A stretch of 64,000 bases of DNA from Polyangia bacterium (GTDB lineage: Bacteria > Myxococcota_A > Polyangia > Nannocystales > Nannocystaceae), in NCBI GenBank assembly GCA_030429545.1, contig JAUIFF010000003.1:186001-250000 (forward strand), in the 5' to 3' direction. A model generated the notes under the pieces. The model searched no databases. It saw only the letters and a program-made list of their open reading frames with translations, and was not told the origin of the DNA. Positions 1 to 64,000 of this stretch are shown here, in pieces; the stretch's first letter is position 1, and every line of letters starts with the position of its first letter. The position numbers and the translations under genes are program-made.

Positions 1-36
1 TCGCCATCTCTAGTGTATACTCATTGAGTATGTCCC

Positions 37-690
37 ATGGCTAAAGATGGTAGTTCGACAACGCCTCCTGCCAACCTAGATAACCAACCCGTAAACTCCA
101 TTGATAGTACATCGAGTACGGGTCCATCCAAGAAGATTTCCGACGCCGTCGAGGCTGTAAAGGGTGCCATACCCGAGGTTTATCGAGAGTCGTCGATCGC
201 GGCGGCGAAGGCCATTCGCAACAGCCAACGCAAGCCCGGCGGAGACGCTCGGTTCGCCGTGTTCGCCCTGTTTGGGCTCGTACTTTTTGCTGCCGTTACC
301 ACGGCCTTGGCACCATGGGTTCCGATGAACCCACCGTCGATCGCGGTCGTAGCAGTCGTGTTCGCAGTAGCTAGCGGCATTCTTGGCGCCCGCGCCAACT
401 GGGCCCAAAAGCTACTCGTAACCGGCAAAGAAGTCAGACTCAAAGAGATTTCACAACAAAAGAAACTTGAATTGCGCTCCGCCGAGGAGCACCGCGATCG
501 TCAAGTTGCGGCCGGCGTCCCCGAAAGTGATGCTAACCGGGAGTATCTCGCCGCGGCGAACGACATCGAACAGTGGTTTTCAGCCGAGTTACGTGCACTC
601 CGAGAACCTGGAACACCGCGACCCGCCCTGCCGTCCAAGACCCGGGCAAAGAAACTCGAAACTTCCAAACGACCACACACGGATAATTAG
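37..690 (+). CDS. Small two-helix membrane protein, function unknown
   Basis: I do not recognise a family. The 217-residue product has a Ser/Thr/Pro-rich hydrophilic N-terminus (about 1-70). Two hydrophobic segments follow (about 73-93 and 101-119), separated by a short Pro-rich turn. The C-terminal half is charged and probably helical, rich in Lys, Arg and Glu. This suggests a membrane hairpin with both ends on the same side. The ATG is the first in frame; no clear Shine-Dalgarno is visible upstream, and the window edge limits context. A near copy of the recurrent palindrome (TGTATACTCA) lies at 14-23, just upstream. No neighbour suggests a function. Confidence 0.6.
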   Translation: MAKDGSSTTPPANLDNQPVNSIDSTSSTGPSKKISDAVEAVKGAIPEVYRESSIAAAKAIRNSQRKPGGDARFAVFALFGLVLFAAVTTALAPWVPMNPPSIAVVAVVFAVASGILGARANWAQKLLVTGKEVRLKEISQQKKLELRSAEEHRDRQVAAGVPESDANREYLAAANDIEQWFSAELRALREPGTPRPALPSKTRAKKLETSKRPHTDN

Positions 691-1010
691 TTGCTGATAC
701 ACTAAACATAAAGCGCGGCACTGCGACGGTCCGATGCAATGGCAACCCGCAACAGGCGCCTCCGTCCGCGCACGGCAGTGCGCCATCCACGAACTGCGAT
801 CACCATCCGCCGACCTGAGATCTGTGATGTGACCACAGGTCAGGTTCGCGCAAACAGGCGTAACGAAAGGTAGGTGGCTTCTCAACCGCCCGCGGCATGT
901 ACCTCTACGGGTGATTTAGAGACGAATTGCGGAAACTGCGTGGTGAATCTTGCGTTCCAACCGGTCGAGCCCCTGCGTATACTGTGGCTCCAACGAGGGG
1001 ACCCGTGCCC
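691..1010. other. Intergenic region, probable promoter of the response regulator
   Basis: No convincing gene is seen in these 320 bases. A near copy of the recurrent palindrome (TGCTGATACA, 692-701) follows the upstream stop codon. A purine-rich stretch at 992-1000 (GAGGGG) probably serves as the ribosome binding site of the next gene. I found no convincing -35/-10 pair. Confidence 0.4.
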
Positions 1011-1490
1011 ATGGGATGGAAGGATTTCAAAAAGACCGGTCAGGTCCAAACAGACAGCATGTTCGGTGACATGAACCTGCTGATCGTCGACGACGAGCAG
1101 GGGATTTTAAAGACCCTGGCTGAGAGCTTTCGCGGGTTGTTCACGGTTTATACGGCCGACTCCGGCGAAAAAGCCCTCCGGATCTTCAAGGAAAAGGAGA
1201 TTCAGATCGTCCTCAGTGACCAACGGATGCCGGTCATGAGTGGTGTTGAGTTGTTCGCCATCCTCAAGGCGATAAACCCCCTACCCGTGCGGATCCTGCT
1301 GACAGGCTATTCCGACATCAACGTGGTGATTCGGGGGCTCAACGACGGTTTGATGTGGAAGTACGTCACCAAACCGTGGAACACCGAGGACCTCAAGGCG
1401 CTCGTCCGCCAGGGTGCCCGTCACTACATCAAACTGGTGGCGGCAGCCGAGCGCGAGCGCGAGGCGATGAAGGCCGAGCAAAACTCCTAA
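1011..1490 (+). CDS. Single-domain response regulator (CheY-like receiver)
   Basis: The 159-residue product is a stand-alone receiver domain that should be phosphorylated by a partner histidine kinase and act by protein contact. Visible landmarks are the acidic pair in LLIVDDEQ (D27, D28), the phospho-acceptor D70 in LSDQRMP, T98 in LLTGYSD, and K121 in YVTKPWN. The KYVTKPW form is typical of receivers related to the RpfG/HD-GYP group. After the receiver there is only a short charged tail (REREAMKAEQNS), so no output domain is present. The start is uncertain: GTG 1005, ATG 1011 and ATG 1059 are in frame, and GAGGGG at 995-1000 best fits 1005/1011. No kinase gene is adjacent. Confidence 0.85.
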   Translation: MGWKDFKKTGQVQTDSMFGDMNLLIVDDEQGILKTLAESFRGLFTVYTADSGEKALRIFKEKEIQIVLSDQRMPVMSGVELFAILKAINPLPVRILLTGYSDINVVIRGLNDGLMWKYVTKPWNTEDLKALVRQGARHYIKLVAAAEREREAMKAEQNS

Positions 1491-1556
1491 ACAACATGTA
1501 CACACAAATGGCTGCGACGATCGCAGCCGTTTGCAATTTAGGTGTTGATACAACCG

Positions 1557-2186
1557 CTAGCGATCACGCGATGCCGTAATCCCCAGCTGTCCCAGCCAGT
1601 AGAGCACGATAATCGGGTAACGGACCAGGGCGATCGGCTCGTGAAACTTGTTGAGGGCGATCAAACTATCGCTCGCGGCAAAGGCCACCGCGCCCAAAAA
1701 GGCAAACCGTCCGAGTGCGGTTGGAGGCCTCCCGAGCAGCGCGCCAGCTCGCCACAGCATCACGCAAATAGCGACCGTGTAGAGCGTGACCGGCACCAGC
1801 ATGGCGCCGAGCCCCGGGCGCAAAAACATCACCATACTCAGGCCATAGCCAGCAAAGCCCAATCCCCACAGCGGAGCCGGTCGTCGCGTGCGCTTGAGGT
1901 ACGCGATAATGTAAAAAACATGTCCGATGAGAAAGGCAACAAGACCCGCAGTAAATGTGCTCGGGCTCACTTCGAGTAGGACATCACCGATGACGCAAGC
2001 GACAAGACCCCTGCGCAGCTGCCGGTTGTAGGGCGTCTTGGCCCCGCAGGCGACAATCATCATGATGACGGGCAGCGGCTTGCACAGCATCCGCAACCAG
2101 TAGGCGTCTGCCACGATACCCGCGATAAAGCCGAGGGCGGCGAGTCCACCGACGATCCAAAGCGGCCTACTGTGCAACTGTCCCAT
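1557..2186 (-). CDS. YhhN/TMEM86-family membrane protein (lysoplasmalogenase-like)
   Basis: A 209-residue, almost wholly hydrophobic protein with about eight membrane segments. The family signature is clear: KPLPVIMM near the N-terminus, then GDVLLE, the GLVAFLIGHVFYIIAY block, and a SDSLIALNKF block near the C-terminus. In animals TMEM86 members hydrolyse the vinyl-ether bond of lysoplasmalogens; the bacterial role is less certain, though myxobacteria do make ether lipids. The start at 2186 (MGQLHSRPL) is preferred to an in-frame start upstream because it gives a normal family N-terminus. It is divergent from the YihY gene with about 160 bases between the two starts, so both promoters lie there. 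Confidence 0.85.
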   Translation of the reverse strand: MGQLHSRPLWIVGGLAALGFIAGIVADAYWLRMLCKPLPVIMMIVACGAKTPYNRQLRRGLVACVIGDVLLEVSPSTFTAGLVAFLIGHVFYIIAYLKRTRRPAPLWGLGFAGYGLSMVMFLRPGLGAMLVPVTLYTVAICVMLWRAGALLGRPPTALGRFAFLGAVAFAASDSLIALNKFHEPIALVRYPIIVLYWLGQLGITASRDR

Positions 2187-2349
2187 CGACCCCACGATAC
2201 CGCGACCTCGTTTGCCCGTGCACGCCGGCGGCAGCGCGCTATCTTCGCTATTTGTCGCAGTTTCGCAGGCTCGCGGTGAGTTGACGAACTTGCACCCCAC
2301 CTACAGGGGTTGCTACCACGTACGCTGTCACAACCCCCCGTTCTCGCGG

Positions 2350-3354
2350 ATGCCGCAAACTCCCAGTCACTCCCAAAGTTCCCCGAAGGCCAGCACGGTC
2401 TCGCTGCTTTGGCGTTTGATGTTGCGGGTCTTTTCCCACTTCTCCCGCAACAAGGGGTTTTTGCTGGCAAGTGGCATCGCCTACAACATGCTGCTGTCGC
2501 TGATTCCGCTGCTAGCAGTGTTCTTGGCGTGGTTTTCCCGGGTCATCGACCGCGACAAACTCCTCGGCATCGTCCACACCGAGCTCGACCTGTTTTTGCC
2601 GGGCCAAGCCGAGCGCTTAACCGAGGACATCAGCAGCTTCCTCGACCACCCCAACCTGTTTGGCGGCATTGGTCTCATCGTCCTGCTGTTTTTTAGCTCG
2701 TTAGCGTTTCGGATGTTGCAAGACGCCCTCGAGGTTATCTTTGCGCGGCCCCGTGCCCGCGTAAAACAGCGGTCGTTTTGGCTTTCTGTGGCGCTCCCCT
2801 ACATCTACGTCGCAGTTGTCGGCGTGGTGTTGTTGGCCCTCACGGTGGTCGTGATCGGCGTCGAAGCGCTCGCAGGTACCGAAACAGCAATTTTCGGGAT
2901 CGAAGTCGGCAACATCCCCGGGATCATCCTCTACATCAGCGGCATTGTCGGTGAGGTTGTCCTGTTTTCGTCGCTGTACCGGGTGATGCCGGTGTCGAAA
3001 GTCCGGTTTCGGCGGGCTCTTATTGGCGGGGTGACGGCCACCGTCCTCTGGGAAGTTGTGCGCCGCGGTCTGATTTGGTGGTTGGCCAAAATGAGCTTGA
3101 TCAGCGTGGTCTATGGCTCGCTTGCGGCCGTCATCGTGGTGCTGCTGACCCTCGAGATCGCCGCCATCATCGTCCTGCTGTCGGGACAGATCATCGCCGA
3201 GCTGCAACACAGCGAGGATGCCGGGCTCCCGTGGTACGAAGCTGCGCCGTTTGAACGCACCGGCAACACCGGCAGCCACCCCGCGATCGGGTTTGAGCGC
3301 TCGCAAAGCGGTGAGCTGGCGATCGACGATGAACGGCTTGTCCGGGAGGTTTAG
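2350..3354 (+). CDS. YihY/BrkB-family inner-membrane protein
   Basis: A 334-residue protein with about six membrane helices. The YihY landmarks are the early segment GIAYNMLLSLIPLLAVFLAW, the central SLAFRMLQDALEVIF, and VLWEVVRRGLIWWLAKMS followed by YGSLAAVIVVLL. The family was once called RNase BN, but that activity belongs to another protein; its true role is unknown and a transport function is often proposed. The C-terminal 55 residues are hydrophilic and variable. ATG 2350 was chosen because residues encoded upstream look untranslated; ATG 2419 is possible. Its TAG stop overlaps the GTG of the Mur-ligase gene by one base, so the two are probably co-translated. Confidence 0.88.
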   Translation: MPQTPSHSQSSPKASTVSLLWRLMLRVFSHFSRNKGFLLASGIAYNMLLSLIPLLAVFLAWFSRVIDRDKLLGIVHTELDLFLPGQAERLTEDISSFLDHPNLFGGIGLIVLLFFSSLAFRMLQDALEVIFARPRARVKQRSFWLSVALPYIYVAVVGVVLLALTVVVIGVEALAGTETAIFGIEVGNIPGIILYISGIVGEVVLFSSLYRVMPVSKVRFRRALIGGVTATVLWEVVRRGLIWWLAKMSLISVVYGSLAAVIVVLLTLEIAAIIVLLSGQIIAELQHSEDAGLPWYEAAPFERTGNTGSHPAIGFERSQSGELAIDDERLVREV

Positions 3355-4598
3355 TGCAGATGCAATCACCTCCCCGGCCAGTGCCCGCTGCTGCCCCCTG
3401 GGCCAGTGATTGGCTGACAACAGGGATCACTGGGACCAACGGCAAAACCTCGACCGCCACCATGCTCTCGGCGATTTTAACCGCCGCCGACAAGCCGGTT
3501 TTTACGGTCACAACCCTCGGCTTTTTTTTTCGCCAGCTGCCGATCCCAAGCTCGACCACTTGGAATGGGTTTATGGCTGCCGGCGAACAGGCCAGTGCCG
3601 ATGGCTGCCGTCACGGGGTCGTTGAGCTGACCAGCCAAGCACTCGCCCGCGGGCATGCCCAACGGTTTCGCTTTGACATTGGTGTATTTACAAACTTGTC
3701 GCGCGACCACCTCAACCTCCACGGCAGCCCCGAGGCCTACCTCGCGGCCAAGGCCCAGTTGTTTGTGTTTTTGGGGCCTGGGCAAACTGCGGTCCTCAAC
3801 GCCCGAGATCCCGCCGCCGACCTGCTCGACCGCGCCATTCCCAACGACGTCAAGCGCCTGTGGTACGGGGCGCCACACCGTGGTCCGGCACACCACCAAG
3901 AACAACTCGCCGCCCGGGCGATTGAGCTATCACCGACACGAACAACCGTTTTGTTGGAAGATTCGCCGCTCGCCCGTTGCCTAGATGGCAAGCTCGAGGT
4001 CCCGCTGATCGGCGAGGTGTTTGGCGAAAATGCTCTGGCAGCTGCACTCGCTGCATATGCAATGGAAATTGATCCCCTCGCTATCCGACGCGGCCTGGCA
4101 ACCACACCGGCGGTTCCCGGACGATTCGAAATTGTTGGCCAACACCCACTGGTAGCGATCGACTACGCCCACTGCCCACGGGCACTCCAACACACCTGCG
4201 GCACGGCCAGGGCGTTGTGCGGACCGGCCGGGCAAACGTGGATTGTGTTTGGTGCCGGAGGCGATACCGACCCGAGCAAGCGCGAGCCCATGGGCATGGC
4301 CGTGGGACAGGCGGCTGACCACGCGATCGTGACCAACGACAACCCGCGAAACGAAAACCCGCAAACCATTGCAGATACACTTAGCCGTGCCTGTCGCGAG
4401 GCCGGGTGCCGCCACGTCACCACCATCCTCGACCGCGCAGCCGCGATCGACCACGCACTCACCCACGCCGGGCCCAACGACGTTGTTGTGGTCGCCGGCA
4501 AGGGCCACGAGACCGGCCAAATCATTTCCGGCCAAATACTGCCGTTTAGCGACCGCGAGACCGTTCAGCAGTGGCTCGCACAGCACGCACCCGGGTGA
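3354..4598 (+). CDS. MurE-like Mur ligase lacking the N-terminal substrate domain
   Basis: A 414-residue ATP-dependent amide ligase of the Mur family. The P-loop GTNGKTST (K31) begins only about 27 residues from the N-terminus, whereas canonical MurE has about 90-110 residues (UDP-binding domain) before it. Other MurE-type signatures are present: the metal region NLSRDHLNLHG, the hinge IDYAHCP (usually DYAHTP), GAGGDTDPSKREPM, and TNDNPRNE, which matches the DNPR motif of meso-diaminopimelate-adding MurE. The C-terminal domain ends with VVAGKGHE. It may act on a non-standard acceptor or be a specialised paralogue. The GTG start overlaps the upstream stop, and codons 1-4 coincide with a perfect TGCAGATGCA palindrome (3355-3364). 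Confidence 0.85.
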   Translation: MQMQSPPRPVPAAAPWASDWLTTGITGTNGKTSTATMLSAILTAADKPVFTVTTLGFFFRQLPIPSSTTWNGFMAAGEQASADGCRHGVVELTSQALARGHAQRFRFDIGVFTNLSRDHLNLHGSPEAYLAAKAQLFVFLGPGQTAVLNARDPAADLLDRAIPNDVKRLWYGAPHRGPAHHQEQLAARAIELSPTRTTVLLEDSPLARCLDGKLEVPLIGEVFGENALAAALAAYAMEIDPLAIRRGLATTPAVPGRFEIVGQHPLVAIDYAHCPRALQHTCGTARALCGPAGQTWIVFGAGGDTDPSKREPMGMAVGQAADHAIVTNDNPRNENPQTIADTLSRACREAGCRHVTTILDRAAAIDHALTHAGPNDVVVVAGKGHETGQIISGQILPFSDRETVQQWLAQHAPG

Positions 4599-4607
4599 TC
4601 GCCCCCC

Positions 4608-5024
4608 CTACTTCAACTGACCACGAATCTTCTCGGCCATGTCCTGGCCATCGCTGTCGCCGAGTTTTTGCGCCGGCCAGCCAATCCCCAGCCCGGCCTC
4701 GGCCGAGGGTTTGGGAATGATGTGAAAATGGACATGAAACACTGCTTGATGGGCCGCAGCCCCGTTGTTTTGCAGGATGTTGTAGTCCGACACCCCAGTC
4801 GCTGCCATCACGGCACGGCACAGTCGCGGCAACACCCGACCAATCGCAGCACTTGCATCGTCACTGAGTTGGTCGAGCGTCGCCACAGCTTGCTTGGGAA
4901 TCACCAACGTGTGCCCGGGGCTCAGGGGAAAAATGTCGAGGAATGCCAGAACGTGCTCGTCTTCGTAGAGCCGGTGGCACGGCAGTTCGCCGCGAATGAT
5001 GCGTGAGAAAATCGTCTCTGACAT
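4608..5024 (-). CDS. HIT-family nucleotide phosphohydrolase/transferase
   Basis: The 138-residue protein is a complete HIT (histidine triad) domain. It shows the N-terminal SETIFSRIIRGELPCHRLYE typical of the Hint/YcfF branch, the central FPLSPGHTLVIPK, and the catalytic triad HVHFHIIP. Family members hydrolyse adenosine phosphoramidates or related nucleotides in the cytoplasm, forming an AMP-histidine intermediate. It converges on the Mur-ligase gene with only nine bases between stops. Confidence 0.9.
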   Translation of the reverse strand: MSETIFSRIIRGELPCHRLYEDEHVLAFLDIFPLSPGHTLVIPKQAVATLDQLSDDASAAIGRVLPRLCRAVMAATGVSDYNILQNNGAAAHQAVFHVHFHIIPKPSAEAGLGIGWPAQKLGDSDGQDMAEKIRGQLK

Positions 5025-5198
5025 GGCTGCGAGTATGCGCCGTAATCCGGCGAAAACTCAACCTCCGGGCTATCAAGGCCGCGACGTCGGTACCGCTGAC
5101 CGTGACAACCAGTAAAACATCGCCGCGGTTGGGCGTGACCTCCCTGGAGCCTTCGGGCAATGAATGTAACTACATCTTACCCCCGGCAGGTGGGTCCA

Positions 5199-5813
5199 CT
5201 AGGCAGCCCGTCGCCGTCGCCATCGCAGGCCGAGCACCAACATACCCAGGGCCATACCACCCGCGAGGCCGGATGGCTCTGCAACTCGACAGCCACCGGC
5301 CTCGGGGTCGCCCTGATCCTCGCAGTCTGAAATCGACTCGAGTTCGGTCGACCGCCACTGAGCTTCGGGCGGAAGATCCGTCGGCGGCAACAATATCTCG
5401 GGGTCCTCTTCGCCAATGGTGACAACGAGGGTGTAGTCGCAGGCCATGTCGCCGTCGTGACAGAAATTGCCGGTCAGCGTGACTTCTTTGCCGATATCGG
5501 GCTGGGGCTCGAGCACGACGACCACGGTCTCGCCGTCGGTCACGCCCATGCGCGGACCTAGGGTGGCGATCGTCACAGCCTCGTAGCGGATCCCGAGATT
5601 GTCGGTGATATCGACCTGTTCGAGCGAAACGTGGCGTCCCGTTAGGTAGACCGCGCCGTTGTGCGCGAGGGTTTCGTTGGTCCCGGGAATCGTGGCGGTC
5701 AGCTGGCCGGGAGCGAAGCATGAGCTAGCACGCGCCGGCAGGGGGGCAAATACCCCGGCCACGAGGCTTAAACAAAAACATGTATACACACACCAACTGA
5801 GTTTGCGCGCCAT
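5199..5813 (-). CDS. Secreted protein with a MYXO-CTERM-like anchor
   Basis: A 204-residue exported protein. A signal peptide (about 1-30) ends near LPARASS. The body is beta-rich with a few Cys residues. The C-terminus carries a GGC element, a hydrophobic segment (LAGGMALGMLVLGL) and an Arg cluster (RWRRRR), which is the tripartite architecture of MYXO-CTERM sorting signals cut and anchored by myxobacterial rhombosortase-like systems. I do not recognise the body domain. The ATG at 5813 gives the best signal peptide; an upstream in-frame start would add 15 residues. A perfect TGTATACACA copy (5781-5790) lies inside the signal-peptide codons. Confidence 0.75.
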   Translation of the reverse strand: MARKLSWCVYTCFCLSLVAGVFAPLPARASSCFAPGQLTATIPGTNETLAHNGAVYLTGRHVSLEQVDITDNLGIRYEAVTIATLGPRMGVTDGETVVVVLEPQPDIGKEVTLTGNFCHDGDMACDYTLVVTIGEEDPEILLPPTDLPPEAQWRSTELESISDCEDQGDPEAGGCRVAEPSGLAGGMALGMLVLGLRWRRRRAA

Positions 5814-5940
5814 GGTCTGGCCAGCATAGTCGAACATCGCCCGCGTGGATACGACCACGGATGTGACCTTGAGGTAACAATCTGCGACTGCAAAGCGCAG
5901 GGATTGGCGTTCTGGCCTTTAACATGTAGGATAACGTGCG

Positions 5941-6669
5941 ATGAAATCGCGCGGTGCATGGATTGTGCTGGGGTTGCTCAGCGGCTGTAGTTTTGACGGT
6001 TCGGGGGCCGGCTCAACCACTCAGAACACGTCGGCGAGCGACACGAGTGGCAACCCCTGTAGCGAGCTCGAGTGTCCGACCGACGGTCAGTGCGAGGTGC
6101 TCGATGGCCTGGCACAATGCATGTGCAACGATACCGATGTGCCCGACGGCGACACCTGCCCAGAAGACACGGGGAGCGCGACGGCTGTGAGTGGCAGCGA
6201 GACCGCGGGTACCGACACGGGTGATTCGACGACGGAGGACACCACCGCTGGAGTCACCGAGGGTATGACGTCTGGTTCGACTTCCGAATCGACCGACGCG
6301 ACTACCGACGCGACTACCGACGCGACTACCGATGCAACTACCGACGCGACTACCGACGCGACTACCGATGCAACTACCGATGCAACTAGCGACGCCACCA
6401 CTGAAGACCCGAACACGACCGACGACACCGGCGATTCGACCAGTACAACGGGACAGATGAAACTCCCCGACGGGGCTGACTGCGACAACGATGGCGAGTG
6501 TGAAAGCGACTACTGCTACGCCGAGAAAAACCCAAACTTCCCGGTTCCCACCAAACAGACCTGCCACGCGACCTGCATCGCGCCCAATGACCCACAGATG
6601 TGGTGCTACGAGCAAGACGACTGTTGCGACGGCTGGTGTAACCCGGTGACGGGCCGGTGCAACAACTGA
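5941..6669 (+). CDS. Lipoprotein with 12-bp coding repeats and Cys-rich ends
   Basis: The 242-residue product has a lipoprotein signal (IVLGLLSGC, Cys16). It then has a short Cys-rich EGF-like stretch, a long Thr/Asp/Ser linker that includes about eight DATT repeats (see the repeat at 6292-6402), and a C-terminal Cys-rich module (DGADCDNDGECESDYCY and later CCDGWCNPVTGRC). The pattern is typical of surface lipoproteins of Nannocystis-type myxobacteria; no enzymatic motif is visible and the role is unknown. The stop codon lies inside a tandem duplication that also covers the 3' end of the convergent DUF6940 gene. Confidence 0.75.
   Translation: MKSRGAWIVLGLLSGCSFDGSGAGSTTQNTSASDTSGNPCSELECPTDGQCEVLDGLAQCMCNDTDVPDGDTCPEDTGSATAVSGSETAGTDTGDSTTEDTTAGVTEGMTSGSTSESTDATTDATTDATTDATTDATTDATTDATTDATSDATTEDPNTTDDTGDSTSTTGQMKLPDGADCDNDGECESDYCYAEKNPNFPVPTKQTCHATCIAPNDPQMWCYEQDDCCDGWCNPVTGRCNN
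6292..6402 (+). repeat. 12-bp coding tandem repeat (DATT units)
   Basis: About nine units of GACGCGACTACC or close variants (some GATGCAACTACC) encode the DATT tract of the lipoprotein linker. The exact period and near identity make it prone to length change by slippage. The 12-base unit keeps the frame, so variation would alter linker length only. Confidence 0.85.
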
Positions 6670-6776
6670 GGTGGGCCTACATCCCGGCAGTCGCCGGAGG
6701 TTGGGTAACGGTCGGTGCAACAACTGCGGTGGGCCTACGTCCCGGCAGTCCCCGGACGTTGGCGAAACGGTCGGTG
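6652..6776. repeat. Tandem duplication of a convergent gene junction (58-59 bp unit)
   Basis: Unit A is 6652-6709 and unit B is 6710-6768, about 90 % identical by eye; the first bases of a third unit follow (6769-6776). Each unit contains the last codons of the plus-strand lipoprotein (CGGTGCAACAACTG) and of the minus-strand DUF6940 gene (CTA, its TAG stop on the other strand). The plus gene stops in unit A (TGA; the same place is TGC in unit B), and the minus gene stops in unit B. A single junction has therefore been duplicated, pushing the two genes apart. Confidence 0.8.
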
Positions 6777-7280
6777 GCGGTAATATTTGGGACGGCTGTC
6801 GAGTCGTATATGCAACCAATGTACGCCTAGGCCGGCCGTGCTCAGCCATACTGGCCCATCGGTTTGTGCCCACCATTGCTGGAGTTCCTCGGCAACCGCA
6901 ACCCACAAAGCCTCAACCTGGGCCGCGGGAGCTGTGCGAACAAACGCGGCCAGATGCGGATACCCGGGCCCCTGTGGGCGTGGGCACGGCACGATCAACC
7001 GCGCGTCACGCCCGAGGTTGGAGAAACGGACGACATCGCTGCCCGCGGTAAAATGCCCTGAAAACGGCTCGGGGTCGGCACGGACGCGGGCGAGGCTCGG
7101 GCTGTCGAGCACAATATCTGTATATTCACCTTCGAGGTCGTCACCACGGGTTGGTGGGTGTTCCCAAAAAAACGCAGCAAACGGAGCCCCGGCCAAACGG
7201 GTTGTCAAAGCTCTACGGGCGTGGGCATCGTGGCGCAGTTGCTCCGCCCAAACGCGCCAGCTGTGAGCCTGTCTTCCCAT
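6735..7280 (-). CDS. DUF6940-family protein
   Basis: A 181-residue soluble protein that I recognise from the conserved pattern of DUF6940: FFWEHPP, the IVLDSPSLA block, HFTAGSDVVRFSNLGRDA, YPHLAAFVRTAP, and the strong VWLSTAGLGVHWLHIRLDS followed by PKYYRH. The function is unknown. The family usually ends soon after the PKYYRH motif; here about 13 further residues are encoded by the duplicated junction sequence. A perfect TGTATACACA (7280-7289) overlaps the first base of the start codon, so the palindrome forms the immediate 5' leader. Confidence 0.8.
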   Translation of the reverse strand: MGRQAHSWRVWAEQLRHDAHARRALTTRLAGAPFAAFFWEHPPTRGDDLEGEYTDIVLDSPSLARVRADPEPFSGHFTAGSDVVRFSNLGRDARLIVPCPRPQGPGYPHLAAFVRTAPAAQVEALWVAVAEELQQWWAQTDGPVWLSTAGLGVHWLHIRLDSRPKYYRHRPFRQRPGTAGT

Positions 7281-7294
7281 GTATACACATCTAA

Positions 7295-8860
7295 CTAGCG
7301 GACAGCCTTGGTCAGCGCGGTCGACTTTTTGGACTTTGGGCGAATCGCGTCGAACCGCTTGGCCTGCTGGCGTGCGGAGCGTTTTTTGCCGAGTCGCTTG
7401 TTGGCGACCGCGAGGTTGTAGATCGCCGGGGCAAAGTCGGGCTCCTGCTTGAGCACCTTCTCAAACCGTGCCTTAGCAGCCTTGTAGTCGCCCTGCTGCA
7501 GCTCGCACAATCCGAGGTTGTTGTTGGCGGCCGGAAGATCCGGATCGAGAACCAACACCCGCACAAGTACGGCCTCGGCCTCGGCCCACTTGTTTTCCTG
7601 CATCAATACCCGCCCGAGCAGGCTCAGGGCCTCGACGTTGTCGGGCTGGGCATCGGTCACCTCGCGCAACAGTTTTTCGGCCCGGCCATCCTGCTTGAGA
7701 CGTACGGCCTCACGGGCCTGGGCAAACAGTTCGTCGGCGGTCGGAGGCGGCTTGGGCACGGGGGTGCTGGGAATGGTTTTTTGTTGAACCTGCACCTTTT
7801 TTTCGAGGGCCGTGTTGCCCGACTGGGCAAACATCTTGCCAGCCTTTTCGAGACTTTCGCCAGCGGCCTTGTGCTCTCCGCGGGCCAACTGCAACTTGCC
7901 CATCGCCGCCGTCACGCCAGCCACACCATCGCGGTCACCGAGTTCGCGATAGAGCTCGAGCGCCTTTTGGTAGTGCCCCTCGGCCACATCAAACTGGTCT
8001 TGTTTGGTCGCGACATCACCCTGGAGCAGCTCGGTCGATGCCAACCCGGCCTTTTGTCCGTGGGTGCGGTAGACCTCGGCGGCCTGAAGGAGAGCTTTTT
8101 CCCCCTCCTCGATGTTGCCGGCGAGCAGTTGCAAGTCGGCACGGCGCAGCCAAATGTTGGCCTGGCCAACCGGGTCCTCGGCCTTGCCGTAGGCGGTGTA
8201 GGCCTGGTCGAGGGCCTGGGCAGCGGCATCGCGGGCCTGCGGATCGCCGTGCTCGGCCGCACGCGCTGCATTGAGTTCGATCCGGGCGCGCATCTCCTGA
8301 ACATTGCCAACAAGCGCCGGGTCGTCGGGGAGTCGCTTGAGCGCCCCGGCGATCGCCTTGCGGGCGCTGTCGAGTTGCAGGCTGCGCAGGGCTGCCTCGG
8401 CGAGCTGCAGCGAACACTGTGTATACGCATGATTATCGCCGGCCTCGGCGAACAACGGACACTGGTTGGTAAAAAACTCGTAGGCCCCGGCAAAGTCCCC
8501 CGTGCGCATCTTTTCGACCCCCTGGGCCGCGACCTCGTCGTAGGTCACCTGTGGCCGCTCACTACCGCGGGCAGTCCATTGCAGGGCGGGAATCACCCAT
8601 AGGTCGAGCGAGAAAAACCCGACGGCCAAAAACAACACGCGGGTCAAAAGCTGCAGGTTTTGGGTGAGCGACGAGGCAAAAAACTGCTGGACGGCGTGGG
8701 CCGCAAGGCTGCTCACGGCGATCGCCGAGACCAGACGCAGGATCATCATTTGCAACTTGGTCGGCTCGGGGACGATCACCAGGATCACCACGGGCACCAG
8801 CAAAGCGGCTCCCATCCAGCCGACATCGGCAAAAAACCGGGCTTTGGAAAGGCCGCTCAT
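7295..8860 (-). CDS. Membrane-anchored TPR protein
   Basis: A 521-residue protein. Two or three hydrophobic segments (about 14-32, 38-58 and 72-92) anchor the N-terminus. The rest is built of tetratricopeptide repeats, with at least two canonical units near the C-terminus (PDNVEALSLLGRVLMQENKW and PDLPAANNNLGLCELQQGDY) and a run of degenerate ones at about 115-345. It ends in a basic tail. TPR arrays bind partner proteins; the partner here is unknown. It overlaps the upstream gene by four bases (ATGA), so the two are probably co-translated and may form one membrane complex. Confidence 0.82.
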   Translation of the reverse strand: MSGLSKARFFADVGWMGAALLVPVVILVIVPEPTKLQMMILRLVSAIAVSSLAAHAVQQFFASSLTQNLQLLTRVLFLAVGFFSLDLWVIPALQWTARGSERPQVTYDEVAAQGVEKMRTGDFAGAYEFFTNQCPLFAEAGDNHAYTQCSLQLAEAALRSLQLDSARKAIAGALKRLPDDPALVGNVQEMRARIELNAARAAEHGDPQARDAAAQALDQAYTAYGKAEDPVGQANIWLRRADLQLLAGNIEEGEKALLQAAEVYRTHGQKAGLASTELLQGDVATKQDQFDVAEGHYQKALELYRELGDRDGVAGVTAAMGKLQLARGEHKAAGESLEKAGKMFAQSGNTALEKKVQVQQKTIPSTPVPKPPPTADELFAQAREAVRLKQDGRAEKLLREVTDAQPDNVEALSLLGRVLMQENKWAEAEAVLVRVLVLDPDLPAANNNLGLCELQQGDYKAAKARFEKVLKQEPDFAPAIYNLAVANKRLGKKRSARQQAKRFDAIRPKSKKSTALTKAVR

Positions 8861-9750
8861 CTGCCGCCTCGCGGTTCGAGGGGGGCAAACAGGGCATCAC
8901 TATCGGCCGGGTCGTCCGAACCTAGGGGCCCGGCAGTCTCTGCCCCGTCGTCACCACCGGTCGCCCCAGCGTCGGTCTCACCGGTCAGTCCGGCATCATC
9001 GGTTTCGGCCTCGCCGGGCAAACCTGTTGTATCTGCACCTGTTCCAGATTCGTCGCCATCGTTGTTGGTGACCGGCGCGGGTTGACTGAGTAGGTCGAGG
9101 GCCCGCTCACCACCGGCAATCGCAACGCTGGGGCCAGGGCGCTCGGGTATCTCGCTATAAAACACCCAAAACACCACGGCAAACACCGCGAGGGCCCCAC
9201 CGGCTTTGATCTGTTTGGACTCGACCTCCAAAAACCCTGAAAGCACGGTCGCGATGCAGGCGCCCCCGAGTGCCGCGAGCATGCCAAACACCAGCCATTG
9301 GTAGCGGTTGGGGTTGGGCAGCAGGACCGTAAACAAAATGACGATGAGCAACAGCGAGACCCCGACGATCAGTGTCACCCGGCCCTTGTGCTCGTGCTTC
9401 GCCGTTGGCTTGTCGGCCTGGGAGCTGTCCCCGGGTGCAGGCTCGGGTGTGGCCTCAGTCGCGGGTTTTTGTGGGGCTGGCTCAGCGACTTCTTCGGGCT
9501 TGGTCTTCGCTTCAACCTCGGGCTTGGCCTCCGCGGCAACCGGCTTGCCGTCGGGAGTCGGAGGAATCAGCTCCGAGTCCACCTGAATGCCCAGTCCGTC
9601 CGAAGGCAGGGCTTCTTCTAAGCTCTCGCCCGCGAGTCCGGCATCGGGTCGAGCTTCGACACCTATGAGCGAACCACTCACGGTAAACCGATCTGAGGGC
9701 AGCGGCGGCTCCTCGTCGTTTGCCGACGGGTGTGGAGGCTTGGCGCTCAC
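8857..9750 (-). CDS. Acidic/proline-rich membrane protein, function unknown
   Basis: A 297-residue protein with a low-complexity N-terminus rich in Pro, Glu and Lys (1-120). Three hydrophobic segments follow (about 125-142, 150-170 and 180-197). The acidic, Gly/Asp/Thr-rich C-terminal tail runs from about 215 to 297. No known domain is seen. It is the first gene of a two-gene unit with the TPR protein (four-base overlap) and is divergent from the vWA lipoprotein gene. The TGTATCTGCA palindrome at 9028 lies in its tail codons, in the usual phase (GCA GAT ACA on the coding strand). Confidence 0.7.
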   Translation of the reverse strand: MSAKPPHPSANDEEPPLPSDRFTVSGSLIGVEARPDAGLAGESLEEALPSDGLGIQVDSELIPPTPDGKPVAAEAKPEVEAKTKPEEVAEPAPQKPATEATPEPAPGDSSQADKPTAKHEHKGRVTLIVGVSLLLIVILFTVLLPNPNRYQWLVFGMLAALGGACIATVLSGFLEVESKQIKAGGALAVFAVVFWVFYSEIPERPGPSVAIAGGERALDLLSQPAPVTNNDGDESGTGADTTGLPGEAETDDAGLTGETDAGATGGDDGAETAGPLGSDDPADSDALFAPLEPRGGR

Positions 9751-9840
9751 CCGTCGATGTTACCCCAATGGTTGTGCGCTCACCGCCGATTTAGTGGAGA
9801 AGCGATGGGCAGCGTTGCATCCGAGCGATGCAACCCCGCG

Positions 9841-9872
9841 CGAAAACATATTTTTCAAAAAATAATTTTCGT
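9841..9872. promoter_or_regulatory. AT-rich imperfect inverted repeat between divergent genes
   Basis: A 30-base island that is over 80 % A+T sits in otherwise GC-rich sequence. It has mirrored ends: CGAAAA at 9841 and TTTTCG at 9865-9870, with T5 and A6 runs facing each other. It lies 60 bases before the vWA lipoprotein start and 90 before the divergent gene, a good place for promoter or UP elements of either. Its exact role is inferred from position only. Confidence 0.5.
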
Positions 9873-9932
9873 CGTGTAAGCGACCCGCGTCGGTCCGCGT
9901 TCCGCCGGTGAACTCGCCAAGGAACCCCGACG

Positions 9933-11894
9933 ATGAAGACTCCCATTCGCACCACCCTTACTGTGATGTCCCTTCTGTGCCTCCCGCTCGTCGGTTGTGC
10001 AGCCCCGAAACACGCGACCTACGCTCCCGAGTCGGTGAGCCTGGCTGGCGGTGCTGCCCCAGCCGATCCCGGTGCCAGCTACAACTACGCGGCCGACGAT
10101 GCCGGTGGCGACACTGCTGTCGACGCGACCTCGGTGGCCCAAGCAATGCCCATCGAAGCCGAGGCCGGCGAAATGGCTCCCCCCGCCCCCGCGGACGAGC
10201 CCGATGCCGAAGAAGCTCCGGCGATGGCCCCCGCCCGCGACTATGCGCCCCAGTCCGCGCCGGTAGCCGGAGTCGCCTCGAAAGTCGCCTCTCGCTCGTC
10301 TCGCCGGGCCGAACGCAAAGCCCGACGCGCGGCTAAAAAAGCCGCCAAACACAAAAGCGAAGCCGCCCCGTCCAAGCCGCTCACTGCATCTGCAACGACC
10401 ACTAGCCAGCAACCGATCCAAGCTCCGCCGCAGAACACCCGCAAGGACAACAGCAACGAGGGCTACGACCGGATCGCCGAGCAAAACTTTACAGCTGTCG
10501 CCCAAAAGCCGCTGTCGACCTTTTCGATTGATGTCGACACTGCCTCCTACAGCAATGTCCGTCGCTACCTCCAAAGCGGCAGCCTGCCCCCGGCCGACGC
10601 TGTCCGCATCGAGGAGATGGTCAACTATTTCTCATACAACTATCCCCAACCCCGCGGCAATCGTCCGTTCTCGGTGACCACCGAAGTCGCCGACTGTCCC
10701 TGGGACCAGAGCCATCGCCTTGTCCACATTGGCCTCAAGGGCAAGGAAATCGCCAAAAATGCCATCCCGCCGCGCAACCTCGTGTTCCTGCTCGACGTCT
10801 CGGGTTCGATGAACGCCCACGACAAACTCCCGCTGCTCAAGCAGGCCCTGGGGATGGTTGTCAAACAACTCGACAGCCGTGACCGCGTCTCGATTGTTGT
10901 CTATGCAGGTGCCTCGGGTGTGGTGCTCAAGCCGACCGCCGGCAACCTCCACAATCAAATCCTCGGCGCGCTCGACCGGCTCTCGGCCGGCGGCTCGACC
11001 AACGGCGGCCAGGGCATCAAGCTCGCCTACAAGCTGGCCCAAAAGTCGTTCGTCCGCGGCGGCATCAACCGCGTGATCTTGGCGACCGATGGCGACTTCA
11101 ATGTCGGCGTCACCTCGCGCGGCAGCCTGGAGCGCCTGATCGAACGCAAGCGGCGTAGCGGCGTGTTCCTCTCGGTCCTGGGCTTTGGCACCGGCAACCT
11201 CAAGGACTCGCAAATGGAAATGTTGGCCGACAAGGGCAATGGCAACTACGCCTACATCGACTCGACCCGCGAGGCCCACAAAGTCCTCGTCGACGAGCTC
11301 GGCTCAACCCTGGTCACCATCGCCAAGGATGTGAAGATCCAAGTTGAGTTCAACCCCAACATGGTCCAGTCCTACCGCCTGATCGGCTACGAAAACCGGG
11401 CCCTGGCCGACCGCGATTTCAACGACGATCGCAAAGACGCCGGCGAGATCGGTGCCGGCCACACGGTGACAGCCCTCTACGAAGTCGTGCCCCGGGGTGC
11501 CGGTGGGACCGGCGTCGACCCCCTGCGCTACCAACAGGAAGGTGATCATACACTGACCGCGGCTGCCAACTCGGGCGAGATGATGTACCTCAAGCTGCGC
11601 TACAAACAACCGCAGGGCAGCCGCAGCACGCTGGTGACCTACCCCATCCAAGAGTCCGACCACACGCTCTCGCAGAGCTCGCAAAACTTCCGGTTCTCGG
11701 CCGCCGTCGCCGGATTTGGCATGCTCCTGCGCAACTCGGAACACTCGGGCGAGACCAGCTTCTCGCAGATTCACGGCCTGGCCCAAAGTGCACTTGGGCG
11801 TGATACCAAGGGCTACCGCCGCGAGTTTTTGAACCTCGTGAAAAAAGCCGGTCACCTGCGCGGTGAGCAGCCGAGCGTGGCGATTGCCCGCTAG
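9933..11894 (+). CDS. YfbK-type von Willebrand factor A lipoprotein
   Basis: A 653-residue lipoprotein. The signal ends in CLPLVGC (Cys22). A low-complexity Ala/Pro and Arg/Lys-rich stretch follows, to about 170. Next are the N-terminal vWA-associated domain (STFSIDVDTASYSNVRRYL, MVNYFSY), the vWA domain with a full metal-binding site (DVSGSMN, GGSTNGG, ATDGDFN), and a C-terminal DUF3520-like domain (DVKIQVEFNP, LIGYENRAL). Homologues of YfbK are annotated as Ca-activated chloride channel-like, but most probably mediate divalent-metal-dependent protein contacts in the envelope. It is monocistronic, followed by a strong intrinsic terminator. Confidence 0.9.
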   Translation: MKTPIRTTLTVMSLLCLPLVGCAAPKHATYAPESVSLAGGAAPADPGASYNYAADDAGGDTAVDATSVAQAMPIEAEAGEMAPPAPADEPDAEEAPAMAPARDYAPQSAPVAGVASKVASRSSRRAERKARRAAKKAAKHKSEAAPSKPLTASATTTSQQPIQAPPQNTRKDNSNEGYDRIAEQNFTAVAQKPLSTFSIDVDTASYSNVRRYLQSGSLPPADAVRIEEMVNYFSYNYPQPRGNRPFSVTTEVADCPWDQSHRLVHIGLKGKEIAKNAIPPRNLVFLLDVSGSMNAHDKLPLLKQALGMVVKQLDSRDRVSIVVYAGASGVVLKPTAGNLHNQILGALDRLSAGGSTNGGQGIKLAYKLAQKSFVRGGINRVILATDGDFNVGVTSRGSLERLIERKRRSGVFLSVLGFGTGNLKDSQMEMLADKGNGNYAYIDSTREAHKVLVDELGSTLVTIAKDVKIQVEFNPNMVQSYRLIGYENRALADRDFNDDRKDAGEIGAGHTVTALYEVVPRGAGGTGVDPLRYQQEGDHTLTAAANSGEMMYLKLRYKQPQGSRSTLVTYPIQESDHTLSQSSQNFRFSAAVAGFGMLLRNSEHSGETSFSQIHGLAQSALGRDTKGYRREFLNLVKKAGHLRGEQPSVAIAR

Positions 11895-11916
11895 TCCCGG
11901 TAGCGAGAGAATTGCG

Positions 11917-11942
11917 AAAGCCCGACTTCGGTCGGGCTTTTT
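11917..11942 (+). terminator. Intrinsic terminator of the vWA lipoprotein gene
   Basis: A ten-base stem, AAAGCCCGAC paired with GTCGGGCTTT, closed by a TTCG tetraloop and followed by further T residues, 22 bases after the stop codon. The recurrent palindrome copy TGTATGTGCA starts at its last base (11942). Confidence 0.9.
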
Positions 11943-11959
11943 GTATGTGCATCATCAAT

Positions 11960-12373
11960 CTAACCCGGCCAAGGCGATGATTTTTTACGGACGTAGCCGG
12001 CCAATGAACGACCGAGACCTATCCCGTAAAATGGGATAAAACGCAATATCCGGCCGTAACCCAGCAGTCGAATGTACGCTTGGGTGCTGCAAATATCGCG
12101 TCCGGTGCACACCCGAAATGCTTTGAGCCGACTGCGAAACGGCTCGGAGATTTCATCGAGATTCATGGTGGTGTCGAGGCTCTCCCCCCAATGGTTGAAT
12201 GCCCGGTAAGTTACGAATAACCCCACGATGCAATAGCGGTCGCGCGATGCAGGTCGACGGATCAATCGTGGGAGGTCGTTGCGAATCCGCCGTGTGTAGT
12301 CGTCTAAAAACGGATAGGTGGAACGAGCCGACTCGTCGAACGAGAACGTCTCAATGATCTCGAAACTGTTCAC
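11960..12373 (-). CDS. Hypothetical protein, atypically low GC
   Basis: The 137-residue product is unfamiliar. It contains no membrane segment or obvious motif, and it has two Cys (VCTGRDICST) and a basic, aromatic C-terminal part (ILRFIPFYGIGLG). The codon choice is clearly less GC-rich than that of its neighbours (about 50 % GC by eye), which suggests acquisition by transfer. The start is a GTG at 12373 with a GAGGG-like sequence just upstream. It converges on the vWA gene terminator and could share it. Confidence that it is expressed is moderate only. Confidence 0.5.
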   Translation of the reverse strand: MNSFEIIETFSFDESARSTYPFLDDYTRRIRNDLPRLIRRPASRDRYCIVGLFVTYRAFNHWGESLDTTMNLDEISEPFRSRLKAFRVCTGRDICSTQAYIRLLGYGRILRFIPFYGIGLGRSLAGYVRKKSSPWPG

Positions 12374-12697
12374 ACACCCTCATGTCCTTTTGTACATCTC
12401 GAACGCAGCGAGTTCTCCGCCACGGAGGTCGGAGTACAAACCTGTGATTGTCACAATTTCGACCGGCAAAGTTTTTCTTGACAACCGGCGACCGACTCCG
12501 TCACGCTCTCGAGTAACTCATGGCCGTTTTCCAAACCATGCCGCACATGCTGATGCGCCTGATGCCCAAGCCGGGTGTCGAGGCCGCTCGCTAGTTGCAG
12601 CTTGTTTGGCGTCCACACCCGGCACTTCACCCGAATCCCTGTGATTTGGCCTGTGAACTAGGCCGCCGTTTGTGCACGTAACCCATCGAGTTTCAAC
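12374..12697. other. Intergenic region between divergent genes
   Basis: No gene is convincing here. The left part is A+T-rich like the adjacent hypothetical gene. It holds TGTGATTGTCACA (12443-12455), a small inverted repeat, and a TTGACA (12478-12483) without a good -10 partner. The right part returns to normal GC and leads to the MetX-like gene. Confidence 0.4.
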
Positions 12698-13795
12698 ATG
12701 TTTTCCGCTCCCATTGTGCCCCCAAGTCCGACTTGTGTCGGGCCGTCGTTTCTCCAATCCCGTTCCAATCGCCTCCGGCCGCAAACCCGCACCGTCGACT
12801 TTGCGTCGTACGAGCTCGCCGGCCACACTGTCAAAGACCTCGCCCTTCGTGGGCTGCAATATGGTCGCCCCCTCGGGACTGCTCCGGTCGTTGTCGTGAT
12901 GGGGGGTATTACCTCGCGCCCCCATGCCCTCGGCGATGGTTCGGGCCCCGGCTGGTGGTCTGCGCTGGTGACTTCGGGCCTGCTCGACCCGACCCGCCAA
13001 ACCATTTTGTGCCCGGCGATGCTCGGCAATGGCAGTGGCTGGCAGGCACTCGAGCGGGCGAGTTGGCAGCAGCCGTTTACGCTGCCGCCGGTCTGCGTGA
13101 GCGACCTGGCCAAACTCGTCGAAGCCTGGCTGGAGGGCATTGGTGTCGATCGCCCGGTGACGTTTATCGGGGCCTCGCTCGGTGGATTTATTGGGCTCGC
13201 CCTAGCGCTGCGCCACCCGGGTCGCGTCGAACACCTGATCTCGGTTTCGGCCGGCTTCGGTCCCGATGGTTGGGGCACGGGTGTTCGCCACCTGCAACGC
13301 CAACTCGTGCGCGACGGGATCGCCACGGGCGTGGTCCGGCTGGCGATGAACCGCGCCCGCCAACTCGGGATGCTGACCTACCGTGGGCGGACCGAGTTGT
13401 GCCAACGCTTCGCGCCACTCGAGCCCTCACAAGACGCCCCCGAGGTCGCTTCCTACCTGCAATATAACGGCCGCAAGTTTGCCGACACCTTTTCGCCGCA
13501 CGCATTTTTGCTGCTGAGCGAAGCTATCGATCGCTGTGCCCTAGGCCGCGATCCCGAGCAGCTGCGCCGTGAAATCGCGGCATTCGATGGGCGGATCGAT
13601 GTTGTTGGCGTCCCCGAAGATCTGCTGTTTCCACTCGATCTTCAACTCGAGCTCGACCGCACGCTCCGCAAAAGCCGGATTGCCGGCCAGCTGCTTGTAC
13701 TACCAAGCAAATATGGCCACGATGCGTTTTTGGCCGACCAGCAAGCCCTCGCCGACTTGTTGGTGTGGAATGGGGTTCGCGTCGCCAGGGTGTAA
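12698..13795 (+). CDS. MetX-like alpha/beta-hydrolase acyltransferase
   Basis: A 365-residue alpha/beta-hydrolase of the homoserine O-acyltransferase (MetX) group. Visible elements are the early VVVMGGITS segment, GPGWWSALV and the LCPAMLGNGSG block, the nucleophile elbow GASLGG, the MetX-type QLGMLTYRG, the lid-like YLQYNGRKFADTF, an acid in VGVPEDLLFP and the catalytic His in YGHDAFL. MetX transfers acetyl or succinyl from CoA to homoserine in methionine synthesis. The N-terminal 40 residues are unusual and the oxyanion region is diverged, so the substrate may differ (serine acyltransferases share this fold). No methionine gene is adjacent. It converges on the AgmX-type gene across a hairpin. 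Confidence 0.78.
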   Translation: MFSAPIVPPSPTCVGPSFLQSRSNRLRPQTRTVDFASYELAGHTVKDLALRGLQYGRPLGTAPVVVVMGGITSRPHALGDGSGPGWWSALVTSGLLDPTRQTILCPAMLGNGSGWQALERASWQQPFTLPPVCVSDLAKLVEAWLEGIGVDRPVTFIGASLGGFIGLALALRHPGRVEHLISVSAGFGPDGWGTGVRHLQRQLVRDGIATGVVRLAMNRARQLGMLTYRGRTELCQRFAPLEPSQDAPEVASYLQYNGRKFADTFSPHAFLLLSEAIDRCALGRDPEQLRREIAAFDGRIDVVGVPEDLLFPLDLQLELDRTLRKSRIAGQLLVLPSKYGHDAFLADQQALADLLVWNGVRVARV

Positions 13796-13802
13796 CGACA
13801 AA

Positions 13803-13837
13803 GCGCACGACCAACTCAAGTCGAGGAGGTCGTGCGC
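13803..13837. terminator. Hairpin between convergent genes
   Basis: A perfect ten-base stem, GCGCACGACC with GGTCGTGCGC, and a 15-base loop. There is no strong T run on either side, but the position between two stops suggests a bidirectional terminator or 3' stabilising structure. Confidence 0.55.
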
Positions 13838-13867
13838 CTGTGTGTCGCTTATCGACGCAACACGGAC

Positions 13868-15631
13868 TTATTGTAGCTGCATCGTGTAGGTTACACGGGC
13901 GGCATCACCCGCACCAAAGCGAAAACCCCGGACCACGCGGGCGACACAGCCACCGAGCATGCGAGCCTTGGTGGTGTTGCGCACGATGTCGACATCTTCG
14001 ACCGAGCCGTCGGCGGCGATTTCAAACGTCACAGAGAGCTTGCCCGCAAGCCGGGGACGCAAGCGCTTGGCCCGATCTTGGCAGGTTCGCAGGGCCGGGC
14101 CGTGATTGTTGGCAACCCGATAGACAGCTGACTTGTCCCGCCCACCCGACGTAATCGACACGGCAGATCCCGCCGGATGTTTGCGCATGAGTTTTTCGCG
14201 GGCACCACTGCGGTCGCGCTGCTTGGGCGCATCAAACTTGGCCCGGTCGTCGCCAACGTGCCGGTCGACAGCTCGGTTGCCACCCATCCCAGTCATTGCA
14301 AGTACATTTTCCCGGCGAAGATCGACGGCCCCACGGGCATCCCCACCACCGCCGCGGCCAGTGCTCTTGAGTTCCAAAATCATGCCGCCCGAAGTGTCGA
14401 CCGGGCTGGCCTTGAGCGACTGCCACAACTCGTCGTCGCTGGCGTTCGGCATGTAGACCTTGGCACTCTCTTCGCTGATAGCAACCATTTCATCGGCCGC
14501 TTCCCAGGCGTCTTCGACCGACATCACCCCGGATTTGCGAGCGGCGTCGAGCCCCTGTGAATCACCGCGTCGGCGCTTTCTGATGGCCTTTGCGAGTTTG
14601 GGACCCACCGGCGGGGCGAGATCGGTTTCGGGTTGTTCGGGCTTGGGTTTGGGCGTGCGCTTGGGTTTGGGTTTGTGCTTGGGAGCCTTGCGCGCGCGCT
14701 CAACTTGCTTGTCGACCTGCTTCTCGGCCGCGGTCTTTGGCAGGGGCGCTTCGAGCTTGCTTACCAGCATTGTTGTATAATCATCATTGACAAGATCGTC
14801 GAGGTCGATCGGCGAGTTGTGTTTGACCGCCGAGACCGAGATAAAAAGTGAGCCCAAAATCGCCAACGAGCACACTTGGCTCCACAGCGCCGGGCGGTCG
14901 ACCGTTCGTCGTGAAACCGCGAGGTGCTCTTTGGTCGAGGGGCGCACGGTAAATGCGAGGTCGCCGAGCTCTAGCTGTGCCTGGCCTCCGGCGCGAAGCG
15001 GCACCGAGGTTCGGTGGCGTCCGTGCAGGCCGGCCACCGTCTCACGCCCGAGCGTGGTGTCGACTGTCCCCGTCATTTCGGGTGTAAATGCAACGATAAC
15101 TTCGTCGCCAAGTAGGCGCACAAGTGGCAGGGCACCGTCGTCGTGCTCAACCGCCGCGGGAAACGAAACCCCATGGGCCTGGCCAATGGTGTAGCGCTCG
15201 GGAGCATGTTTGCGGCGCCCACTGACACCGGCGACAAACGGGACGAGGCCCAAAAGTGCCAACGCGGCACCGAGCGAGCCAAGGTCGAATCCCCGAGGGG
15301 TCGAGCGCAGATCCTCCTCGTAGCGCTCGACCCCCCGTTGACTCGGCTCCTCCACAACGCGGGTTGCCTGCGCGGCTGCCCGCTCAGGGGTGCTTTGCAC
15401 TGCATGTACAAACAACCCTAGACCGACCACACTGATGAGCGAACCAGCCACTACCCACGTTGAAGAAGAGGAACGCCGGCCCGCTGCCACCTGCTGCACG
15501 TCGAGGACGGTGCCACGATAGGTTGCGACAACCTCGACCACTGCCGGGCCACCACTGGGGGGGACGCGTGACCAGCCCTCTTGGTCATGTGTGGATGTCC
15601 CATTGCGGAGCTTCGTGGTGGCGAGTTGCAT
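13868..15631 (-). CDS. AgmX/PglI C-terminal-domain protein (TonB-like energy transducer)
   Basis: A 587-residue envelope protein. It has membrane segments near 58-75, 115-132 and 255-272 and a beta-rich stretch between the second and third. A Lys/Pro-rich periplasmic linker follows (KHKPKPKRTPKPKPEQPE), typical of TonB-like proteins. The last 100 residues form the AgmX/PglI-type domain (CQDRAKRLRPRLAGKLSVTF, DGSVEDVDIVRNTT, GGCVARVVRGFRFG). In Myxococcus such proteins are linked to gliding motility and to TolA/TonB-like energy transfer. ATG 15631 was chosen; a TTG at 15679 preceded by no clear site is less likely. Five recurrent-palindrome copies or near copies lie within the gene. Confidence 0.8.
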   Translation of the reverse strand: MQLATTKLRNGTSTHDQEGWSRVPPSGGPAVVEVVATYRGTVLDVQQVAAGRRSSSSTWVVAGSLISVVGLGLFVHAVQSTPERAAAQATRVVEEPSQRGVERYEEDLRSTPRGFDLGSLGAALALLGLVPFVAGVSGRRKHAPERYTIGQAHGVSFPAAVEHDDGALPLVRLLGDEVIVAFTPEMTGTVDTTLGRETVAGLHGRHRTSVPLRAGGQAQLELGDLAFTVRPSTKEHLAVSRRTVDRPALWSQVCSLAILGSLFISVSAVKHNSPIDLDDLVNDDYTTMLVSKLEAPLPKTAAEKQVDKQVERARKAPKHKPKPKRTPKPKPEQPETDLAPPVGPKLAKAIRKRRRGDSQGLDAARKSGVMSVEDAWEAADEMVAISEESAKVYMPNASDDELWQSLKASPVDTSGGMILELKSTGRGGGGDARGAVDLRRENVLAMTGMGGNRAVDRHVGDDRAKFDAPKQRDRSGAREKLMRKHPAGSAVSITSGGRDKSAVYRVANNHGPALRTCQDRAKRLRPRLAGKLSVTFEIAADGSVEDVDIVRNTTKARMLGGCVARVVRGFRFGAGDAARVTYTMQLQ

Positions 15632-15838
15632 AACAGCGGCAACCGGCACAGCGCCGGCGTTCGCCCCCCTTATTTGCAAATCCCGGGACAGCTGAGAAAG
15701 CTAGTGATTTCAACGGGGGCACGAAAACCTGGCCGGTGGTGATGGGTACCGGCTGCCACCCGGTGGCAGGTTGGGTTGCCACCCGTTGGCCCCTAACTTT
15801 CTCCGGCGACCACCAACTGCTCAACAATCACCCGCAGG

Positions 15839-16696
15839 TCAGTTGACCTGCCGCAACTTGGCCAGCGCCTCGCCCATGTGGAGCTCGACAACCCCGCGGT
15901 CTTCTGCCTTGGGGTGGACTTCGAGGTACAGCTGAAAGTCGCCTAGGGCTTCGCGGTAGGCGTGGGCGTTGAGGTGGATAAGTCCGCGGTCGCGCAGGTG
16001 GCTCACGGCTGTTGGTTGTAGCAGCAACAGCCGATCGATGGCTGCGAGCGCCCGCCTCGACTCGCGCCGACGCAGGTAGCAGCCCTTGAGGTTGGCCAGC
16101 ATCCGCACCAAGATCGCCCGGTTGGACACCGGCTCGAGCATCTCATCTGTGAGGGCGAGTTGGCCCTTGCTCATTTCCTGCAACATGTCGTTGCAGTCGT
16201 CGCGGTCGAGCAACACGCCGCCGTGAAACGGGTCGGAGTAGACCCCGGGGACATCTTGGTTGCCGACCAAAAAATGCCCGGGAAAGCCGATCCCCTCGAG
16301 CGGTAAGCCGACCCGATGGCCGAGTTCGATGGCGATCACCGAGAGGCTGATGGGAATGCCCTTGCGCCGTCGCAACACCAGGTGCAGCAGGCTGTTGGCC
16401 GGATCGTAGTAATCCTTGCGGTTGCCCGTGAGCCCGAGGTCGTTGGCACAGTAGGCGACCAGCTCGACAAATTTTTGCCGCTCGTCGTGGGCAGCTTCGA
16501 TCCGCGGTTGTACCCGGTTTGCGAGGGCGTCGAGTAGTTGCAGCTGACTGGGGATGTCGAGCCCGTTGAGCGGGTCGGGAGCATCCTCGGCGGCTATCAA
16601 AAATGCCGCTTCGGCCAGGTTGATGTCGGCGTCACGACCCTCGGCAATCTCGACAAACCGGGCCCGGGCACGGGCCTGTGGCGACTTAGCAGCCAT
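15839..16696 (-). CDS. SirB1/transglutaminase-like protein with TPR tail
   Basis: A 285-residue soluble protein of the SirB1 family. The transglutaminase-like core is recognisable from YYDPANSLLHLVLRRRKG, IPISLSVIAIELGHRVGLPL and GIGFPGHFLV. The Cys nucleophile of true transglutaminases is replaced here by Ser (PISLSV), as is common in this family, so catalysis is doubtful. The C-terminal 90 residues form TPR-like helices (ALAAIDRLLLLQPTAVSHLR). The role in myxobacteria is unknown. It is apparently monocistronic. Confidence 0.8.
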   Translation of the reverse strand: MAAKSPQARARARFVEIAEGRDADINLAEAAFLIAAEDAPDPLNGLDIPSQLQLLDALANRVQPRIEAAHDERQKFVELVAYCANDLGLTGNRKDYYDPANSLLHLVLRRRKGIPISLSVIAIELGHRVGLPLEGIGFPGHFLVGNQDVPGVYSDPFHGGVLLDRDDCNDMLQEMSKGQLALTDEMLEPVSNRAILVRMLANLKGCYLRRRESRRALAAIDRLLLLQPTAVSHLRDRGLIHLNAHAYREALGDFQLYLEVHPKAEDRGVVELHMGEALAKLRQVN

Positions 16697-16766
16697 ATCG
16701 CCCCCTCGCCGTGGGTTTGGAGCTGTCGCATCGGGTGGCTACAAAAATATGCATATAAAAGTTTGC

Positions 16767-17144
16767 CTAGGCCGACTCGACAACCACAGCTGTCCCATAG
16801 GCAAGAATCTCGGCTGCCCCAGCCATGACAGTGGAAGTCGTGATCCGCAAACCGACCACGGCATTTGCCCCCAGCGCCAGGGCCTCGGCCCGCATCCGGT
16901 CGAGCGACTGCTCGCGGCTTTGTGCCAGCATCTGCGTGTAGCTGCCAACCTCGCCACCCACGAGGTTGCGAAAGCTCGCCAAAAAGTCATGCCCGATGTT
17001 GCGGGTCCGCACGGTGTTGCCACGCACAAGCCCAAGCACTCGGACGATTCGCATGCCGGGCACAAGGTCCGTCGTGACCACCAACATCTCGCCCTGGGGG
17101 CGGTTTTTGAGGTCGGCTCCGTGGCGGACGGCGGGCAGGTTCAT
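16767..17144 (-). CDS. YbjQ/UPF0145 family protein
   Basis: The 125-residue product matches the YbjQ (UPF0145, putative heavy-metal-binding) fold. It has LVVTTDLVPGMRIVRVLGLVRGNTV, the central GGEVGSYTQMLAQSREQSLDRM, and the conserved GANAVVGLRITTSTV. Members form oligomers, often pentamers, in the cytoplasm; metal binding is only predicted. Its ATG overlaps the upstream stop by four bases (ATGA), so it is translationally coupled to the small membrane protein. Confidence 0.87.
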   Translation of the reverse strand: MNLPAVRHGADLKNRPQGEMLVVTTDLVPGMRIVRVLGLVRGNTVRTRNIGHDFLASFRNLVGGEVGSYTQMLAQSREQSLDRMRAEALALGANAVVGLRITTSTVMAGAAEILAYGTAVVVESA

Positions 17145-17560
17145 CGTTTGACTTTCCGGTAGGGGTCGTCGCGAAAGGTTTGCAGGCGCACGCGTACCAC
17201 CGACCAAATGGTCAGCGCAAGCCCGAGTAACACGATGACCGTTCCAGCGACGGGCGCGACAAACGTCAATGCCATCCCGCCGAAGGTCAGGGCCACACCT
17301 GCACCCTGCTCGACGCGGGCCAGGCGACCGTGCTCGACCTTGGCGATCTTTGCATCGGCATCGAGTCGCTGCAGCCAGGCCCCGCCCAGCCGCGCCTGCT
17401 CGGCCATTTTGTCGACTTCGCCAGCGAGTTCGGGGTGCTCTGCACAATAAAGTGCCAGTTCCTGACGCTCGGCTTCGGTGGCCGTGCCCAGGCCCTCGCG
17501 CTCGAGAAGTTCACGAACACGTCGGGTTTCTGGGCTATCCGCAGGGTCAACTATCGACAT
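17141..17560 (-). CDS. Small membrane protein with zinc-finger-like/anti-sigma-like N-terminus
   Basis: A 139-residue protein. The N-terminal half (ETRRVRELLEREGLGTATEAERQELALYCAEHPELAGEVDKM) is helical and acidic, like the cytoplasmic head of small anti-sigma-type proteins but without a Cys/His metal site. Two hydrophobic segments follow (about 92-108 and 110-128) and then a basic tail. The function is unknown. ATG 17560 is used rather than an upstream TTG. It forms an operon with the YbjQ-like gene (four-base overlap). Confidence 0.65.
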   Translation of the reverse strand: MSIVDPADSPETRRVRELLEREGLGTATEAERQELALYCAEHPELAGEVDKMAEQARLGGAWLQRLDADAKIAKVEHGRLARVEQGAGVALTFGGMALTFVAPVAGTVIVLLGLALTIWSVVRVRLQTFRDDPYRKVKR

Positions 17561-17614
17561 TGATTGTATCGACAAATAGGCCGAACCCGAACATCGGGCC
17601 CGGCCGTGATGGGA

Positions 17615-19600
17615 TTACATCTTGCTGGCAAATGCCCGAACTTGGTCGATCAACTGTTGACCGATCACGAACTCACCACCCGACTCCCCATTTTTGTGCA
17701 TGTGGAAGGTGATGTAGACATCGGCGAGGTTGGTGCCGACCGGCCCCGGGATTTTGTTGAGATCCTTGGCCGGCTCGGGGAAGCTCTTGAGCCACTCGAT
17801 TCCGGCGTGGATGTCGAGGGCGAAAAAGCCGGAGGCCTCGGGGGCGTTGCGCAGGATGGTGTCGAGCCCGGCGTCGCCCTTGAGCGAGTCCTTGCCGCGA
17901 CGGGCTGCGATCGCCCGCTTGATAATTGCATCTTCAACTTTTGGACCGACGGTGTTGACCACGTGGCCATCGAACTCGGCGCGGTCGATGGTGAGCTTGA
18001 GCCCGCCGAGCCATTTGTCGATCTCGGCCTGGTCGGAGGGGGAAATCTTCATCAGCCCCTTGGCCTTTTCGGTCGGCTCGATCACCCAGCGGTCGACGGT
18101 GACGCCATCGGCTGTGAGCGCACCGGTTTGGTACTTCCAGGTGACGTACTGCGAAAACTCAGGGCCGAGCACGGCTTCGGGGGTGAACGTTTGGGTCCAC
18201 TTTTTCCACAGGTCGTTGCCCGACTTACCAGGCATGAGCGCGGCGTCGACCACAATGCCGCCAACCCCTCCGGGCTGATGGACAAACGCAAACACCGACT
18301 CGCCGGTGTACAGCCCGCGGTGTTCCTGGACGTAGGTGTTGAGGGCGTTGACAGCCGTGGCCTTGTCGCCACCGGTGAGCCCGGCCCAGGCACCGCCGAG
18401 CATCTCAAACGCCTGCTTGACCTCGGGCATATCGACCGAGTTCGGGTCGCTGTTGCCCGCGATCATCATGATGGTGCCCTTGGGCATGCCTTCGAGCATG
18501 GCCTTTGAGACACTTCGGCCACCGTATTTGGCCGCTTCTTCGGCGGCCCGGGTGCCCGGCTTGGCGACCAGTGACATACCGAACCCGAGGCCCTTGGCCC
18601 CGACATCGCCGGTAAAGGTCATTTGCGAGTACTCGGCCAGGCGGTTGATGCTCTGTTTGGTCATGCCCTTTTGGGTCGACTGAATCGACTGCAAGGCGGC
18701 ATCGAGCTTGGGGTCGCCGGTCTTGGGAGCTTCGGCCGAGGCGGCCTCGATCAGCGCCAACAAACCGTCGAGCTCACTGCGGTAGCGCTCAAACGTGCTG
18801 CCGATCAACACGGCAAATTCAAAGTCGGCATTGAGATTGGCTGCGCGACCGACCATGTTGGTTTTGAGGTACCCCTTGGCCTTGTCGAACATGCCGTCGT
18901 CGAGGGTGATGGCAACGGCACCTTCGAGGTCGTCGAAATACACGACCTGGCCCTCAAACTTGTAGGCGGCAGCGTGCTTGCCCGCTTCAGCGGCGTTGTT
19001 CTTGCCGAGGTCCTGGATCAGTTGGTTGACCCCACCCTTGTAGCCGGCGATACAGGCCACGGCTTTTTGCTGATACACCTTTACGTCGCCAACGGCACAG
19101 CCAAACGGCTTGTCGAGTTCGATATTTTGGGCCAGGTTGCCGCGGGACTCCAGGGCCATCATCGCCATGCTGCGCAGGGTGCTTTCGTTAAGCATCCCTT
19201 CGACCATTGGCGTGCTCATGTAGCTGCGAATGTCAGCCAATAGCTTGGTGGCGTTGGGCACCATGAAGTGGCCCAAAACTTCGGTCGACGGCTCGAGCAA
19301 TTTGCCCGCAGCAAGCGGGGTTGCTGGCGCGGTGGCGACGACATTTTGTTGCCCCTGGTCTGTCGGGCTGGCAGTCTTGCCGCCAGCAGGTTGTTCACCC
19401 GCGTTGGCTGCGGTCTTGCTGTCGGCCGCGGCCGTGTCGTTTTGCGCCTCGGGTTTTTTCTCGCCAGTACAGGCGCCCATCGGCAGGATAAATGCTCCGA
19501 GCGAGAGGCAAGCAAACGCGTGCTTCCACCCCCGTGGGCGCGAACGATTGGAACGATCAAATTTGTTGAGCTGGTCGCGTTTCATGATCCGGTCGCCCAT
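17615..19600 (-). CDS. Large lipoprotein, function unknown
   Basis: A 661-residue predicted lipoprotein. After a long basic n-region the signal ends LPMGAC (Cys44). A Lys/Thr/Ala-rich linker runs to about 95. A long mixed alpha/beta body follows with no family I recognise; it contains LEPSTEVLGHFMVPN, two FxxPxGG-like loops and a GGEFVIG near the end. Similar proteins with a repeated two-lobe body are common in myxobacteria, which suggests an internal duplication, but I could not verify it by eye. The start could be ATG 19585, five codons later. It is monocistronic; the upstream 230 bases contain the palindrome copy TGCATTTGCA at 19773. Confidence 0.7.
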   Translation of the reverse strand: MGDRIMKRDQLNKFDRSNRSRPRGWKHAFACLSLGAFILPMGACTGEKKPEAQNDTAAADSKTAANAGEQPAGGKTASPTDQGQQNVVATAPATPLAAGKLLEPSTEVLGHFMVPNATKLLADIRSYMSTPMVEGMLNESTLRSMAMMALESRGNLAQNIELDKPFGCAVGDVKVYQQKAVACIAGYKGGVNQLIQDLGKNNAAEAGKHAAAYKFEGQVVYFDDLEGAVAITLDDGMFDKAKGYLKTNMVGRAANLNADFEFAVLIGSTFERYRSELDGLLALIEAASAEAPKTGDPKLDAALQSIQSTQKGMTKQSINRLAEYSQMTFTGDVGAKGLGFGMSLVAKPGTRAAEEAAKYGGRSVSKAMLEGMPKGTIMMIAGNSDPNSVDMPEVKQAFEMLGGAWAGLTGGDKATAVNALNTYVQEHRGLYTGESVFAFVHQPGGVGGIVVDAALMPGKSGNDLWKKWTQTFTPEAVLGPEFSQYVTWKYQTGALTADGVTVDRWVIEPTEKAKGLMKISPSDQAEIDKWLGGLKLTIDRAEFDGHVVNTVGPKVEDAIIKRAIAARRGKDSLKGDAGLDTILRNAPEASGFFALDIHAGIEWLKSFPEPAKDLNKIPGPVGTNLADVYITFHMHKNGESGGEFVIGQQLIDQVRAFASKM

Positions 19601-19829
19601 GCTACTGCAATCCGCGACGATTTACTCCACAGGTGGAGGTGTCCCCCCTCGGGGGCCGTGGCACCCAGCCTGGGCAGTCATCGGTATTTCGCTAGGCTTC
19701 GCTGGCAAACCGAGTTTTGGTGGCAGCAAAGTGTGCGGAAATACAAGTATCCCGGCCAACTCGAATTTCGTGTGCATTTGCAATCCAAGCGCACAAATCA
19801 GACAGGCTGTCGTGTAGCATGACGCCGTC

Positions 19830-20657
19830 ATGCGCCGCTCCGATTCGCTAATTGCCCAGCTCACCGCGCGCCTGACCTCCCCCGAAGTAGCTGAACTCGT
19901 CGAGCGCATTCCCAAGCCGGTCGGCAGTTTTGGTTACGACCCGTGGGGCTACCACGCCGACTCCCTCGGAGCCGCGATTTCGGTGTTTAAGTGGCTCTAC
20001 GACCACTATTTTAGGGTGCAGGCGATCGGTTTGGAGCACGTGCCGAAGACCGGCCGGGTGTTGCTCATCGCCAATCACAGTGGACAGCTTCCGCTCGATG
20101 GTGTGCTGATTGGGATCGCACTGGCGACCAATCCCCACGGCCCCCGGGCCCCGCGGGCGATGGTCGAGCGGTTTTTGCCAACCGTGCCCTGGGTCGGCAA
20201 CCTGCTCAACCGTTGGGGAGCCGTGCTCGGCGACCCGCAAAACTGCATCAAGATGCTCGAGCGCGACGAGCCGGTGATCGTGTTTCCCGAGGGGGTCCGC
20301 GGCTCGGGCAAACCGTTTGCCGAGCGTTACCGGCTCAAGCGCTTTGGCAGCGGATTCGTGCACATGGCGATGCGGACAGGTGCACCGATCGTCCCGGTGG
20401 GAGTTGTCGGCTGCGAAGAGACCATGCCTTCGTTTGGCAACCTCAAGCCCGTGGCCCGGCTGCTCGGCCTGCCGTACTTGCCAATGATGGTCCCCGTTCC
20501 CCTCCCCGCCCGGGTTTCACTGCATTTTGGCGAACCTATCGTATTTGCCGACGATGCCAAAAGTGAGCGGGAGATCGATGAGCGGGCGGCCCTGGTGAAA
20601 CGCAGTGTCCGCGACCTGATCGATCGTGGTCTGTCCGAACGGACATCTATTTTTTAG
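19830..20657 (+). CDS. 1-acylglycerol-3-phosphate acyltransferase-like protein (PlsC superfamily)
   Basis: A 275-residue acyltransferase. It contains the catalytic block in its NHSGQLPLDG variant, a substrate-binding FPEGVRG with GSGKPF, and PIVPVGVVGCEET. A conserved Phe/Trp-rich segment (FKWLYDHYFRVQAIGLEHVP) precedes the active site. It should transfer acyl groups to a lysophospholipid or related acceptor at the membrane. Its stop is six bases from the start of the epimerase gene, and the ribosome-binding site of that gene overlaps the stop, so the two form an operon. The pairing of this acyltransferase type with an NAD-dependent epimerase also occurs elsewhere in bacteria. Confidence 0.88.
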   Translation: MRRSDSLIAQLTARLTSPEVAELVERIPKPVGSFGYDPWGYHADSLGAAISVFKWLYDHYFRVQAIGLEHVPKTGRVLLIANHSGQLPLDGVLIGIALATNPHGPRAPRAMVERFLPTVPWVGNLLNRWGAVLGDPQNCIKMLERDEPVIVFPEGVRGSGKPFAERYRLKRFGSGFVHMAMRTGAPIVPVGVVGCEETMPSFGNLKPVARLLGLPYLPMMVPVPLPARVSLHFGEPIVFADDAKSEREIDERAALVKRSVRDLIDRGLSERTSIF

Positions 20658-20663
20658 GAGCGA

Positions 20664-21626
20664 GTGGTGCCAGCGCAGGACGCAACGAAACCCACGATTT
20701 TGGTGACCGGGGCCTGCGGAGCCCTGGCCCGCCTGGTCATCGCGCGGTTGCATAGTCAAGCAAATCTCGTGGCTGTCGACTTCCGCCGCAAGCCCGACTT
20801 TCCCGCGTTTACGGCCGCCCAGATTCCGGCCTATAAGGTCGACTTTAACCGGCGCTGGAGCGAGGACCTGTTTCGCCGACACCCGATCTCCGGGGTGATC
20901 CACCTAGGCCGCCTCACCCCCACGCGCAGCTCGAAAAACCGCCGCTACCACGCCAATATTTTGGGCACACAAAAGCTCTACGGGCTGTGTGCCAAATACG
21001 AGGTCAGCCGGATCGTCGTGATGTCGACCTACTATGTCTACGGGGCCAGCCCGTACAACCCGGCGCTGCTCAGCGAACGCGCACCACTCAAGGCCGCCGA
21101 GCTGACCCATGAGCTGGTCAACTCGGTCGAGCTCGAAAACCTCACGCAGATTTTCTTGTGGCGACGCCCTGAGCTCGGGATCACGATTTTGCGGCCGTGC
21201 AACATCATCGGGCCCGGGGTCCGCAACACCATCAGCCGGCTGTTGTCCCAGCGCTACGCCCCGTGTCTGGCCGGGTTTTCGCCGATGATGCAGTTTATCC
21301 ATGTCGACGATATGGCCGACGCGATCGTCACGGCCTACCACCAGCAACACCGCGGAATTTTCAACGTCGCGCCCGACGACTTCATCGGGTTTCACGACGC
21401 CCTGAGGGCCTGCGGGGCCACTCCCGTGCCGCTGCCATCGATCCCGCCAATGCTGCCGCAACTGTTGAGCCACCTGCTCGAAAATCGGGGGTTTCCCCGG
21501 CACCTGGTGAACTATTTTAAGTATCCGGTCATCATCGACGGCAAGCTGTTTCGCCAGACGTTTGGGTTTCGCGAGAGTCGACCGATCGCCGAGGCGTTTG
21601 CCTATTACCGGGCGTTACCGCGATAG
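20664..21626 (+). CDS. NAD(P)-dependent epimerase/dehydratase
   Basis: A 320-residue extended short-chain dehydrogenase. The dinucleotide loop is TILVTGACGALA, and an acidic residue in LVAVDFRRKP suggests the cofactor specificity. The catalytic region has MSTYYVYGASP in place of the usual YxxxK, so catalysis may be altered or lost; GITILRPCNIIGPG and FIHVDDMADAIV are standard. The substrate is probably a nucleotide sugar or lipid-linked group, judged only from the acyltransferase partner. GTG 20664 (or the GTG at 20667) follows an AGGAG at 20656-20660. Confidence 0.82.
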   Translation: MVPAQDATKPTILVTGACGALARLVIARLHSQANLVAVDFRRKPDFPAFTAAQIPAYKVDFNRRWSEDLFRRHPISGVIHLGRLTPTRSSKNRRYHANILGTQKLYGLCAKYEVSRIVVMSTYYVYGASPYNPALLSERAPLKAAELTHELVNSVELENLTQIFLWRRPELGITILRPCNIIGPGVRNTISRLLSQRYAPCLAGFSPMMQFIHVDDMADAIVTAYHQQHRGIFNVAPDDFIGFHDALRACGATPVPLPSIPPMLPQLLSHLLENRGFPRHLVNYFKYPVIIDGKLFRQTFGFRESRPIAEAFAYYRALPR

Positions 21627-21726
21627 CCGCCAAATCGCTTGTATCGGCAATGTGTGTCGGCTCGCATCCAGTGGTCCGGCGAACTTGTGACGCGGCCTGC
21701 TGTCTGCGGCACAATCTCGCCCGATC

Positions 21727-22239
21727 ATGCAGCTTTCCAAGTTTTCCCCACTTGCTTTCCTTTTGACTGGCATGCTCGCGTTCACCGGCTGTGATGACGG
21801 CGACGGCGGTTCCGATACCGACACCCACGAGTCTGATACCCACAGCCACGAAAGCGATACCGAAAGCCACGAGACCGAGACGGGCTCAGAGACCGATGGC
21901 ACGGATACCGCGGCACCTTCGGTCGATTACGACGCCGATATCCAGCCGATCTGGACCGCGAGCTGCTCCTGCCACATCTCCGGCGGCGACGGCACCATGT
22001 CGGCACCATACCTCACGCTCAACGATGGCATGTCGCTCGACGAACTCGTCGCTGTCGACTCGACCCAGCTCGCCGGCATGGCCCGTGTGACAGCTGGCGA
22101 CCCGAGCAACAGCTACCTGTGGCTCAAACTCAACAACATCCACCTCGACGCCGGCGGTTCGGGCAATGTCATGCCCCCGGCCGGGATGCTCGCCCAGGAC
22201 GACCTCGACAAGATCGAAGCCTGGATCAACTCGCTGTAA
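21727..22239 (+). CDS. Lipoprotein with degenerate cytochrome-like motif (CSCH)
   Basis: A 170-residue lipoprotein with signal MLAFTGC (Cys22) and a His/Ser/Asp/Thr linker made of HESDT units. The C-terminal domain resembles the cytochrome-c-like modules found beside copper monooxygenase genes in myxobacteria (DADIQPIWTASCSCHISGG, later GDPSNSYLWLKL, MPPAGMLAQDDLDKIEAWI). The usual CXXCH heme motif is replaced by CSCH, with one residue between the Cys, so classical heme attachment is unlikely. It could still bind a metal. It is likely in one functional pair with the next gene. Confidence 0.75.
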   Translation: MQLSKFSPLAFLLTGMLAFTGCDDGDGGSDTDTHESDTHSHESDTESHETETGSETDGTDTAAPSVDYDADIQPIWTASCSCHISGGDGTMSAPYLTLNDGMSLDELVAVDSTQLAGMARVTAGDPSNSYLWLKLNNIHLDAGGSGNVMPPAGMLAQDDLDKIEAWINSL

Positions 22240-22301
22240 GCGACTGCGGGCACGAAAACACCCGCGCTTCACAGGCTCATGTTCCCGTCGTATCGTGGGG
22301 C

Positions 22302-23402
22302 ATGAGCCGTTTACTTGGTTTAGTGTGCGCGGGTGGCTTGTTGCTCGCGGGTTGTGCCGACCGCGATCTTTCGGGGCAGACCGACAGCGACGATTCTGAT
22401 ACCAGCGACACGCAGTCGACTGCAGCCGAAAGCGACTCGGACCCGACCGTTGATCCAACCGGTGATCCGAGCGTCGACCCAACCAGCGATCCGACGGACC
22501 CGACGGACCCGACGGACCCGACGGTCGACCCGACGGACCCAACGGGTGACCCCACCGAAGGCCCGGTCGTCGATGGCGTGTGGGAGCTGCGGATGCCCGA
22601 CTACTCGCCCCCGCAGGTTCAAACCTGGTACTCGTGCTACGCGTTTAACATCCCGGTCGAGCAGGCCCTGCACATCACTGGCTTTCGCCCACAGGTCGAC
22701 GACCCGCACATCCATCACTACGTGGTCGGGGTTTACGACACCCCGCAAAACCTCGACCCCAATGCATTTTGTGGGCAGTGGGTCGAGGACATGATCTGGG
22801 GTTGGGCCCCCGGTGGCGAAGAGCTCAACTTGCCACCCGATGTCGGCTTTCGCGTAGGTGACAGCGGCACGGTTACGTTTGTCGTGCAGATCCACTACAA
22901 CAATCCGCTGCAGGAGCCATTTGTCGACAACGACGGATTTGACGTGTTCTACACCTCCAACCTGCGCCCCAACGAGGCCGGGATTTTACGGATTGGCGAC
23001 ATCTTTGGCATCAACATTCCCGCTGGCGAGCCCGCCCACGAGCACATCGCCACCTGTCCGTCGTGGGCGACACAAAATGCCCTCAAAAACGACATCAACG
23101 TCGTCGGCACTTGGTTGCATGCACATGAAATCGGTAGCCGGCTGTGGACCGAGGTCTACCGCGACGGCAACATGGTCGGCGAGCTCGGGCGCGAGGATCC
23201 GTTCTTCTTTGACTACCAGACGTTCAAGCCCCAATCGGCGGTGATCAAGCCTGGCGATGAACTGCGGACCCACTGTGTCTACGACGCCTCGGGCCGCGAC
23301 TTCCCGACCTCGGGCGGCGAGGGAACCGATGACGAGATGTGCATCAACTTCCTCCTGTACTACCCGCACGATCCGAGCCTTGTCAGCTGCGGTGCGCTGT
23401 AG
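22302..23402 (+). CDS. Copper type II ascorbate-dependent monooxygenase-like lipoprotein
   Basis: A 366-residue lipoprotein (signal LLLAGC, Cys18) with a DPT-repeat linker (about 47-86). The catalytic part resembles the PHM/DBH copper hydroxylase fold. It has HIHH (136-139) for the first copper, HYN (H198), WLHAHEIG (H273, H275) and the axial Met in DDEMC (M346) for the second copper. It should hydroxylate a C-H bond in the periplasm or at the outer membrane with an external reductant. The cytochrome-like lipoprotein just upstream could be that reductant or a relic of it. ATG 22302 starts a clean lipoprotein signal. Confidence 0.85.
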   Translation: MSRLLGLVCAGGLLLAGCADRDLSGQTDSDDSDTSDTQSTAAESDSDPTVDPTGDPSVDPTSDPTDPTDPTDPTVDPTDPTGDPTEGPVVDGVWELRMPDYSPPQVQTWYSCYAFNIPVEQALHITGFRPQVDDPHIHHYVVGVYDTPQNLDPNAFCGQWVEDMIWGWAPGGEELNLPPDVGFRVGDSGTVTFVVQIHYNNPLQEPFVDNDGFDVFYTSNLRPNEAGILRIGDIFGINIPAGEPAHEHIATCPSWATQNALKNDINVVGTWLHAHEIGSRLWTEVYRDGNMVGELGREDPFFFDYQTFKPQSAVIKPGDELRTHCVYDASGRDFPTSGGEGTDDEMCINFLLYYPHDPSLVSCGAL

Positions 23403-23414
23403 ATCGGCCAACCC

Positions 23415-24548
23415 ATGCGAATCCATGTAGACACATTGATTCGCACGACCACAGTGGTTGTTGGACTCACCTGCCTGGGCTCGGCACCCTCGGCCCAGGC
23501 TGGTGATGGACCACGCCCACGCACCCCTGCCGAGTTTCCCGAGCCTGCCTGTATGACGGTGGTCGACCGCAGTAGCGACCCGACTTTTGCCGTGACCTAC
23601 ACAGTCGCGCTCGACGAACCCGAGCCGACGCCCGACGAGGTCCCAGACGGGCGACGACTCCAATTTTTGGCCTTTGAGCCCCCGTTTCGCACCCTGCCCC
23701 TGTGGATCACCACCGAGGATGTTGTCGCCGCCGAAGCGGTCGGCCTGGTCGATGCCAGCAAGATTCCCGACCGCGAAATCCTGGCCAACAGTTCCGACTG
23801 GCCAGCCGATGCGTGGGCCCGCATCACGCCCGACGACGCGCGAATCCCAATTTCGCAGGCCGAGGCCGAAAAAGGTGTCGTTTGGGACACCTCTCTGGTC
23901 GCCCCCGGTACCTACGTGATCTCCGGCTATACCTGGGATCCGGCGTTTAACCACCACAGCCTGCGCTGGGGGGCCATCAAGGTCGTCGACAACCTCGTCG
24001 AGCCGGCCGCCAACCTGCCAAGTGTGTTTTTGCCTCCGGCCGCGGTCGATGTCGTGACCGCTGGCAACGAAATCATGCTCGAGGGTTGTGGCGACGCCCT
24101 CGACGGCAGCGTCTTACAACTGAGTTGGGCCGAAGTTGACTATGCAAATGAACCGACCTGGAACCCCGTCGACGGGGCCTTCCCCCTCGAGTCAGGCGCG
24201 TTTGTCATCCCATTTGTTCCGCCCACGCCCGCAAAAGATGCCATCAATTTTGCGGTTTGGCTGCGGATCGAACTCGAAGATCCCCTCGGGCGCCGGGCGA
24301 TTGCCGAGTCGCCAAACTCGTTTTTGATCCTGCCCGGCCAAACCGAGTCGACGGACACAACCGGCGGCTCGACAACGACTGCCGACACCGAGACAACCGA
24401 AACAACCGGGACCCAAGGCGAAACCGGGGGGTGCAATTGCCAAACCGGCAACCCGAGCAACCCATGGCAATGGCTATTTGTCCTCGTGATTATCGGCTGT
24501 ACACGCAATAGGCGCGCGCGAGCTCGACCGATGTGCACCGACACGTAG
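23415..24548 (+). CDS. Secreted protein with MYXO-CTERM-like anchor
   Basis: A 377-residue exported protein (signal peptide about 1-29, ending PSAQAGD). Two beta-sandwich-like halves of unknown family (about 45-190 and 195-310) precede a Thr/Gly linker. The C-terminus has the sorting-type arrangement: GCNC, a hydrophobic segment (WQWLFVLVIIG), then RNRRARAR. The copper monooxygenase gene ends 12 bases upstream, so co-transcription is likely. The palindrome variant TGTAGACACA (23426-23435) overlaps codons 4-7. Confidence 0.75.
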   Translation: MRIHVDTLIRTTTVVVGLTCLGSAPSAQAGDGPRPRTPAEFPEPACMTVVDRSSDPTFAVTYTVALDEPEPTPDEVPDGRRLQFLAFEPPFRTLPLWITTEDVVAAEAVGLVDASKIPDREILANSSDWPADAWARITPDDARIPISQAEAEKGVVWDTSLVAPGTYVISGYTWDPAFNHHSLRWGAIKVVDNLVEPAANLPSVFLPPAAVDVVTAGNEIMLEGCGDALDGSVLQLSWAEVDYANEPTWNPVDGAFPLESGAFVIPFVPPTPAKDAINFAVWLRIELEDPLGRRAIAESPNSFLILPGQTESTDTTGGSTTTADTETTETTGTQGETGGCNCQTGNPSNPWQWLFVLVIIGCTRNRRARARPMCTDT

Positions 24549-24709
24549 CACTTCGCCCCAAACGTCTGGTGAGGTCCGCTATGCGCACAGTTGCGCGTAT
24601 GCCCTGTTCGACAGGTCTATGGGGTCACCACACAGTGATTTCGCTTCGGCTCCCACGGGGTACCGACCGTGTGGTCGACCGCAGGTGTCGTTTTGTATGA
24701 TGCCTCTAC
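24549..24709. other. Intergenic region, nothing recognised
   Basis: This 161-base gap holds no gene, terminator or clear promoter that I can support. A near copy of the recurrent palindrome, TGCCTCTACA, ends at 24710, the first base of the next start codon. Confidence 0.3.
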
Positions 24710-26602
24710 ATGGGGGCGAGTACCAAAACCACATCAGGCGCCTTCCCGCCGCTCAGCACCAGCACCCTGACGAAGGTCGCCAGTGACGAATGGATCGAAC
24801 GATCGCTTGCCCGACTCGAGGTCTATGAAGAACTTCGTGACGAGTTCAAGGGCAAGCTCGAGGCGGTGCCTGAGGGCGACGGGCAGATGGTGTTGCTCGA
24901 CCTCATCGTCCAACTCGAGCGTCGTGTCGCCAAACTCTATCGCCAACTCGAGGTGATCGCCGAGGCCCGGGAGGGTGCTCGCGCGTCGAAGGAAGCCCAA
25001 TCCGAACCGGCCCCACAAGCACAACCGACGGTGCAACCCAAACCGTCCGAGAAGTCGGGCCCCCAAAAAACCCCGGCGGTGCAAGCTGTTCGCCCCTCGC
25101 ACATTCCCGCGGACCTACCCCCGCCACCACTCGCCCCCGGCCTCGATCCCAACGAAATTCCCCCGCCGCCGCTGCGCATGGCCGACATGGCCAAACGCAA
25201 ACCCAGTGGCCCCCACCTCGCGTCGCCGCCGGAGTGGGCAGCGGATGTGCCAACGGCCTCGCCCGATGCCGTCACCCGCCCCGAATCTGCCTCTTGGCAC
25301 ATCTCCAAACTCACCCGCGACAAGGTCTCGCAAACCCCCTCCGGCACCCACTCGATCCAGCACACGCCGGAGGCGGGAGAGCTCGTGGAGGGCAAGCCGC
25401 GAAAAGGCCGTGGCGAACGTTACCGGACCATGCGGGAGGTTCCACAGTTCAAGGCCGGCGACGAAAGTCCGCAGGCCGACAAGCTGCAGACCGCAAGCGG
25501 CGGTTGGAAACGGCCCGAGGCGGACCCCAAAACGCCGCAGGCGACGATTCCAAAACTCTCGACCGGTGCGCACGCGGCCGTTGGCCAGGCGACCCCACAG
25601 CCGGCGATCACGGCAACGCCCACACAGCCGCCAACAGGCAGTTGGAAGCGGCCCGAACTCAACCAAAAACCCACCCAACCGGCTGCGACCCCGTCGCCAG
25701 CCGCATCGTCACCGTCGACACAAGGTCCGGCGACCGGCAGCTGGCAGCGGCCCCAACCTACGCAACCCGTTGCTGGGGCACCTGGAACACCGACAACTGG
25801 CAGCTGGCAACGGCCGCAGGCCCAACCTGCCCCTGCACATACACAAAAACCTGTCGCCAATCCCCTCAACCAAACCCGGGCCGGTCACCCGGCCAACGCA
25901 CCCGCGTCGCCGCGAAACCCATTCTCGGCTCCCTACGCCGGCAATCCCCTCAACCGCCCCAACGCGAGCCCGGTCAACAACCCGCTCAACCAGGCCCAAC
26001 TCGATCCCCACCCGGCGGCCTTTCCCGCGGTCAACAATCCGCTCAACAACCCACTCAATGCCGTCAGGCGTGCAGGTACATCGAGTGCTGCCACCCCGCG
26101 TCTCGGACAACCATTTCCGTTTCGCGCGGTTGCTAGCGAGTACGACGAGCGCGGCTCGAAGTGGGCCCAAACAGAGACCTTCGAAGACGACGACATCGAT
26201 TTTCCGACCAGCAGCCGCGGTCTGTGGTTTTTCGTCTTCCTACTGTTCGCGGCCGCGGGTGCCGGTGGCTATTACTGGTACACACACGGGGGTCGAGCGT
26301 TCCTACAACCGGCTGCGGCAACGCCCGAGACCACAGCTCCAGCGGCTCCGCCACGGGTGATCAAGGCCCGTCCCGTGCTCCCCGATACCCAGGGCCCGGC
26401 GGTCAAAGACGGTGGCTCGGTCGACCAATCCCGCGGCACCACCTTCAAAAAGCGAAAGTACCGAGGGCGTGCTGGCGGCGGCTCAATCTCGTCGAGTGTC
26501 GAGCCTGGTGACGATGCGATCGATGCCGATTCGCTTCGCAAGTCCGACCCGAGCACCAAGGTTGTCAAAACCGACGATCCGTTTGAGGGCGCCGACCAAT
26601 AG
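24710..26602 (+). CDS. Proline-rich single-pass membrane protein with TGSWxRP and NPLN repeats
   Basis: A 630-residue protein with a short helical N-terminal domain (about 20-90, WIERSLARLEVYEELRDEFK). A very long disordered region rich in Pro, Gln and Thr follows. It contains at least four GSWKRP/GSWQRP units (about 300-380) and at least six NPLN units (about 385-450). A membrane segment (WFFVFLLFAAAGAGGYYWY, about 507-525) precedes a basic/acidic tail. I do not recognise the family. Periodic repeats in a disordered region before a membrane helix suggest a scaffold or tether, with the repeats as ligand sites. The palindrome copies at 25834 and 26071 lie in this repeat region. Confidence 0.72.
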   Translation: MGASTKTTSGAFPPLSTSTLTKVASDEWIERSLARLEVYEELRDEFKGKLEAVPEGDGQMVLLDLIVQLERRVAKLYRQLEVIAEAREGARASKEAQSEPAPQAQPTVQPKPSEKSGPQKTPAVQAVRPSHIPADLPPPPLAPGLDPNEIPPPPLRMADMAKRKPSGPHLASPPEWAADVPTASPDAVTRPESASWHISKLTRDKVSQTPSGTHSIQHTPEAGELVEGKPRKGRGERYRTMREVPQFKAGDESPQADKLQTASGGWKRPEADPKTPQATIPKLSTGAHAAVGQATPQPAITATPTQPPTGSWKRPELNQKPTQPAATPSPAASSPSTQGPATGSWQRPQPTQPVAGAPGTPTTGSWQRPQAQPAPAHTQKPVANPLNQTRAGHPANAPASPRNPFSAPYAGNPLNRPNASPVNNPLNQAQLDPHPAAFPAVNNPLNNPLNAVRRAGTSSAATPRLGQPFPFRAVASEYDERGSKWAQTETFEDDDIDFPTSSRGLWFFVFLLFAAAGAGGYYWYTHGGRAFLQPAAATPETTAPAAPPRVIKARPVLPDTQGPAVKDGGSVDQSRGTTFKKRKYRGRAGGGSISSSVEPGDDAIDADSLRKSDPSTKVVKTDDPFEGADQ

Positions 26603-26633
26603 GTGCGGCGCCAACTCCATGCAGATACAAAAA

Positions 26634-27350
26634 CTAATTGAGCAACTGCGAAGGGATTCGGCTGGCCTCGCGCACCTGCAACAGTAGGCGTGAGACTTCG
26701 TCGATCAGCAACTCACAGCGAAAATTCGGGTTGTCGGCCACGAGGCACGCCTGCTGGAGCGGTGCGTAGCGACGAAGTTTTGGATGGCCTCCCACGGTCG
26801 CCGCCACCAGTACCTGGGCGGTGGGCAACAGGGCTGCAATTGTATATAAAAATACTCTGTCGTCGTCGATCGACAACAGCATGTCCAACACCTCCGCCTG
26901 CTCGCGGGCACAGGCGCGACCGAGCCGTTCAACCTGGGCGCGGAAGATCGCTACGAGGTGACCATCGCTGGGATAGTCTTCATTGAGGATCTCGACATCG
27001 ACGGCGCGAAACGGACTGCTCTCGACCTCGCGTAGCTGGCGGACCCGACCGACCCCGAGCACCTGAATCAGGCGGCGCCCGTCGGCGAGGGTTTGGTGTT
27101 GGTGCAGCCGACCCAGGCCAAATACCGGCTCGATACAGGGTCGCAAGGGGTCGTGGCCCCGGTCGTCGGCGAGCATCGGCACCCCGAAGTACGGGCTCGC
27201 TCCGCGAATGTGGTCGACAAGTGCGAGGTAGCGCGGCTCAAACACATTGAGGGGCAAAACCATCCCCGGAAACAACACGATATTCGGCAACGGAAAAATC
27301 GGTAGCGCCTCTAGGACATCCGGTTCGGGTAGGAACTTTTCGAACAGCAT
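26634..27350 (-). CDS. LON N-terminal (substrate-binding) domain protein
   Basis: A 238-residue protein containing only the LON substrate-binding domain, without AAA or protease parts. The signature is LPIFPLPNIVLFPGMVLPLNVFEPRY, then a beta-rich middle (GLGRLHQHQTLADGRRLIQV, GRVRQL) and a helical C-terminus. Such proteins are often annotated as LON-like or peptidase S16 N-terminal-domain proteins; their role is unclear and they may recruit partners to proteolysis. ATG 27350 is preferred; an in-frame GTG is found at 27395. It converges on the proline-rich protein gene. Confidence 0.87.
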   Translation of the reverse strand: MLFEKFLPEPDVLEALPIFPLPNIVLFPGMVLPLNVFEPRYLALVDHIRGASPYFGVPMLADDRGHDPLRPCIEPVFGLGRLHQHQTLADGRRLIQVLGVGRVRQLREVESSPFRAVDVEILNEDYPSDGHLVAIFRAQVERLGRACAREQAEVLDMLLSIDDDRVFLYTIAALLPTAQVLVAATVGGHPKLRRYAPLQQACLVADNPNFRCELLIDEVSRLLLQVREASRIPSQLLN

Positions 27351-27454
27351 GGGCACCCACCAGTCTGCATCCGGATCGGGAATTCGTCCACACACCCACC
27401 CTTGGCGAGCGTCCTTGTCCCCCGATTAGGCTCGGCTCAAAGCTGCCCAGTTGG

Positions 27455-28540
27455 TCAGTGAACCGTGCGCAACAGGCTGCTGCGCTTGGGACCCGTCGCA
27501 CTACGCTTGCTCACCGCCAACGCTGCCTTGGCGGCAACTTCGGTGAGCGCCTTGGCATGCTCCCCGTTGGGCACGGCCTCGACGACCGGCTTCCCAGCCT
27601 CACCACCAAAACTAATTTGGTTGTGAATTGGAATTTGTCCAAGCAGTTCGACACCGAGTTCCTTGGCGAGGTTGGCCCCACCGCCGCTGGCAAAAATATG
27701 GTCGTGGTGACCACAGGCCGGGCAGGTGTAGTAGCTCATGTTCTCGACCACACCGACGATCGGGACCTCTAACTTCTCAAACATGTTGACCGCCCGACGG
27801 ACGTCGATCAGCGCCACTTCTTGCGGGGTTGTGACCATCACCGCACCGGTCAGCGGAATCAACTGGGCGAGCGAGAGCTGGGCGTCGCCGGTGCCCGGCG
27901 GCAGGTCGACGATCATGTAGTCGACCTCACCCCACTGCACATCCTCCAAAAATTGCTTAAGCAACTTATGGATCATGGGGCCGCGCCAGATCACGGCGTT
28001 ACCCGGCTCGACAAAGTAGGCCACGCTCATCGCCACAATCCCGCGGTAAATCGCCGGCGCGATGCGGTCGCCGTCGGCGGTGGTGGTGGTTTCGCGGTCG
28101 GGCTTACCCAACATCTTGGGCACAGAAGGCCCGTAGATGTCGGCGTCGAGCAATGCCACCCGGGCACCTAGGCGCTTGAGTGCGAGGGCGAGGTTGACAC
28201 TAACGGTGCTCTTGCCAACGCCGCCCTTACCCGCAGCCACGGCGATGATGTTTTTGACCGTCGGCATCCGGTTGAGGTCCTGGCGGGCCGGTTTTTTGGG
28301 TACGCGCAGGCGGTAGTCGATGTCGACGATGGCGCCCAAAGGTTCGACCGCGGCTCGCAGGGCGGCATCGAGTTCGTCGCGCAGGGGGTACCCGGGGCTG
28401 ATCAGGTCGATGGTCATTTTTACAGACCCGTCGTCGCCCACACTTACGTCGGCCAACTGCCCCTTGACGATCGGACGCTCGGTCGCCGGGTCCTGAACGT
28501 GTTTGATAGCTTCCGTCACCTGCTCGACTGTGATGCTCAT
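27455..28540 (-). CDS. apbC: Mrp/ApbC-family iron-sulfur cluster carrier ATPase
   Basis: A 361-residue protein. The N-terminal domain (about 1-95) is the DUF59/FSCA type. The ATPase domain has the deviant Walker A AAGKGGVGKST, switch regions LLDADIYGPSVPKML and IVDLPPGTGD, and the C-terminal CPAC pair in YTCPACGHHDHIF that holds a bridging Fe-S cluster in the dimer. It transfers 4Fe-4S clusters to apo-proteins in the cytoplasm. This fits a window with several Fe-S enzymes. The ATG at 28540 has GAGGAG about ten bases upstream. Confidence 0.95.
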   Translation of the reverse strand: MSITVEQVTEAIKHVQDPATERPIVKGQLADVSVGDDGSVKMTIDLISPGYPLRDELDAALRAAVEPLGAIVDIDYRLRVPKKPARQDLNRMPTVKNIIAVAAGKGGVGKSTVSVNLALALKRLGARVALLDADIYGPSVPKMLGKPDRETTTTADGDRIAPAIYRGIVAMSVAYFVEPGNAVIWRGPMIHKLLKQFLEDVQWGEVDYMIVDLPPGTGDAQLSLAQLIPLTGAVMVTTPQEVALIDVRRAVNMFEKLEVPIVGVVENMSYYTCPACGHHDHIFASGGGANLAKELGVELLGQIPIHNQISFGGEAGKPVVEAVPNGEHAKALTEVAAKAALAVSKRSATGPKRSSLLRTVH

Positions 28541-28822
28541 CCGTCGCAACTCCTCGGCCGCGCTTGTGGGCCGGTAGTACGGGGGTTTTACAGGGAAGCC
28601 GGGCCAGGGGCCATCATCGCTACCGGAGGATTTGGCCGGCTGTGGTGTTTCTCTCGCCTCCTCGCACAGGCTTGAGTAGGTTGGCGGCTAGCTCACACAG
28701 CTGCACACAGCGCTTGGCGCATGGCGCTCCGTGGGAGCCCGTGGCAAACACCCGTTGAATCGGCTACCCTCGCCGACAATTCGCTGCGTTGGATGGCCCG
28801 ACGCGCGGAGTTTCCACACGCC
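28541..28822. promoter_or_regulatory. Divergent intergenic region between apbC and def
   Basis: These 282 bases separate the starts of the Fe-S carrier and peptide deformylase genes and must contain both promoters. No operator or hairpin is obvious. An alternative def start (ATG 28793) would extend the protein by ten residues but looks less natural. Confidence 0.4.
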
Positions 28823-29356
28823 ATGGCTATCCTCGACATTGTCACCTATCCCGACCCCCGACTGCGCGAAGCGACGTTTGACGTCAAGGAAGTCGACGAC
28901 AACATCCGCGAACTCGTCCGCGATTTGCGGGACACGATGTACTCGCTCAACGCCGCGGGCATTGCCGCGATCCAAGTCGGCCGGCTCGAGCGGATCTTTT
29001 TGATCGACGGCAAGGTTGCCGGTGGCGACGACGATTCCCCCCCGCTGGTGTTTATCAACCCCGAAGTCGTCGAGACCGGCAAGGGCACGGTTGTTGGCGA
29101 GGAGGGCTGCCTGAGCTTTCCCAACGTGTTTGTCGACGTCAAGCGCCCGCGTTACGCCAAGGTCCGGGCCATGAACCTCGAGGGGCAGATGTTCGAGGCC
29201 GAGGGCGATGAGCTGTTTGGCCGCGCGCTCCAACACGAGCACGACCACCTCACCGGCAAATTGATGATCGACCTCGTCGGCATGGTCAAAAAAGAGGTCA
29301 TCAAGCGCAAGATGAAGCGCTATCACAACGAACAAAAGCGCGAAGCTGCCAGCTAG
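28823..29356 (+). CDS. def: Peptide deformylase
   Basis: A 177-residue metallo-enzyme that removes the N-formyl group from new proteins. Motif 1 is GIAAIQVG, a variant of the common GLAAPQIG (Pro replaced by Ile); motif 2 is EEGCLSFP (metal Cys); motif 3 is QHEHDHLTG (two metal His and the catalytic Glu). All metal ligands are present, so it should be active. The C-terminus (KKEVIKRKMKRYHNEQKRE) is basic. The start at MAILDIVTYPDP matches the family. Confidence 0.95.
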   Translation: MAILDIVTYPDPRLREATFDVKEVDDNIRELVRDLRDTMYSLNAAGIAAIQVGRLERIFLIDGKVAGGDDDSPPLVFINPEVVETGKGTVVGEEGCLSFPNVFVDVKRPRYAKVRAMNLEGQMFEAEGDELFGRALQHEHDHLTGKLMIDLVGMVKKEVIKRKMKRYHNEQKREAAS

Positions 29357-29478
29357 CAAGGGCGCACTCGCGTCCGTTACGAGGGGGGTTACACACGTAA
29401 CTCCCCTTTGTACATACATGCTCATCGACGGCAGACAAGGCAGTGGACGGACCCCCGGCTGCGTGGCACCCTCCACCG

Positions 29479-30486
29479 ATGCAACCGGCAGCCAAACCGC
29501 GAATTTTGTCCGGTATCCAACCCTCGGGCATCTTGCACCTCGGCAATTACTTTGGCGCGATTGCTCAACACCTCGAGCTCCAGCACGCCCACCCAGGCGA
29601 GTGCCTCTACTTTATTGCCGACTACCACGCACTGACCACGCTGCGCGACGCCGACGCCCTGCGTGCGAACGTCCAAGACGTTGCCCGCACCTACCTCGCC
29701 CTCGGCCTCGACCCGCAAAAAGCCACGCTATTTCGCCAGTCCGATGTCCCCGAGGTCACCGAACTCACCTGGCTGCTGAGTACCGTCACCGGGGTCGGCC
29801 TGCTCGAGCGCGCCCACTCCTATAAAGACAAGGTCGCCAACAACATCCGCCCGTCGGTCGGACTGTTTACCTACCCGATCCTGATGGCCGCCGACATCGT
29901 GCTGTACCGGTCGACCCACGTCCCCGTGGGCAAGGACCAGCTCCAACACATCGAGATGGCGCAGGACATGGTGACCCACTTCAACCAGGCGTTTTGCCCC
30001 GACGCCCCAGTGTTGCAGCGGCCTGAGCCCCGCCTGTCGAAGTACCCCTACGTCCCGGGGATCGACGGCCGCAAGATGAGCAAGAGCTACGGCAACACCA
30101 TCACCCTGTTTTTGAGCGGGAAAAAGCTGCGCAAACGGGTTGGTCAAATCGTCACCGACTCCACCGAGTTTGGCCAGCCACTGCCACTAAAAACCTGCAC
30201 GGTCTACAAGTTCTTAGAGCTGTTTTACACGCCAAAAGAACTCGAAGACATCGCCGAGTACTACCGCACCGGGCGTCGCGACGGCGAACCGTTTGGCTAT
30301 GGTCATGCCAAGAAACTGCTGATCGAACGCATGACAAGCCACTTTGCTGACGCGCGCGTGCGTTACGAGCAACTCGTAAAAGCCCCGGAGGAAGTCGAAA
30401 ATGTGCTGCGCGAGGGGGCCGTGCGTGCACGAAAGCTTGCACGTGCAACCATCGCTGACTGCAAGCGGGCCTGCGGGCTGCTGTGA
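29479..30486 (+). CDS. trpS: Tryptophanyl-tRNA synthetase
   Basis: A 335-residue class I aminoacyl-tRNA synthetase. The N-terminus is IQPSGILHLGNYFGAI (HIGH signature as HLGN), and the second signature is DGRKMSKSYGN. The length and the sequence YPILMAADIVLY (tryptophan pocket) are standard. It charges tRNA-Trp in the cytoplasm. The start ATG at 29479 gives the standard length. The palindrome copy TGCACGTGCA (30438) lies in its last codons, and its stop overlaps the GTG of the GNAT gene by four bases. Confidence 0.95.
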   Translation: MQPAAKPRILSGIQPSGILHLGNYFGAIAQHLELQHAHPGECLYFIADYHALTTLRDADALRANVQDVARTYLALGLDPQKATLFRQSDVPEVTELTWLLSTVTGVGLLERAHSYKDKVANNIRPSVGLFTYPILMAADIVLYRSTHVPVGKDQLQHIEMAQDMVTHFNQAFCPDAPVLQRPEPRLSKYPYVPGIDGRKMSKSYGNTITLFLSGKKLRKRVGQIVTDSTEFGQPLPLKTCTVYKFLELFYTPKELEDIAEYYRTGRRDGEPFGYGHAKKLLIERMTSHFADARVRYEQLVKAPEEVENVLREGAVRARKLARATIADCKRACGLL

Positions 30487-31406
30487 GTGCAAACCCGGTC
30501 GGCAGCGAGGTGTACCCGGCCGCCGAGGCGCTCAACCTCCTCGGATGCGGCCGGGCCGATCAACAGGCACAAAGCTTCAGCGACAGTCTGCAGGCAGCGG
30601 CACACCTCGGTACCCACCTGGCATCGCTCGCCGGCGAAATATTTGGTCATACACAAACCCGCGAACCCGGGTGGCTGGCCCGCAAGTGTGTCCGCGAAGG
30701 TGTCGACCCAGGCCTTTCACAGGTCGCCGTCTCGACATCCCCCACCCCGCAGGCGCTCGGGTATTTTCTCATTGGACGGCGACCGACAACCCCCGAAACC
30801 GCGTGGACGGCCGGCCTAGGCGTACACCCGAATTGGCGCGGCCAGGGCATCGGTTCGCGGCTGTTGGCGGCCGGGGAGCAGGCTGTTGCCGCGGCTGGCA
30901 TGACCAAACTCGTGTTGCCGGCCCCCCGCGAACGGCTCGGGTTTTACCGCGGTCGCGGCTTTGCCAGGCAAAGATGTATACGCACGTGGATGGGGTTCGC
31001 CCACGGTCCGAGCGATTCGCCGTGCGTCACGTCAGCCCCATGGGAGTTGCCGCAAGCACCGGTGTGCGAGCTGCTCGCCTGGTCTGCCGACGTCTGGCGA
31101 CGCATGTCCGCATCCCGGCGCCTGCGCTACACCCTCGGACCGGCCAACAATCCCGTCGGCTTTGCCCTGTGCTCCCCCGAGGGTCGGGCCCTGTTGTGCC
31201 ATCGGTTGGTAGCCGTGCAGCCGGTCGCCGCCAGCGTGGTGATCAACCTGCTACTACAAGCGATACCCGTGGGTACGCCCGTCCTACTGTACCCTGTGGC
31301 ACAAGTGAGTTCCTTCACCGAAGTCCTCGACGACAGCTGCTTTGCCCCCATCCAAACGGCCGAAGAACTCATCAAGACAGTGTTGGTGACCGCCGCTCAA
31401 CCCTGA
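30483..31406 (+). CDS. GNAT-family acetyltransferase
   Basis: A 307-residue protein with one clear GNAT domain (about 80-165): acetyl-CoA loop VHPNWRGQGIGSRLL and LGFYRGRGF. The C-terminal half (about 185-300) has no motif I can name, although the double-GNAT arrangement LGPANNPVGFALCSPEG could be a second degenerate copy. The substrate is unknown. The GTG start overlaps the trpS stop (GTGA), so the gene is co-translated with trpS. Confidence 0.85.
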   Translation: MSANPVGSEVYPAAEALNLLGCGRADQQAQSFSDSLQAAAHLGTHLASLAGEIFGHTQTREPGWLARKCVREGVDPGLSQVAVSTSPTPQALGYFLIGRRPTTPETAWTAGLGVHPNWRGQGIGSRLLAAGEQAVAAAGMTKLVLPAPRERLGFYRGRGFARQRCIRTWMGFAHGPSDSPCVTSAPWELPQAPVCELLAWSADVWRRMSASRRLRYTLGPANNPVGFALCSPEGRALLCHRLVAVQPVAASVVINLLLQAIPVGTPVLLYPVAQVSSFTEVLDDSCFAPIQTAEELIKTVLVTAAQP

Positions 31407-31545
31407 AGCCCCGCCCCACCGTTGGGGGTCCCGGTGACGATCGCCGATGCAAATCCCGATTCGAACTTTACAGGTGATTGAGCCAACCGCCATGATGGCG
31501 CCGGTGGTGGCTTCGGATGCCCGGCGTCCCGCCATGGAGGTCTCA

Positions 31546-32418
31546 ATGGTTTTTTCCCGGTTTACCAAGCTTAGTGCCACTGCGGTGGCGACACTCCTGA
31601 TGACTTCGATGCCCGGCTGTGCCGACCGGGAGACAACCTCGAGCGGTACAGAATCGGAAACGGGTTCGGCGTCTGAGACCTCGGGCACAACCGGCACCTC
31701 GGGTGAGACCACGGCCGGTCCGACCGACACCGACACCTCGACCTCCAGCACCACCGAAGAACCGACGACATCCACGGGCCAGGACTTTTTGACCACCGGC
31801 CCCGACAGCACCTCCACCGGTCCCGACGGGCCGCTGCCCAACGGTGCCCAATGCATGGCCGACTCGGAATGCGAGTCTGGCAACTGCTACATCATCCCAA
31901 TGGTCCTCGGCGTGTGCTCGGAGTGCAACGAGGACAGCGACTGCCCACCCGAAAAAGCCTCGTGCAGCCTCGACGTCCTGTCGATGCAAGCCCAGTGCGT
32001 GGTCCCAGAGCCCGGAGCCCAGTGCGAAAGCGACGCGACCTGCATGGCCGGCGGCGAGGAGCTCTACTGTGAGGGTGTCATCCCGGGCCTAGAGCTGTTT
32101 TTGCCCAACACCTGTGGCGAGTGCCGCGACGACAACGACTGCGAAAACGGCCAGCTGTGTAACTCCAACATCGACATCATGAGCTTTGGTGGCTACAAGG
32201 CCTGCGTCGATCCGGGCTCGGTCGACAACGACGGTTTTTGCAGCAGCAACGAAGTTTGTTCGTCGGGCCACTGCAACGAAACCGCCTTTGAGGGGCTGCC
32301 CATCCCGATCTCGTTTGAGATCTGCGGCGAGTGTTCGACCGACGAAGACTGCATGGGTGGCACCTGCGTGCCCGGCTCGGTCAGCATGGGCGGGGCCATG
32401 GGCTCAACCTGCCAATAA
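31546..32418 (+). CDS. Cys-rich lipoprotein
   Basis: A 290-residue lipoprotein (signal ending SMPGC, Cys25) with a Ser/Thr/Glu-rich linker to about 90. The rest is built of several modules with conserved Cys spacing and acidic residues (CMADSECESGNCY, CNEDSDCPP, CRDDNDCENGQLC, CSTDEDCMGGTC), the Dickkopf-like pattern widespread in Nannocystis-type myxobacteria. It is probably surface-exposed and disulfide-stabilised; the ligand is unknown. ATG 31546 follows GGAGG at 31535-31539. Terminator at 32447. Confidence 0.82.
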   Translation: MVFSRFTKLSATAVATLLMTSMPGCADRETTSSGTESETGSASETSGTTGTSGETTAGPTDTDTSTSSTTEEPTTSTGQDFLTTGPDSTSTGPDGPLPNGAQCMADSECESGNCYIIPMVLGVCSECNEDSDCPPEKASCSLDVLSMQAQCVVPEPGAQCESDATCMAGGEELYCEGVIPGLELFLPNTCGECRDDNDCENGQLCNSNIDIMSFGGYKACVDPGSVDNDGFCSSNEVCSSGHCNETAFEGLPIPISFEICGECSTDEDCMGGTCVPGSVSMGGAMGSTCQ

Positions 32419-32446
32419 CGAATCCTGTTGCACCTGCAACAATTGC

Positions 32447-32475
32447 AAAACGCGGACTTCAGGTCCGCGTTTTTT
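32447..32475 (+). terminator. Intrinsic terminator of the Cys-rich lipoprotein gene
   Basis: The stem CGCGGAC pairs with GTCCGCG around a five-base loop, followed by T6. It starts 32 bases after the stop codon. The palindrome copy TGCACCTGCA (32429-32438) lies between stop and hairpin. The upstream A run means it may also act for the convergent gene. Confidence 0.88.
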
Positions 32476-32493
32476 GTACCGTAGGCGCGAGCG

Positions 32494-34029
32494 TCAGTCG
32501 GTCAACTCGAGCTCACCGCAGACCAGCTCCTCGGCAAAAAAGTACGAGAAGTGACGGATATCGGCCGAAACCGGGTCAACCATCATCACGGCTACCGGCC
32601 GACCACCTGCCGGCGCCTGGCAAAGTGGGCGCCCAAGGGCAAACTCCCGCAGGCCGCGGGCCTGACCAATAATTTGGCTATACACAGATGCGTGACCCGG
32701 ATCGAAGTGGGCCAACTGCCGCACGGGCCCCACTCCCGGAACCTGCAGCACGGTTTCGTCGACGAGCCAGTGCGCATGGGGTGAGGGCTGGGGCGCCTGG
32801 GTGAGTAGCGTGCCCAAACGCCCAAGCCGGGCTTGAATTTCCTCGAGGTCGGATTGGGCAAACCGCCGCCGTCGGGGCGCACACATGTCTTCGAGAGCAG
32901 CATGAACCTCGGCCACGGCCCCCAGCCGCGCGGCCAGGTCACCCCACTGGCGATCGAGGTGGGGCCCGGCTATCGATACGGTTTCAAACCCGAGTTCGCG
33001 AATCTCCCCGAGATAATCCCGGCCAAGCCGTTGTGCACAACCGTCGGGAATGTAGACCGAGGGCTCACGCATCCCGATCTGTGCACCACCAACTAAGTAC
33101 ACCCGTGGCGCTCCCGGGCACCGGGTTTTGTTGCTGTCACAGCCGTCGAGCGTCTGCAGGTACTTCCAATAGGCGTGACCACACTGGTGGTCCTCAAAAC
33201 TATCGACATCGCCAAAGGCACTGCGATCCCGAGGTTCGGCGTAGCGTCCAAGTTGCTTTTTGAGACGCGGCCCGTGCTCTGCCACCATCCGCCGGTAGAC
33301 CTGCCAAAGCGTCTCATCGGCGTGGTCTAAAAACGGGGCGAGCATCGCCAGCGAAAGCTCCTGACCGGCGGCGAGGCGTTGCAACGCCGGCATACATGTC
33401 CCTTCGGTAATGGCCGGTAGGGCACGCCAACTTGCCAAATCGATCGGTGCTTCGTCGATCGCCATCAACATGTTGCCGCCGGCTCGCGCCTGAACGGTGG
33501 CCGGGTCCGTCGCCAAGTCGCCGAGCTGATAGCGCGGAGCATCGGCCTGAGCTCGCTGCACGGGCATCGAGCCTGTGCCTTTGAGTAGGTCGGCCAAACC
33601 GCCCGTCGGTCCCAGCTCGACCTTTTTGGCGCCGAGTTGTGTCAGCAAGTTGGGGCCGGCCTGGTCCCACCCACCGGCTGCCAATCGCGGTCCGAGTGAC
33701 AGCGTCAGTGCGCCGGCATTGGCAACGGCCTGCCGCAGTCCAGCAACGTCGCCCGCAATCACCCGCGGGGGTTGCCAGTCGTCACTTTGCAACTCGGGCA
33801 TCGGCAGCCCGAGCGTCGGCGGCGGCGGACCCTCGGGCAGTGATCCCGTCGAGATTTTCGCGGGCTTGGCACCGGTGCCAGAAACATGTTGGGGCCCACA
33901 ACCTACAGCGCTCACTCCGCAGGCCAACGTGAACAAAGCGACCCACGGCCGGTGCCCAACACCTCGCCCATGCTCGCCAACGTCCGCCTGCTCCCGCAAT
34001 TTTCCCAAGTGACAGTCTCCAAGTTGCAT
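32494..34029 (-). CDS. Hypothetical lipoprotein
   Basis: A 511-residue protein. A hydrophobic segment ALFTLACGVSAVGC ends in a probable lipobox Cys (about residue 45). The 30 residues before it are long and charged for a signal peptide, so the true start may be downstream. The body is unknown; it contains a Cys-rich stretch (DHQCGHAYWKYLQTLDGC, then RCPGAPRVYLVGG) and no catalytic motif that I can identify. It converges on the Cys-rich lipoprotein and is divergent from the CFI-box gene. Confidence 0.65.
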   Translation of the reverse strand: MQLGDCHLGKLREQADVGEHGRGVGHRPWVALFTLACGVSAVGCGPQHVSGTGAKPAKISTGSLPEGPPPPTLGLPMPELQSDDWQPPRVIAGDVAGLRQAVANAGALTLSLGPRLAAGGWDQAGPNLLTQLGAKKVELGPTGGLADLLKGTGSMPVQRAQADAPRYQLGDLATDPATVQARAGGNMLMAIDEAPIDLASWRALPAITEGTCMPALQRLAAGQELSLAMLAPFLDHADETLWQVYRRMVAEHGPRLKKQLGRYAEPRDRSAFGDVDSFEDHQCGHAYWKYLQTLDGCDSNKTRCPGAPRVYLVGGAQIGMREPSVYIPDGCAQRLGRDYLGEIRELGFETVSIAGPHLDRQWGDLAARLGAVAEVHAALEDMCAPRRRRFAQSDLEEIQARLGRLGTLLTQAPQPSPHAHWLVDETVLQVPGVGPVRQLAHFDPGHASVYSQIIGQARGLREFALGRPLCQAPAGGRPVAVMMVDPVSADIRHFSYFFAEELVCGELELTD

Positions 34030-34120
34030 GCTAGCGGCGAGTTGAGGCAAATGAGCGTGATCTGAGGCACCGCATCCGATCCCTGTGACAACCGCGCAGC
34101 ATGTGTATACTGGGGCCGAG

Positions 34121-35854
34121 GTGCCTTCCTTGCTGCGACAAACTATGCTCCCAGCCCTCCTATTCTCGGGAATTTTTGCCTTATTTGCCGGGTCGACCCA
34201 GGCGGCCGCTGCTGAGCCAGCCGCCGAAGCCGAGGATGTACTCCTCGAGTTTCACTACTACCCGGTCCCCAATGCCCAGATCGCCATCTGGATTGAGGAT
34301 GCCAACCACGAGCACGTACAAGACGTACTCGTCACCCAGGCCACAGGCAAACTCGGGATTGGCAACCGTCCTGGCCGCTCCGACTTCCTGTCGAGTTGGC
34401 GCGCCCCGTACGGTGCACGCCCGGCAGCCCTACCCATTTGGGCCCATCGGCGTGGGGTCAAATATCCCAAAATCGTGTTTTTCGATGACGACCCGCAGGA
34501 CCAAGACTCCCTCGGTTGGCACGAAAATGCGTCTTCGCCCGAGAGTTACTTTTGCCGTCCGCTGACACCCGATGAGCACGAGACCATCTCGCTCGACACC
34601 ATGACCTGCCCATCGCCGGCGACTTTTCAGTCGGACAAGGGGCGGTTTGCCGACGACAACCTCACGAGTTTTTACCCGCCGCGCAACGACCTCATCAGCT
34701 TTGAGGCCAGCCACGACTCCGACGACGCGCGGATGTTCTCAAAAATCAACGACCTCGATGCATATACAGCGGCCACCCCCGCTGGCAACAAGGCCGAGTT
34801 TGTCACGGCCGTGGTGCCGGCCGAGGTGCTCGAGCGCGGGCCGATTGCCGCCTGGATCGAGATCAACCTCGAGGCCGACCAAAACGCCGACTTCACGTTC
34901 GACCGTGAAAACGACCACTTTGTCGACCCGCGGCTGTCGTCCTACGGCGTGGCCTACTACGGCCAACCCTCAGTCGTCTACCGCGTCGCCTTCTCCGGCC
35001 AGGACCAGGGCTTTTACAGCACCTCCGACTACTACGGCTACGGCATGTGGGACGGCTCGACGGGCAAGATCAACTCGCCCGACAACACCATCTCAACGGG
35101 CGGAGGCAGCGGTGCCGATCGGCTGCAAAGCTACACCCTCAACGACGAGACCTTCCGCTGGGGCGTGTATAGTCATGGAAATGACGAGGGTGGCCCGATC
35201 GATCCGACCGACGACGGCGGCTGGGGTCAGTGCGAGGCGATGGAGTTACCTCCCATCGAAAACCTCGAAATCGAAAGTACAAACTTCGACACCGCCGAAG
35301 TCCGGTTTACGATTCCACAGCTGCCGACAAGCCCCAACGGCGAAACGCCCGAGGTTTCGCGCGTCAAGGTCTACTACATCACCGGCGAAAACGAGCTCAC
35401 CGACGAGCTGCTCGGCGCCGCGATTGAGCGTAGCTACCCCGGCGATGTCGTCACCCCCGGGGAGCAGGCCTCCGTCGAGGTCGACCAACTTTGGGGTACA
35501 TACACCTATCACTTTGGTGTGACCTACGAAGACAAGTGTGCCAACGAGAGCACGCTGGTAACCGAATCTGCAACCACTCCGGCGCAGGAGTTCCAAACCG
35601 TCGAGGGCTTTTGTTTTATGGCAACGGCCGCCTACGGTGCCGCCTGGCACAGCGAAGTTTTGGGGCTGCGACTGTTTCGCGATGTCTACCTGCGAAGCAA
35701 CCCAGTCGGCCGTGATTTGGTCCGGTTTTACTACACCTACAGCCCGCCGCTGGCCGACATTGTCGCTCGACAACCGCTGTTGCGGTCGATGGTTCGCAGC
35801 GTGGTCCAACCGGTCGCCGACCTTGCCCGCGTCAGCACCAACCGCTACCGCTAG
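34121..35854 (+). CDS. CFI-box-CTERM exported protein
   Basis: A 577-residue exported protein with a signal peptide (MLPALLFSGIFALFAGSTQA after a short basic lead). The N-terminal part (about 35-350) is unknown. An FN3-like domain follows (about 375-475). The C-terminus has the CFI-box arrangement: FCFMATAAYGAAWHSEV, then RLFRDVYL and a hydrophobic/basic end. CFI-box proteins occur mainly in deltaproteobacteria and are thought to be processed or anchored. GTG 34121 has GGGG at 34112-34115; ATG 34145 is the alternative. The palindrome near copy TGTGTATACT (34102-34111) sits directly upstream. Confidence 0.78.
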   Translation: MPSLLRQTMLPALLFSGIFALFAGSTQAAAAEPAAEAEDVLLEFHYYPVPNAQIAIWIEDANHEHVQDVLVTQATGKLGIGNRPGRSDFLSSWRAPYGARPAALPIWAHRRGVKYPKIVFFDDDPQDQDSLGWHENASSPESYFCRPLTPDEHETISLDTMTCPSPATFQSDKGRFADDNLTSFYPPRNDLISFEASHDSDDARMFSKINDLDAYTAATPAGNKAEFVTAVVPAEVLERGPIAAWIEINLEADQNADFTFDRENDHFVDPRLSSYGVAYYGQPSVVYRVAFSGQDQGFYSTSDYYGYGMWDGSTGKINSPDNTISTGGGSGADRLQSYTLNDETFRWGVYSHGNDEGGPIDPTDDGGWGQCEAMELPPIENLEIESTNFDTAEVRFTIPQLPTSPNGETPEVSRVKVYYITGENELTDELLGAAIERSYPGDVVTPGEQASVEVDQLWGTYTYHFGVTYEDKCANESTLVTESATTPAQEFQTVEGFCFMATAAYGAAWHSEVLGLRLFRDVYLRSNPVGRDLVRFYYTYSPPLADIVARQPLLRSMVRSVVQPVADLARVSTNRYR

Positions 35855-35882
35855 GCCGGCAGGCGCCAAATGGGGTCGCCGT

Positions 35883-36302
35883 GTGGTTGCAACGACACTG
35901 GTCCTCAGCCTCGCCGGAGCCAGTCCGGCCGAGGCCGCTGAGTTGCAAACCACACCGAGCAGGGTCGAGGGCCCCACCCCACCACCAAACGTCGATGCGC
36001 CCAGCCACAGCTCGTGCCGGGCAAGCAAGTCGTGCGTCCGGGCAGCCACCCTCAGTGGCGTCACCGGAGGCCTCGGGCTTTCAGCAACGATTGTAGGTGC
36101 AACATTTCTTGCGACCCCCGACCGGGTCGACCCCGAGATGCCACTCCAAGCCCGCTCACTGCGTCGCCCCGGGATTGTCACCCTCTCCCTCGGAATCAGT
36201 GTACTTGCAATGAGTGTGGTCATGGCCATCGCCGCAGGCCGGGCGGCCAAGCAACGACGCTCGAGCTTGGCATCCCGCCTCGGGCTGCGCTTGCGCCCTT
36301 AG
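35883..36302 (+). CDS. Small exported membrane protein, function unknown
   Basis: A 139-residue product with a signal-like N-terminus (VATTLVLSLAGASPAEAAE). A Cys pair follows (SSCRASKSC), then two hydrophobic segments (about 60-78 and 102-122) and a basic tail. No family is recognised. It starts 28 bases after the CFI-box gene (GTG 35883, GGGG upstream), so it is probably in its operon. Its stop overlaps the end of the convergent GH3 gene by four bases. Two palindrome copies (36092, 36200) lie inside. Confidence 0.62.
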   Translation: MVATTLVLSLAGASPAEAAELQTTPSRVEGPTPPPNVDAPSHSSCRASKSCVRAATLSGVTGGLGLSATIVGATFLATPDRVDPEMPLQARSLRRPGIVTLSLGISVLAMSVVMAIAAGRAAKQRRSSLASRLGLRLRP

Positions 36303-37585
36303 ATGGCAAAGTCACGAGCGGCCAAACGGGCCCGACTGCTAGCGAGCTTCCGGTCGTCGAGCTCCCCGGTGAGTTGGGCGCGAATAAGCCGATGAAGCAC
36401 GTCGTAGACAAGGTCGGTATCGTAGGCAATGAGCACGAGGTCAGCACCGTGGTTGAGAGCTTCGACCGCGGCCAACCCCGCCCCACCCTCGCGCAGCGCT
36501 ATCGGCAACATGCTGAGGTCGTCGGTCATCACGAGCCCACCAAACCCGAGTTCGTCACGCAGCACCCCCTCGAGCACCGGTTGTGAGACCGATGACGGGG
36601 TGTGGGGGTCGACCTCTGAAATCATTGTATGACCAACCATCACAGTGGCTCCCGCCCGCTCGGCACCGGCAAACGGTAGCCAATCCCGCTGGGCCAACTC
36701 CGTTCGTGGCTGGGTAACCTGGCCCGCGCGCCAGTGGGTGTCCTGGACAACGCTGCCGAGGCCCGGAAAGTGCTTGAAGGTACAACCGACGTTGTGTTTT
36801 TGCAGACCACGGCAGTAAACCGTAGCGATCTGCGTGACCTGCCGTGGGTCGTCGGCCAATGCACGTGTGGCCAGTACCGCCCCCAAAACCCGAAGATCGA
36901 CGACCGGGGCAAAGTTGAGGTTCACCCCCACGCGTTTGAGTTCGCGGGCATGCTCCTGTGCATACACATCAACTTCGTTGGCCCAGGCTGTGCCGGCATG
37001 TTCGACGACCTCACGCAGTGGTGGTGTCCGTGACAACGGCGGCGCAAGGTGGGCCACGGGGCCGCCCTCGTGATCTGTGGCAACGATCAGCGGCGGCACC
37101 CCCTGACGCTCGCGCAACGCCTGCAAGGCCGCAATTTCGCGGGCGAGTTGTTCGACTCCATTGTCTTGAATGTTTCGCTGGGTCACATAGATCCCGGCAA
37201 TCGCTTGGCGTTCGACAAGGGCCTGCACCGCGACAGGATCGCGGTAGCCAACCACCACATGCGACCCGACCCGTGCGAGGGTTTGTCCCGGCGCCGCCAG
37301 TACAGCCCGCACAGCGCCCCGAACCTTAAACGCCTTGCCGACAACTGCGAATGTTGCAACCACCGAAATCACGGCAACGCCCACACGAAACCACCGCCAG
37401 CGGCTGCCAAACCGGGCCCACCCGAGGATGCCGAGTGCTGCCGTGGGCACGGCAACGAATAATATACCCCGGATCGAGGCGAGCAGCGGCGTATCGTAAT
37501 AAAGCGCAGCCACGACCAGCGCCCCGACGAGCCCGACAAGGCCGACAAGGCCCAACACCCAAAGTGCTCGCAAGACCGGTCGCAT
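36299..37585 (-). CDS. Membrane-anchored GH3 beta-N-acetylhexosaminidase-like protein
   Basis: A 428-residue glycoside hydrolase family 3 protein of the NagZ type. The catalytic signatures are DHEGGPVAHL, NFAPVVDL, the general acid/base dyad KHFPGLG with QDTH, HTMISEVDPHTPSSVS, and the nucleophile Asp in VMTDDLSM. NagZ normally removes N-acetylglucosamine from muropeptides in the cytoplasm. This protein differs in having three hydrophobic N-terminal segments (about 7-28, 38-57 and 67-85), so the catalytic domain is membrane-tethered. Which side it faces is not clear from sequence. Confidence 0.87.
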   Translation of the reverse strand: MRPVLRALWVLGLVGLVGLVGALVVAALYYDTPLLASIRGILFVAVPTAALGILGWARFGSRWRWFRVGVAVISVVATFAVVGKAFKVRGAVRAVLAAPGQTLARVGSHVVVGYRDPVAVQALVERQAIAGIYVTQRNIQDNGVEQLAREIAALQALRERQGVPPLIVATDHEGGPVAHLAPPLSRTPPLREVVEHAGTAWANEVDVYAQEHARELKRVGVNLNFAPVVDLRVLGAVLATRALADDPRQVTQIATVYCRGLQKHNVGCTFKHFPGLGSVVQDTHWRAGQVTQPRTELAQRDWLPFAGAERAGATVMVGHTMISEVDPHTPSSVSQPVLEGVLRDELGFGGLVMTDDLSMLPIALREGGAGLAAVEALNHGADLVLIAYDTDLVYDVLHRLIRAQLTGELDDRKLASSRARLAARDFAI

Positions 37586-37700
37586 GCCCTACCTACGCCC
37601 GACAACCCGGATTTGGTCCAACTTTGTGCGAGCAGAAGTTTTTCGCTTCGGGCCCGGCACAAAACAGTTGGCACCGCTCAGTTGCTGCGAACGCGCGTGT

Positions 37701-38570
37701 TCACACGGGCAGCGAGGCCTCGGGCAGCTGCTTGTAGGCCTTTGCATCCTTTAGTTTGCGTGTAGATGCAAAAACGTTGGCGGGCTGCGTCAAGTCAGCC
37801 CCCTCGAGTTGGCGGGCAACCTGCGCCTGTAGCTCCTCGCTATCGACCCGCAAAAACGGATTGGTGGCCCGCTCGAGTCCGATGCTCGAGGGCACGGTCG
37901 ACTCACCGCGTGCGCGCCGAGCCCAAACATCAGCGATGCGCCGCCGCAGCTCGGGGTTTTGCGGCTCGACGGAAAACGCAAATCGCAGGTTGTCCTGGGT
38001 GTACTCGTGGGCACAGCAAACCCGGGTTTCGGGCGGCAGTTGCCCAAGTCGCTGCAAACTCGCATGCATCTTCTCGGCTGGCCCATCAAACAGGTAACCG
38101 CAGCCGCCGGCGAACATTGTGTCGCCACAAAACAAGATGTCCTCAAAAATATATGAGACATGCCCGTTTTGATGACCCTCCGTCAGCATCACGCGCCCGT
38201 CGACTCCACCAAACCGAACAGTGTCGCCCTCACCCACGGGCTCGCTCAGCCCCGGGATGGGATTTTTGGCCCGCGACGAACCGACAACCCGCATGTCCTT
38301 GAGCAGGCCGCGACGTTCGAGGTCGCTGTTGATGCCGATATGGTCGGGGTGGGTATGGGTGTTGAGAATCGTCGTGAGCCGCACCCCTAAGCGGGCACAA
38401 AGCTCGAGGGTACCGCCGGCATCGGGGCCGTCGACAGCCGCCGCCTCGCCGATATTGCGATCGACCATCACCCACACAAAGTTGTCTTGCCAGGCACACA
38501 CCTGGTGGATTTCGAGGGCACCAGACCGCGAGTGAAATACCGGGAAGGGTCGCTTTACAACGTGCTGCAT
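37701..38570 (-). CDS. gloB: Hydroxyacylglutathione hydrolase (glyoxalase II)
   Basis: A 289-residue metallo-beta-lactamase-fold hydrolase. The dinuclear metal site is NTHTHPDHIG, with EGHQNGHVSY, CGDTMFAGGCG, and CAHEYTQDNLRFA, the last matching the glutathione-binding C-terminal segment of glyoxalase II. It hydrolyses S-D-lactoylglutathione in methylglyoxal detoxification. ATG 38570 (MQHVVKRPF) is the natural start. It is divergent from the phosphatase gene with 44 bases between starts. The palindrome copy at 37761 (GCA TCT ACA on the coding strand) lies near the C-terminus. Confidence 0.93.
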   Translation of the reverse strand: MQHVVKRPFPVFHSRSGALEIHQVCAWQDNFVWVMVDRNIGEAAAVDGPDAGGTLELCARLGVRLTTILNTHTHPDHIGINSDLERRGLLKDMRVVGSSRAKNPIPGLSEPVGEGDTVRFGGVDGRVMLTEGHQNGHVSYIFEDILFCGDTMFAGGCGYLFDGPAEKMHASLQRLGQLPPETRVCCAHEYTQDNLRFAFSVEPQNPELRRRIADVWARRARGESTVPSSIGLERATNPFLRVDSEELQAQVARQLEGADLTQPANVFASTRKLKDAKAYKQLPEASLPV

Positions 38571-38614
38571 CGGGGCTACTCCAGTGCGCGCGAGTGTAAC
38601 CGAACCGGGAGAAC

Positions 38615-39082
38615 ATGATGGCCCAACCGCAACGCGTTTTATTTGTTTGCCTAGGCAACATCTGCCGCAGCCCGCTGGCCGAGGGCGTGTTTCGCCAACT
38701 GTGTGAGCGGCAAGGCGCAAATGTTGAAATCGAGTCTGCGGGGACAGGGGCCTACCACGTGGGAGAAGCCCCGGATCGACGGATGCGACAGACAGCGCGC
38801 CGCCACGGCGTCGACATCGAACACCTGCGTGCGCGCCAGGCCGTCGCCGCGGACTTTGACCGGTTCGACCTCATCCTCGCGATGGACCGCAACAACCTGC
38901 AAAACCTCAAGGCGATTGCCCCAACCAACGCCCGGGCCACGCTCAAGCTCTTTCGCGACTTTGACCCCACCCCGGGCGATGGCGATGTCCCCGATCCTTA
39001 TTATGGCAGTGGTGACGGATTTGAACATGTATACACAATCGTCGAGCGAACGTCGCAGGCACTCCTGCGGCAGCTGAGCTGA
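38615..39082 (+). CDS. Low-molecular-weight protein-tyrosine phosphatase
   Basis: A 155-residue LMW phosphatase. The P-loop is VCLGNICRSP (Cys and Arg of CX5R), and the general acid is in DPYYGSGDGF. The distance between them fits the family. It dephosphorylates tyrosine kinases or small phosphate esters. It overlaps the fructosamine-kinase-like gene by one base (TGATG), a layout known in bacteria where the two activities repair glycated proteins. The LMW phosphatase may act on phosphorylated Amadori products. Confidence 0.93.
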   Translation: MMAQPQRVLFVCLGNICRSPLAEGVFRQLCERQGANVEIESAGTGAYHVGEAPDRRMRQTARRHGVDIEHLRARQAVAADFDRFDLILAMDRNNLQNLKAIAPTNARATLKLFRDFDPTPGDGDVPDPYYGSGDGFEHVYTIVERTSQALLRQLS

Positions 39083-39969
39083 TGGACCACCCGCCGCGCA
39101 ATCGCCTTGCCGAGCTCCTTGGGCAGCAGCCAACGGCGATCAAACCAATCTCCGGCGGCTCTATCTCCAGCGCCTATTGTCTGGATATGCCCGATGGCCT
39201 ACGGCTGTTTGCCAAAACCGGCTCACCCCAGGCCACCCAAACGTTCGCCGCCGAGGCTGCCGGCCTTAACCTTATTGCATCTACAATCAAATCCTCGGCC
39301 TCGCCCGACCGCCTGCGGGTCCCACGGGTGTATCACATCAGCCGTGATTGGCTCGTGTTGCAGTGGCTACCCCCAGACCCGGGTGGGCACCGCGATTGGC
39401 TCGCACTTGCGCGGGGGCTCGGGGCCCTGCACCACAGCGACCAGCACGCCGGGCAGGCATTTCGCTACGGGCTCGACACCGACAATTTCATTGGCGCTTC
39501 GCCCCAGCTAAATCGCGGCAGCGACCATTGGCCAACATTTTTTGCCAACGCCCGTCTGCGCCCCCAGGTTGCGGCTGCCCGGCGTCACAACCTGTGGGAC
39601 CGAAGTTGGGACCGCCCGTGGGAGCGTCTTGTCGACGCGCTGCCCAACGAGCTGCCGGCCGACCCCCTGCCCTCGCTGGTCCACGGCGATCTGTGGTCGG
39701 GAAATGTCGTGTGGACCGAAGGGGGCCAACCAGCACTCATCGACCCTGCCGTGTATTGGGGCGATCGCGAGGTCGACCTCGCCATGACCCGGATGTTTGG
39801 CGGGTTTGCCAGCGAGTTTGAGCAGGCCTACTGCCAACGGTGGCCACTTTTACCGGGGTTTGAACACCGGTTTCGCATCTACAACCTCTACCACGAGCTC
39901 AACCACCTCAACCTATTTGGCCACAGCTACGCGGGTATGGTCGGGGCAACCCTGCGCCGGCTGACGTAG
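39082..39969 (+). CDS. Fructosamine kinase family protein
   Basis: A 295-residue aminoglycoside-phosphotransferase-fold kinase of the fructosamine-3-kinase group. It has an ATP-binding GGSISSAY region, the catalytic LVHGDLWSGN, and LIDPAVYWGDREVDLAM. The enzyme phosphorylates protein-bound fructoselysine or ribuloselysine so that it decays, reversing glycation. It is translationally coupled to the LMW phosphatase. The palindrome copy at 39276 encodes GCA TCT ACA. Confidence 0.92.
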   Translation: MDHPPRNRLAELLGQQPTAIKPISGGSISSAYCLDMPDGLRLFAKTGSPQATQTFAAEAAGLNLIASTIKSSASPDRLRVPRVYHISRDWLVLQWLPPDPGGHRDWLALARGLGALHHSDQHAGQAFRYGLDTDNFIGASPQLNRGSDHWPTFFANARLRPQVAAARRHNLWDRSWDRPWERLVDALPNELPADPLPSLVHGDLWSGNVVWTEGGQPALIDPAVYWGDREVDLAMTRMFGGFASEFEQAYCQRWPLLPGFEHRFRIYNLYHELNHLNLFGHSYAGMVGATLRRLT

Positions 39970-40002
39970 GCAGCACTATTGTATAAACATGTACTTTTAG
40001 GA

Positions 40003-40776
40003 CTACGAACCCGCGATTTCGCTGCTGTAGCGGCGTTCCCAATGGCGCTCGCGGTTGTCCTCAAAGTCGTAGTGTAGCGCGCGGTCACAACCTGGCTCAC
40101 GGGTGATCAGGCCGACCTGCGCACGCCCGTAGGGGTACCCCAGGCCGCCGACATTCATGCACAAGCAATTACCCAAAATCTCGACCGCCGGCGACTCGTG
40201 GATGTGTCCGCACACCAAGAAGCCTTGGTGGCGCAACGCTAGCTCGCGGACGGCTTCGCTACCGGCATGGACCTTGTGGTTGGGTACAAAGTCGAGGGCG
40301 GTGCGGGCCGGCGGACAGTGGCTCAACAGCACGTCGCACGGGGGCACGGTTCGAGCACGAATGTCGTCCTCGTCCCACTCGTAGGCAAACCCAAACCGGT
40401 GAGGTCCCGCCCCGCCAATGCCTGCCACCCGCAGGCCAGCAATCGTCGTTGTCCGGTAGTCGAGGTTGCCCGGCCAAACCTCGGGGTCCCAATCGGGAAG
40501 GTCGTGATTGCCGGGCACCCAGGCAACTGGCAGACCGAGCGCACGTACGGCGTCGAGGACCTTGGCCACCGTTTTGCGATAGCGTTCACGCCGTTTGTCC
40601 GTGGGTTCACCACGGCCAAGACCTCGCCCGAGGTCACCGACAAGAAGGATGCCATCCGGGCGCCGAACATCGATCCATTGCAGCACGCGGGCGAGCACCG
40701 ACATCCGGGCGTGGATATCTCCAATAACCGCGAGCTGCACGTTGCTGTGCAGTTGTACACACGCATCCACGGCCAC
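40003..40776 (-). CDS. Metallophosphoesterase
   Basis: A 257-residue calcineurin-like phosphoesterase with all five blocks: IGDIHA, LVGDLGRG, PGNHDLPD, SHCPPART, and CGHIHES. It is a soluble enzyme; the substrate is unknown. Its start is a GTG at 40776, and internal GTG codons could also be used. Near copies of the recurrent palindrome occur at 40158 and 40754 and just after the stop at 39980 (TGTATAAACA). Confidence 0.88.
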   Translation of the reverse strand: MAVDACVQLHSNVQLAVIGDIHARMSVLARVLQWIDVRRPDGILLVGDLGRGLGRGEPTDKRRERYRKTVAKVLDAVRALGLPVAWVPGNHDLPDWDPEVWPGNLDYRTTTIAGLRVAGIGGAGPHRFGFAYEWDEDDIRARTVPPCDVLLSHCPPARTALDFVPNHKVHAGSEAVRELALRHQGFLVCGHIHESPAVEILGNCLCMNVGGLGYPYGRAQVGLITREPGCDRALHYDFEDNRERHWERRYSSEIAGS

Positions 40777-40912
40777 AATCTAGCAGTTCGCCGCTGATTT
40801 TGCCTACACCCGCGCTCCCCCGCTCGCCCCCCGCCGACTCTGAAAGCCCCGTCCGGACGGCCGCTTCGTGCGTTACACTGCGGGCGGCACGACGAACTCG
40901 CCCCGAGACGAC

Positions 40913-41800
40913 ATGACCAACGCAAGCGACGACCAGGCCTCCAAATCTGCGACCTCTAAAAAAGCTGACTCAAAAGACAGCTCAAAGAAGAAGTCGACAA
41001 GTAGCAAAAAGAAGACCTCGAAATCGAAGACGACGGGCAAGAAAAAAGCGCGTTCGCGGGCACGCGTGTCCGCCTCGGTGCACGAAGAAGTCAAGGCCCA
41101 ACGCGATCGGCTCGAGACCGAAGTCGCGGAGGCCCGCAAACAGCTCGACGAACTTCGCCAGGGCAGCGAGCGCCTGACCAAAGAACGCGATGATGCCCTG
41201 GCTACAGCCGCGCAAACACAAACATCCCTCGATGCCGCACAGTCGCAGCAGGCTTCGTTGCGCGAACAGCTCGATCGCCACGAGCAACAACTCGGGCAAA
41301 CCAATGCCGACCTCGAAGCCGCGCGTGCACAACACGCGGCCGCGCGCCAACAGGCGAGCCGGCTCGAGGCACAGCTCGCAAGCGAACGCGATGCCCACGG
41401 CAAAACCCGGTCCTCACTCGAGGAGCTACAACAGTCGACCCGCGAGGTGCGATCGCTACAGGCCGACCTCGCCGCCGCAACTGGGGCCCGCGACAAGCTT
41501 GCCAACGAACTTGCCCAGGCCCGTGCCCAGGTTGCCAAACTCCGCGAGAGCAAGCAGGCCAGCGACGATCTCCAACAAACCGCCGCCCGCGAAACCGAGG
41601 CGCTCAAAGATCGGCTCAAGGCCGCCCGCAAACGCCTCGCCGACGAAGAAGCCGCCCACGCCGACACCCGCAACGAGTTGAGAAAGTTGCAGGAGCAACA
41701 ACAGCAACAGGCCGAGCAACCCCGCAAGTCCAACCGCGGAGTCAAGTTGCTCACCGGTGCGGCCGCGGCTATCGCCGCCGGCCTGTTGTTACGCCGCTAA
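40913..41800 (+). CDS. Histone-tail-like, coiled-coil, tail-anchored protein
   Basis: A 295-residue protein with three clear parts. Residues 1-52 are Lys/Ser/Thr-rich and very basic (KKADSKDSSKKKSTSSKKKT), like an H1-type histone tail. Residues about 55-265 are a long coiled coil rich in Gln, Ala, Glu and Arg. The last 20 residues (GVKLLTGAAAAIAAGLLLRR) are hydrophobic and end in Arg-Arg, like a C-terminal membrane anchor. This could tether DNA or polyanions to the membrane, but that is inference. The gene 3' end is the start of the tandem array at 41755-42115. Confidence 0.72.
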   Translation: MTNASDDQASKSATSKKADSKDSSKKKSTSSKKKTSKSKTTGKKKARSRARVSASVHEEVKAQRDRLETEVAEARKQLDELRQGSERLTKERDDALATAAQTQTSLDAAQSQQASLREQLDRHEQQLGQTNADLEAARAQHAAARQQASRLEAQLASERDAHGKTRSSLEELQQSTREVRSLQADLAAATGARDKLANELAQARAQVAKLRESKQASDDLQQTAARETEALKDRLKAARKRLADEEAAHADTRNELRKLQEQQQQQAEQPRKSNRGVKLLTGAAAAIAAGLLLRR

Positions 41801-42115
41801 ACTTCGCAGAGGTTTCGCAGCCGACAAGTCCTGAGCGGTGTTCATACACAACCGAGTCGGTTGACCACCGCAGCCGTGGCCCTCGCCATCGGCCTGTTGC
41901 TACGCCGCTCAACTTCCTGGGAACTCTTCGGGCGACAACTCCTGCTCGGTGCACATACACAGACGAGTCGGTTACCACCGCAGCCGTGGCCATCGCCGCC
42001 GGATGGGGAGCATCTCGGGCGATAGGTTCTGAGCGGTACTCACACACAGACGAGTTGATGGACGACAGCGACCGGGGGCATATCGGCTACAAGTCCTGAT
42101 TGGTGCTGATACACA
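41755..42115. repeat. Tandem array at a convergent junction (about 108-bp unit, 3-4 copies)
   Basis: Units start near 41755, 41865, 41973 and 42058. Each contains a copy of the 3' end of the plus-strand coiled-coil gene (for example GGCCTGTTGCTACGCCGCT) and of the 3' end of the minus-strand lipoprotein gene (CATACACAGACGA, encoding RLCxxT on the other strand). The plus gene ends in the first unit, and the minus gene ends in the last one. The third unit is shorter (about 85 bases). Each unit contains one match or near match of the TGYANNTRCA palindrome (41839, 41950, about 42038 and 42104). Confidence 0.75.
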
Positions 42116-42422
42116 GACGATCGGGCGTGACCGCCCCGGAGTCGGCGTCGACCCTGGCGTGGCAGCTCGCCTGTGCAGTCTCGTCCTCCATCTCACAGGT
42201 CACGGACCATGCGTGTTTTTTGGCCCACCAGGCAACCGACCAGCGGGCGTTGGCCCAACAGCGATCTCCTATCTTCGCACGAGCGCCCGCAAGTGCCTGC
42301 TCGCGGGAAACAGCGACCGGGATCTCAGGCTCGCGGGTCTCGTCACCGGGAGGTCCGCAACCCAACGTGCTCAACACCAGGCAAAGCCAGCAGGTTTTTC
42401 GCCACACACGGTGCCCCGACAT
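42087..42422 (-). CDS. Small lipoprotein
   Basis: A 111-residue lipoprotein with signal LVLSTLGC (Cys22). The mature part of about 90 residues has EQALAGARAKIGDRCW and AKKHAWSVTCEMED, loosely like a PepSY-type domain, with three Cys. The function is unknown. The last 11 residues are encoded in the terminal unit of the tandem array. Confidence 0.62.
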   Translation of the reverse strand: MSGHRVWRKTCWLCLVLSTLGCGPPGDETREPEIPVAVSREQALAGARAKIGDRCWANARWSVAWWAKKHAWSVTCEMEDETAQASCHARVDADSGAVTPDRLCISTNQDL

Positions 42423-42615
42423 GGCCGCAGCCTACCAGTAGGGCGCCACGACTTGCCCCGCCGAAACCGGTGCGAACGCTGCCGCAGTTTCACCGCCCTG
42501 CAGGAGCAGTGTCACGCGTGGCGACAAATCTCCGGCCTGACATTCGAGCGATCGCCGGACTCCTGCGTTACCCTACTCCGACCGATTTGACGGGTTCCGG
42601 CATCGGCGAATTCTA

Positions 42616-44007
42616 ATGGCCAGCGACCAGCGCGAGCAATCCGAGTCGACCGCACCCGACACCCCACTCGCCGGCGAGACCGTCGCCAGCCAAAGCCGGT
42701 ATCGCAAGATCCTGATTCTCGCCCTGCCGATCGTCGGGGGCATGATCTCGCAAAATGTCCTCAACGTGGTCGACACCGCGATGGTGGGCACCCTGGGAGC
42801 GACCGCTCTGGGTGCCGTCGGCCTGGCGAGCATGGTCAACTTTATGTCGCAGGCCTTTATTACTGGCCTAGGCAGCGGCGTGCAGGCGATGGCGGCCCGG
42901 CGCAAGGGCGAGGGCGACGAGCAAAACCTCGCCCGGCCACTCAATGGTGGGTTGCTGCTAGCCTGTGCAATTGGCCTACCACTTGCAATTACACTTTTCT
43001 TTGTCGCCCCCTACGTGTTTCCGATTGTCGCCCACGACCCCGAGGTTGTGGCGCTAGGCGTTCCCTACTGGCAAGCCCGCCTGGTCGGCATGCTGGCTGT
43101 GGGCATGAACTTTGCGTTTCGCGGCTACTGGAATGGCGTCAATCTCTCGGGGCTGTACCTGCGCACGCTGTTGGTGATGCACGCGTGCAATATTTTCTTT
43201 AACTGGGTCCTGATTTTCGGTCACCTCGGATTTCCGGCCCTGGGCTCGACTGGGGCCGGCATCGGCACAACCGTCGCCACCTGGATAGGCACCGTCTACT
43301 ACTTTGTGCTCGCCCGTAAACACGCCGGGCATGCCGGGTTTTTGCGCGAGCTTCCGCGGCCAACAACCATCCGCACAATGTTGCGTTTATCGGTCCCAAG
43401 CGGCATTCAGAGCCTGTTTTTTGCCGCGGGATATACAACTTTATTCGCGATCGTCGGGCTGGTTGGCACCGCGGCGTTGGGTGCCGCCAATGTCCTCATC
43501 AACATCACCATGGTCGCGATTTTGCCGGGTATTGGTCTCGGGATCACAGCGGCCTCGTTGGTCGGTCAAGCACTTGGGCGCAAAAACCCCGATGATGCAC
43601 ACCAGTGGGGTTGGGACGTCGTCAAGCTTGCCGTTGTGGTGATGGGTGGCCTCGGCTTGCCGATGCTACTCACACCCGACCTCCTGCTTGGATTGTTTCT
43701 CCACGAGCCCGAAGCACTCGAGTTGGCCCGTCTGCCACTGCGGATCGTCGGGGCGGGGATTGCCCTTGACGCCGTTGGCATGGTGCTACTCAACGGCATG
43801 ATCGGTGCCGGGTATACCCGTACCGTCATGGTTGTATCAGTGGCCCTGCAATGGCTGGTGTTCCTCCCCATCGCCTACCTTGTGGGTCCCTATCTCGGGT
43901 TCGGCCTCACCGGCATCTGGGTCTCGCAGGTGGGATACCGGGCACTGCTCGCCCTGTTTATGGCCATGTTGTGGCAAAAACGGACGTGGTCGACTGTCAA
44001 GGTTTAG
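42616..44007 (+). CDS. MATE-family multidrug efflux transporter
   Basis: A 463-residue inner-membrane protein with about twelve membrane helices in two homologous halves. Half one begins ILALPIVGGMISQNVLNVVD, half two RLSVPSGIQSLFF. Conserved MATE features include MVGTLGATALGAVGLASM and ALGAANVLINITM. It exports cationic drugs or metabolites with proton or sodium antiport. No regulator is adjacent. It is monocistronic. The palindrome copy TGCAATTACA lies at 42984. Confidence 0.93.
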   Translation: MASDQREQSESTAPDTPLAGETVASQSRYRKILILALPIVGGMISQNVLNVVDTAMVGTLGATALGAVGLASMVNFMSQAFITGLGSGVQAMAARRKGEGDEQNLARPLNGGLLLACAIGLPLAITLFFVAPYVFPIVAHDPEVVALGVPYWQARLVGMLAVGMNFAFRGYWNGVNLSGLYLRTLLVMHACNIFFNWVLIFGHLGFPALGSTGAGIGTTVATWIGTVYYFVLARKHAGHAGFLRELPRPTTIRTMLRLSVPSGIQSLFFAAGYTTLFAIVGLVGTAALGAANVLINITMVAILPGIGLGITAASLVGQALGRKNPDDAHQWGWDVVKLAVVVMGGLGLPMLLTPDLLLGLFLHEPEALELARLPLRIVGAGIALDAVGMVLLNGMIGAGYTRTVMVVSVALQWLVFLPIAYLVGPYLGFGLTGIWVSQVGYRALLALFMAMLWQKRTWSTVKV

Positions 44008-44128
44008 CCATCGCTGCCGGTGTAACAGTGTTGGCCTAGCGAAACCCATGTAGACACAACCATCTGTGGAGGGCATTGGGCGTCTGCGGCATCTAGCCTG
44101 ACCGCGGCACTGTGCATCACAACACGAA

Positions 44129-45064
44129 ATGCCCGCGCGGCTTAGCTCGGAGGGTGATAGCCTCGGCTCGGTGGCTCAAGACGCTGACGACTTGGGGGTC
44201 AAACTCTACCACTACCCCCTCAGCCTATGTTCGCAACAGGTACGGCTGGCCCTTGTTGAAAAGGGTGTGCCGTTTACTACCCAAATCGTCGACATCGGCC
44301 GCGCCTGCGAGAACTACCAACCCTGGTACATGCGTCTCAACACCCGCGGGGTGGTCCCGACCCTCGTCCACGACGGCGAGGTGATGACCTGCTCTGCCCG
44401 GATTGTCGGCTATATCGACGAACATTTTCCCGGGCCACCACTGCAACCCGACGACCCGGATGCGCGCGCCGTGATGGAAGACTGGATTGCCCGGCAAGAC
44501 GCGTTCCCCATCCAGGTGCTCACCTATGGGGCCCTCGGAGGGTTTATCGGCTTCCTCGCGCGACTTGGCCTACGCGCCCGGGTCCGCGTGCTCAAGGTCT
44601 ACCGCCGGCGCGCGCCCGACCTTGAACATGCCTATACACAAAAAATCATTGATGTCCGCAGCTGGCGCAGAACCCTGCGAAATCCCCACGCGCTCGAGGC
44701 TATCCGCCGCGATCTCGAAGTCCAACTCGGGGCCCTCGACGACCGCCTGACAAGCCAGCAAACGCCCTACCTCGTCGGCGACGAATACACCCTGGCCGAT
44801 GCCATCTGGACGCCCATGCTCGCCCGTGTACATGCACTTTATGGCGACAGGCTTTGGGCCGCGGGCCGTCTTCCACAGGTTGCCGCGTACTATGCGAGAA
44901 TGCGTGCTCGCCCGAGTTTTCGCCTGGCCCATGTCCACGACACCCTGCGACCAACAACGATTGTCGGGCACCTACCACCAACCATCTTGCTGCGGGTTAC
45001 GCTCCTGCTGCTGGCGATCGCAGGGGTTGTGCTGCTGCTGCTGTGGCTGGTCGGACTGGTGTGA
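44129..45064 (+). CDS. GST-fold protein with C-terminal membrane anchor (GDAP1-like)
   Basis: A 311-residue protein. The thioredoxin-like N-domain (VKLYHYPLSLCSQQVRLALVEKGVPF, with NTRGVVPTLVHDGE and a CSARIVGYIDEHF) is a typical GST G-site. A long alpha-helical C-domain follows (PYLVGDEYTLADAIW), with a basic insertion (about 145-200). The C-terminal hydrophobic segment (ILLRVTLLLLAIAGVVLLLLWLV) is a tail anchor. This order matches the eukaryotic mitochondrial GDAP1 arrangement, which is unusual in bacteria. It would be a membrane-bound glutathione- or lipid-handling protein. Start: ATG 44129, or a later GTG (44171). Confidence 0.8.
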   Translation: MPARLSSEGDSLGSVAQDADDLGVKLYHYPLSLCSQQVRLALVEKGVPFTTQIVDIGRACENYQPWYMRLNTRGVVPTLVHDGEVMTCSARIVGYIDEHFPGPPLQPDDPDARAVMEDWIARQDAFPIQVLTYGALGGFIGFLARLGLRARVRVLKVYRRRAPDLEHAYTQKIIDVRSWRRTLRNPHALEAIRRDLEVQLGALDDRLTSQQTPYLVGDEYTLADAIWTPMLARVHALYGDRLWAAGRLPQVAAYYARMRARPSFRLAHVHDTLRPTTIVGHLPPTILLRVTLLLLAIAGVVLLLLWLVGLV

Positions 45065-45082
45065 TCAGGCCACGGGCGCAAG

Positions 45083-45904
45083 CTAACGAAACACCATCAC
45101 CAACACGTCGTACAATGCGTGTGTATATACAGCAACGGCAAAGCCCCGCACCTGGAAGATCAACGCCAGCAATACCCCGGCAAACAGGCGGTAGAAGAAC
45201 ACGCCAAACCCAAATGGGTCACCAACCGGGCCAATGTGGTGGACCGCACTAAAAATCGCACTCGACAGGAGAATTGCCAGGGCACCCGCGACCACCGGAG
45301 GTTGCCGAGCAAACCGCTTGAGCAGATAAAACAGGCCGCTCAAGAGCCCCAGGCGAAATACGATCTCCTCGTGGACCCCCGCGCCGATGCTGGCAACCAC
45401 CGCACTCCAGCCCTCGGGACCCCCGCCTGCGGCGAGCTCGGGGCCGCCGATCAACAGCAGGCGATCGAGGCCAAACACCGACATCATGCTGGTGACGACC
45501 CCACCAAACAGCAGGGCGTAAATCGAACTTTCGAGCAACAACTTGGGCCACAGGTTCATGCGAAAGTGGCCGCGTTTGCGCAACCGCCAGATCGCAACGG
45601 CGATGACCGCCAACAGCACAAAGTTGACCCCGAGGTAGGCTTGGTAGACCTGCTCGGGCTCGACGACGACACGCCCCGAAGCATCGGCCGGCATCACTTG
45701 CAACAACACCCATTGCAGCAACCGGACAAGACCTCCCGAAATAAAGTCGACCCCGTTGTTGGCGTTGTCGACCAGCAAAATCCCGACCTGGTAGGCGACC
45801 AGCAGCGGAGCCACCAGCACGACACTGGTGCTCAGCTCCCGGCTCGCGGCAAAGTAGTCCTGTTCGGGCTCCCCGGGGTTTCGAACTTTGTCGAGTAGCG
45901 ACAC
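45083..45904 (-). CDS. CPBP-family intramembrane metalloprotease
   Basis: A 273-residue membrane protein with about eight helices. The CPBP (Abi) motifs are all present: GAGVHEEIVFRLGLLSG (EExxxR), FSAVHHIG (metal His) and YTHALYDVLV (second His/Asp). Family members cleave prenylated or signal-like peptides, or act in bacteriocin self-immunity. GTG 45904 has an AAAGG site six bases upstream. It is divergent from the redox operon, with 112 bases between starts, so its promoter region is shared. The near-terminal codons include the perfect palindrome TGTATATACA (45122). Confidence 0.88.
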   Translation of the reverse strand: MSLLDKVRNPGEPEQDYFAASRELSTSVVLVAPLLVAYQVGILLVDNANNGVDFISGGLVRLLQWVLLQVMPADASGRVVVEPEQVYQAYLGVNFVLLAVIAVAIWRLRKRGHFRMNLWPKLLLESSIYALLFGGVVTSMMSVFGLDRLLLIGGPELAAGGGPEGWSAVVASIGAGVHEEIVFRLGLLSGLFYLLKRFARQPPVVAGALAILLSSAIFSAVHHIGPVGDPFGFGVFFYRLFAGVLLALIFQVRGFAVAVYTHALYDVLVMVFR

Positions 45905-46006
45905 TGTTTGCCTTTCTGTGTGACCTGGCGGCCTTGATGGATCGCTCGCGGGTCTGCGCCGTTGGAGCATAGCGAGACTCCGGCCCGTTTCCACTACCCG
46001 CGCGAA

Positions 46007-46016
46007 TGTACCCACA
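46007..46016. promoter_or_regulatory. Palindrome copy directly before the redox operon start codon
   Basis: TGTACCCACA (a TGYANNCRCA variant of the recurrent palindrome) ends at the base before the ATG of the first redox gene. No purine-rich ribosome binding site is visible there. The CPBP gene starts about 100 bases away in the other direction. Confidence 0.45.
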
Positions 46017-49000
46017 ATGCCGACCCTGCCCCCCTCCCGAGACTTGCCCAAACACCCTGGACTGCGGCACCGTAACGCAGTGGGTCGCGTTGGCACCTTT
46101 GTCGTTGAGAAGTTGCCGACCGGTGGCGAGCGTTGGCGGCCGTCGCCAGAGAGTTCATCTCAACAACTGCAACAACTCACGGCCTTGGTCGGAACTGGGG
46201 TCGGTGGCTTTGTCGAGCACGGCGACGACGCGGACGGACCGTACCTCGCACGCGCCAGCGCCTCGCCAACCCTGCGAACCTACCTCAAAGAGCTTGCAGG
46301 TCCGCTCCCGTGGCGAGAGGCGGTCGCCCTCGTACTTCCGCTGTTCTCGGCCCTCAAACACGCTGAGCAGGCCAAGCTCAAACTCGGCCCGCTCACGCCA
46401 AAGATGATCTCGATGGCCGGCGCCCCCCACCTGCGCGCCGACTCGATGCTGTTACACATTGTCGGGCAAGCTGAGCCCACCGGGCCACAAACCGCACCCA
46501 GGCTTTCGCGCTATCTCCCGCCCGCCCAGGCCGACGGTGCCGCCTGGGATGCTTCGGCCCGCCGCTATGTCTTGGGCCTTGTGCTCTATCGACTACTCGC
46601 CGGAGAAGATGCATTTACATATCAAGCCCAGGGCCTTCGGCATGCGCTTGCCCAGGCTCGTCAGGGGGCACCACCCATGCCCGAACGCCTGGTACAGACG
46701 TTTCCCGCCGGCCTCCAGGCCCTGGTGCTGCGGCTGCTCGCCCCGACGCCGAGCGAGCGCCCAACTTCCGCGAGCCAGGTGGTCGAGCGCCTGCAACAAT
46801 TCAGCCACACTCCCGCGCCCCAGGCCGATGCGGCCCCGGCCCCACAACCGGACACCACGACAACTCGCCCGAGCACCCGGCCAACAACCACGACCGCAGG
46901 CAAAAGTCGTGCCGCTGCACCACATAAAAGTAGCCTGACACCACTGTTTGCAGCCATCGTCTTGGGGGTTGTCGGGTCATACTTGCTCATACAAAAAATT
47001 CCCGAGGCTCCCGAGCCCAAGCCCTCGCCGGCCAAACCATCGATCTCGGCCGTGTCCCCACTGACACCCGAGCACACCGGTGCCAACGATTGCCAAACAT
47101 GTCACCCAAGACAGGTACAGGAATGGCGTCGCTCGGTCATGGGGCACTCGGCCAAAAGCCCGCTGTTTCAAGCCCTCGAGATACTCATTGAGGAACAGGT
47201 CGCGCGCTCCAACGATTGCCCGCATGGGGCCGGCATCCTGCGGCGAGCCGGCAGTGTTGGAGCCTGCCGCGACCCCAACACAGGCATCGCAATCACCGGC
47301 TCAGGTGGCGCCCTGTGGTGTGTCAACTGCCATACGCCCCGGGAAAATCTCGAGCAAACACTGGCCGCTTGGGACGGACTTTCCCCGGTCAGTGCCAGCC
47401 GCAACCCCCTGCGCGACAGCCTACCCGAGGAGGCAATGCAAGGGATCGACTGTGGGTTTTGCCACCAGGTGCGAGGGCCAGTATTGCCAGGAAACACCCG
47501 CAGCGGTCGCTACGAGGGCAATCCGTTTTGGACCTCGACCCAAACTGGGCAACAGTTTTCGATGCGCCCCGAGGACCGTGCGGGCAAGCCCGGCATTGCC
47601 AACAGTGGCTACTTTCTTGATCCTACAATTTTTTTGGCGGGGCTCGGCGGGGCAACCGAGCGACTCGCCGGTGGCGTCCACCAGCAACTGACCGACCCGG
47701 CTGCGCGCGAATACCTACGCTCGAGCGAGTTTTGCGGCTCGTGCCACGATGTTCGTATTTTTGGGAGCGACGCGATCGCTGCCCGCCGTGGTGAGAACTT
47801 CAAACGCCTGCGCAACGCCTACAGCGAGTGGCAACAGTGGGCCCAAACCGAGCGAGCGGCCGGACGCGAACCTGCCTCGTGCCAGGACTGCCACATGAGC
47901 ACCTACCCCGGCGTCTGCCTGCCGACAAAAGATGCAGATGCAATCGACTCCTCCAATTCGGCACTTGCCCGGGCCTGCCCACCTGGCACCACATTTTCAG
48001 CCCGCACACCCGGCAGTTACCCCGAAGCCGGTGCAGCAACCGGTTCTGGGCAGGGTCGTCCGGTCACCACCCACTACTTCAGCGGTGTCGACATCCCTCT
48101 CGCCGACGAGTTCCCCGACGACCTGATCGAACACCACGGCCTCGATGCAGCGGGCGTTCCCCTCGGCGCAGCCGCGCGCCGGGACCTGTTGTTGGGAAAA
48201 ACCTTCCGCTTTGAAGTCGACAACCCACGTCGCCAGGGCGATGCACTCCAAATTCCGATCGTGCTCGAGAACACCGGTGCTGGCCACCGCGTCCCCGCCG
48301 GCTTTAGCCAGGAGCGCGAGTTTTGGGTGCACCTGCGGGTGACAGACAACTCGGGCGCGACGGTCTATGAAGTCGGCAAAATCGATCGTGGCGACGAGGA
48401 CCTGCGCGACAAAATTTTCCTGCGGATCAATACCGACGACCGCCTGCGCGACGCCCAGGGTCGGCCCCTCGGGATGTTTGGCGCAGATGTGGCCGACGGT
48501 CCAGATGTCGGCCTGTGGGACCCACCCCCGGACCACGGCGGCACCGAGTTTCGCGGGCGCGGACTTATCAACCTGCAAAATGGATTTTTGCGGTGTGTTA
48601 GCTGTATCGGCACCATCGACCGAGAGGGTCGGTGCCAGCCCTTACCTGGCCAAGAGGGCACCCGGGCAGCGCGGTTTACCGAGGGCAAGTTTGACATCGA
48701 CACGGGTATTTGTACATCCAACCTAATTGGCGAGAATGCCCTGTTTGAGGTGTACTTTCCGGTTGGTTCACTCGACGCCTCCCGCGGGGCCGTAAGTGGC
48801 CCCGACGCCATCATCGACACCCGCTCGGCCCCGCCAAATGTGCCGCTGCGCTATACCTATGAGCTCAATACCAACGGCCGGCAGGGTCCGTTTACGGTCG
48901 AAGCCCGACTGATGTTTCGCGCCTTCCCGCCGTTTTTGATTCGGGCTTTCGCCGACTACGAGCGCCGTCAGGCCGCGGCCGGCTTGCGCCCCTCCGGGCC

Positions 49001-49073
49001 GCTTGTCACCCTCGACATGCTCGAGCGTCTGCAGGCGATCGAACTCCACAACGTCACCACCCAAATTCCATGA
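46017..49073 (+). CDS. Pseudokinase-transmembrane-pentaheme cytochrome c fusion
   Basis: A 1018-residue protein. Residues about 20-265 are a Ser/Thr-kinase-like domain with a recognisable C-lobe (YVLGLVLYRLLAGEDAF, LQALVLRLLAPTPSERPTSA), but HRD, DFG and a glycine loop are all missing, so it is a pseudokinase. A Thr/Pro linker leads to a membrane segment (about 306-325). The periplasmic part holds five CXXCH heme sites: CQTCH 359, CVNCH 435, CGFCH 479, CGSCH 573 and CQDCH 622, with three more Cys pairs, then a beta-rich C-terminal domain (LENTGAGHRVPAGFSQEREF) as in multiheme cytochromes. It may sense a ligand and pass electrons. It overlaps the next gene by four bases (ATGA). Confidence 0.9.
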   Translation: MPTLPPSRDLPKHPGLRHRNAVGRVGTFVVEKLPTGGERWRPSPESSSQQLQQLTALVGTGVGGFVEHGDDADGPYLARASASPTLRTYLKELAGPLPWREAVALVLPLFSALKHAEQAKLKLGPLTPKMISMAGAPHLRADSMLLHIVGQAEPTGPQTAPRLSRYLPPAQADGAAWDASARRYVLGLVLYRLLAGEDAFTYQAQGLRHALAQARQGAPPMPERLVQTFPAGLQALVLRLLAPTPSERPTSASQVVERLQQFSHTPAPQADAAPAPQPDTTTTRPSTRPTTTTAGKSRAAAPHKSSLTPLFAAIVLGVVGSYLLIQKIPEAPEPKPSPAKPSISAVSPLTPEHTGANDCQTCHPRQVQEWRRSVMGHSAKSPLFQALEILIEEQVARSNDCPHGAGILRRAGSVGACRDPNTGIAITGSGGALWCVNCHTPRENLEQTLAAWDGLSPVSASRNPLRDSLPEEAMQGIDCGFCHQVRGPVLPGNTRSGRYEGNPFWTSTQTGQQFSMRPEDRAGKPGIANSGYFLDPTIFLAGLGGATERLAGGVHQQLTDPAAREYLRSSEFCGSCHDVRIFGSDAIAARRGENFKRLRNAYSEWQQWAQTERAAGREPASCQDCHMSTYPGVCLPTKDADAIDSSNSALARACPPGTTFSARTPGSYPEAGAATGSGQGRPVTTHYFSGVDIPLADEFPDDLIEHHGLDAAGVPLGAAARRDLLLGKTFRFEVDNPRRQGDALQIPIVLENTGAGHRVPAGFSQEREFWVHLRVTDNSGATVYEVGKIDRGDEDLRDKIFLRINTDDRLRDAQGRPLGMFGADVADGPDVGLWDPPPDHGGTEFRGRGLINLQNGFLRCVSCIGTIDREGRCQPLPGQEGTRAARFTEGKFDIDTGICTSNLIGENALFEVYFPVGSLDASRGAVSGPDAIIDTRSAPPNVPLRYTYELNTNGRQGPFTVEARLMFRAFPPFLIRAFADYERRQAAAGLRPSGPLVTLDMLERLQAIELHNVTTQIP

Positions 49074-51412
49074 CGACGCCCTGGCCCGACGACCTGTTCC
49101 AGGCCCCACTATTGCGCGGGCTCTCAGAACATGCACGTACACGGATTGAGCAGGCCGGACGCCTGCGGCGGTGGACCGCCGGCGAAACAATCTTTTCTGC
49201 GCAAACCCCTGGTGATAGCCTGTTTATCGTCCATAGCGGGGTTGTTGCGCTTATCGCTACGCGCCGGGGCGACGACCACCTCGACGTCGTCCGCAGCGTG
49301 CGTCGCGGCGAGAGTTTTGGTGAAGGAGCGACCCTTCCCGGGGGCATGTACCGACTCACAGCCAGGGTCGATGAAGATGCAACGATTGCGGCGATTCCGG
49401 TGGGCGTGCTTACCCGCGAGACCGCCAGGCACGGGCGCGATACCCAGGGTTCGGGGTCGACCGTCGCTGCGCGGCAACAACGGTTGCTGGCCCGTCAAGC
49501 GACCTCGGACCTCCTCGCCACAGTGGCCCTAACCCGCGACCTCTCACGCGACGACATCGACCTGTTGCTCGACGCCGTCGAAGTCCGCGGGGTCGACCGC
49601 GGGCAGCGGATGTACGACGTCGGTGACCCGGCCGATGGCCTGTACCTCCTCGCCAGTGGATTGGTGCAGCTACAAACTATCAACGACGGCATGCTGCACG
49701 TGAGCGCCTACCTTTCGGGTGGGGATTTTTTTGGCGACCGCGAATTGTTGACCCACGAACCGCGCCAAACCGCCGCAGTCGCCATGGGAGCGTGCCAAGT
49801 CCTCTTTATACCGGCAAGGGCTTACCGCAGCCTCCGCGACCGCAACCCGGGCCTTGTCAAACGCATGCGCCGGATCATCGATGACCGCGAGCAGCACCAA
49901 CAGGCGGCTGTCGAAAAAGCCGGTGTACACACAACCAGACATGTGTTTGCCGACCTGTACCGCATGCAGATGGCGCAGTCGCTCCTGACCATCGACCAGG
50001 ATACCTGTGTCCGCTGTGGCCACTGTGCCTGGAGTTGTGCCGCAACCCATGGTGTGGCCCGACTTGTCCGCCGCGGAGACAAGGTCCTGACAACTGTCGA
50101 CGGACAACACAGCAACCTGTTGTTACCCAACTCCTGCCAACACTGTAAAAACCCCGCCTGCATGATCGACTGCCCGACCGGAGCGATCGGCCGTGACCCC
50201 CGCGGCGAGGTGTTTATCCGCGAGGAACTGTGCACCGGCTGTGGTGCATGTGCAAAGGCCTGTCCCTGGGAGAACATTCGCATGGCTCCGCGCGAGCCAC
50301 AAACCAGCCTTATCCCGCTGGGCCGCCTACGCAAAAAGGGCCCGCATAAGCCCCAGGACACACAACCGGGCACCTCACTCGAGGTCGCCACCAAGTGCGA
50401 CCTATGCCGCCAATATGAAGCGCCCGCCTGTGTCCAAGCCTGCCCCACGGGCTCACTTGTCCGCCTCGACCCCAAACAGGCATTCGAAGAGGTCGCCACG
50501 CTCCTCAATCAGCCGAGTACGTCGAAGGCATCTGCCACGGGCCGCAATTTTGATGTAGGAACAACTATTGTCCTAGCTGCGGCGCTCCTCAGCTGGGTGG
50601 CCGCCGCAACCCTACGCAGTCGAGACCTGCTGCAACCCGGCACCGGAGTAGGGCTGTGGTTGGGTCTTGGTGCGACCGTTGTCATGCTGGCGCTGGTCGG
50701 CCACAGCCTGCCCAAACGCATCGTTCGCCTGTGGATGCGTCGCCGGGCCAAGGGGGCCCGCGGTCCAAGTCGTTCGCCGGCCCGCAGCCGCCTCCGGATA
50801 TTTGTGCGCATACATATTTTACTGGGCCTGATTCTCCCGGCACTTGTCCTCGGCCACGCAGGCACCCACGTTGCTGGTACCCTCGCGGGCCTTCTCAATA
50901 TTGCAGTCTGGCTCGTTGTTGGGCTTGGACTGGTCGGGGCGTTGGTCTACCGGCAGCTACCACGGGTACTCGGCCGGCTCGAACGTCGCGGCGACCTTCC
51001 GGAGGACCTCGACAACCGGCGGCAATACCTGCTCGACCGGATGCAGCGCGAACTCAGTGGGCGAACGGTCGAGCTCAAACGGGCTGCGCGGGCGGTCCTG
51101 CTGCCCTATGCCCACGCACGTGTGGGATGGCTTGTGTTGCTGCTGTCGGGGCGTTCACTGACGCAGGAGCAGCAGCGACTCAAACAACAGGTTACTGCAC
51201 TGTTTGCACCTGCGGTCCACCCACGCCTGCATGGTCTCGACGAGGTCATCAAAACCGCCATCGATATCCGTGCCCTGACGGCGCGTCGCGTACTCACGGC
51301 CTGCCTGCGCGGATGGTTGATCCCTCATATTCTGCTGAGTGCACTCGCCCTCACCCTGCTGTCGCTACACATCTTCGGCATGCGCTACGCCCTGGTCGGG
51401 GGTGCCCCGTGA
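49070..51412 (+). CDS. Dual cNMP-binding, four-cluster ferredoxin, cytochrome-b-like membrane protein
   Basis: A 780-residue protein. Two cyclic-nucleotide-binding domains (about 8-125 and 148-275; GDSLFIVHSGVVAL, DPADGLYLLASGLVQL) precede a DmsB/NrfC-type iron-sulfur region with four Cys clusters (C313/316/319/323, C356/359/364/368, C388/391/394/398 and C443/446/454/458). The C-terminal 285 residues have five membrane segments (about 498-514, 527-545, 580-600, 608-628, 745-770) with His at 545, 582, 596, 600, 753 and 767, which could hold b-type heme. It probably links a cytoplasmic donor to membrane electron transfer, with cNMP control. The ATG overlaps the upstream stop. Confidence 0.9.
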   Translation: MTTPWPDDLFQAPLLRGLSEHARTRIEQAGRLRRWTAGETIFSAQTPGDSLFIVHSGVVALIATRRGDDHLDVVRSVRRGESFGEGATLPGGMYRLTARVDEDATIAAIPVGVLTRETARHGRDTQGSGSTVAARQQRLLARQATSDLLATVALTRDLSRDDIDLLLDAVEVRGVDRGQRMYDVGDPADGLYLLASGLVQLQTINDGMLHVSAYLSGGDFFGDRELLTHEPRQTAAVAMGACQVLFIPARAYRSLRDRNPGLVKRMRRIIDDREQHQQAAVEKAGVHTTRHVFADLYRMQMAQSLLTIDQDTCVRCGHCAWSCAATHGVARLVRRGDKVLTTVDGQHSNLLLPNSCQHCKNPACMIDCPTGAIGRDPRGEVFIREELCTGCGACAKACPWENIRMAPREPQTSLIPLGRLRKKGPHKPQDTQPGTSLEVATKCDLCRQYEAPACVQACPTGSLVRLDPKQAFEEVATLLNQPSTSKASATGRNFDVGTTIVLAAALLSWVAAATLRSRDLLQPGTGVGLWLGLGATVVMLALVGHSLPKRIVRLWMRRRAKGARGPSRSPARSRLRIFVRIHILLGLILPALVLGHAGTHVAGTLAGLLNIAVWLVVGLGLVGALVYRQLPRVLGRLERRGDLPEDLDNRRQYLLDRMQRELSGRTVELKRAARAVLLPYAHARVGWLVLLLSGRSLTQEQQRLKQQVTALFAPAVHPRLHGLDEVIKTAIDIRALTARRVLTACLRGWLIPHILLSALALTLLSLHIFGMRYALVGGAP

Positions 51413-51459
51413 ACCGGTTGGTCACCTTGCTTGCTTGCGTGGGGGCATCTCATGTCTAG
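51409..51459 (+). CDS. Possible 16-codon coupling ORF
   Basis: GTG at 51409 overlaps the upstream TGA (GTGA). It reads 16 codons (MNRLVTLLACVGASHV) to a TAG at 51457-51459, past the ATG 51452 of the next gene. A ribosome that reads it would stop close to that ATG, so it could couple translation. The peptide looks like the start of a lipoprotein signal, so it might be a relic. Confidence is low. Confidence 0.3.
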   Translation: MNRLVTLLACVGASHV

Positions 51460-53503
51460 CCCAGGACCCTTGCTGCAACTTCGCCAGCCGCAATCGCTCG
51501 GTCGCCGACGCAGTGTGCAAGCGGCCGAGCAAACCAGCGATGTCACGCGATTTACCGGCGTGCTGGCGGCGACGCTGGTCGGGGTTTTGACCCTGGCTAT
51601 CGGCGTGTGGGCAAGTCCAGAGCTCGTCGTCTCGAGCCAGCGGTCGGTGTCGCTTCCCCATCACCAGGCGGGCCTGAGCTGCCAGTCCTGCCACACCGAC
51701 GACCAACCGCGCAGCGCTGGTGTTGCAGATACAACTTGCTTGGGGTGTCACCCCGGCCAGGTGTCGACCCGGTCGGCACACCGCGAGCTCAGCACGAACG
51801 GCCAACTGGGTTGTACGACCTGTCACAAAAGTCATACATCCGAGGCGGGCTTTGTTTTTTCGACAACTGGCGAGGTCACTCGCTACACCCTCGATACCCC
51901 GTCGCCGCCACTGGCTGCCGGGCTCGCGCTACCTGCCCGCGTTACGCTGCCGTTGGTTGCGAGCGAGCACTGCGGTACATGCCACAACCTCCAAAGCCCA
52001 ACCGACCCGGTCGCCCGCTGCATCCCCGCCGGTGGCGAAGTGAGCCAGTGTTTCGACGAGCACCACACACCCCAGCAAGTCGCACCCCATCGCTTCGCCG
52101 CCGCCGAACTAGGCCGCTCGCTGCTCCAGCGAGGCCTGCTCGCGGCCCCCGAGCAAAGTCAACCCGACCATCCAACATCCCCTGCCTGGCTTGTGTTTTT
52201 GCTCGCCTGCATGACTTCTGGCCTCACGCTTGTCGGCGTTCGACAACTGCGTCGCCGCAGCTCAACCACTGCCACGCCGACCGCCGGACCCCAGCTGCGT
52301 GCCCCGGAGGTCCGCCGGCTTCCGCAAATAGATGTCAATACATGTTTAGGCTGTAACGCCTGTGTCGACGCCTGCCCGTACGATGTGCTCGAAGTCCGTC
52401 AGTACACGGCCCGCGTGGTCCGGCCCGATGACTGCTGTGGGCTCACGCTGTGTGAGCAGCGCTGCCCCAACGGCTCGCTCAAAATCACCGAGGGCGAGCC
52501 TGTAACCGATTTGCCGCGGCTCGACGACAACCTCCAATCACGCGACACCCCCGGGATCTATCTCGCCGGGGACCTCACCGGGTTGCCACTTATCCGCAAC
52601 GCGATAAACCAGGGAGCCCACGCCGTTCGATGTATGGCCAAGGACCTTGGCAAGCGCACACCGGACGATCCCGAACTCGACGTCGTGATTGTGGGTGCGG
52701 GACCGGCCGGAATCAGTGCCGCGCTCGCGGCCAAGGAGCTCGGGCTGCGCTACACGGTGCTCGAGCAAAGTAGCGTTGCCGCCAGTATTCGTTCGTTTCC
52801 CCGCGGTAAACTCGTGTTTGACCAGCCCCTCGGCATGCCGCTGCTGGGCGACCTTTGGCTGCGCGAAAGCACCAAGGAGGAGCTGCTGGCAAAATGGTTG
52901 CAAATTGTCCATCGGGAAAACTTGCAGATTCAAGAGTCTACCCGGGTCACCGGGGCACAACGGGCCGCCAACGGGTTTGTCCTGTCGACCACAAACCCAA
53001 CGGGTGGTGCGCAGGAAGTCCACGCCCGGCGGGTGGTGTTGGCGTTTGGCCGCCGCGGGACCCCACGCAAGCTCGATGTCCCGATCAACCCGCAGTTTGC
53101 CAACCATGTCCACTACTCACTTGCCGATGCACATAGTTTTCAGGGCAAGCGGCTACTTGTTGTTGGCCTTGGCGATGTCGCCATGGAAGCTGCGATTGCC
53201 CTGGCCCACCAACCCGGCACCGAGGTGACCGTGGCCTACCGCGGCGACGGGTTTCGCCGGGGCAAGCAACGCAACATCGACGAGGTCAAGCGACTGCAAA
53301 GCCGCGGACGGGTCGACCTTCGCCTGCAAACCGTGGTCGCCAAGATCGAGGCCACCACCGTTGTCCTCAGGCACAACAACGCCGAGTCGCGCGAGCCGTT
53401 CGACGCGGTGTTTGTCATGATCGGTAACCTCCCGCCCTGGCCCCTGATGGAATCGATGGGGGTCAAGCGGGTCAAGGCTGTCGCCCAACTGCACGCGCCA
53501 TAA
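51452..53503 (+). CDS. Tetraheme-ferredoxin-flavoprotein oxidoreductase
   Basis: A 683-residue protein. A membrane segment (about 35-53) is followed by a periplasmic part with four CXXCH sites (CQSCH 77, CLGCH 96, CTTCH 121, CGTCH 174). A second membrane segment (about 245-263) returns the chain to the cytoplasm. Next come a 2x4Fe-4S ferredoxin-like domain (CLGCNACVDACPYD, then CCGLTLCEQRCPNG, 298-341) and a pyridine-nucleotide/FAD oxidoreductase: GAGPAG 415-420, PRGKLVFDQP, and a second Rossmann VVGLGDVAMEAA. The usual C-terminal FAD motif (IYLAGDLTGLPLIRNAINQG) sits before GAGPAG (369-388), as in a circular permutation. GGGGG precedes the ATG. Confidence 0.9.
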   Translation: MSSPGPLLQLRQPQSLGRRRSVQAAEQTSDVTRFTGVLAATLVGVLTLAIGVWASPELVVSSQRSVSLPHHQAGLSCQSCHTDDQPRSAGVADTTCLGCHPGQVSTRSAHRELSTNGQLGCTTCHKSHTSEAGFVFSTTGEVTRYTLDTPSPPLAAGLALPARVTLPLVASEHCGTCHNLQSPTDPVARCIPAGGEVSQCFDEHHTPQQVAPHRFAAAELGRSLLQRGLLAAPEQSQPDHPTSPAWLVFLLACMTSGLTLVGVRQLRRRSSTTATPTAGPQLRAPEVRRLPQIDVNTCLGCNACVDACPYDVLEVRQYTARVVRPDDCCGLTLCEQRCPNGSLKITEGEPVTDLPRLDDNLQSRDTPGIYLAGDLTGLPLIRNAINQGAHAVRCMAKDLGKRTPDDPELDVVIVGAGPAGISAALAAKELGLRYTVLEQSSVAASIRSFPRGKLVFDQPLGMPLLGDLWLRESTKEELLAKWLQIVHRENLQIQESTRVTGAQRAANGFVLSTTNPTGGAQEVHARRVVLAFGRRGTPRKLDVPINPQFANHVHYSLADAHSFQGKRLLVVGLGDVAMEAAIALAHQPGTEVTVAYRGDGFRRGKQRNIDEVKRLQSRGRVDLRLQTVVAKIEATTVVLRHNNAESREPFDAVFVMIGNLPPWPLMESMGVKRVKAVAQLHAP

Positions 53504-53506
53504 AAA

Positions 53507-53535
53507 CAGCCGAGCATCCTCGAAGTGCTCGGCTG
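53507..53535. terminator. Intrinsic terminator, mainly for the minus-strand pair
   Basis: The stem CAGCCGAGCA pairs with TGCTCGGCTG around a nine-base loop. On the minus strand it is followed by T5, so it fits the small minus-strand genes; on the plus strand it lies three bases after the redox operon and could also stop transcription there. Confidence 0.85.
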
Positions 53536-53543
53536 GTTAGAGT

Positions 53544-53765
53544 TCAAGCAGTTTCATCGGTGAACGCCAGGGTTTCCCAGGCTGCATGGGCAACGAGAAC
53601 ACCCGCACGTTCGACCACATCGGCCTCAACCTCCATCCCTTCGTCGGTCAGGCGCACGCGCTGACCGGCGTCGATGGGAGCTCCGGCAATCGAACGCACC
53701 ACCGCACCCAACACGATGCTGTGGTCGGCCGCACGCCGCTTGAAGTTGGCAGATACTGTACGCAT
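53544..53765 (-). CDS. Small protein, function unknown
   Basis: A 73-residue product: MRTVSANFKRRAADHSIVLG, then a beta-rich segment (GQRVRLTDEGMEVEADVVE). No family is recognised. ATG 53765 has AAGGAG about eight bases upstream. It lies 16 bases downstream of another small gene with a strong ribosome-binding site, so the two form a short operon before the terminator at 53507. Confidence 0.65.
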   Translation of the reverse strand: MRTVSANFKRRAADHSIVLGAVVRSIAGAPIDAGQRVRLTDEGMEVEADVVERAGVLVAHAAWETLAFTDETA

Positions 53766-53781
53766 GATGATACTCCTTGAT

Positions 53782-54138
53782 TTACATGTTGTTACAACTA
53801 GTTGAGAGCAGTTTTTGTAGAACCTGTTCGAGGCGCAGCTCAACGTGGTCGCACCACGGCCGACCGTGGACATCACTCACGGCCTGGACAATCCGCGCCT
53901 TGGTCGTGCCCAGGTTCCAGCCGTAGGCCTGAGCTTCGCGCAAAAAATTGATCCAATCGGGGACATAGCCCCGCTGCCAAAGCCCATGAATCAAAATATC
54001 GAGGGCAATACCCTCGGAGTTGACGAGGGGAAACAGTCCGGCAACAACCCGATAGCCGTTATCGGTTTTGCCAACAATTTGGAGGTCGCGAAAGTTCCTT
54101 CGCCGATACCTCCCACCTTTCGATCGATCGGTCCCCAT
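53782..54138 (-). CDS. Small basic/aromatic protein, function unknown
   Basis: A 118-residue protein with a basic N-terminus (SKGGRYRRRNFRDLQIVGKT), a beta-rich middle (GYRVVAGLFPLVNSEGIALD) and a mixed C-terminus. I do not recognise it. The ATG at 54138 is preceded by AAGGAGG at optimal spacing, which makes expression likely. It is the first gene of the pair; an 18-base perfect palindrome lies 40 bases upstream of its start. Confidence 0.68.
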   Translation of the reverse strand: MGTDRSKGGRYRRRNFRDLQIVGKTDNGYRVVAGLFPLVNSEGIALDILIHGLWQRGYVPDWINFLREAQAYGWNLGTTKARIVQAVSDVHGRPWCDHVELRLEQVLQKLLSTSCNNM

Positions 54139-54467
54139 GGCGGGACCTCCTTACAAACGTACGAGCGAACTTGCACATCACATCAAATTTGATGTGTATG
54201 CATACTTACCAGCGGTTGGCACGGGCGGGTGCCACAGGCATCGCCACCACAGCAAAACCACAGGTGCTCGACGCCCGAAAATCGCTATGGGCGCAGCTGT
54301 GGAGATATGTGGTTGGCGATGTCATTTGCGACCTCGTAAATTTGTTACGCGCCGTGGGACAATCTACCCAGCGAATTGTTCACACCACGCTTGTGATTTT
54401 TTTATCAACGCTTTCGCTCGCTGTACAAGCGAAAGCATAGGCAAACGAATAAACGAGCTTCGCCGGG
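54139..54467. other. A+T-rich intergenic region with operator-like palindrome
   Basis: This 329-base region has no supported gene. It contains the perfect palindrome CACATCAAATTTGATGTG (54179-54196), immediately followed by a palindrome-family copy TGTGTATGCA (54193-54202), and an inverted repeat GCTTTCGCT/AGCGAAAGC (54409-54437). It probably carries the promoter and operator of the small-gene pair. Confidence 0.55.
54179..54196. promoter_or_regulatory. Operator-like perfect palindrome
   Basis: CACATCAAATTTGATGTG is a perfect 18-base palindrome 40 bases before the ATG of the 118-residue protein gene. Its size and symmetry suit a dimeric repressor. No regulator gene is adjacent. Confidence 0.6.
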
Positions 54468-55637
54468 CTAACCGGCCTGTTCGAGCAGTTGCTGCAACAC
54501 CCTATCGATCGCGGCCTTATCTGGCTTTTTGGGCAACTTCGAGGCCGAAAGCGCGGTGCCCATCTCGGCTTCAAGGCGCTCGGCCTCAACGATGAGTTGC
54601 TCGTAGGAGTAGGCCCCATCGCGGATGGCCGAGAGTTCGGCCGCATCGGGTCGACGCACCCGCAAGACCCCCTCGCGCAGGACTTCAAGGCCCGTCCGCA
54701 TCAGGCGAATCAGGTGCATGCCGTGCTTGGTGTCGTAGCCGTGTTGCGCTTCAAGGGCCGCGCGCTTGGGATTGCGCTCGCGTTCCCAGCGTTTGAATTG
54801 GTCCCACTGCTTGCGCGCCGACCGGTAGCGTCGCTCCTGGCGAAGCGCCGCGAGGACATCCTTGCTCAGGCCAATCGATGTAGCTGCAAGCTCATAGACC
54901 CGTTCGTCGAGCACTTCGGGCTGGCAACTCAGGGTTGTCGCCCAAAACTCGCGCATGTTGTCGCGCAGCACGTCACGCTCCGCCCCCTGCATTTCCATGT
55001 CCTCAACTCCCCAGCTGCGGATGATCTTTGTGATCGCTTCGTCGATCCGGTTGCGGTCATCGGCGCTGAGTACCGTCGACTCAGGCAACCCAAACTCCGC
55101 CCGTGTCGGCGCGGCCGTGGGTGGGTTGAGCAACCACGCGCGATGACCCTTGATCCGTTTGAGTTGGCTGTTGGCATAGCCCAGGTATGTAAATTTGACC
55201 TTCTGCGTCAAAAATAGCTCTCGATGCGCGCGCAGCTGTTCCCACAACGGCGAGGCAAACAACACATCGTCGGGGTGTAAAAACAGCAACTCCAACATGT
55301 TGGGGTTGGCGTTGGCACAGAGGTTGACGAGCTTGCTGAGGTCGTAGATCACCAGGTCGAGCTCATCGGCACCGGTCTTGGCAGCAATCGGCCCGGCGGT
55401 TTCATGCTTATGCATATTTTCCATGGCAGTGCGCCAGTTCGGTCCCCCCGGAGGGGCCTTGCCCATCGCCTGAAACTGCTCAAAGTTGCGATAAAACGAG
55501 AGCCGAACGGCAAGTGGTGCGATGCAACAGCCGCGAATATCAATATCTGAGGTCGCCCGCGCAGTCCCGTAGGCATGGGACCCCGTCACCGCCAACATAA
55601 TCGTGCGTCTATCCAGGTCAAAATCCATGGCCGGCAT
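54468..55637 (-). CDS. DNA polymerase-beta-superfamily nucleotidyltransferase
   Basis: A 389-residue protein of the YcgL-like (COG3541) nucleotidyltransferase group. The active site is GSHAYGTARATSDIDIRG (Gly-Ser and the first Asp pair), and the carboxylate-bearing LDLVIYDL is consistent with the third catalytic Asp. The long helical C-terminal part (about 200-389) is typical of the group. Members are predicted to add a nucleotide to RNA or another acceptor and some occur beside RNA-repair genes. No such gene is adjacent here. ATG 55628 is an alternative start. Confidence 0.85.
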   Translation of the reverse strand: MPAMDFDLDRRTIMLAVTGSHAYGTARATSDIDIRGCCIAPLAVRLSFYRNFEQFQAMGKAPPGGPNWRTAMENMHKHETAGPIAAKTGADELDLVIYDLSKLVNLCANANPNMLELLFLHPDDVLFASPLWEQLRAHRELFLTQKVKFTYLGYANSQLKRIKGHRAWLLNPPTAAPTRAEFGLPESTVLSADDRNRIDEAITKIIRSWGVEDMEMQGAERDVLRDNMREFWATTLSCQPEVLDERVYELAATSIGLSKDVLAALRQERRYRSARKQWDQFKRWERERNPKRAALEAQHGYDTKHGMHLIRLMRTGLEVLREGVLRVRRPDAAELSAIRDGAYSYEQLIVEAERLEAEMGTALSASKLPKKPDKAAIDRVLQQLLEQAG

Positions 55638-55825
55638 CCTACCGACTTTTACCCGAGAAACAAACTGTCAGTTTCGGGCCGGCCTCGGGCCGCTAAAGAA
55701 TCTCGCAAGCTGGTGGATCTCGGCAATACAGATGGTTTTGTGCACGTGCAAACCTCCCTCGGGCCGATGCGAGTTGACACAAAATTGATTGTCCAATATC
55801 GAGAGGAACGGGCGAAAGGAGTGCC

Positions 55826-58639
55826 ATGACAGTCAAGCCGACACGACGGGGTCTTCTCAAGGGAACGCTCGGTGGAACCCTGACAGCAGCGTTGACCGGG
55901 TGCCGTAGTGAGCAGGCGCGTGGCGAGCTCAGCCAACTCACAGCTCCCGGCGAGAAAATTGTAGATGCAATCCCCGTCGATGTGACAGTCAACCGCACCG
56001 CAACACAGATCGCAGCCGGCCCAGACACCACCGCGCTCGAAGCCGTACGCAACCAACTCGGTCTCACCGGGACCAAGCTCGCCTGCGGACACGGGGCCTG
56101 TGGGGCCTGCACGATTCAAGTCGACGGCAAGCCGGTGGCGAGCTGCCTGTTGCCCGCAACATCACTGCACCGGCGCCGCGTGACCACAGTCGAAGGCTTG
56201 GCGACCGATCTTCGGGGCCTTCACCCGGTGCAGCGAGCGTTTATCGGCGAAGACGCGATGCAGTGTGGCTACTGCACGCCGGGCTTTGTCGTTGAGGCGG
56301 CTGCGTTTTTTGACGCTTGGCGAGCCGAACACGGCAAACAACCACCGAGCCGTGAGGTCATTGCAGATGCACTTTCTGGGCATCTTTGTCGGTGTGGTGC
56401 CTATACACAAATTTACGCCGCTATCGCCAGGGCGTGCGAGGGCGCCTACGACAATGCCGGCGAGCGTGGTCCGCGGTACGACGCCCGCGAAAAGGTTACC
56501 GGGCAGGCCAAGTACACGGTTGATGTCCAGCTCCCCAACATGGTCTATGGAGCGATCGGTCGGGCCCACGTCGCCCATGCCACAATTCGTCGGATCGACT
56601 GGTCGCGCGCACTCAAACACCCGGGCGTTTACGCGGCTGTCGACCTGACCATGGGCGTGCGAACGATTCGCTTCGCCGGCCAGGAACTTGTGGCGATTGC
56701 TGCCGAGAGCGAGGCCATTGCCCGGCATGCGCTCACCCTGGTCGACTACGATTTAGATGTATACACACCGATTATCGGAATTGAGGCGGGGCGGACAGCA
56801 AAAGACCACGTTTACACCAGCCGGGCGACCCGCAAGCAGGCTCCAAATGCCAACGAAGCGCCGTTGCTGCCCCTCAAGTGGAGAGGCAACCTGCGCGGCC
56901 CGTTTCAGCTGTTCTCCAAAAGTCGAGGCAAAGCGCGGCGTGCCGTAACCGAAGCCAAAGACTCCGGCGATGCAAAACGCCTGGCAGGAGGGCAGTTTTC
57001 GACGCAGACACAGTGCCACAGCACGCTCGAGCCCCACGCCTGTGTCGCCGATTGGCGTGACGATTTGTTGGTTGTACATCTATCAACCCAGGGTGTGCAC
57101 CAGGCCGCCGAGGATATCGCCAAACGCTTTGACCTGCCTGCGGAGCGGGTGCAGGTCCTGGCACAACACGTCGGCGGCGGTTTTGGTGGCAAGGCGGTGC
57201 TGAGCCTCGAACTCGTGGCGGCTGTCGAACTTTCGCGCCAACTCGGGCGACCTGTTCGGGTTGTGCTCGATCGCCACGAAGAACTGGCCACCGGAGGCAA
57301 CCGTCCGGCCCAGGAAATTGACCTCGCGCTCGCGGCTGACACGGAGGGCAAATTCACGGGTGTTCAGGTCAAGTCGTTTGCCGATGCCGGCGTCGCGGTT
57401 GGCTCGGCACCGAGCATTTTGTTTCGCATCATGTATGCCAAAACGCCCAAGAAGCTCGAGGATTGGGATGTGGTGACCCATGCGGCGCCCGGCAAACCAC
57501 TGCGGGCTCCCGGCGGGCCGCCGGCATTTTGGGCACTCGAGCAGGCGGTCGACGAACTTGCACATGCACGGAGTGAAGATCCCATCGCCCTGCGCCGCCG
57601 CAACGACCCCAACCCAGCGCGCAAGGAACTGTATACCTGGGCCGAATCCCTGCCACTGTGGCGCGACCGGGCAACATCGATAGCTGCCGATAGTGGTCGC
57701 TACCGCCGTGGCGTGGGCCTTGCTGTCGGTGGGTGGTTCTACTTTGTCCAACCCAGCGCACGCGTACAGGTCGACACAACCCCCGGAGGTTTTGTTGTCT
57801 CGACGGCGTGCCAGGACATCGGCAACGGCTCAAAATCCGTGCTGGCCCAGGCGGTCGCCAATGTCTTTGGTATCGACCCGGGCATGGTCGCCATCCGGGT
57901 TGGCGACTCCAAACTCGTCCCCGGGCCAATGTCGGCCGGGAGTCGAACCGCCACGACCATCGGCCCGGCCGCCACGCAGGCTGCCGAAAATCTGCGCGAA
58001 GAGTTGCTCGAAATCGCCGAGGCCCAGCTCGGGTACCGCGGAGCCCAGGCGATCCCCGGGGGGCTGCGCCACAGCGCCGGCGAAACCTCGTGGGGCGAAG
58101 TACTTGCACGTGCACCGAGATTGACGACAATCGGCCGGCGCAAGCGCGACCGCAAGGGCTATGTGTTTGGCATAGGAGGGTTAGCAGCCGGGCGGTATGT
58201 CTCGGGTTCGTTGCAGGTGAGCGAAGTCGAGGTCGATACTCGGCTCGGCACGGTACGCGTGTTGCAATCGCAGGTCGGACTCGGGGTCGGCAAAATCTTC
58301 ACGCCGGTGCTCGCCCGCAGCCAGGCAACGGGAGGCGTGATTCAAGGTATCAGCTACGCACTCTATGAGGAACGCCGCCTCGATCCAAACACCGGAGCTG
58401 TGCTCACCGGCAACCTCGAAGACTACCGCATTGCCGGGCTCGGGGATGTGGGAACCATTGATATACATTTTATGCAAAAGGGCTTTGAGAACGTGACCGG
58501 CGGCGGTGTTGGCCTGGCGGAACTCGTCAAACTCGCACCGGCGGCTGCGCTCGGCAACGCGGTATTTCACGCCACCGGGTACCGCCCTCGCCACTTGCCC
58601 CTGCGCCCCGACCGGGTGCTGAAAGGATTGCGCACATGA
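55826..58639 (+). CDS. Xanthine-dehydrogenase-type Mo hydroxylase, fused 2Fe-2S and Mo-binding subunits
   Basis: A 937-residue protein. The N-terminus has a twin-Arg signal (RRGLLKG) and a lipobox-like ALTGC (Cys26), so it is a likely Tat lipoprotein. The 2Fe-2S domains are fused in front: C87/92/95/107 and C147/150/188/190. The Mo-binding part (about 215-937) shows TQCHSTLEPHACVADW and QHVGGGFGGK. Where the family has the catalytic Glu in GVGE, this sequence has GVGLAEL (about 893-899). The enzyme may oxidise an aromatic or aldehyde compound in the periplasm. ATG 55826 has AGGAG upstream. The next gene overlaps it by four bases. Confidence 0.88.
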   Translation: MTVKPTRRGLLKGTLGGTLTAALTGCRSEQARGELSQLTAPGEKIVDAIPVDVTVNRTATQIAAGPDTTALEAVRNQLGLTGTKLACGHGACGACTIQVDGKPVASCLLPATSLHRRRVTTVEGLATDLRGLHPVQRAFIGEDAMQCGYCTPGFVVEAAAFFDAWRAEHGKQPPSREVIADALSGHLCRCGAYTQIYAAIARACEGAYDNAGERGPRYDAREKVTGQAKYTVDVQLPNMVYGAIGRAHVAHATIRRIDWSRALKHPGVYAAVDLTMGVRTIRFAGQELVAIAAESEAIARHALTLVDYDLDVYTPIIGIEAGRTAKDHVYTSRATRKQAPNANEAPLLPLKWRGNLRGPFQLFSKSRGKARRAVTEAKDSGDAKRLAGGQFSTQTQCHSTLEPHACVADWRDDLLVVHLSTQGVHQAAEDIAKRFDLPAERVQVLAQHVGGGFGGKAVLSLELVAAVELSRQLGRPVRVVLDRHEELATGGNRPAQEIDLALAADTEGKFTGVQVKSFADAGVAVGSAPSILFRIMYAKTPKKLEDWDVVTHAAPGKPLRAPGGPPAFWALEQAVDELAHARSEDPIALRRRNDPNPARKELYTWAESLPLWRDRATSIAADSGRYRRGVGLAVGGWFYFVQPSARVQVDTTPGGFVVSTACQDIGNGSKSVLAQAVANVFGIDPGMVAIRVGDSKLVPGPMSAGSRTATTIGPAATQAAENLREELLEIAEAQLGYRGAQAIPGGLRHSAGETSWGEVLARAPRLTTIGRRKRDRKGYVFGIGGLAAGRYVSGSLQVSEVEVDTRLGTVRVLQSQVGLGVGKIFTPVLARSQATGGVIQGISYALYEERRLDPNTGAVLTGNLEDYRIAGLGDVGTIDIHFMQKGFENVTGGGVGLAELVKLAPAAALGNAVFHATGYRPRHLPLRPDRVLKGLRT

Positions 58640-59607
58640 TGCTGTTCCCACGGACCCTCGAAGAGCTGGCGGGCCAGCGTGGCACGCCGCGAGCCGGCGG
58701 CACCGACCTCCAAGACCGCCGGAGGTTGGGACTGTCGACGGGGCCCATCGTCGACCTGCGCGACCTCACCGGGCTCGATGCCATCACCTGGAATCCGGAC
58801 GGTTCGGTCGCGATTGGTGCACGCACAACAATTGCCCAACTCGCCGCCGACGACCAACTGAAAGCGCGCTACCCTGGATTTGCTGCGGCAGCCGGCGGAC
58901 TGGCGACACCACAGATCCGGGAGGTTGCAACCCTCGGGGGAAACTTGCTGCAGCAAGTTCGTTGCTGGTACTACCGCCATCCCAACCTGCGTTGCCTGCG
59001 TTCCGGGGGCACGAGTTGCCTCGCACGCGAGGGCGATCACCTGTTTCACGCCTGTTTCGACCAGGGCCCGTGTGCCGCCCCCCACCCGTCGACGATGGCG
59101 GCGGCACTACTCGCCTACGACGCAACCGTCGAACTGCGCGACGGCCAACGACTGACTGCGGCCGAATTGGTTGGGAACGGCAGCGACCCAACCCAGAGTC
59201 ACAGCCTGCAGCCCGGGCAGCTGTTGACGCGCGTACACTTGCCACCAGCTGTGCCTGGGGAGCTCGGGGCCTACCTTCGGGCAACCAACCGCACCCGGGC
59301 TGAATGGCCGCTGGTCGAAGCTGTTGTCCGTGTGCGCTTGGCTGGGGGCTCGTTTGAGCAGGTCGCTATTGCCCTGGGTGGTGTCGCCAATACCCCGTTG
59401 CGCATACAAGCACTCGAGGCGGCGCTGGCCGGTCAACCGGCAACCCTCAAGGTGATCGACGACCGCTCAAAAGTGGCTGTCAACGGGGCCAAGCCACTGC
59501 CCGGAACTGGTTATAAACTCGACTTGATTCCAGGAGTGATCGCCAGCGCACTGGTCCTGGCACTCAAGCAACAGCCGGGGGACAAACCCGCGGGAGGTGC
59601 CCTGTGA
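58636..59607 (+). CDS. FAD-binding subunit of the Mo hydroxylase, with extra Fe-S loop
   Basis: A 323-residue flavoprotein of the PCMH family. Typical elements are RAGGTDLQD, ATPQIREVATLGGNLLQQ, and the C-terminal CO-dehydrogenase-flavoprotein domain. An insert holds C110, C120, C128, C140 and C146, like the 4Fe-4S loop of PaoB and 4-hydroxybenzoyl-CoA reductase beta subunits. It would take electrons from the fused Mo/2Fe-2S protein. The start overlaps the upstream stop (ATGA), and its stop overlaps the next start (GTGA). It has no signal peptide, so export would need hitch-hiking with the Tat partner. Confidence 0.9.
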   Translation: MMLFPRTLEELAGQRGTPRAGGTDLQDRRRLGLSTGPIVDLRDLTGLDAITWNPDGSVAIGARTTIAQLAADDQLKARYPGFAAAAGGLATPQIREVATLGGNLLQQVRCWYYRHPNLRCLRSGGTSCLAREGDHLFHACFDQGPCAAPHPSTMAAALLAYDATVELRDGQRLTAAELVGNGSDPTQSHSLQPGQLLTRVHLPPAVPGELGAYLRATNRTRAEWPLVEAVVRVRLAGGSFEQVAIALGGVANTPLRIQALEAALAGQPATLKVIDDRSKVAVNGAKPLPGTGYKLDLIPGVIASALVLALKQQPGDKPAGGAL

Positions 59608-59825
59608 AACTCTGCAAAATGTTACGGTGGAAGGGGTTTAGCCGCGACGCGGCCGAACTCGACGCCTTTGAATTTGTATTTGCACGTAATCAGGTGCAGT
59701 ACTCCTGCCTGCGAACCTGCCAGCCCTGGGGTACCGACGGCGAGCTCGCAGCCCCCGAATGCTGCAACGACGCGCGAACTTGTTTTGAGCCGTCGAGACT
59801 GGTACGGCCACCCAAACTGAGTTAG
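59604..59825 (+). CDS. Small Cys-rich protein of the Mo hydroxylase operon
   Basis: A 73-residue protein with Cys at 4, 35, 39, 53, 54 and 60 (YSCLRTC, PECCNDARTC). No signal or membrane segment is seen. The GTG start overlaps the FAD subunit stop by four bases, so it is part of the operon. The cysteines could hold a small Fe-S cluster or another metal. No family is known to me. The palindrome copy TGTATTTGCA (59675) lies in codons 24-27. Confidence 0.65.
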   Translation: MKLCKMLRWKGFSRDAAELDAFEFVFARNQVQYSCLRTCQPWGTDGELAAPECCNDARTCFEPSRLVRPPKLS

Positions 59826-59972
59826 GCCCCCACCGAAAAACATGTATCGACATAGGATTTGCCAGCTAGCTCGGGCCAACTGTCGAGGCCGGCTGTCAAC
59901 CAATTGGCGAGGCCTGTCGTCGCGTCCTACTGTCGCCTGCTTGAGCGGGAGCACTCGCCAAAGCGCTCGCAC

Positions 59973-62060
59973 CTAGTTGTCGAGGGGACTTGTGGTCGTG
60001 GTCGTGGCCGGGTCGTCGACCGCGGGCGTTGCTTGGCTCGGGTCTTTTTTCGCGTTTTTCTTGTCCCCTGGCAGGCGAATCGGCCCAGCACTCGGAATCC
60101 GCACACTGCCGACGTCGGGTCGACCCGAGCGGGTAGGACGTTTTTTGGGGCGCTTTTTGGGACGCTTTTTCTTGCGCGCCTCAGCCCGTTTACGCCGACG
60201 CTCAGCCGCTGCTTTTTGGGCTGCTTCGGCCGCCGCAAAGTGGTCGGCCGCCTCGACACCAAGACCCGGAGGCAGCAACTTCACAGGCTTGTTGCGTTTG
60301 GGATGCCCCGGCGGATAGATGACCTCGTATAGCCGCCACGTCGAGTGCCACGAGCGAAACCCGGCGACCTGGCCAATCTCGATCAACTGGTCCTCGCTCC
60401 AGTTTTTGGTGTTGCGCTTGATGTACGTGGTGTTGGTCCGCCAGCCGACGACGTAGTCGATGTTCTCGCTGCGGATGTACTCCATGTTGCGGCCAGCCAT
60501 GATCTCGGTTATCGCCTCTGAGTTGACGACGCCGTCTAGGTTGACGTAGTGCACGTTGCGCGCGTAGTAGGCCAGCGCACCGGTTTGGCTCGAGCCAACA
60601 ACTGTCCCCCGCGGGAAGTAGGCGTCGGCCCAGATCCCCAGGTTGCGATAACCCGTGTCCACGCTCGCCGGCCAGAACATCATGATCTGAAATCGCCGCG
60701 AGGCAAAGCAGACAAACCCGAGGTAAACGGCAACGGCAATGTACAGCACCGGGCGGGAAAGCAGGCGAAACCGCGTGCGATAGTTGTCTGCCCACGCAAC
60801 CAAACAGCCGAGCGCGACCGCTGAGATCGCGATCATGGCCGGGTTGACGACGTAGAGGTAGCGTTTAAAAAACCACGGCGCAAAGATGTAGCATGTATAT
60901 GCAAAGTACAGGCAGATGCCGTGAATCACCGGGAGCGCCAACCACCGCAGGGGGGTCTCCTGCAGGGTTTGATAGGCCTTCCACGTGCGTAGCTGCTTAA
61001 ACTTGCGCGAGACAAGCCACAGCCCGAGGGCGATCAGCACGAAGATGCCGACGATGTACAGGAGATGGGCCGAGTTGCTGCGGATAGCCTTGTAGCCAAC
61101 GCGAAACTTCGAGATGTAAAATGCGGTCGTGATATTGAAGTTGGCGTTGGTCAGGCTGATCCAACGCACCGCTTTGCCGCTGATCGGAAACCACTCGCCG
61201 GTGTAGTAAAGCGAGTAAAAAAACCAAGGTGCATACCCGGCGACCGTGCCAACAAGCAGGGCGAGGTTTCGCAAAAACCATGCTTTAACCGGCGAGGCCA
61301 GCCCCTGGCCCTGCGCCCGAGCTCGCCACACAAGCGTGGCGAGAGCCCACAGCGAAGCCAGGGCAAAAAACACGCCGAGGACAAGGACGTCGATGCGAGC
61401 CATCCCGCCAATACCCACGACGAGCCCGAGGACGACAAAATGGCGGGCTTTGGTCGAGGTGAACGAACGTGTCAAGGACAGTCGCCAGGCGATCAACAAA
61501 AACAAAATTGCCAGGCTTGTCTCGAGGCCGTTGGTCGCCGCCCGCAGCGTGGCCGGATGCATCGCCCACATCAGCCCGGCGATCGCGGCCGTGACTTCGC
61601 CGACCCACGGCTCACGATGCTTGCGAAATGCCAGCCGGACAATGTGCATGATGAGCAGCACGCTCAACAGGTCAAACAACACACAAAAGCCCAACGCGAC
61701 CTTCACCATGGCGTCGAGGGTGTCGACCTGGGTCAGCGCGTCCGCATCTAAAAATGCAAATACACTGGATGTGCACCACACAAACAGCGGCTGAAACCCG
61801 TTGGTGTAGCGGTCGATGAACACCGGACCATTGCCCTGGCCGATTTGCTTGGCGATCTCGAGCGAGATATAGGTGTCGTCGGGAATGGTGCGCCCGTCGA
61901 GTGCCGGGAGCGGGCGCATCATCAACCACAGGCGCAGGGCGATTGCCACCAGCATCACCCCGAATACCAACCATTTGTATATACTTCGAGTTGGTGGCTT
62001 GGCGTCGCTAGCGGGGGCGAGTGAACTCGCAGCTGCGTCGGGCTGTGGCGGGGTTTGCAT
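59973..62060 (-). CDS. Membrane glycosyltransferase-like protein with basic tail
   Basis: A 695-residue membrane protein with about ten helices. After a short N-terminus (MQTPPQPDAAASS) comes the first helix, then an acidic periplasmic loop (DGRTIPDDTYISLEIAKQIG), the layout of GT-C/ArnT-type transferases that use lipid-linked sugars. A soluble periplasmic domain (about 500-600) follows. The C-terminal 90 residues are extremely basic (RRRKRAEARKKKRPKKRPKK) and then Pro/Thr-rich. The sugar and acceptor are unknown. ATG 62060 is preferred to an upstream extension. Confidence 0.82.
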   Translation of the reverse strand: MQTPPQPDAAASSLAPASDAKPPTRSIYKWLVFGVMLVAIALRLWLMMRPLPALDGRTIPDDTYISLEIAKQIGQGNGPVFIDRYTNGFQPLFVWCTSSVFAFLDADALTQVDTLDAMVKVALGFCVLFDLLSVLLIMHIVRLAFRKHREPWVGEVTAAIAGLMWAMHPATLRAATNGLETSLAILFLLIAWRLSLTRSFTSTKARHFVVLGLVVGIGGMARIDVLVLGVFFALASLWALATLVWRARAQGQGLASPVKAWFLRNLALLVGTVAGYAPWFFYSLYYTGEWFPISGKAVRWISLTNANFNITTAFYISKFRVGYKAIRSNSAHLLYIVGIFVLIALGLWLVSRKFKQLRTWKAYQTLQETPLRWLALPVIHGICLYFAYTCYIFAPWFFKRYLYVVNPAMIAISAVALGCLVAWADNYRTRFRLLSRPVLYIAVAVYLGFVCFASRRFQIMMFWPASVDTGYRNLGIWADAYFPRGTVVGSSQTGALAYYARNVHYVNLDGVVNSEAITEIMAGRNMEYIRSENIDYVVGWRTNTTYIKRNTKNWSEDQLIEIGQVAGFRSWHSTWRLYEVIYPPGHPKRNKPVKLLPPGLGVEAADHFAAAEAAQKAAAERRRKRAEARKKKRPKKRPKKRPTRSGRPDVGSVRIPSAGPIRLPGDKKNAKKDPSQATPAVDDPATTTTTSPLDN

Positions 62061-62296
62061 GCAAATGTCGGGCGCGGGCGAGCGGCACACCGTAGCCAGT
62101 GTTTGCCCGGCTTGGCAACTGCCTGAGCGCAGGTCAGGCACCTCACAGGGCGGTCTTTGGCAAACCGACATTGCGAGCCGGCACACATTCCCCGGCCGCC
62201 CTGCCCCGACCACCCGGCGAGATGCGAGAAACACCACGATCTTTGACCAGAGTCGCAGGCTCGCGCATCCATGCGCGAAGCGGTAAACCCCACCCG

Positions 62297-62656
62297 ATGG
62301 CCGACGAAATCGTCATTTTCCACAACCCGCGATGCAGCAAGTCGCGCGAGACCCTCAAGCTCCTGCGCGACCGCGGAATCGAGCCAACGGTGGTTCGCTA
62401 CCTCGACAACCCGCCCGACGCGAAGGCGATTCGTGCGTTGCTCGGCAAACTCCAGATCGAGGCCCACGCGCTGATGCGCCGCAAGGAGAAACGCTACCGA
62501 GAGCTCGGACTCTCTCCCGAGAAGTCGGCCCGCGAACTCGTCGACGCGATGGCCGAAAATCCCTTCCTGATCGAGCGCCCGATTGTGGTGGTCGGCCAAC
62601 GGGCGGCGATCGGCCGGCCCCCCGAAGCCGTCTTAGAGATCCTACCCACGCGCTAG
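62297..62656 (+). CDS. arsC: Arsenate reductase (glutaredoxin type)
   Basis: A 119-residue ArsC/Spx-fold protein. It has the catalytic Cys in HNPRCSKSR, then RYLDNPP and the C-terminal IERPIVVVGQRAAIGRPPE with the conserved Arg residues. It reduces arsenate to arsenite with glutathione and glutaredoxin. No other arsenic genes are adjacent, so it may be a general YffB-like member. ATG 62297 gives the standard length. Confidence 0.9.
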   Translation: MADEIVIFHNPRCSKSRETLKLLRDRGIEPTVVRYLDNPPDAKAIRALLGKLQIEAHALMRRKEKRYRELGLSPEKSARELVDAMAENPFLIERPIVVVGQRAAIGRPPEAVLEILPTR

Positions 62657-62696
62657 GACAGCGCTCGCTCGCGGTCAGATATGGTAGTTTCCGCCT

Positions 62697-63911
62697 GTGT
62701 CTATCGGTGAAGTTGCGGTTTCCCAAGGTTTCCTAGGCGCCCAAAACTGGCGCCGCTCGTTCGCGGGATATGTGTTGATACATGGACTTGTCGTGGCCAC
62801 GGGTTGTAGCTCCGGGGCCGCAACTTCACGTGGCACCGACACCTCGATCACCACGGCAACCACCGCACCGACAACCACATCACCCAGCGAAACCGAGGGA
62901 ACGACCGAGGCGACCGTGGGTCCAACCGGTGACGGCAGCGACTCCGACAGCGGCGAGACGACCTCGACAACCGATCCGACAACTGGTTCGACCACGGTCA
63001 AATATGATGTAGGTGCACCGGATGCCGGCGACACCGAAGGCAACGCCTGCGAAGTCGCCGACCACACTGCCTGCGACCTCGAACCAGATGACCCGTTTCG
63101 AGCGATTGGGCTCAATTGCCCGGGCGAGGTAACCGTCGCCGGCTCGTGGCAAACCGATCCCGTCGGCATGGAAGTGATCGCCTCGTGGGGCGAGGGCACA
63201 ACCTACACGCCACGCGAAGGTTCGCATTTTTTGGTGCTGTCCTCCGGCGACTTGGGTGAACGCCTAGACGTCCCCGACAGCCCGGGCGATGCGGCCTTTC
63301 ACTGCAACTCGACACACATGCTCGACGGCATGGATACGAGCAAATTTCCGGCGCCCATTCAGGCCAAAGATGTCGGCGGCGACTGCCTGCAAAACCCCGC
63401 ACTCGTCGGTACCGGCGACTGCTCCAACACGATCGAGTCACAGTTTCAACAAAGCGGCTGGAAATACGACTACCAGGAGCTGCGGTTTTCAACCACGGTG
63501 CCGGAGGGGGCCTCGACACTGAGCTTTGATGTCGCCTTCTTGACCAAGGAATACCCTGTGTGGCTCGACATGCCTTTCAACGACATGTTCATCGCGTGGG
63601 TCGAGTCGAGCACATGGAGTGGAAATGTCTCATTCGACCAGAACGGTAAGGCCCTATCGCTCAACGCTGCCTTCCTCGAGTACTTCGACGAAAATGGTGA
63701 CCTCCCCCAATTTGCCGGCACGTGCATGCGCTATAGCGCGGGCACAGGTTGGCTGACGACGACGGTCGCTGTCGAGCCCGGGGACGACATCGAGGTTGTG
63801 TTTGCCGTGTTTGATCTCGACGACGCCAACTGGGACAGCTTTGTGTTTTTGGATAATGTCCGCTGGGGATGCGACGAGATCGACGAACCTGAGACCGAAC
63901 CTATCGGGTGA
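62697..63911 (+). CDS. Choice-of-anchor-L lipoprotein
   Basis: A 404-residue lipoprotein. A hydrophobic segment ending VVATGC (Cys37) follows a longer n-region. The linker is Ser/Thr/Glu-rich to about 100. The C-terminal domain (about 255-395; VAFLTKEYPVWLDMPFNDMF, VFAVFDLDDANWDSFVFLDNVRWGC) is of the choice-of-anchor-L type, found in many secreted proteins, with Cys-rich parts before it. The role is unknown, probably surface binding. The start is GTG 62697. The palindrome copy TGTAGGTGCA lies at 63008. Confidence 0.8.
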   Translation: MSIGEVAVSQGFLGAQNWRRSFAGYVLIHGLVVATGCSSGAATSRGTDTSITTATTAPTTTSPSETEGTTEATVGPTGDGSDSDSGETTSTTDPTTGSTTVKYDVGAPDAGDTEGNACEVADHTACDLEPDDPFRAIGLNCPGEVTVAGSWQTDPVGMEVIASWGEGTTYTPREGSHFLVLSSGDLGERLDVPDSPGDAAFHCNSTHMLDGMDTSKFPAPIQAKDVGGDCLQNPALVGTGDCSNTIESQFQQSGWKYDYQELRFSTTVPEGASTLSFDVAFLTKEYPVWLDMPFNDMFIAWVESSTWSGNVSFDQNGKALSLNAAFLEYFDENGDLPQFAGTCMRYSAGTGWLTTTVAVEPGDDIEVVFAVFDLDDANWDSFVFLDNVRWGCDEIDEPETEPIG

Positions 63912-64000
63912 CTGAGCGTACAGGTTGGGCGGAAGAGGCGCGCTGCCACAACCGCGGCCAGATGCGGCGGCCCGTCGTCCTCCCACAAAACACGCAGCAT
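63912..64000. other. Window end, no gene resolved
   Basis: These 89 bases contain no start, stop or motif that I can interpret. A minus-strand gene may end or cross the boundary, but the fragment is too short to judge. Confidence 0.3.

Follow-up and report, generated by a model that had tools for sequence, protein, structure and literature searches.

TGYANNTRCA, a palindrome iterated genome-wide in a single Nannocystaceae species, is the core of an extended symmetric motif and possibly a self-recognition signal

Very few bacterial groups are known to carry highly iterated words, and the function of one such word, HIP1, is still open. HIP1 and the alternate HIPs of cyanobacteria (GCGATCGC; Elhai 2015, PMC4390886) are short palindromes that occur at about one copy per 1-2 kb in both genic and intergenic DNA, differ between close relatives, and carry palindromic extensions. 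The uptake sequences of the Pasteurellaceae (USS) and Neisseriaceae (DUS) number in the thousands, at close to one copy per kb, with a sharp consensus, an origin by point mutation, many genic copies yet a preference for non-coding DNA, and clade-specific versions (PMC1626085, PMC1939737), and the USS also has AT-rich segments one helical turn away. Here we describe a palindrome, TGYANNTRCA, that resembles both kinds of system in all of these respects. It is unlike the HIPs in occurring outside the cyanobacteria, in being degenerate and interrupted (YR, NN), in having symmetric AT-tract flanks out to +-17 bp, and in having no methylase of known matching specificity; the GC content of its core is 25-50% at specified positions, with AT-rich flanks, while Elhai's alternate HIPs are GC-rich (75-100%). 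Unlike USS and DUS, it is palindromic, belongs to one sampled species of Myxococcota, has a spacing that is not clearly regular, and is known here from sequence alone. A sequence-only reading of part of this genome had rightly likened the word to HIP1 and knew of no described TGYANNTRCA family, and we likewise found no bacterial description of these motif letters in the open literature searched.

The window, meaning the whole 64-kb stretch that was analysed, contains 45 exact matches to TGYANNTRCA, all between 3355 and 63017, in agreement with the count of the sequence-only reading (about 45). Its figure of about two copies by chance also holds, as 100 dinucleotide shuffles averaged 2.3 copies and never exceeded 7, while the GC content is 62.1%, slightly below the 63-64% it had given. 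Exact matches are found at 3355-3364 (TGCAGATGCA), 3683-3692 (TGTATTTACA), 4052-4061 (TGCATATGCA), 4370-4379 and 51724-51733 (both TGCAGATACA), 5165-5174 (TGTAACTACA), 6118-6127 (TGCATGTGCA), 9028-9037 (TGTATCTGCA), 10385-10394 (TGCATCTGCA), 13872-13881 (TGTAGCTGCA), 14297-14306 (TGCAAGTACA), 15083-15092 (TGTAAATGCA), 15401-15410 (TGCATGTACA), 19773-19782 (TGCATTTGCA), 25834-25843 and 41950-41959 (both TGCACATACA), 26071-26080 (TGCAGGTACA), 29409-29418 (TGTACATACA), 30438-30447 and 55741-55750 (both TGCACGTGCA), 34759-34768 (TGCATATACA), 36092-36101 and 63008-63017 (both TGTAGGTGCA), 36200-36209 (TGTACTTGCA), 37761-37770 and 55960-55969 (both TGTAGATGCA), 39276-39285 (TGCATCTACA), 42984-42993 (TGCAATTACA), 44827-44836 (TGTACATGCA), 45122-45131 (TGTATATACA), 60894-60903 (TGTATATGCA), and 61755-61764 (TGCAAATACA); the others are given below with their surroundings.

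The sequence-only reading had left room for an enrichment confined to the window or a genome-wide count near expectation, and neither is the case. The whole 8.6-Mb genome contains 4915 copies, against 412 for a reversed-pattern control, which amounts to 0.57 per kb and a 12-fold excess, so that, like a HIP, the word is an overrepresented palindrome at about one per kb across the genome, in genes and between them; an active restriction-enzyme target would be expected to be avoided in its host. The codon-shuffled genes and Markov models that the reading had proposed as controls point the same way. Within the 2.3 Mb (27% of the genome) covered by the codon-shuffle comparison, coding DNA has 972 sites against about 94 after shuffling (maximum 105 in 20 shuffles), or roughly tenfold, and 1.12 Mb of intergenic DNA has 128 against 8.5 expected under an order-2 Markov model. 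The enrichment is thus confirmed as real and genome-wide, and an artefact of codon usage or composition is ruled out by the codon shuffles, Markov models, and intergenic counts. The excess is greatest in the frame xxT-GYA-NNT-RCA (758 sites where codon shuffles give 12, about 60-fold), where 5.2% of the 14,605 permissive coding slots are occupied. The one-step variants noticed earlier do exist, but their enrichment in genes is mild, at about 1.6-fold overall and at most 2.5-fold at the inner A/T position, compared to 12-fold for exact sites.

The other genomes compared (28 family members, 379 Myxococcota) are at background level, none being enriched for TGYANNTRCA to a comparable degree. Ten sites could be aligned to a genus-mate (G001), and all ten have ungapped counterparts without the motif, from which we conclude that copies arise by substitution. 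In the window, the aligned place lacks the motif, without gaps, for the copies at 46610-46619 (TGCATTTACA), 47933-47942 (TGCAGATGCA), 49132-49141 (TGCACGTACA), 57559-57568 (TGCACATGCA), and 58105-58114 (TGCACGTGCA). The copy at 50245-50254 (TGCATGTGCA), which lies within a CxxC ferredoxin motif, corresponds without gaps to CAACTGCGCC in the genus-mate, as do those at 54879-54888 (TGTAGCTGCA) to GGCGGCGGCG and 56362-56371 (TGCAGATGCA) to CGCGGCGGCG, and the place aligned to 49665-49674 (TGCAGCTACA) reads TCCAGCTGCA. Insertion of a small mobile repeat is ruled out by the lack of gaps at the ten aligned sites and by a frame pattern that tracks synonymous freedom. When five relatives were examined for iterated palindromes of other sequence (60-100 kb each), none showed comparable fold enrichment, although power was limited by a null that kept intergenic DNA unshuffled.

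TGYANNTRCA is the center of a symmetric motif of about 34 bp, cnncRAAWWAnD-TGYANNTRCA-HnTWWTTYgnng. Its AT tracts are symmetric, centred +-10.5 bp from the dyad, one helical turn away, and reach z = 19. C stands at -13.5 and -16.5 and is missing from -5.5, and there is no clear flank signal beyond about +-20 bp from the dyad. The flank symmetry is independent of gene strand. Sites of nucleoid proteins and of CRP and Fis have a comparable dimer-like symmetry, pairing a major-groove core with AT tracts some 10.5 bp to either side of the dyad, an arrangement known from complexes with bent DNA, but the core spacing seen here (TG at +-3.5-4.5) matches the consensus of neither CRP nor Fis.

Most copies are intragenic, at about 0.5 per kb of genes, and density peaks within 0-60 nt past stop codons, at 1.6/kb between co-directional genes and 2.6/kb between convergent ones. 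The observed-to-expected ratio is 31-35 in 3' zones but only 8-10 in 5' or divergent zones, and among intergenic DNA it is the promoter and divergent zones that are poorest in sites. Within the window, intergenic copies lie about 50 nt past the stop codon of 9933-11894 (11942-11951, TGTATGTGCA), about 70 nt past another stop codon (59675-59684, TGTATTTGCA), and between convergent genes at 26620-26629 (TGCAGATACA) and 32429-32438 (TGCACCTGCA), the last adjoining a hairpin terminator. Sites are not concentrated upstream of genes as transcription-factor operators are, and a regulon is ruled out by this scarcity in promoter zones. A role as Rho-independent terminators is also ruled out, as no consistent hairpin or T-run occurs near the sites, and the core itself cannot form a stable hairpin.

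We narrowly prefer, at a probability of roughly 0.36, an explanation by analogy with uptake sequences, in which an uptake- or self-recognition-type drive would act on the 34-bp site through a species-peculiar dimeric protein that bends DNA. TGYANNTRCA would be the core of this two-fold symmetric site, point substitution would create copies, and a roughly uniform drive per copy would keep them, with a scaled strength of about ln(30-75) = 3.4-4.3 if the enrichment is at equilibrium. Copies would accumulate where the sequence is free to change, at synonymous positions and in the 60 nt past stop codons, and would stay scarce in promoter zones. As the drive appears uniform and non-saturating, its most likely source would be preferential capture and recombination of word-bearing DNA, USS-like yet palindromic. 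The USS shares copy number, density, non-coding preference, point-mutation origin, a strong consensus, and AT tracts with this word (PMC1626085); the contrast between exact and single-mismatch sites fits such a signal, as does the lower number of copies in compositionally foreign DNA. Against it, known uptake signals are non-palindromic and, according to PMC1626085, had been recorded only in the Pasteurellaceae and Neisseriaceae, and their spacing is described as somewhat more regular than random, whereas the gaps between our sites are near exponential, with a slight deficit at 60-250 bp and a CV of 1.19 owing to deserts. The promoter avoidance also fits a protein bound inside the cell more naturally. 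Almost 5000 copies in one species, unlike in any of its relatives, suggest a protein to which this word marks DNA as self throughout the genome. We tentatively raise the possibility that genome-wide self-recognition signals exist in a third, independent kind, here a palindromic uptake or recombination tag of about 34 bp with a dimeric DNA-bending reader, which would have come to occupy about 5% of permissive coding slots in a single myxobacterial lineage via molecular drive. More generally, substitution alone can carry a site to several thousand places in a genome. This is a clean single-species case, with an extended motif, a null model at the level of codons, and relatives that lack the motif, in which a methylation ratchet, uptake drive, and chromosome organisation are separable by a few direct experiments.

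The sequence-only reading had named a nucleoid-associated protein, a methylase, and uptake or segregation, unranked; uptake or self-recognition and the nucleoid protein stay open, while a bare methylase site is disfavoured, as is a regulon, by the 34-bp footprint, the AT tracts, the promoter avoidance, the post-stop peak, and the restriction to one species. An abundant, lineage-specific, dimeric DNA-bender of Fis- or CRP-like architecture, organising the chromosome from thousands of sites, is possible, if somewhat doubtful. The two-fold symmetry, pyrimidine-purine core steps, helically phased AT tracts, and similar density on most contigs read are consistent with it, and the depletion in divergent and 5' zones could mean that sites are purged where a bound protein hinders transcription initiation. 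However, a structural function would not easily yield a scaled advantage of about 4 at each of some 4900 sites without saturation, and intracellular binding sites usually have a less sharp consensus than this one, a point also made for the USS (PMC1626085). Transcription-factor regulon sites, or roadblock or terminator elements at 3' gene ends, could explain the peak past stop codons, but the mostly intragenic copies, the poor promoter zones, and the lack of a common hairpin or T-run alongside make them very improbable. To our knowledge, no nucleoid-protein or CRP/Fis-type site reaches a genome-wide enrichment as large as this (10- to 75-fold). A side effect of codon usage, base composition, or faulty assembly would account for the preferred reading frame, and yet the comparisons with codon shuffles, intergenic DNA, the reversed pattern, and relative genomes all put the background far lower, and the flanks are indifferent to gene strand, so that we give it almost no credence.

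Sharp Y/R-degenerate recognition is typical of DNA methyltransferases, and an orphan enzyme of this kind could have the palindrome as all or part of its target, with methylation-dependent repair or reading favouring the creation and retention of sites. Elhai proposed such retention for HIP1 and the alternate HIPs, and by his account every genome with a HIP encodes a methylase whose predicted target is part of that HIP (PMC4390886). We regard this as unlikely here: the motif depends on flanking positions from +-7.5 to +-11.5 bp, farther out than a methylase target reaches, HIP1 extensions being 1-3 nt. A candidate nevertheless exists at C14:116916-117953, a methyltransferase without a close homologue in 378 other genomes of the phylum, with native codon usage and two TGYANNTRCA sites in its own gene, and the 27% of the genome that was read yielded no endonuclease to match it. 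This lineage-specific orphan enzyme may have TGYANNTRCA as its target; against this, its homologues, 57-61% identical, sit next to NotI-family endonucleases, and the founding member of that family cuts GCGGCCGC. The methyltransferase scan covered PF01555, PF02384, PF00145, and PF02086. Lineage specificity was judged by protein search for C34:157187 and C14. PF00145 had no match and PF02384 weak ones only, while PF02086 had one, as in relatives. PF01555 gave five matches (C34:157187, C4, C28, C14, and the weak C23), and the C34:157187 protein is conserved in the family by a protein search that also recovered the C4 and C28 matches.

Within the window, TGYANNTRCA occurs exactly 45 times, compared with 2.3 times (maximum 7) in shuffled sequence, in line with the roughly 45 exact copies and two chance copies estimated in the sequence-only reading. 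That reading had also proposed counting the motif across the genome, in codon-shuffled genes and in relatives, and its claim of enrichment held genome-wide and against codon-shuffled genes. The whole genome (G000; 8.6 Mb in 39 contigs, with the window part of contig C6) carries 4915 copies vs 412 of the reversed pattern, which served as the control. The closest named homologues of one window protein come from Nannocystis and Plesiocystis, which places the genome in the family Nannocystaceae (Myxococcota). Among the family and phylum genomes scanned, the enrichment is limited to this single genome: the motif is at or under background in all 28 other family genomes compared, including the sole genus-mate, G001 (387 copies vs 609 of the control), and likewise in the other genomes of a 379-genome phylum sample, the top count elsewhere in the scans being 579. 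The genus-mate is distant: its GC content is 72% (100 kb) vs 62% in G000, and identity in conserved DNA matches reaches only 66-77%, a very large distance for two members of one genus.

We read 2.3 Mb (27%) of G000, in which a script based on codon usage identified the genes. The 1.9 Mb of genes contained 972 sites, vs about 94 (maximum 105) after synonymous codons were shuffled within each gene. The frame xxT-GYA-NNT-RCA accounted for 758 sites vs 12 in the shuffles, and 5.2% of the 14,605 slots with site-permitting amino acids were occupied; this preference and the genic excess indicate that the sites exploit synonymous freedom. Intergenic sites numbered 128 vs 8.5 expected (1.12 Mb). Ten sites could be aligned to G001, and these showed substitutions alone (e.g., CGCGGCGGCG to TGCAGATGCA) and no gaps.

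Exact sites are enriched 12-fold over codon-shuffled genes and single-mismatch sites 0.4- to 2.5-fold (about 1.6-fold overall), and the Y/R choice in one half-site is independent of that in the other. In 1232 sites corrected for amino acid and codon usage, the flanks carried a strong symmetric signal: counting outward from the dyad, C is absent at 5.5 bp, A/T prevails from 7.5 to 11.5 bp with a maximum at 10.5 bp (z = 19), C appears at 13.5 and 16.5 bp, and no clear signal extends past about 20 bp. Intergenic DNA gives the same signal, and gene strand has no influence on it. From this footprint we infer a dimeric, DNA-bending reader, which would contact TG/CA in the major groove on both sides of the dyad, make use of the flexible pyrimidine-purine steps, and bend the DNA, bringing its minor groove to face the protein at one turn from the dyad.

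Site density is broadly alike among the contigs read, and the gaps between sites follow a nearly exponential distribution, except that gaps of 60-250 bp are slightly too few and long deserts too many. Compositionally atypical DNA is poorer in sites (0.37 vs about 0.6 per kb). Sites peak in the first 60 nt past stop codons (1.6 per kb for co-directional and 2.6 per kb for convergent gene pairs), and their observed/expected ratio (O/E) drops from 31-35 in 3' zones to 8-10 in 5' and divergent ones, a pattern that points to a broadly uniform force everywhere combined with avoidance near promoters. This distribution rules out a regulon. Two stretches of native composition have zero sites, one of 28 kb (C4:56997-85466, loci L099-L101; 0 of 206 permissive slots vs about 11 expected) and one of 17 kb (C1:55483-72919), and they may have been acquired recently from a sister lineage that does not have the motif.

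If the sites are at equilibrium, the scaled strength of the force, ln(O/E), would be 3.4 to 4.3, and such a force, unsaturated over some 4900 sites, looks more like drive than selection for a structural element. We tentatively favor, with a probability of a little over one in three, an uptake or self-recognition drive, which would spread and keep copies of the motif. Uptake-biased transformation is one precedent: the uptake sequences USS/DUS of Pasteurellaceae and Neisseriaceae reach about one copy per kb with a strong consensus, originate by point mutation, prefer non-coding DNA, and have AT segments one helical turn off (PMC1626085). TGYANNTRCA is similar in all of these respects but, unlike USS/DUS, is palindromic, belongs to another taxon, and has spacing without clear regularity. 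In our judgement, a binding site for a nucleoid protein ranks next and is rather unlikely, and a highly iterated palindrome (HIP) linked to a methylase is less likely again.

The precedent for the latter comes from HIP1 and the alternate HIPs, for which a methylation-linked ratchet has been proposed and whose genomes possess a methylase predicted to match (PMC4390886). G000 does carry a solitary, lineage-specific orphan beta-class DNA methyltransferase (C14:116916-117953; L090:16916-17953, minus strand), which has native codon usage, two TGYANNTRCA sites within the gene, and no homologue below 1e-25 among 378 other phylum genomes. Targets of methylases or restriction enzymes are narrower than the motif's footprint. 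The enzyme's best homologues (57-61% identical) are plasmid methylases of Klebsiella and Acinetobacter that adjoin NotI-family endonucleases, so its target may be unrelated to TGYANNTRCA; the 27% of G000 read revealed no endonuclease of that family, and none of any kind was seen near the gene.

By analogy, TGYANNTRCA appears to function as HIPs or uptake signals do, yet it lacks the GC-richness of the former and the non-palindromic form of the latter as described. As it fails one defining feature of each class, we count it in neither. In keeping with the earlier statement that no such described family was known, the open literature searched (5.39 million papers) held no bacterial description of the motif or its main expansions. 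Other, six-base palindromes are depleted in G000 (1.12 Mb; O/E 0.44 for TCGCGA, 0.52 for TTCGAA, and 0.55 for CGTACG), possibly as traces of restriction. The window also contains three adjacent ORFs (46017-53503, plus strand), encoding a protein with a kinase domain, one with cyclic-nucleotide-binding-like and 4Fe-4S domains, and one with tetrahaem-cytochrome-, ferredoxin-, and FAD-reductase-like parts, which together look like an unusual electron-transfer cluster.
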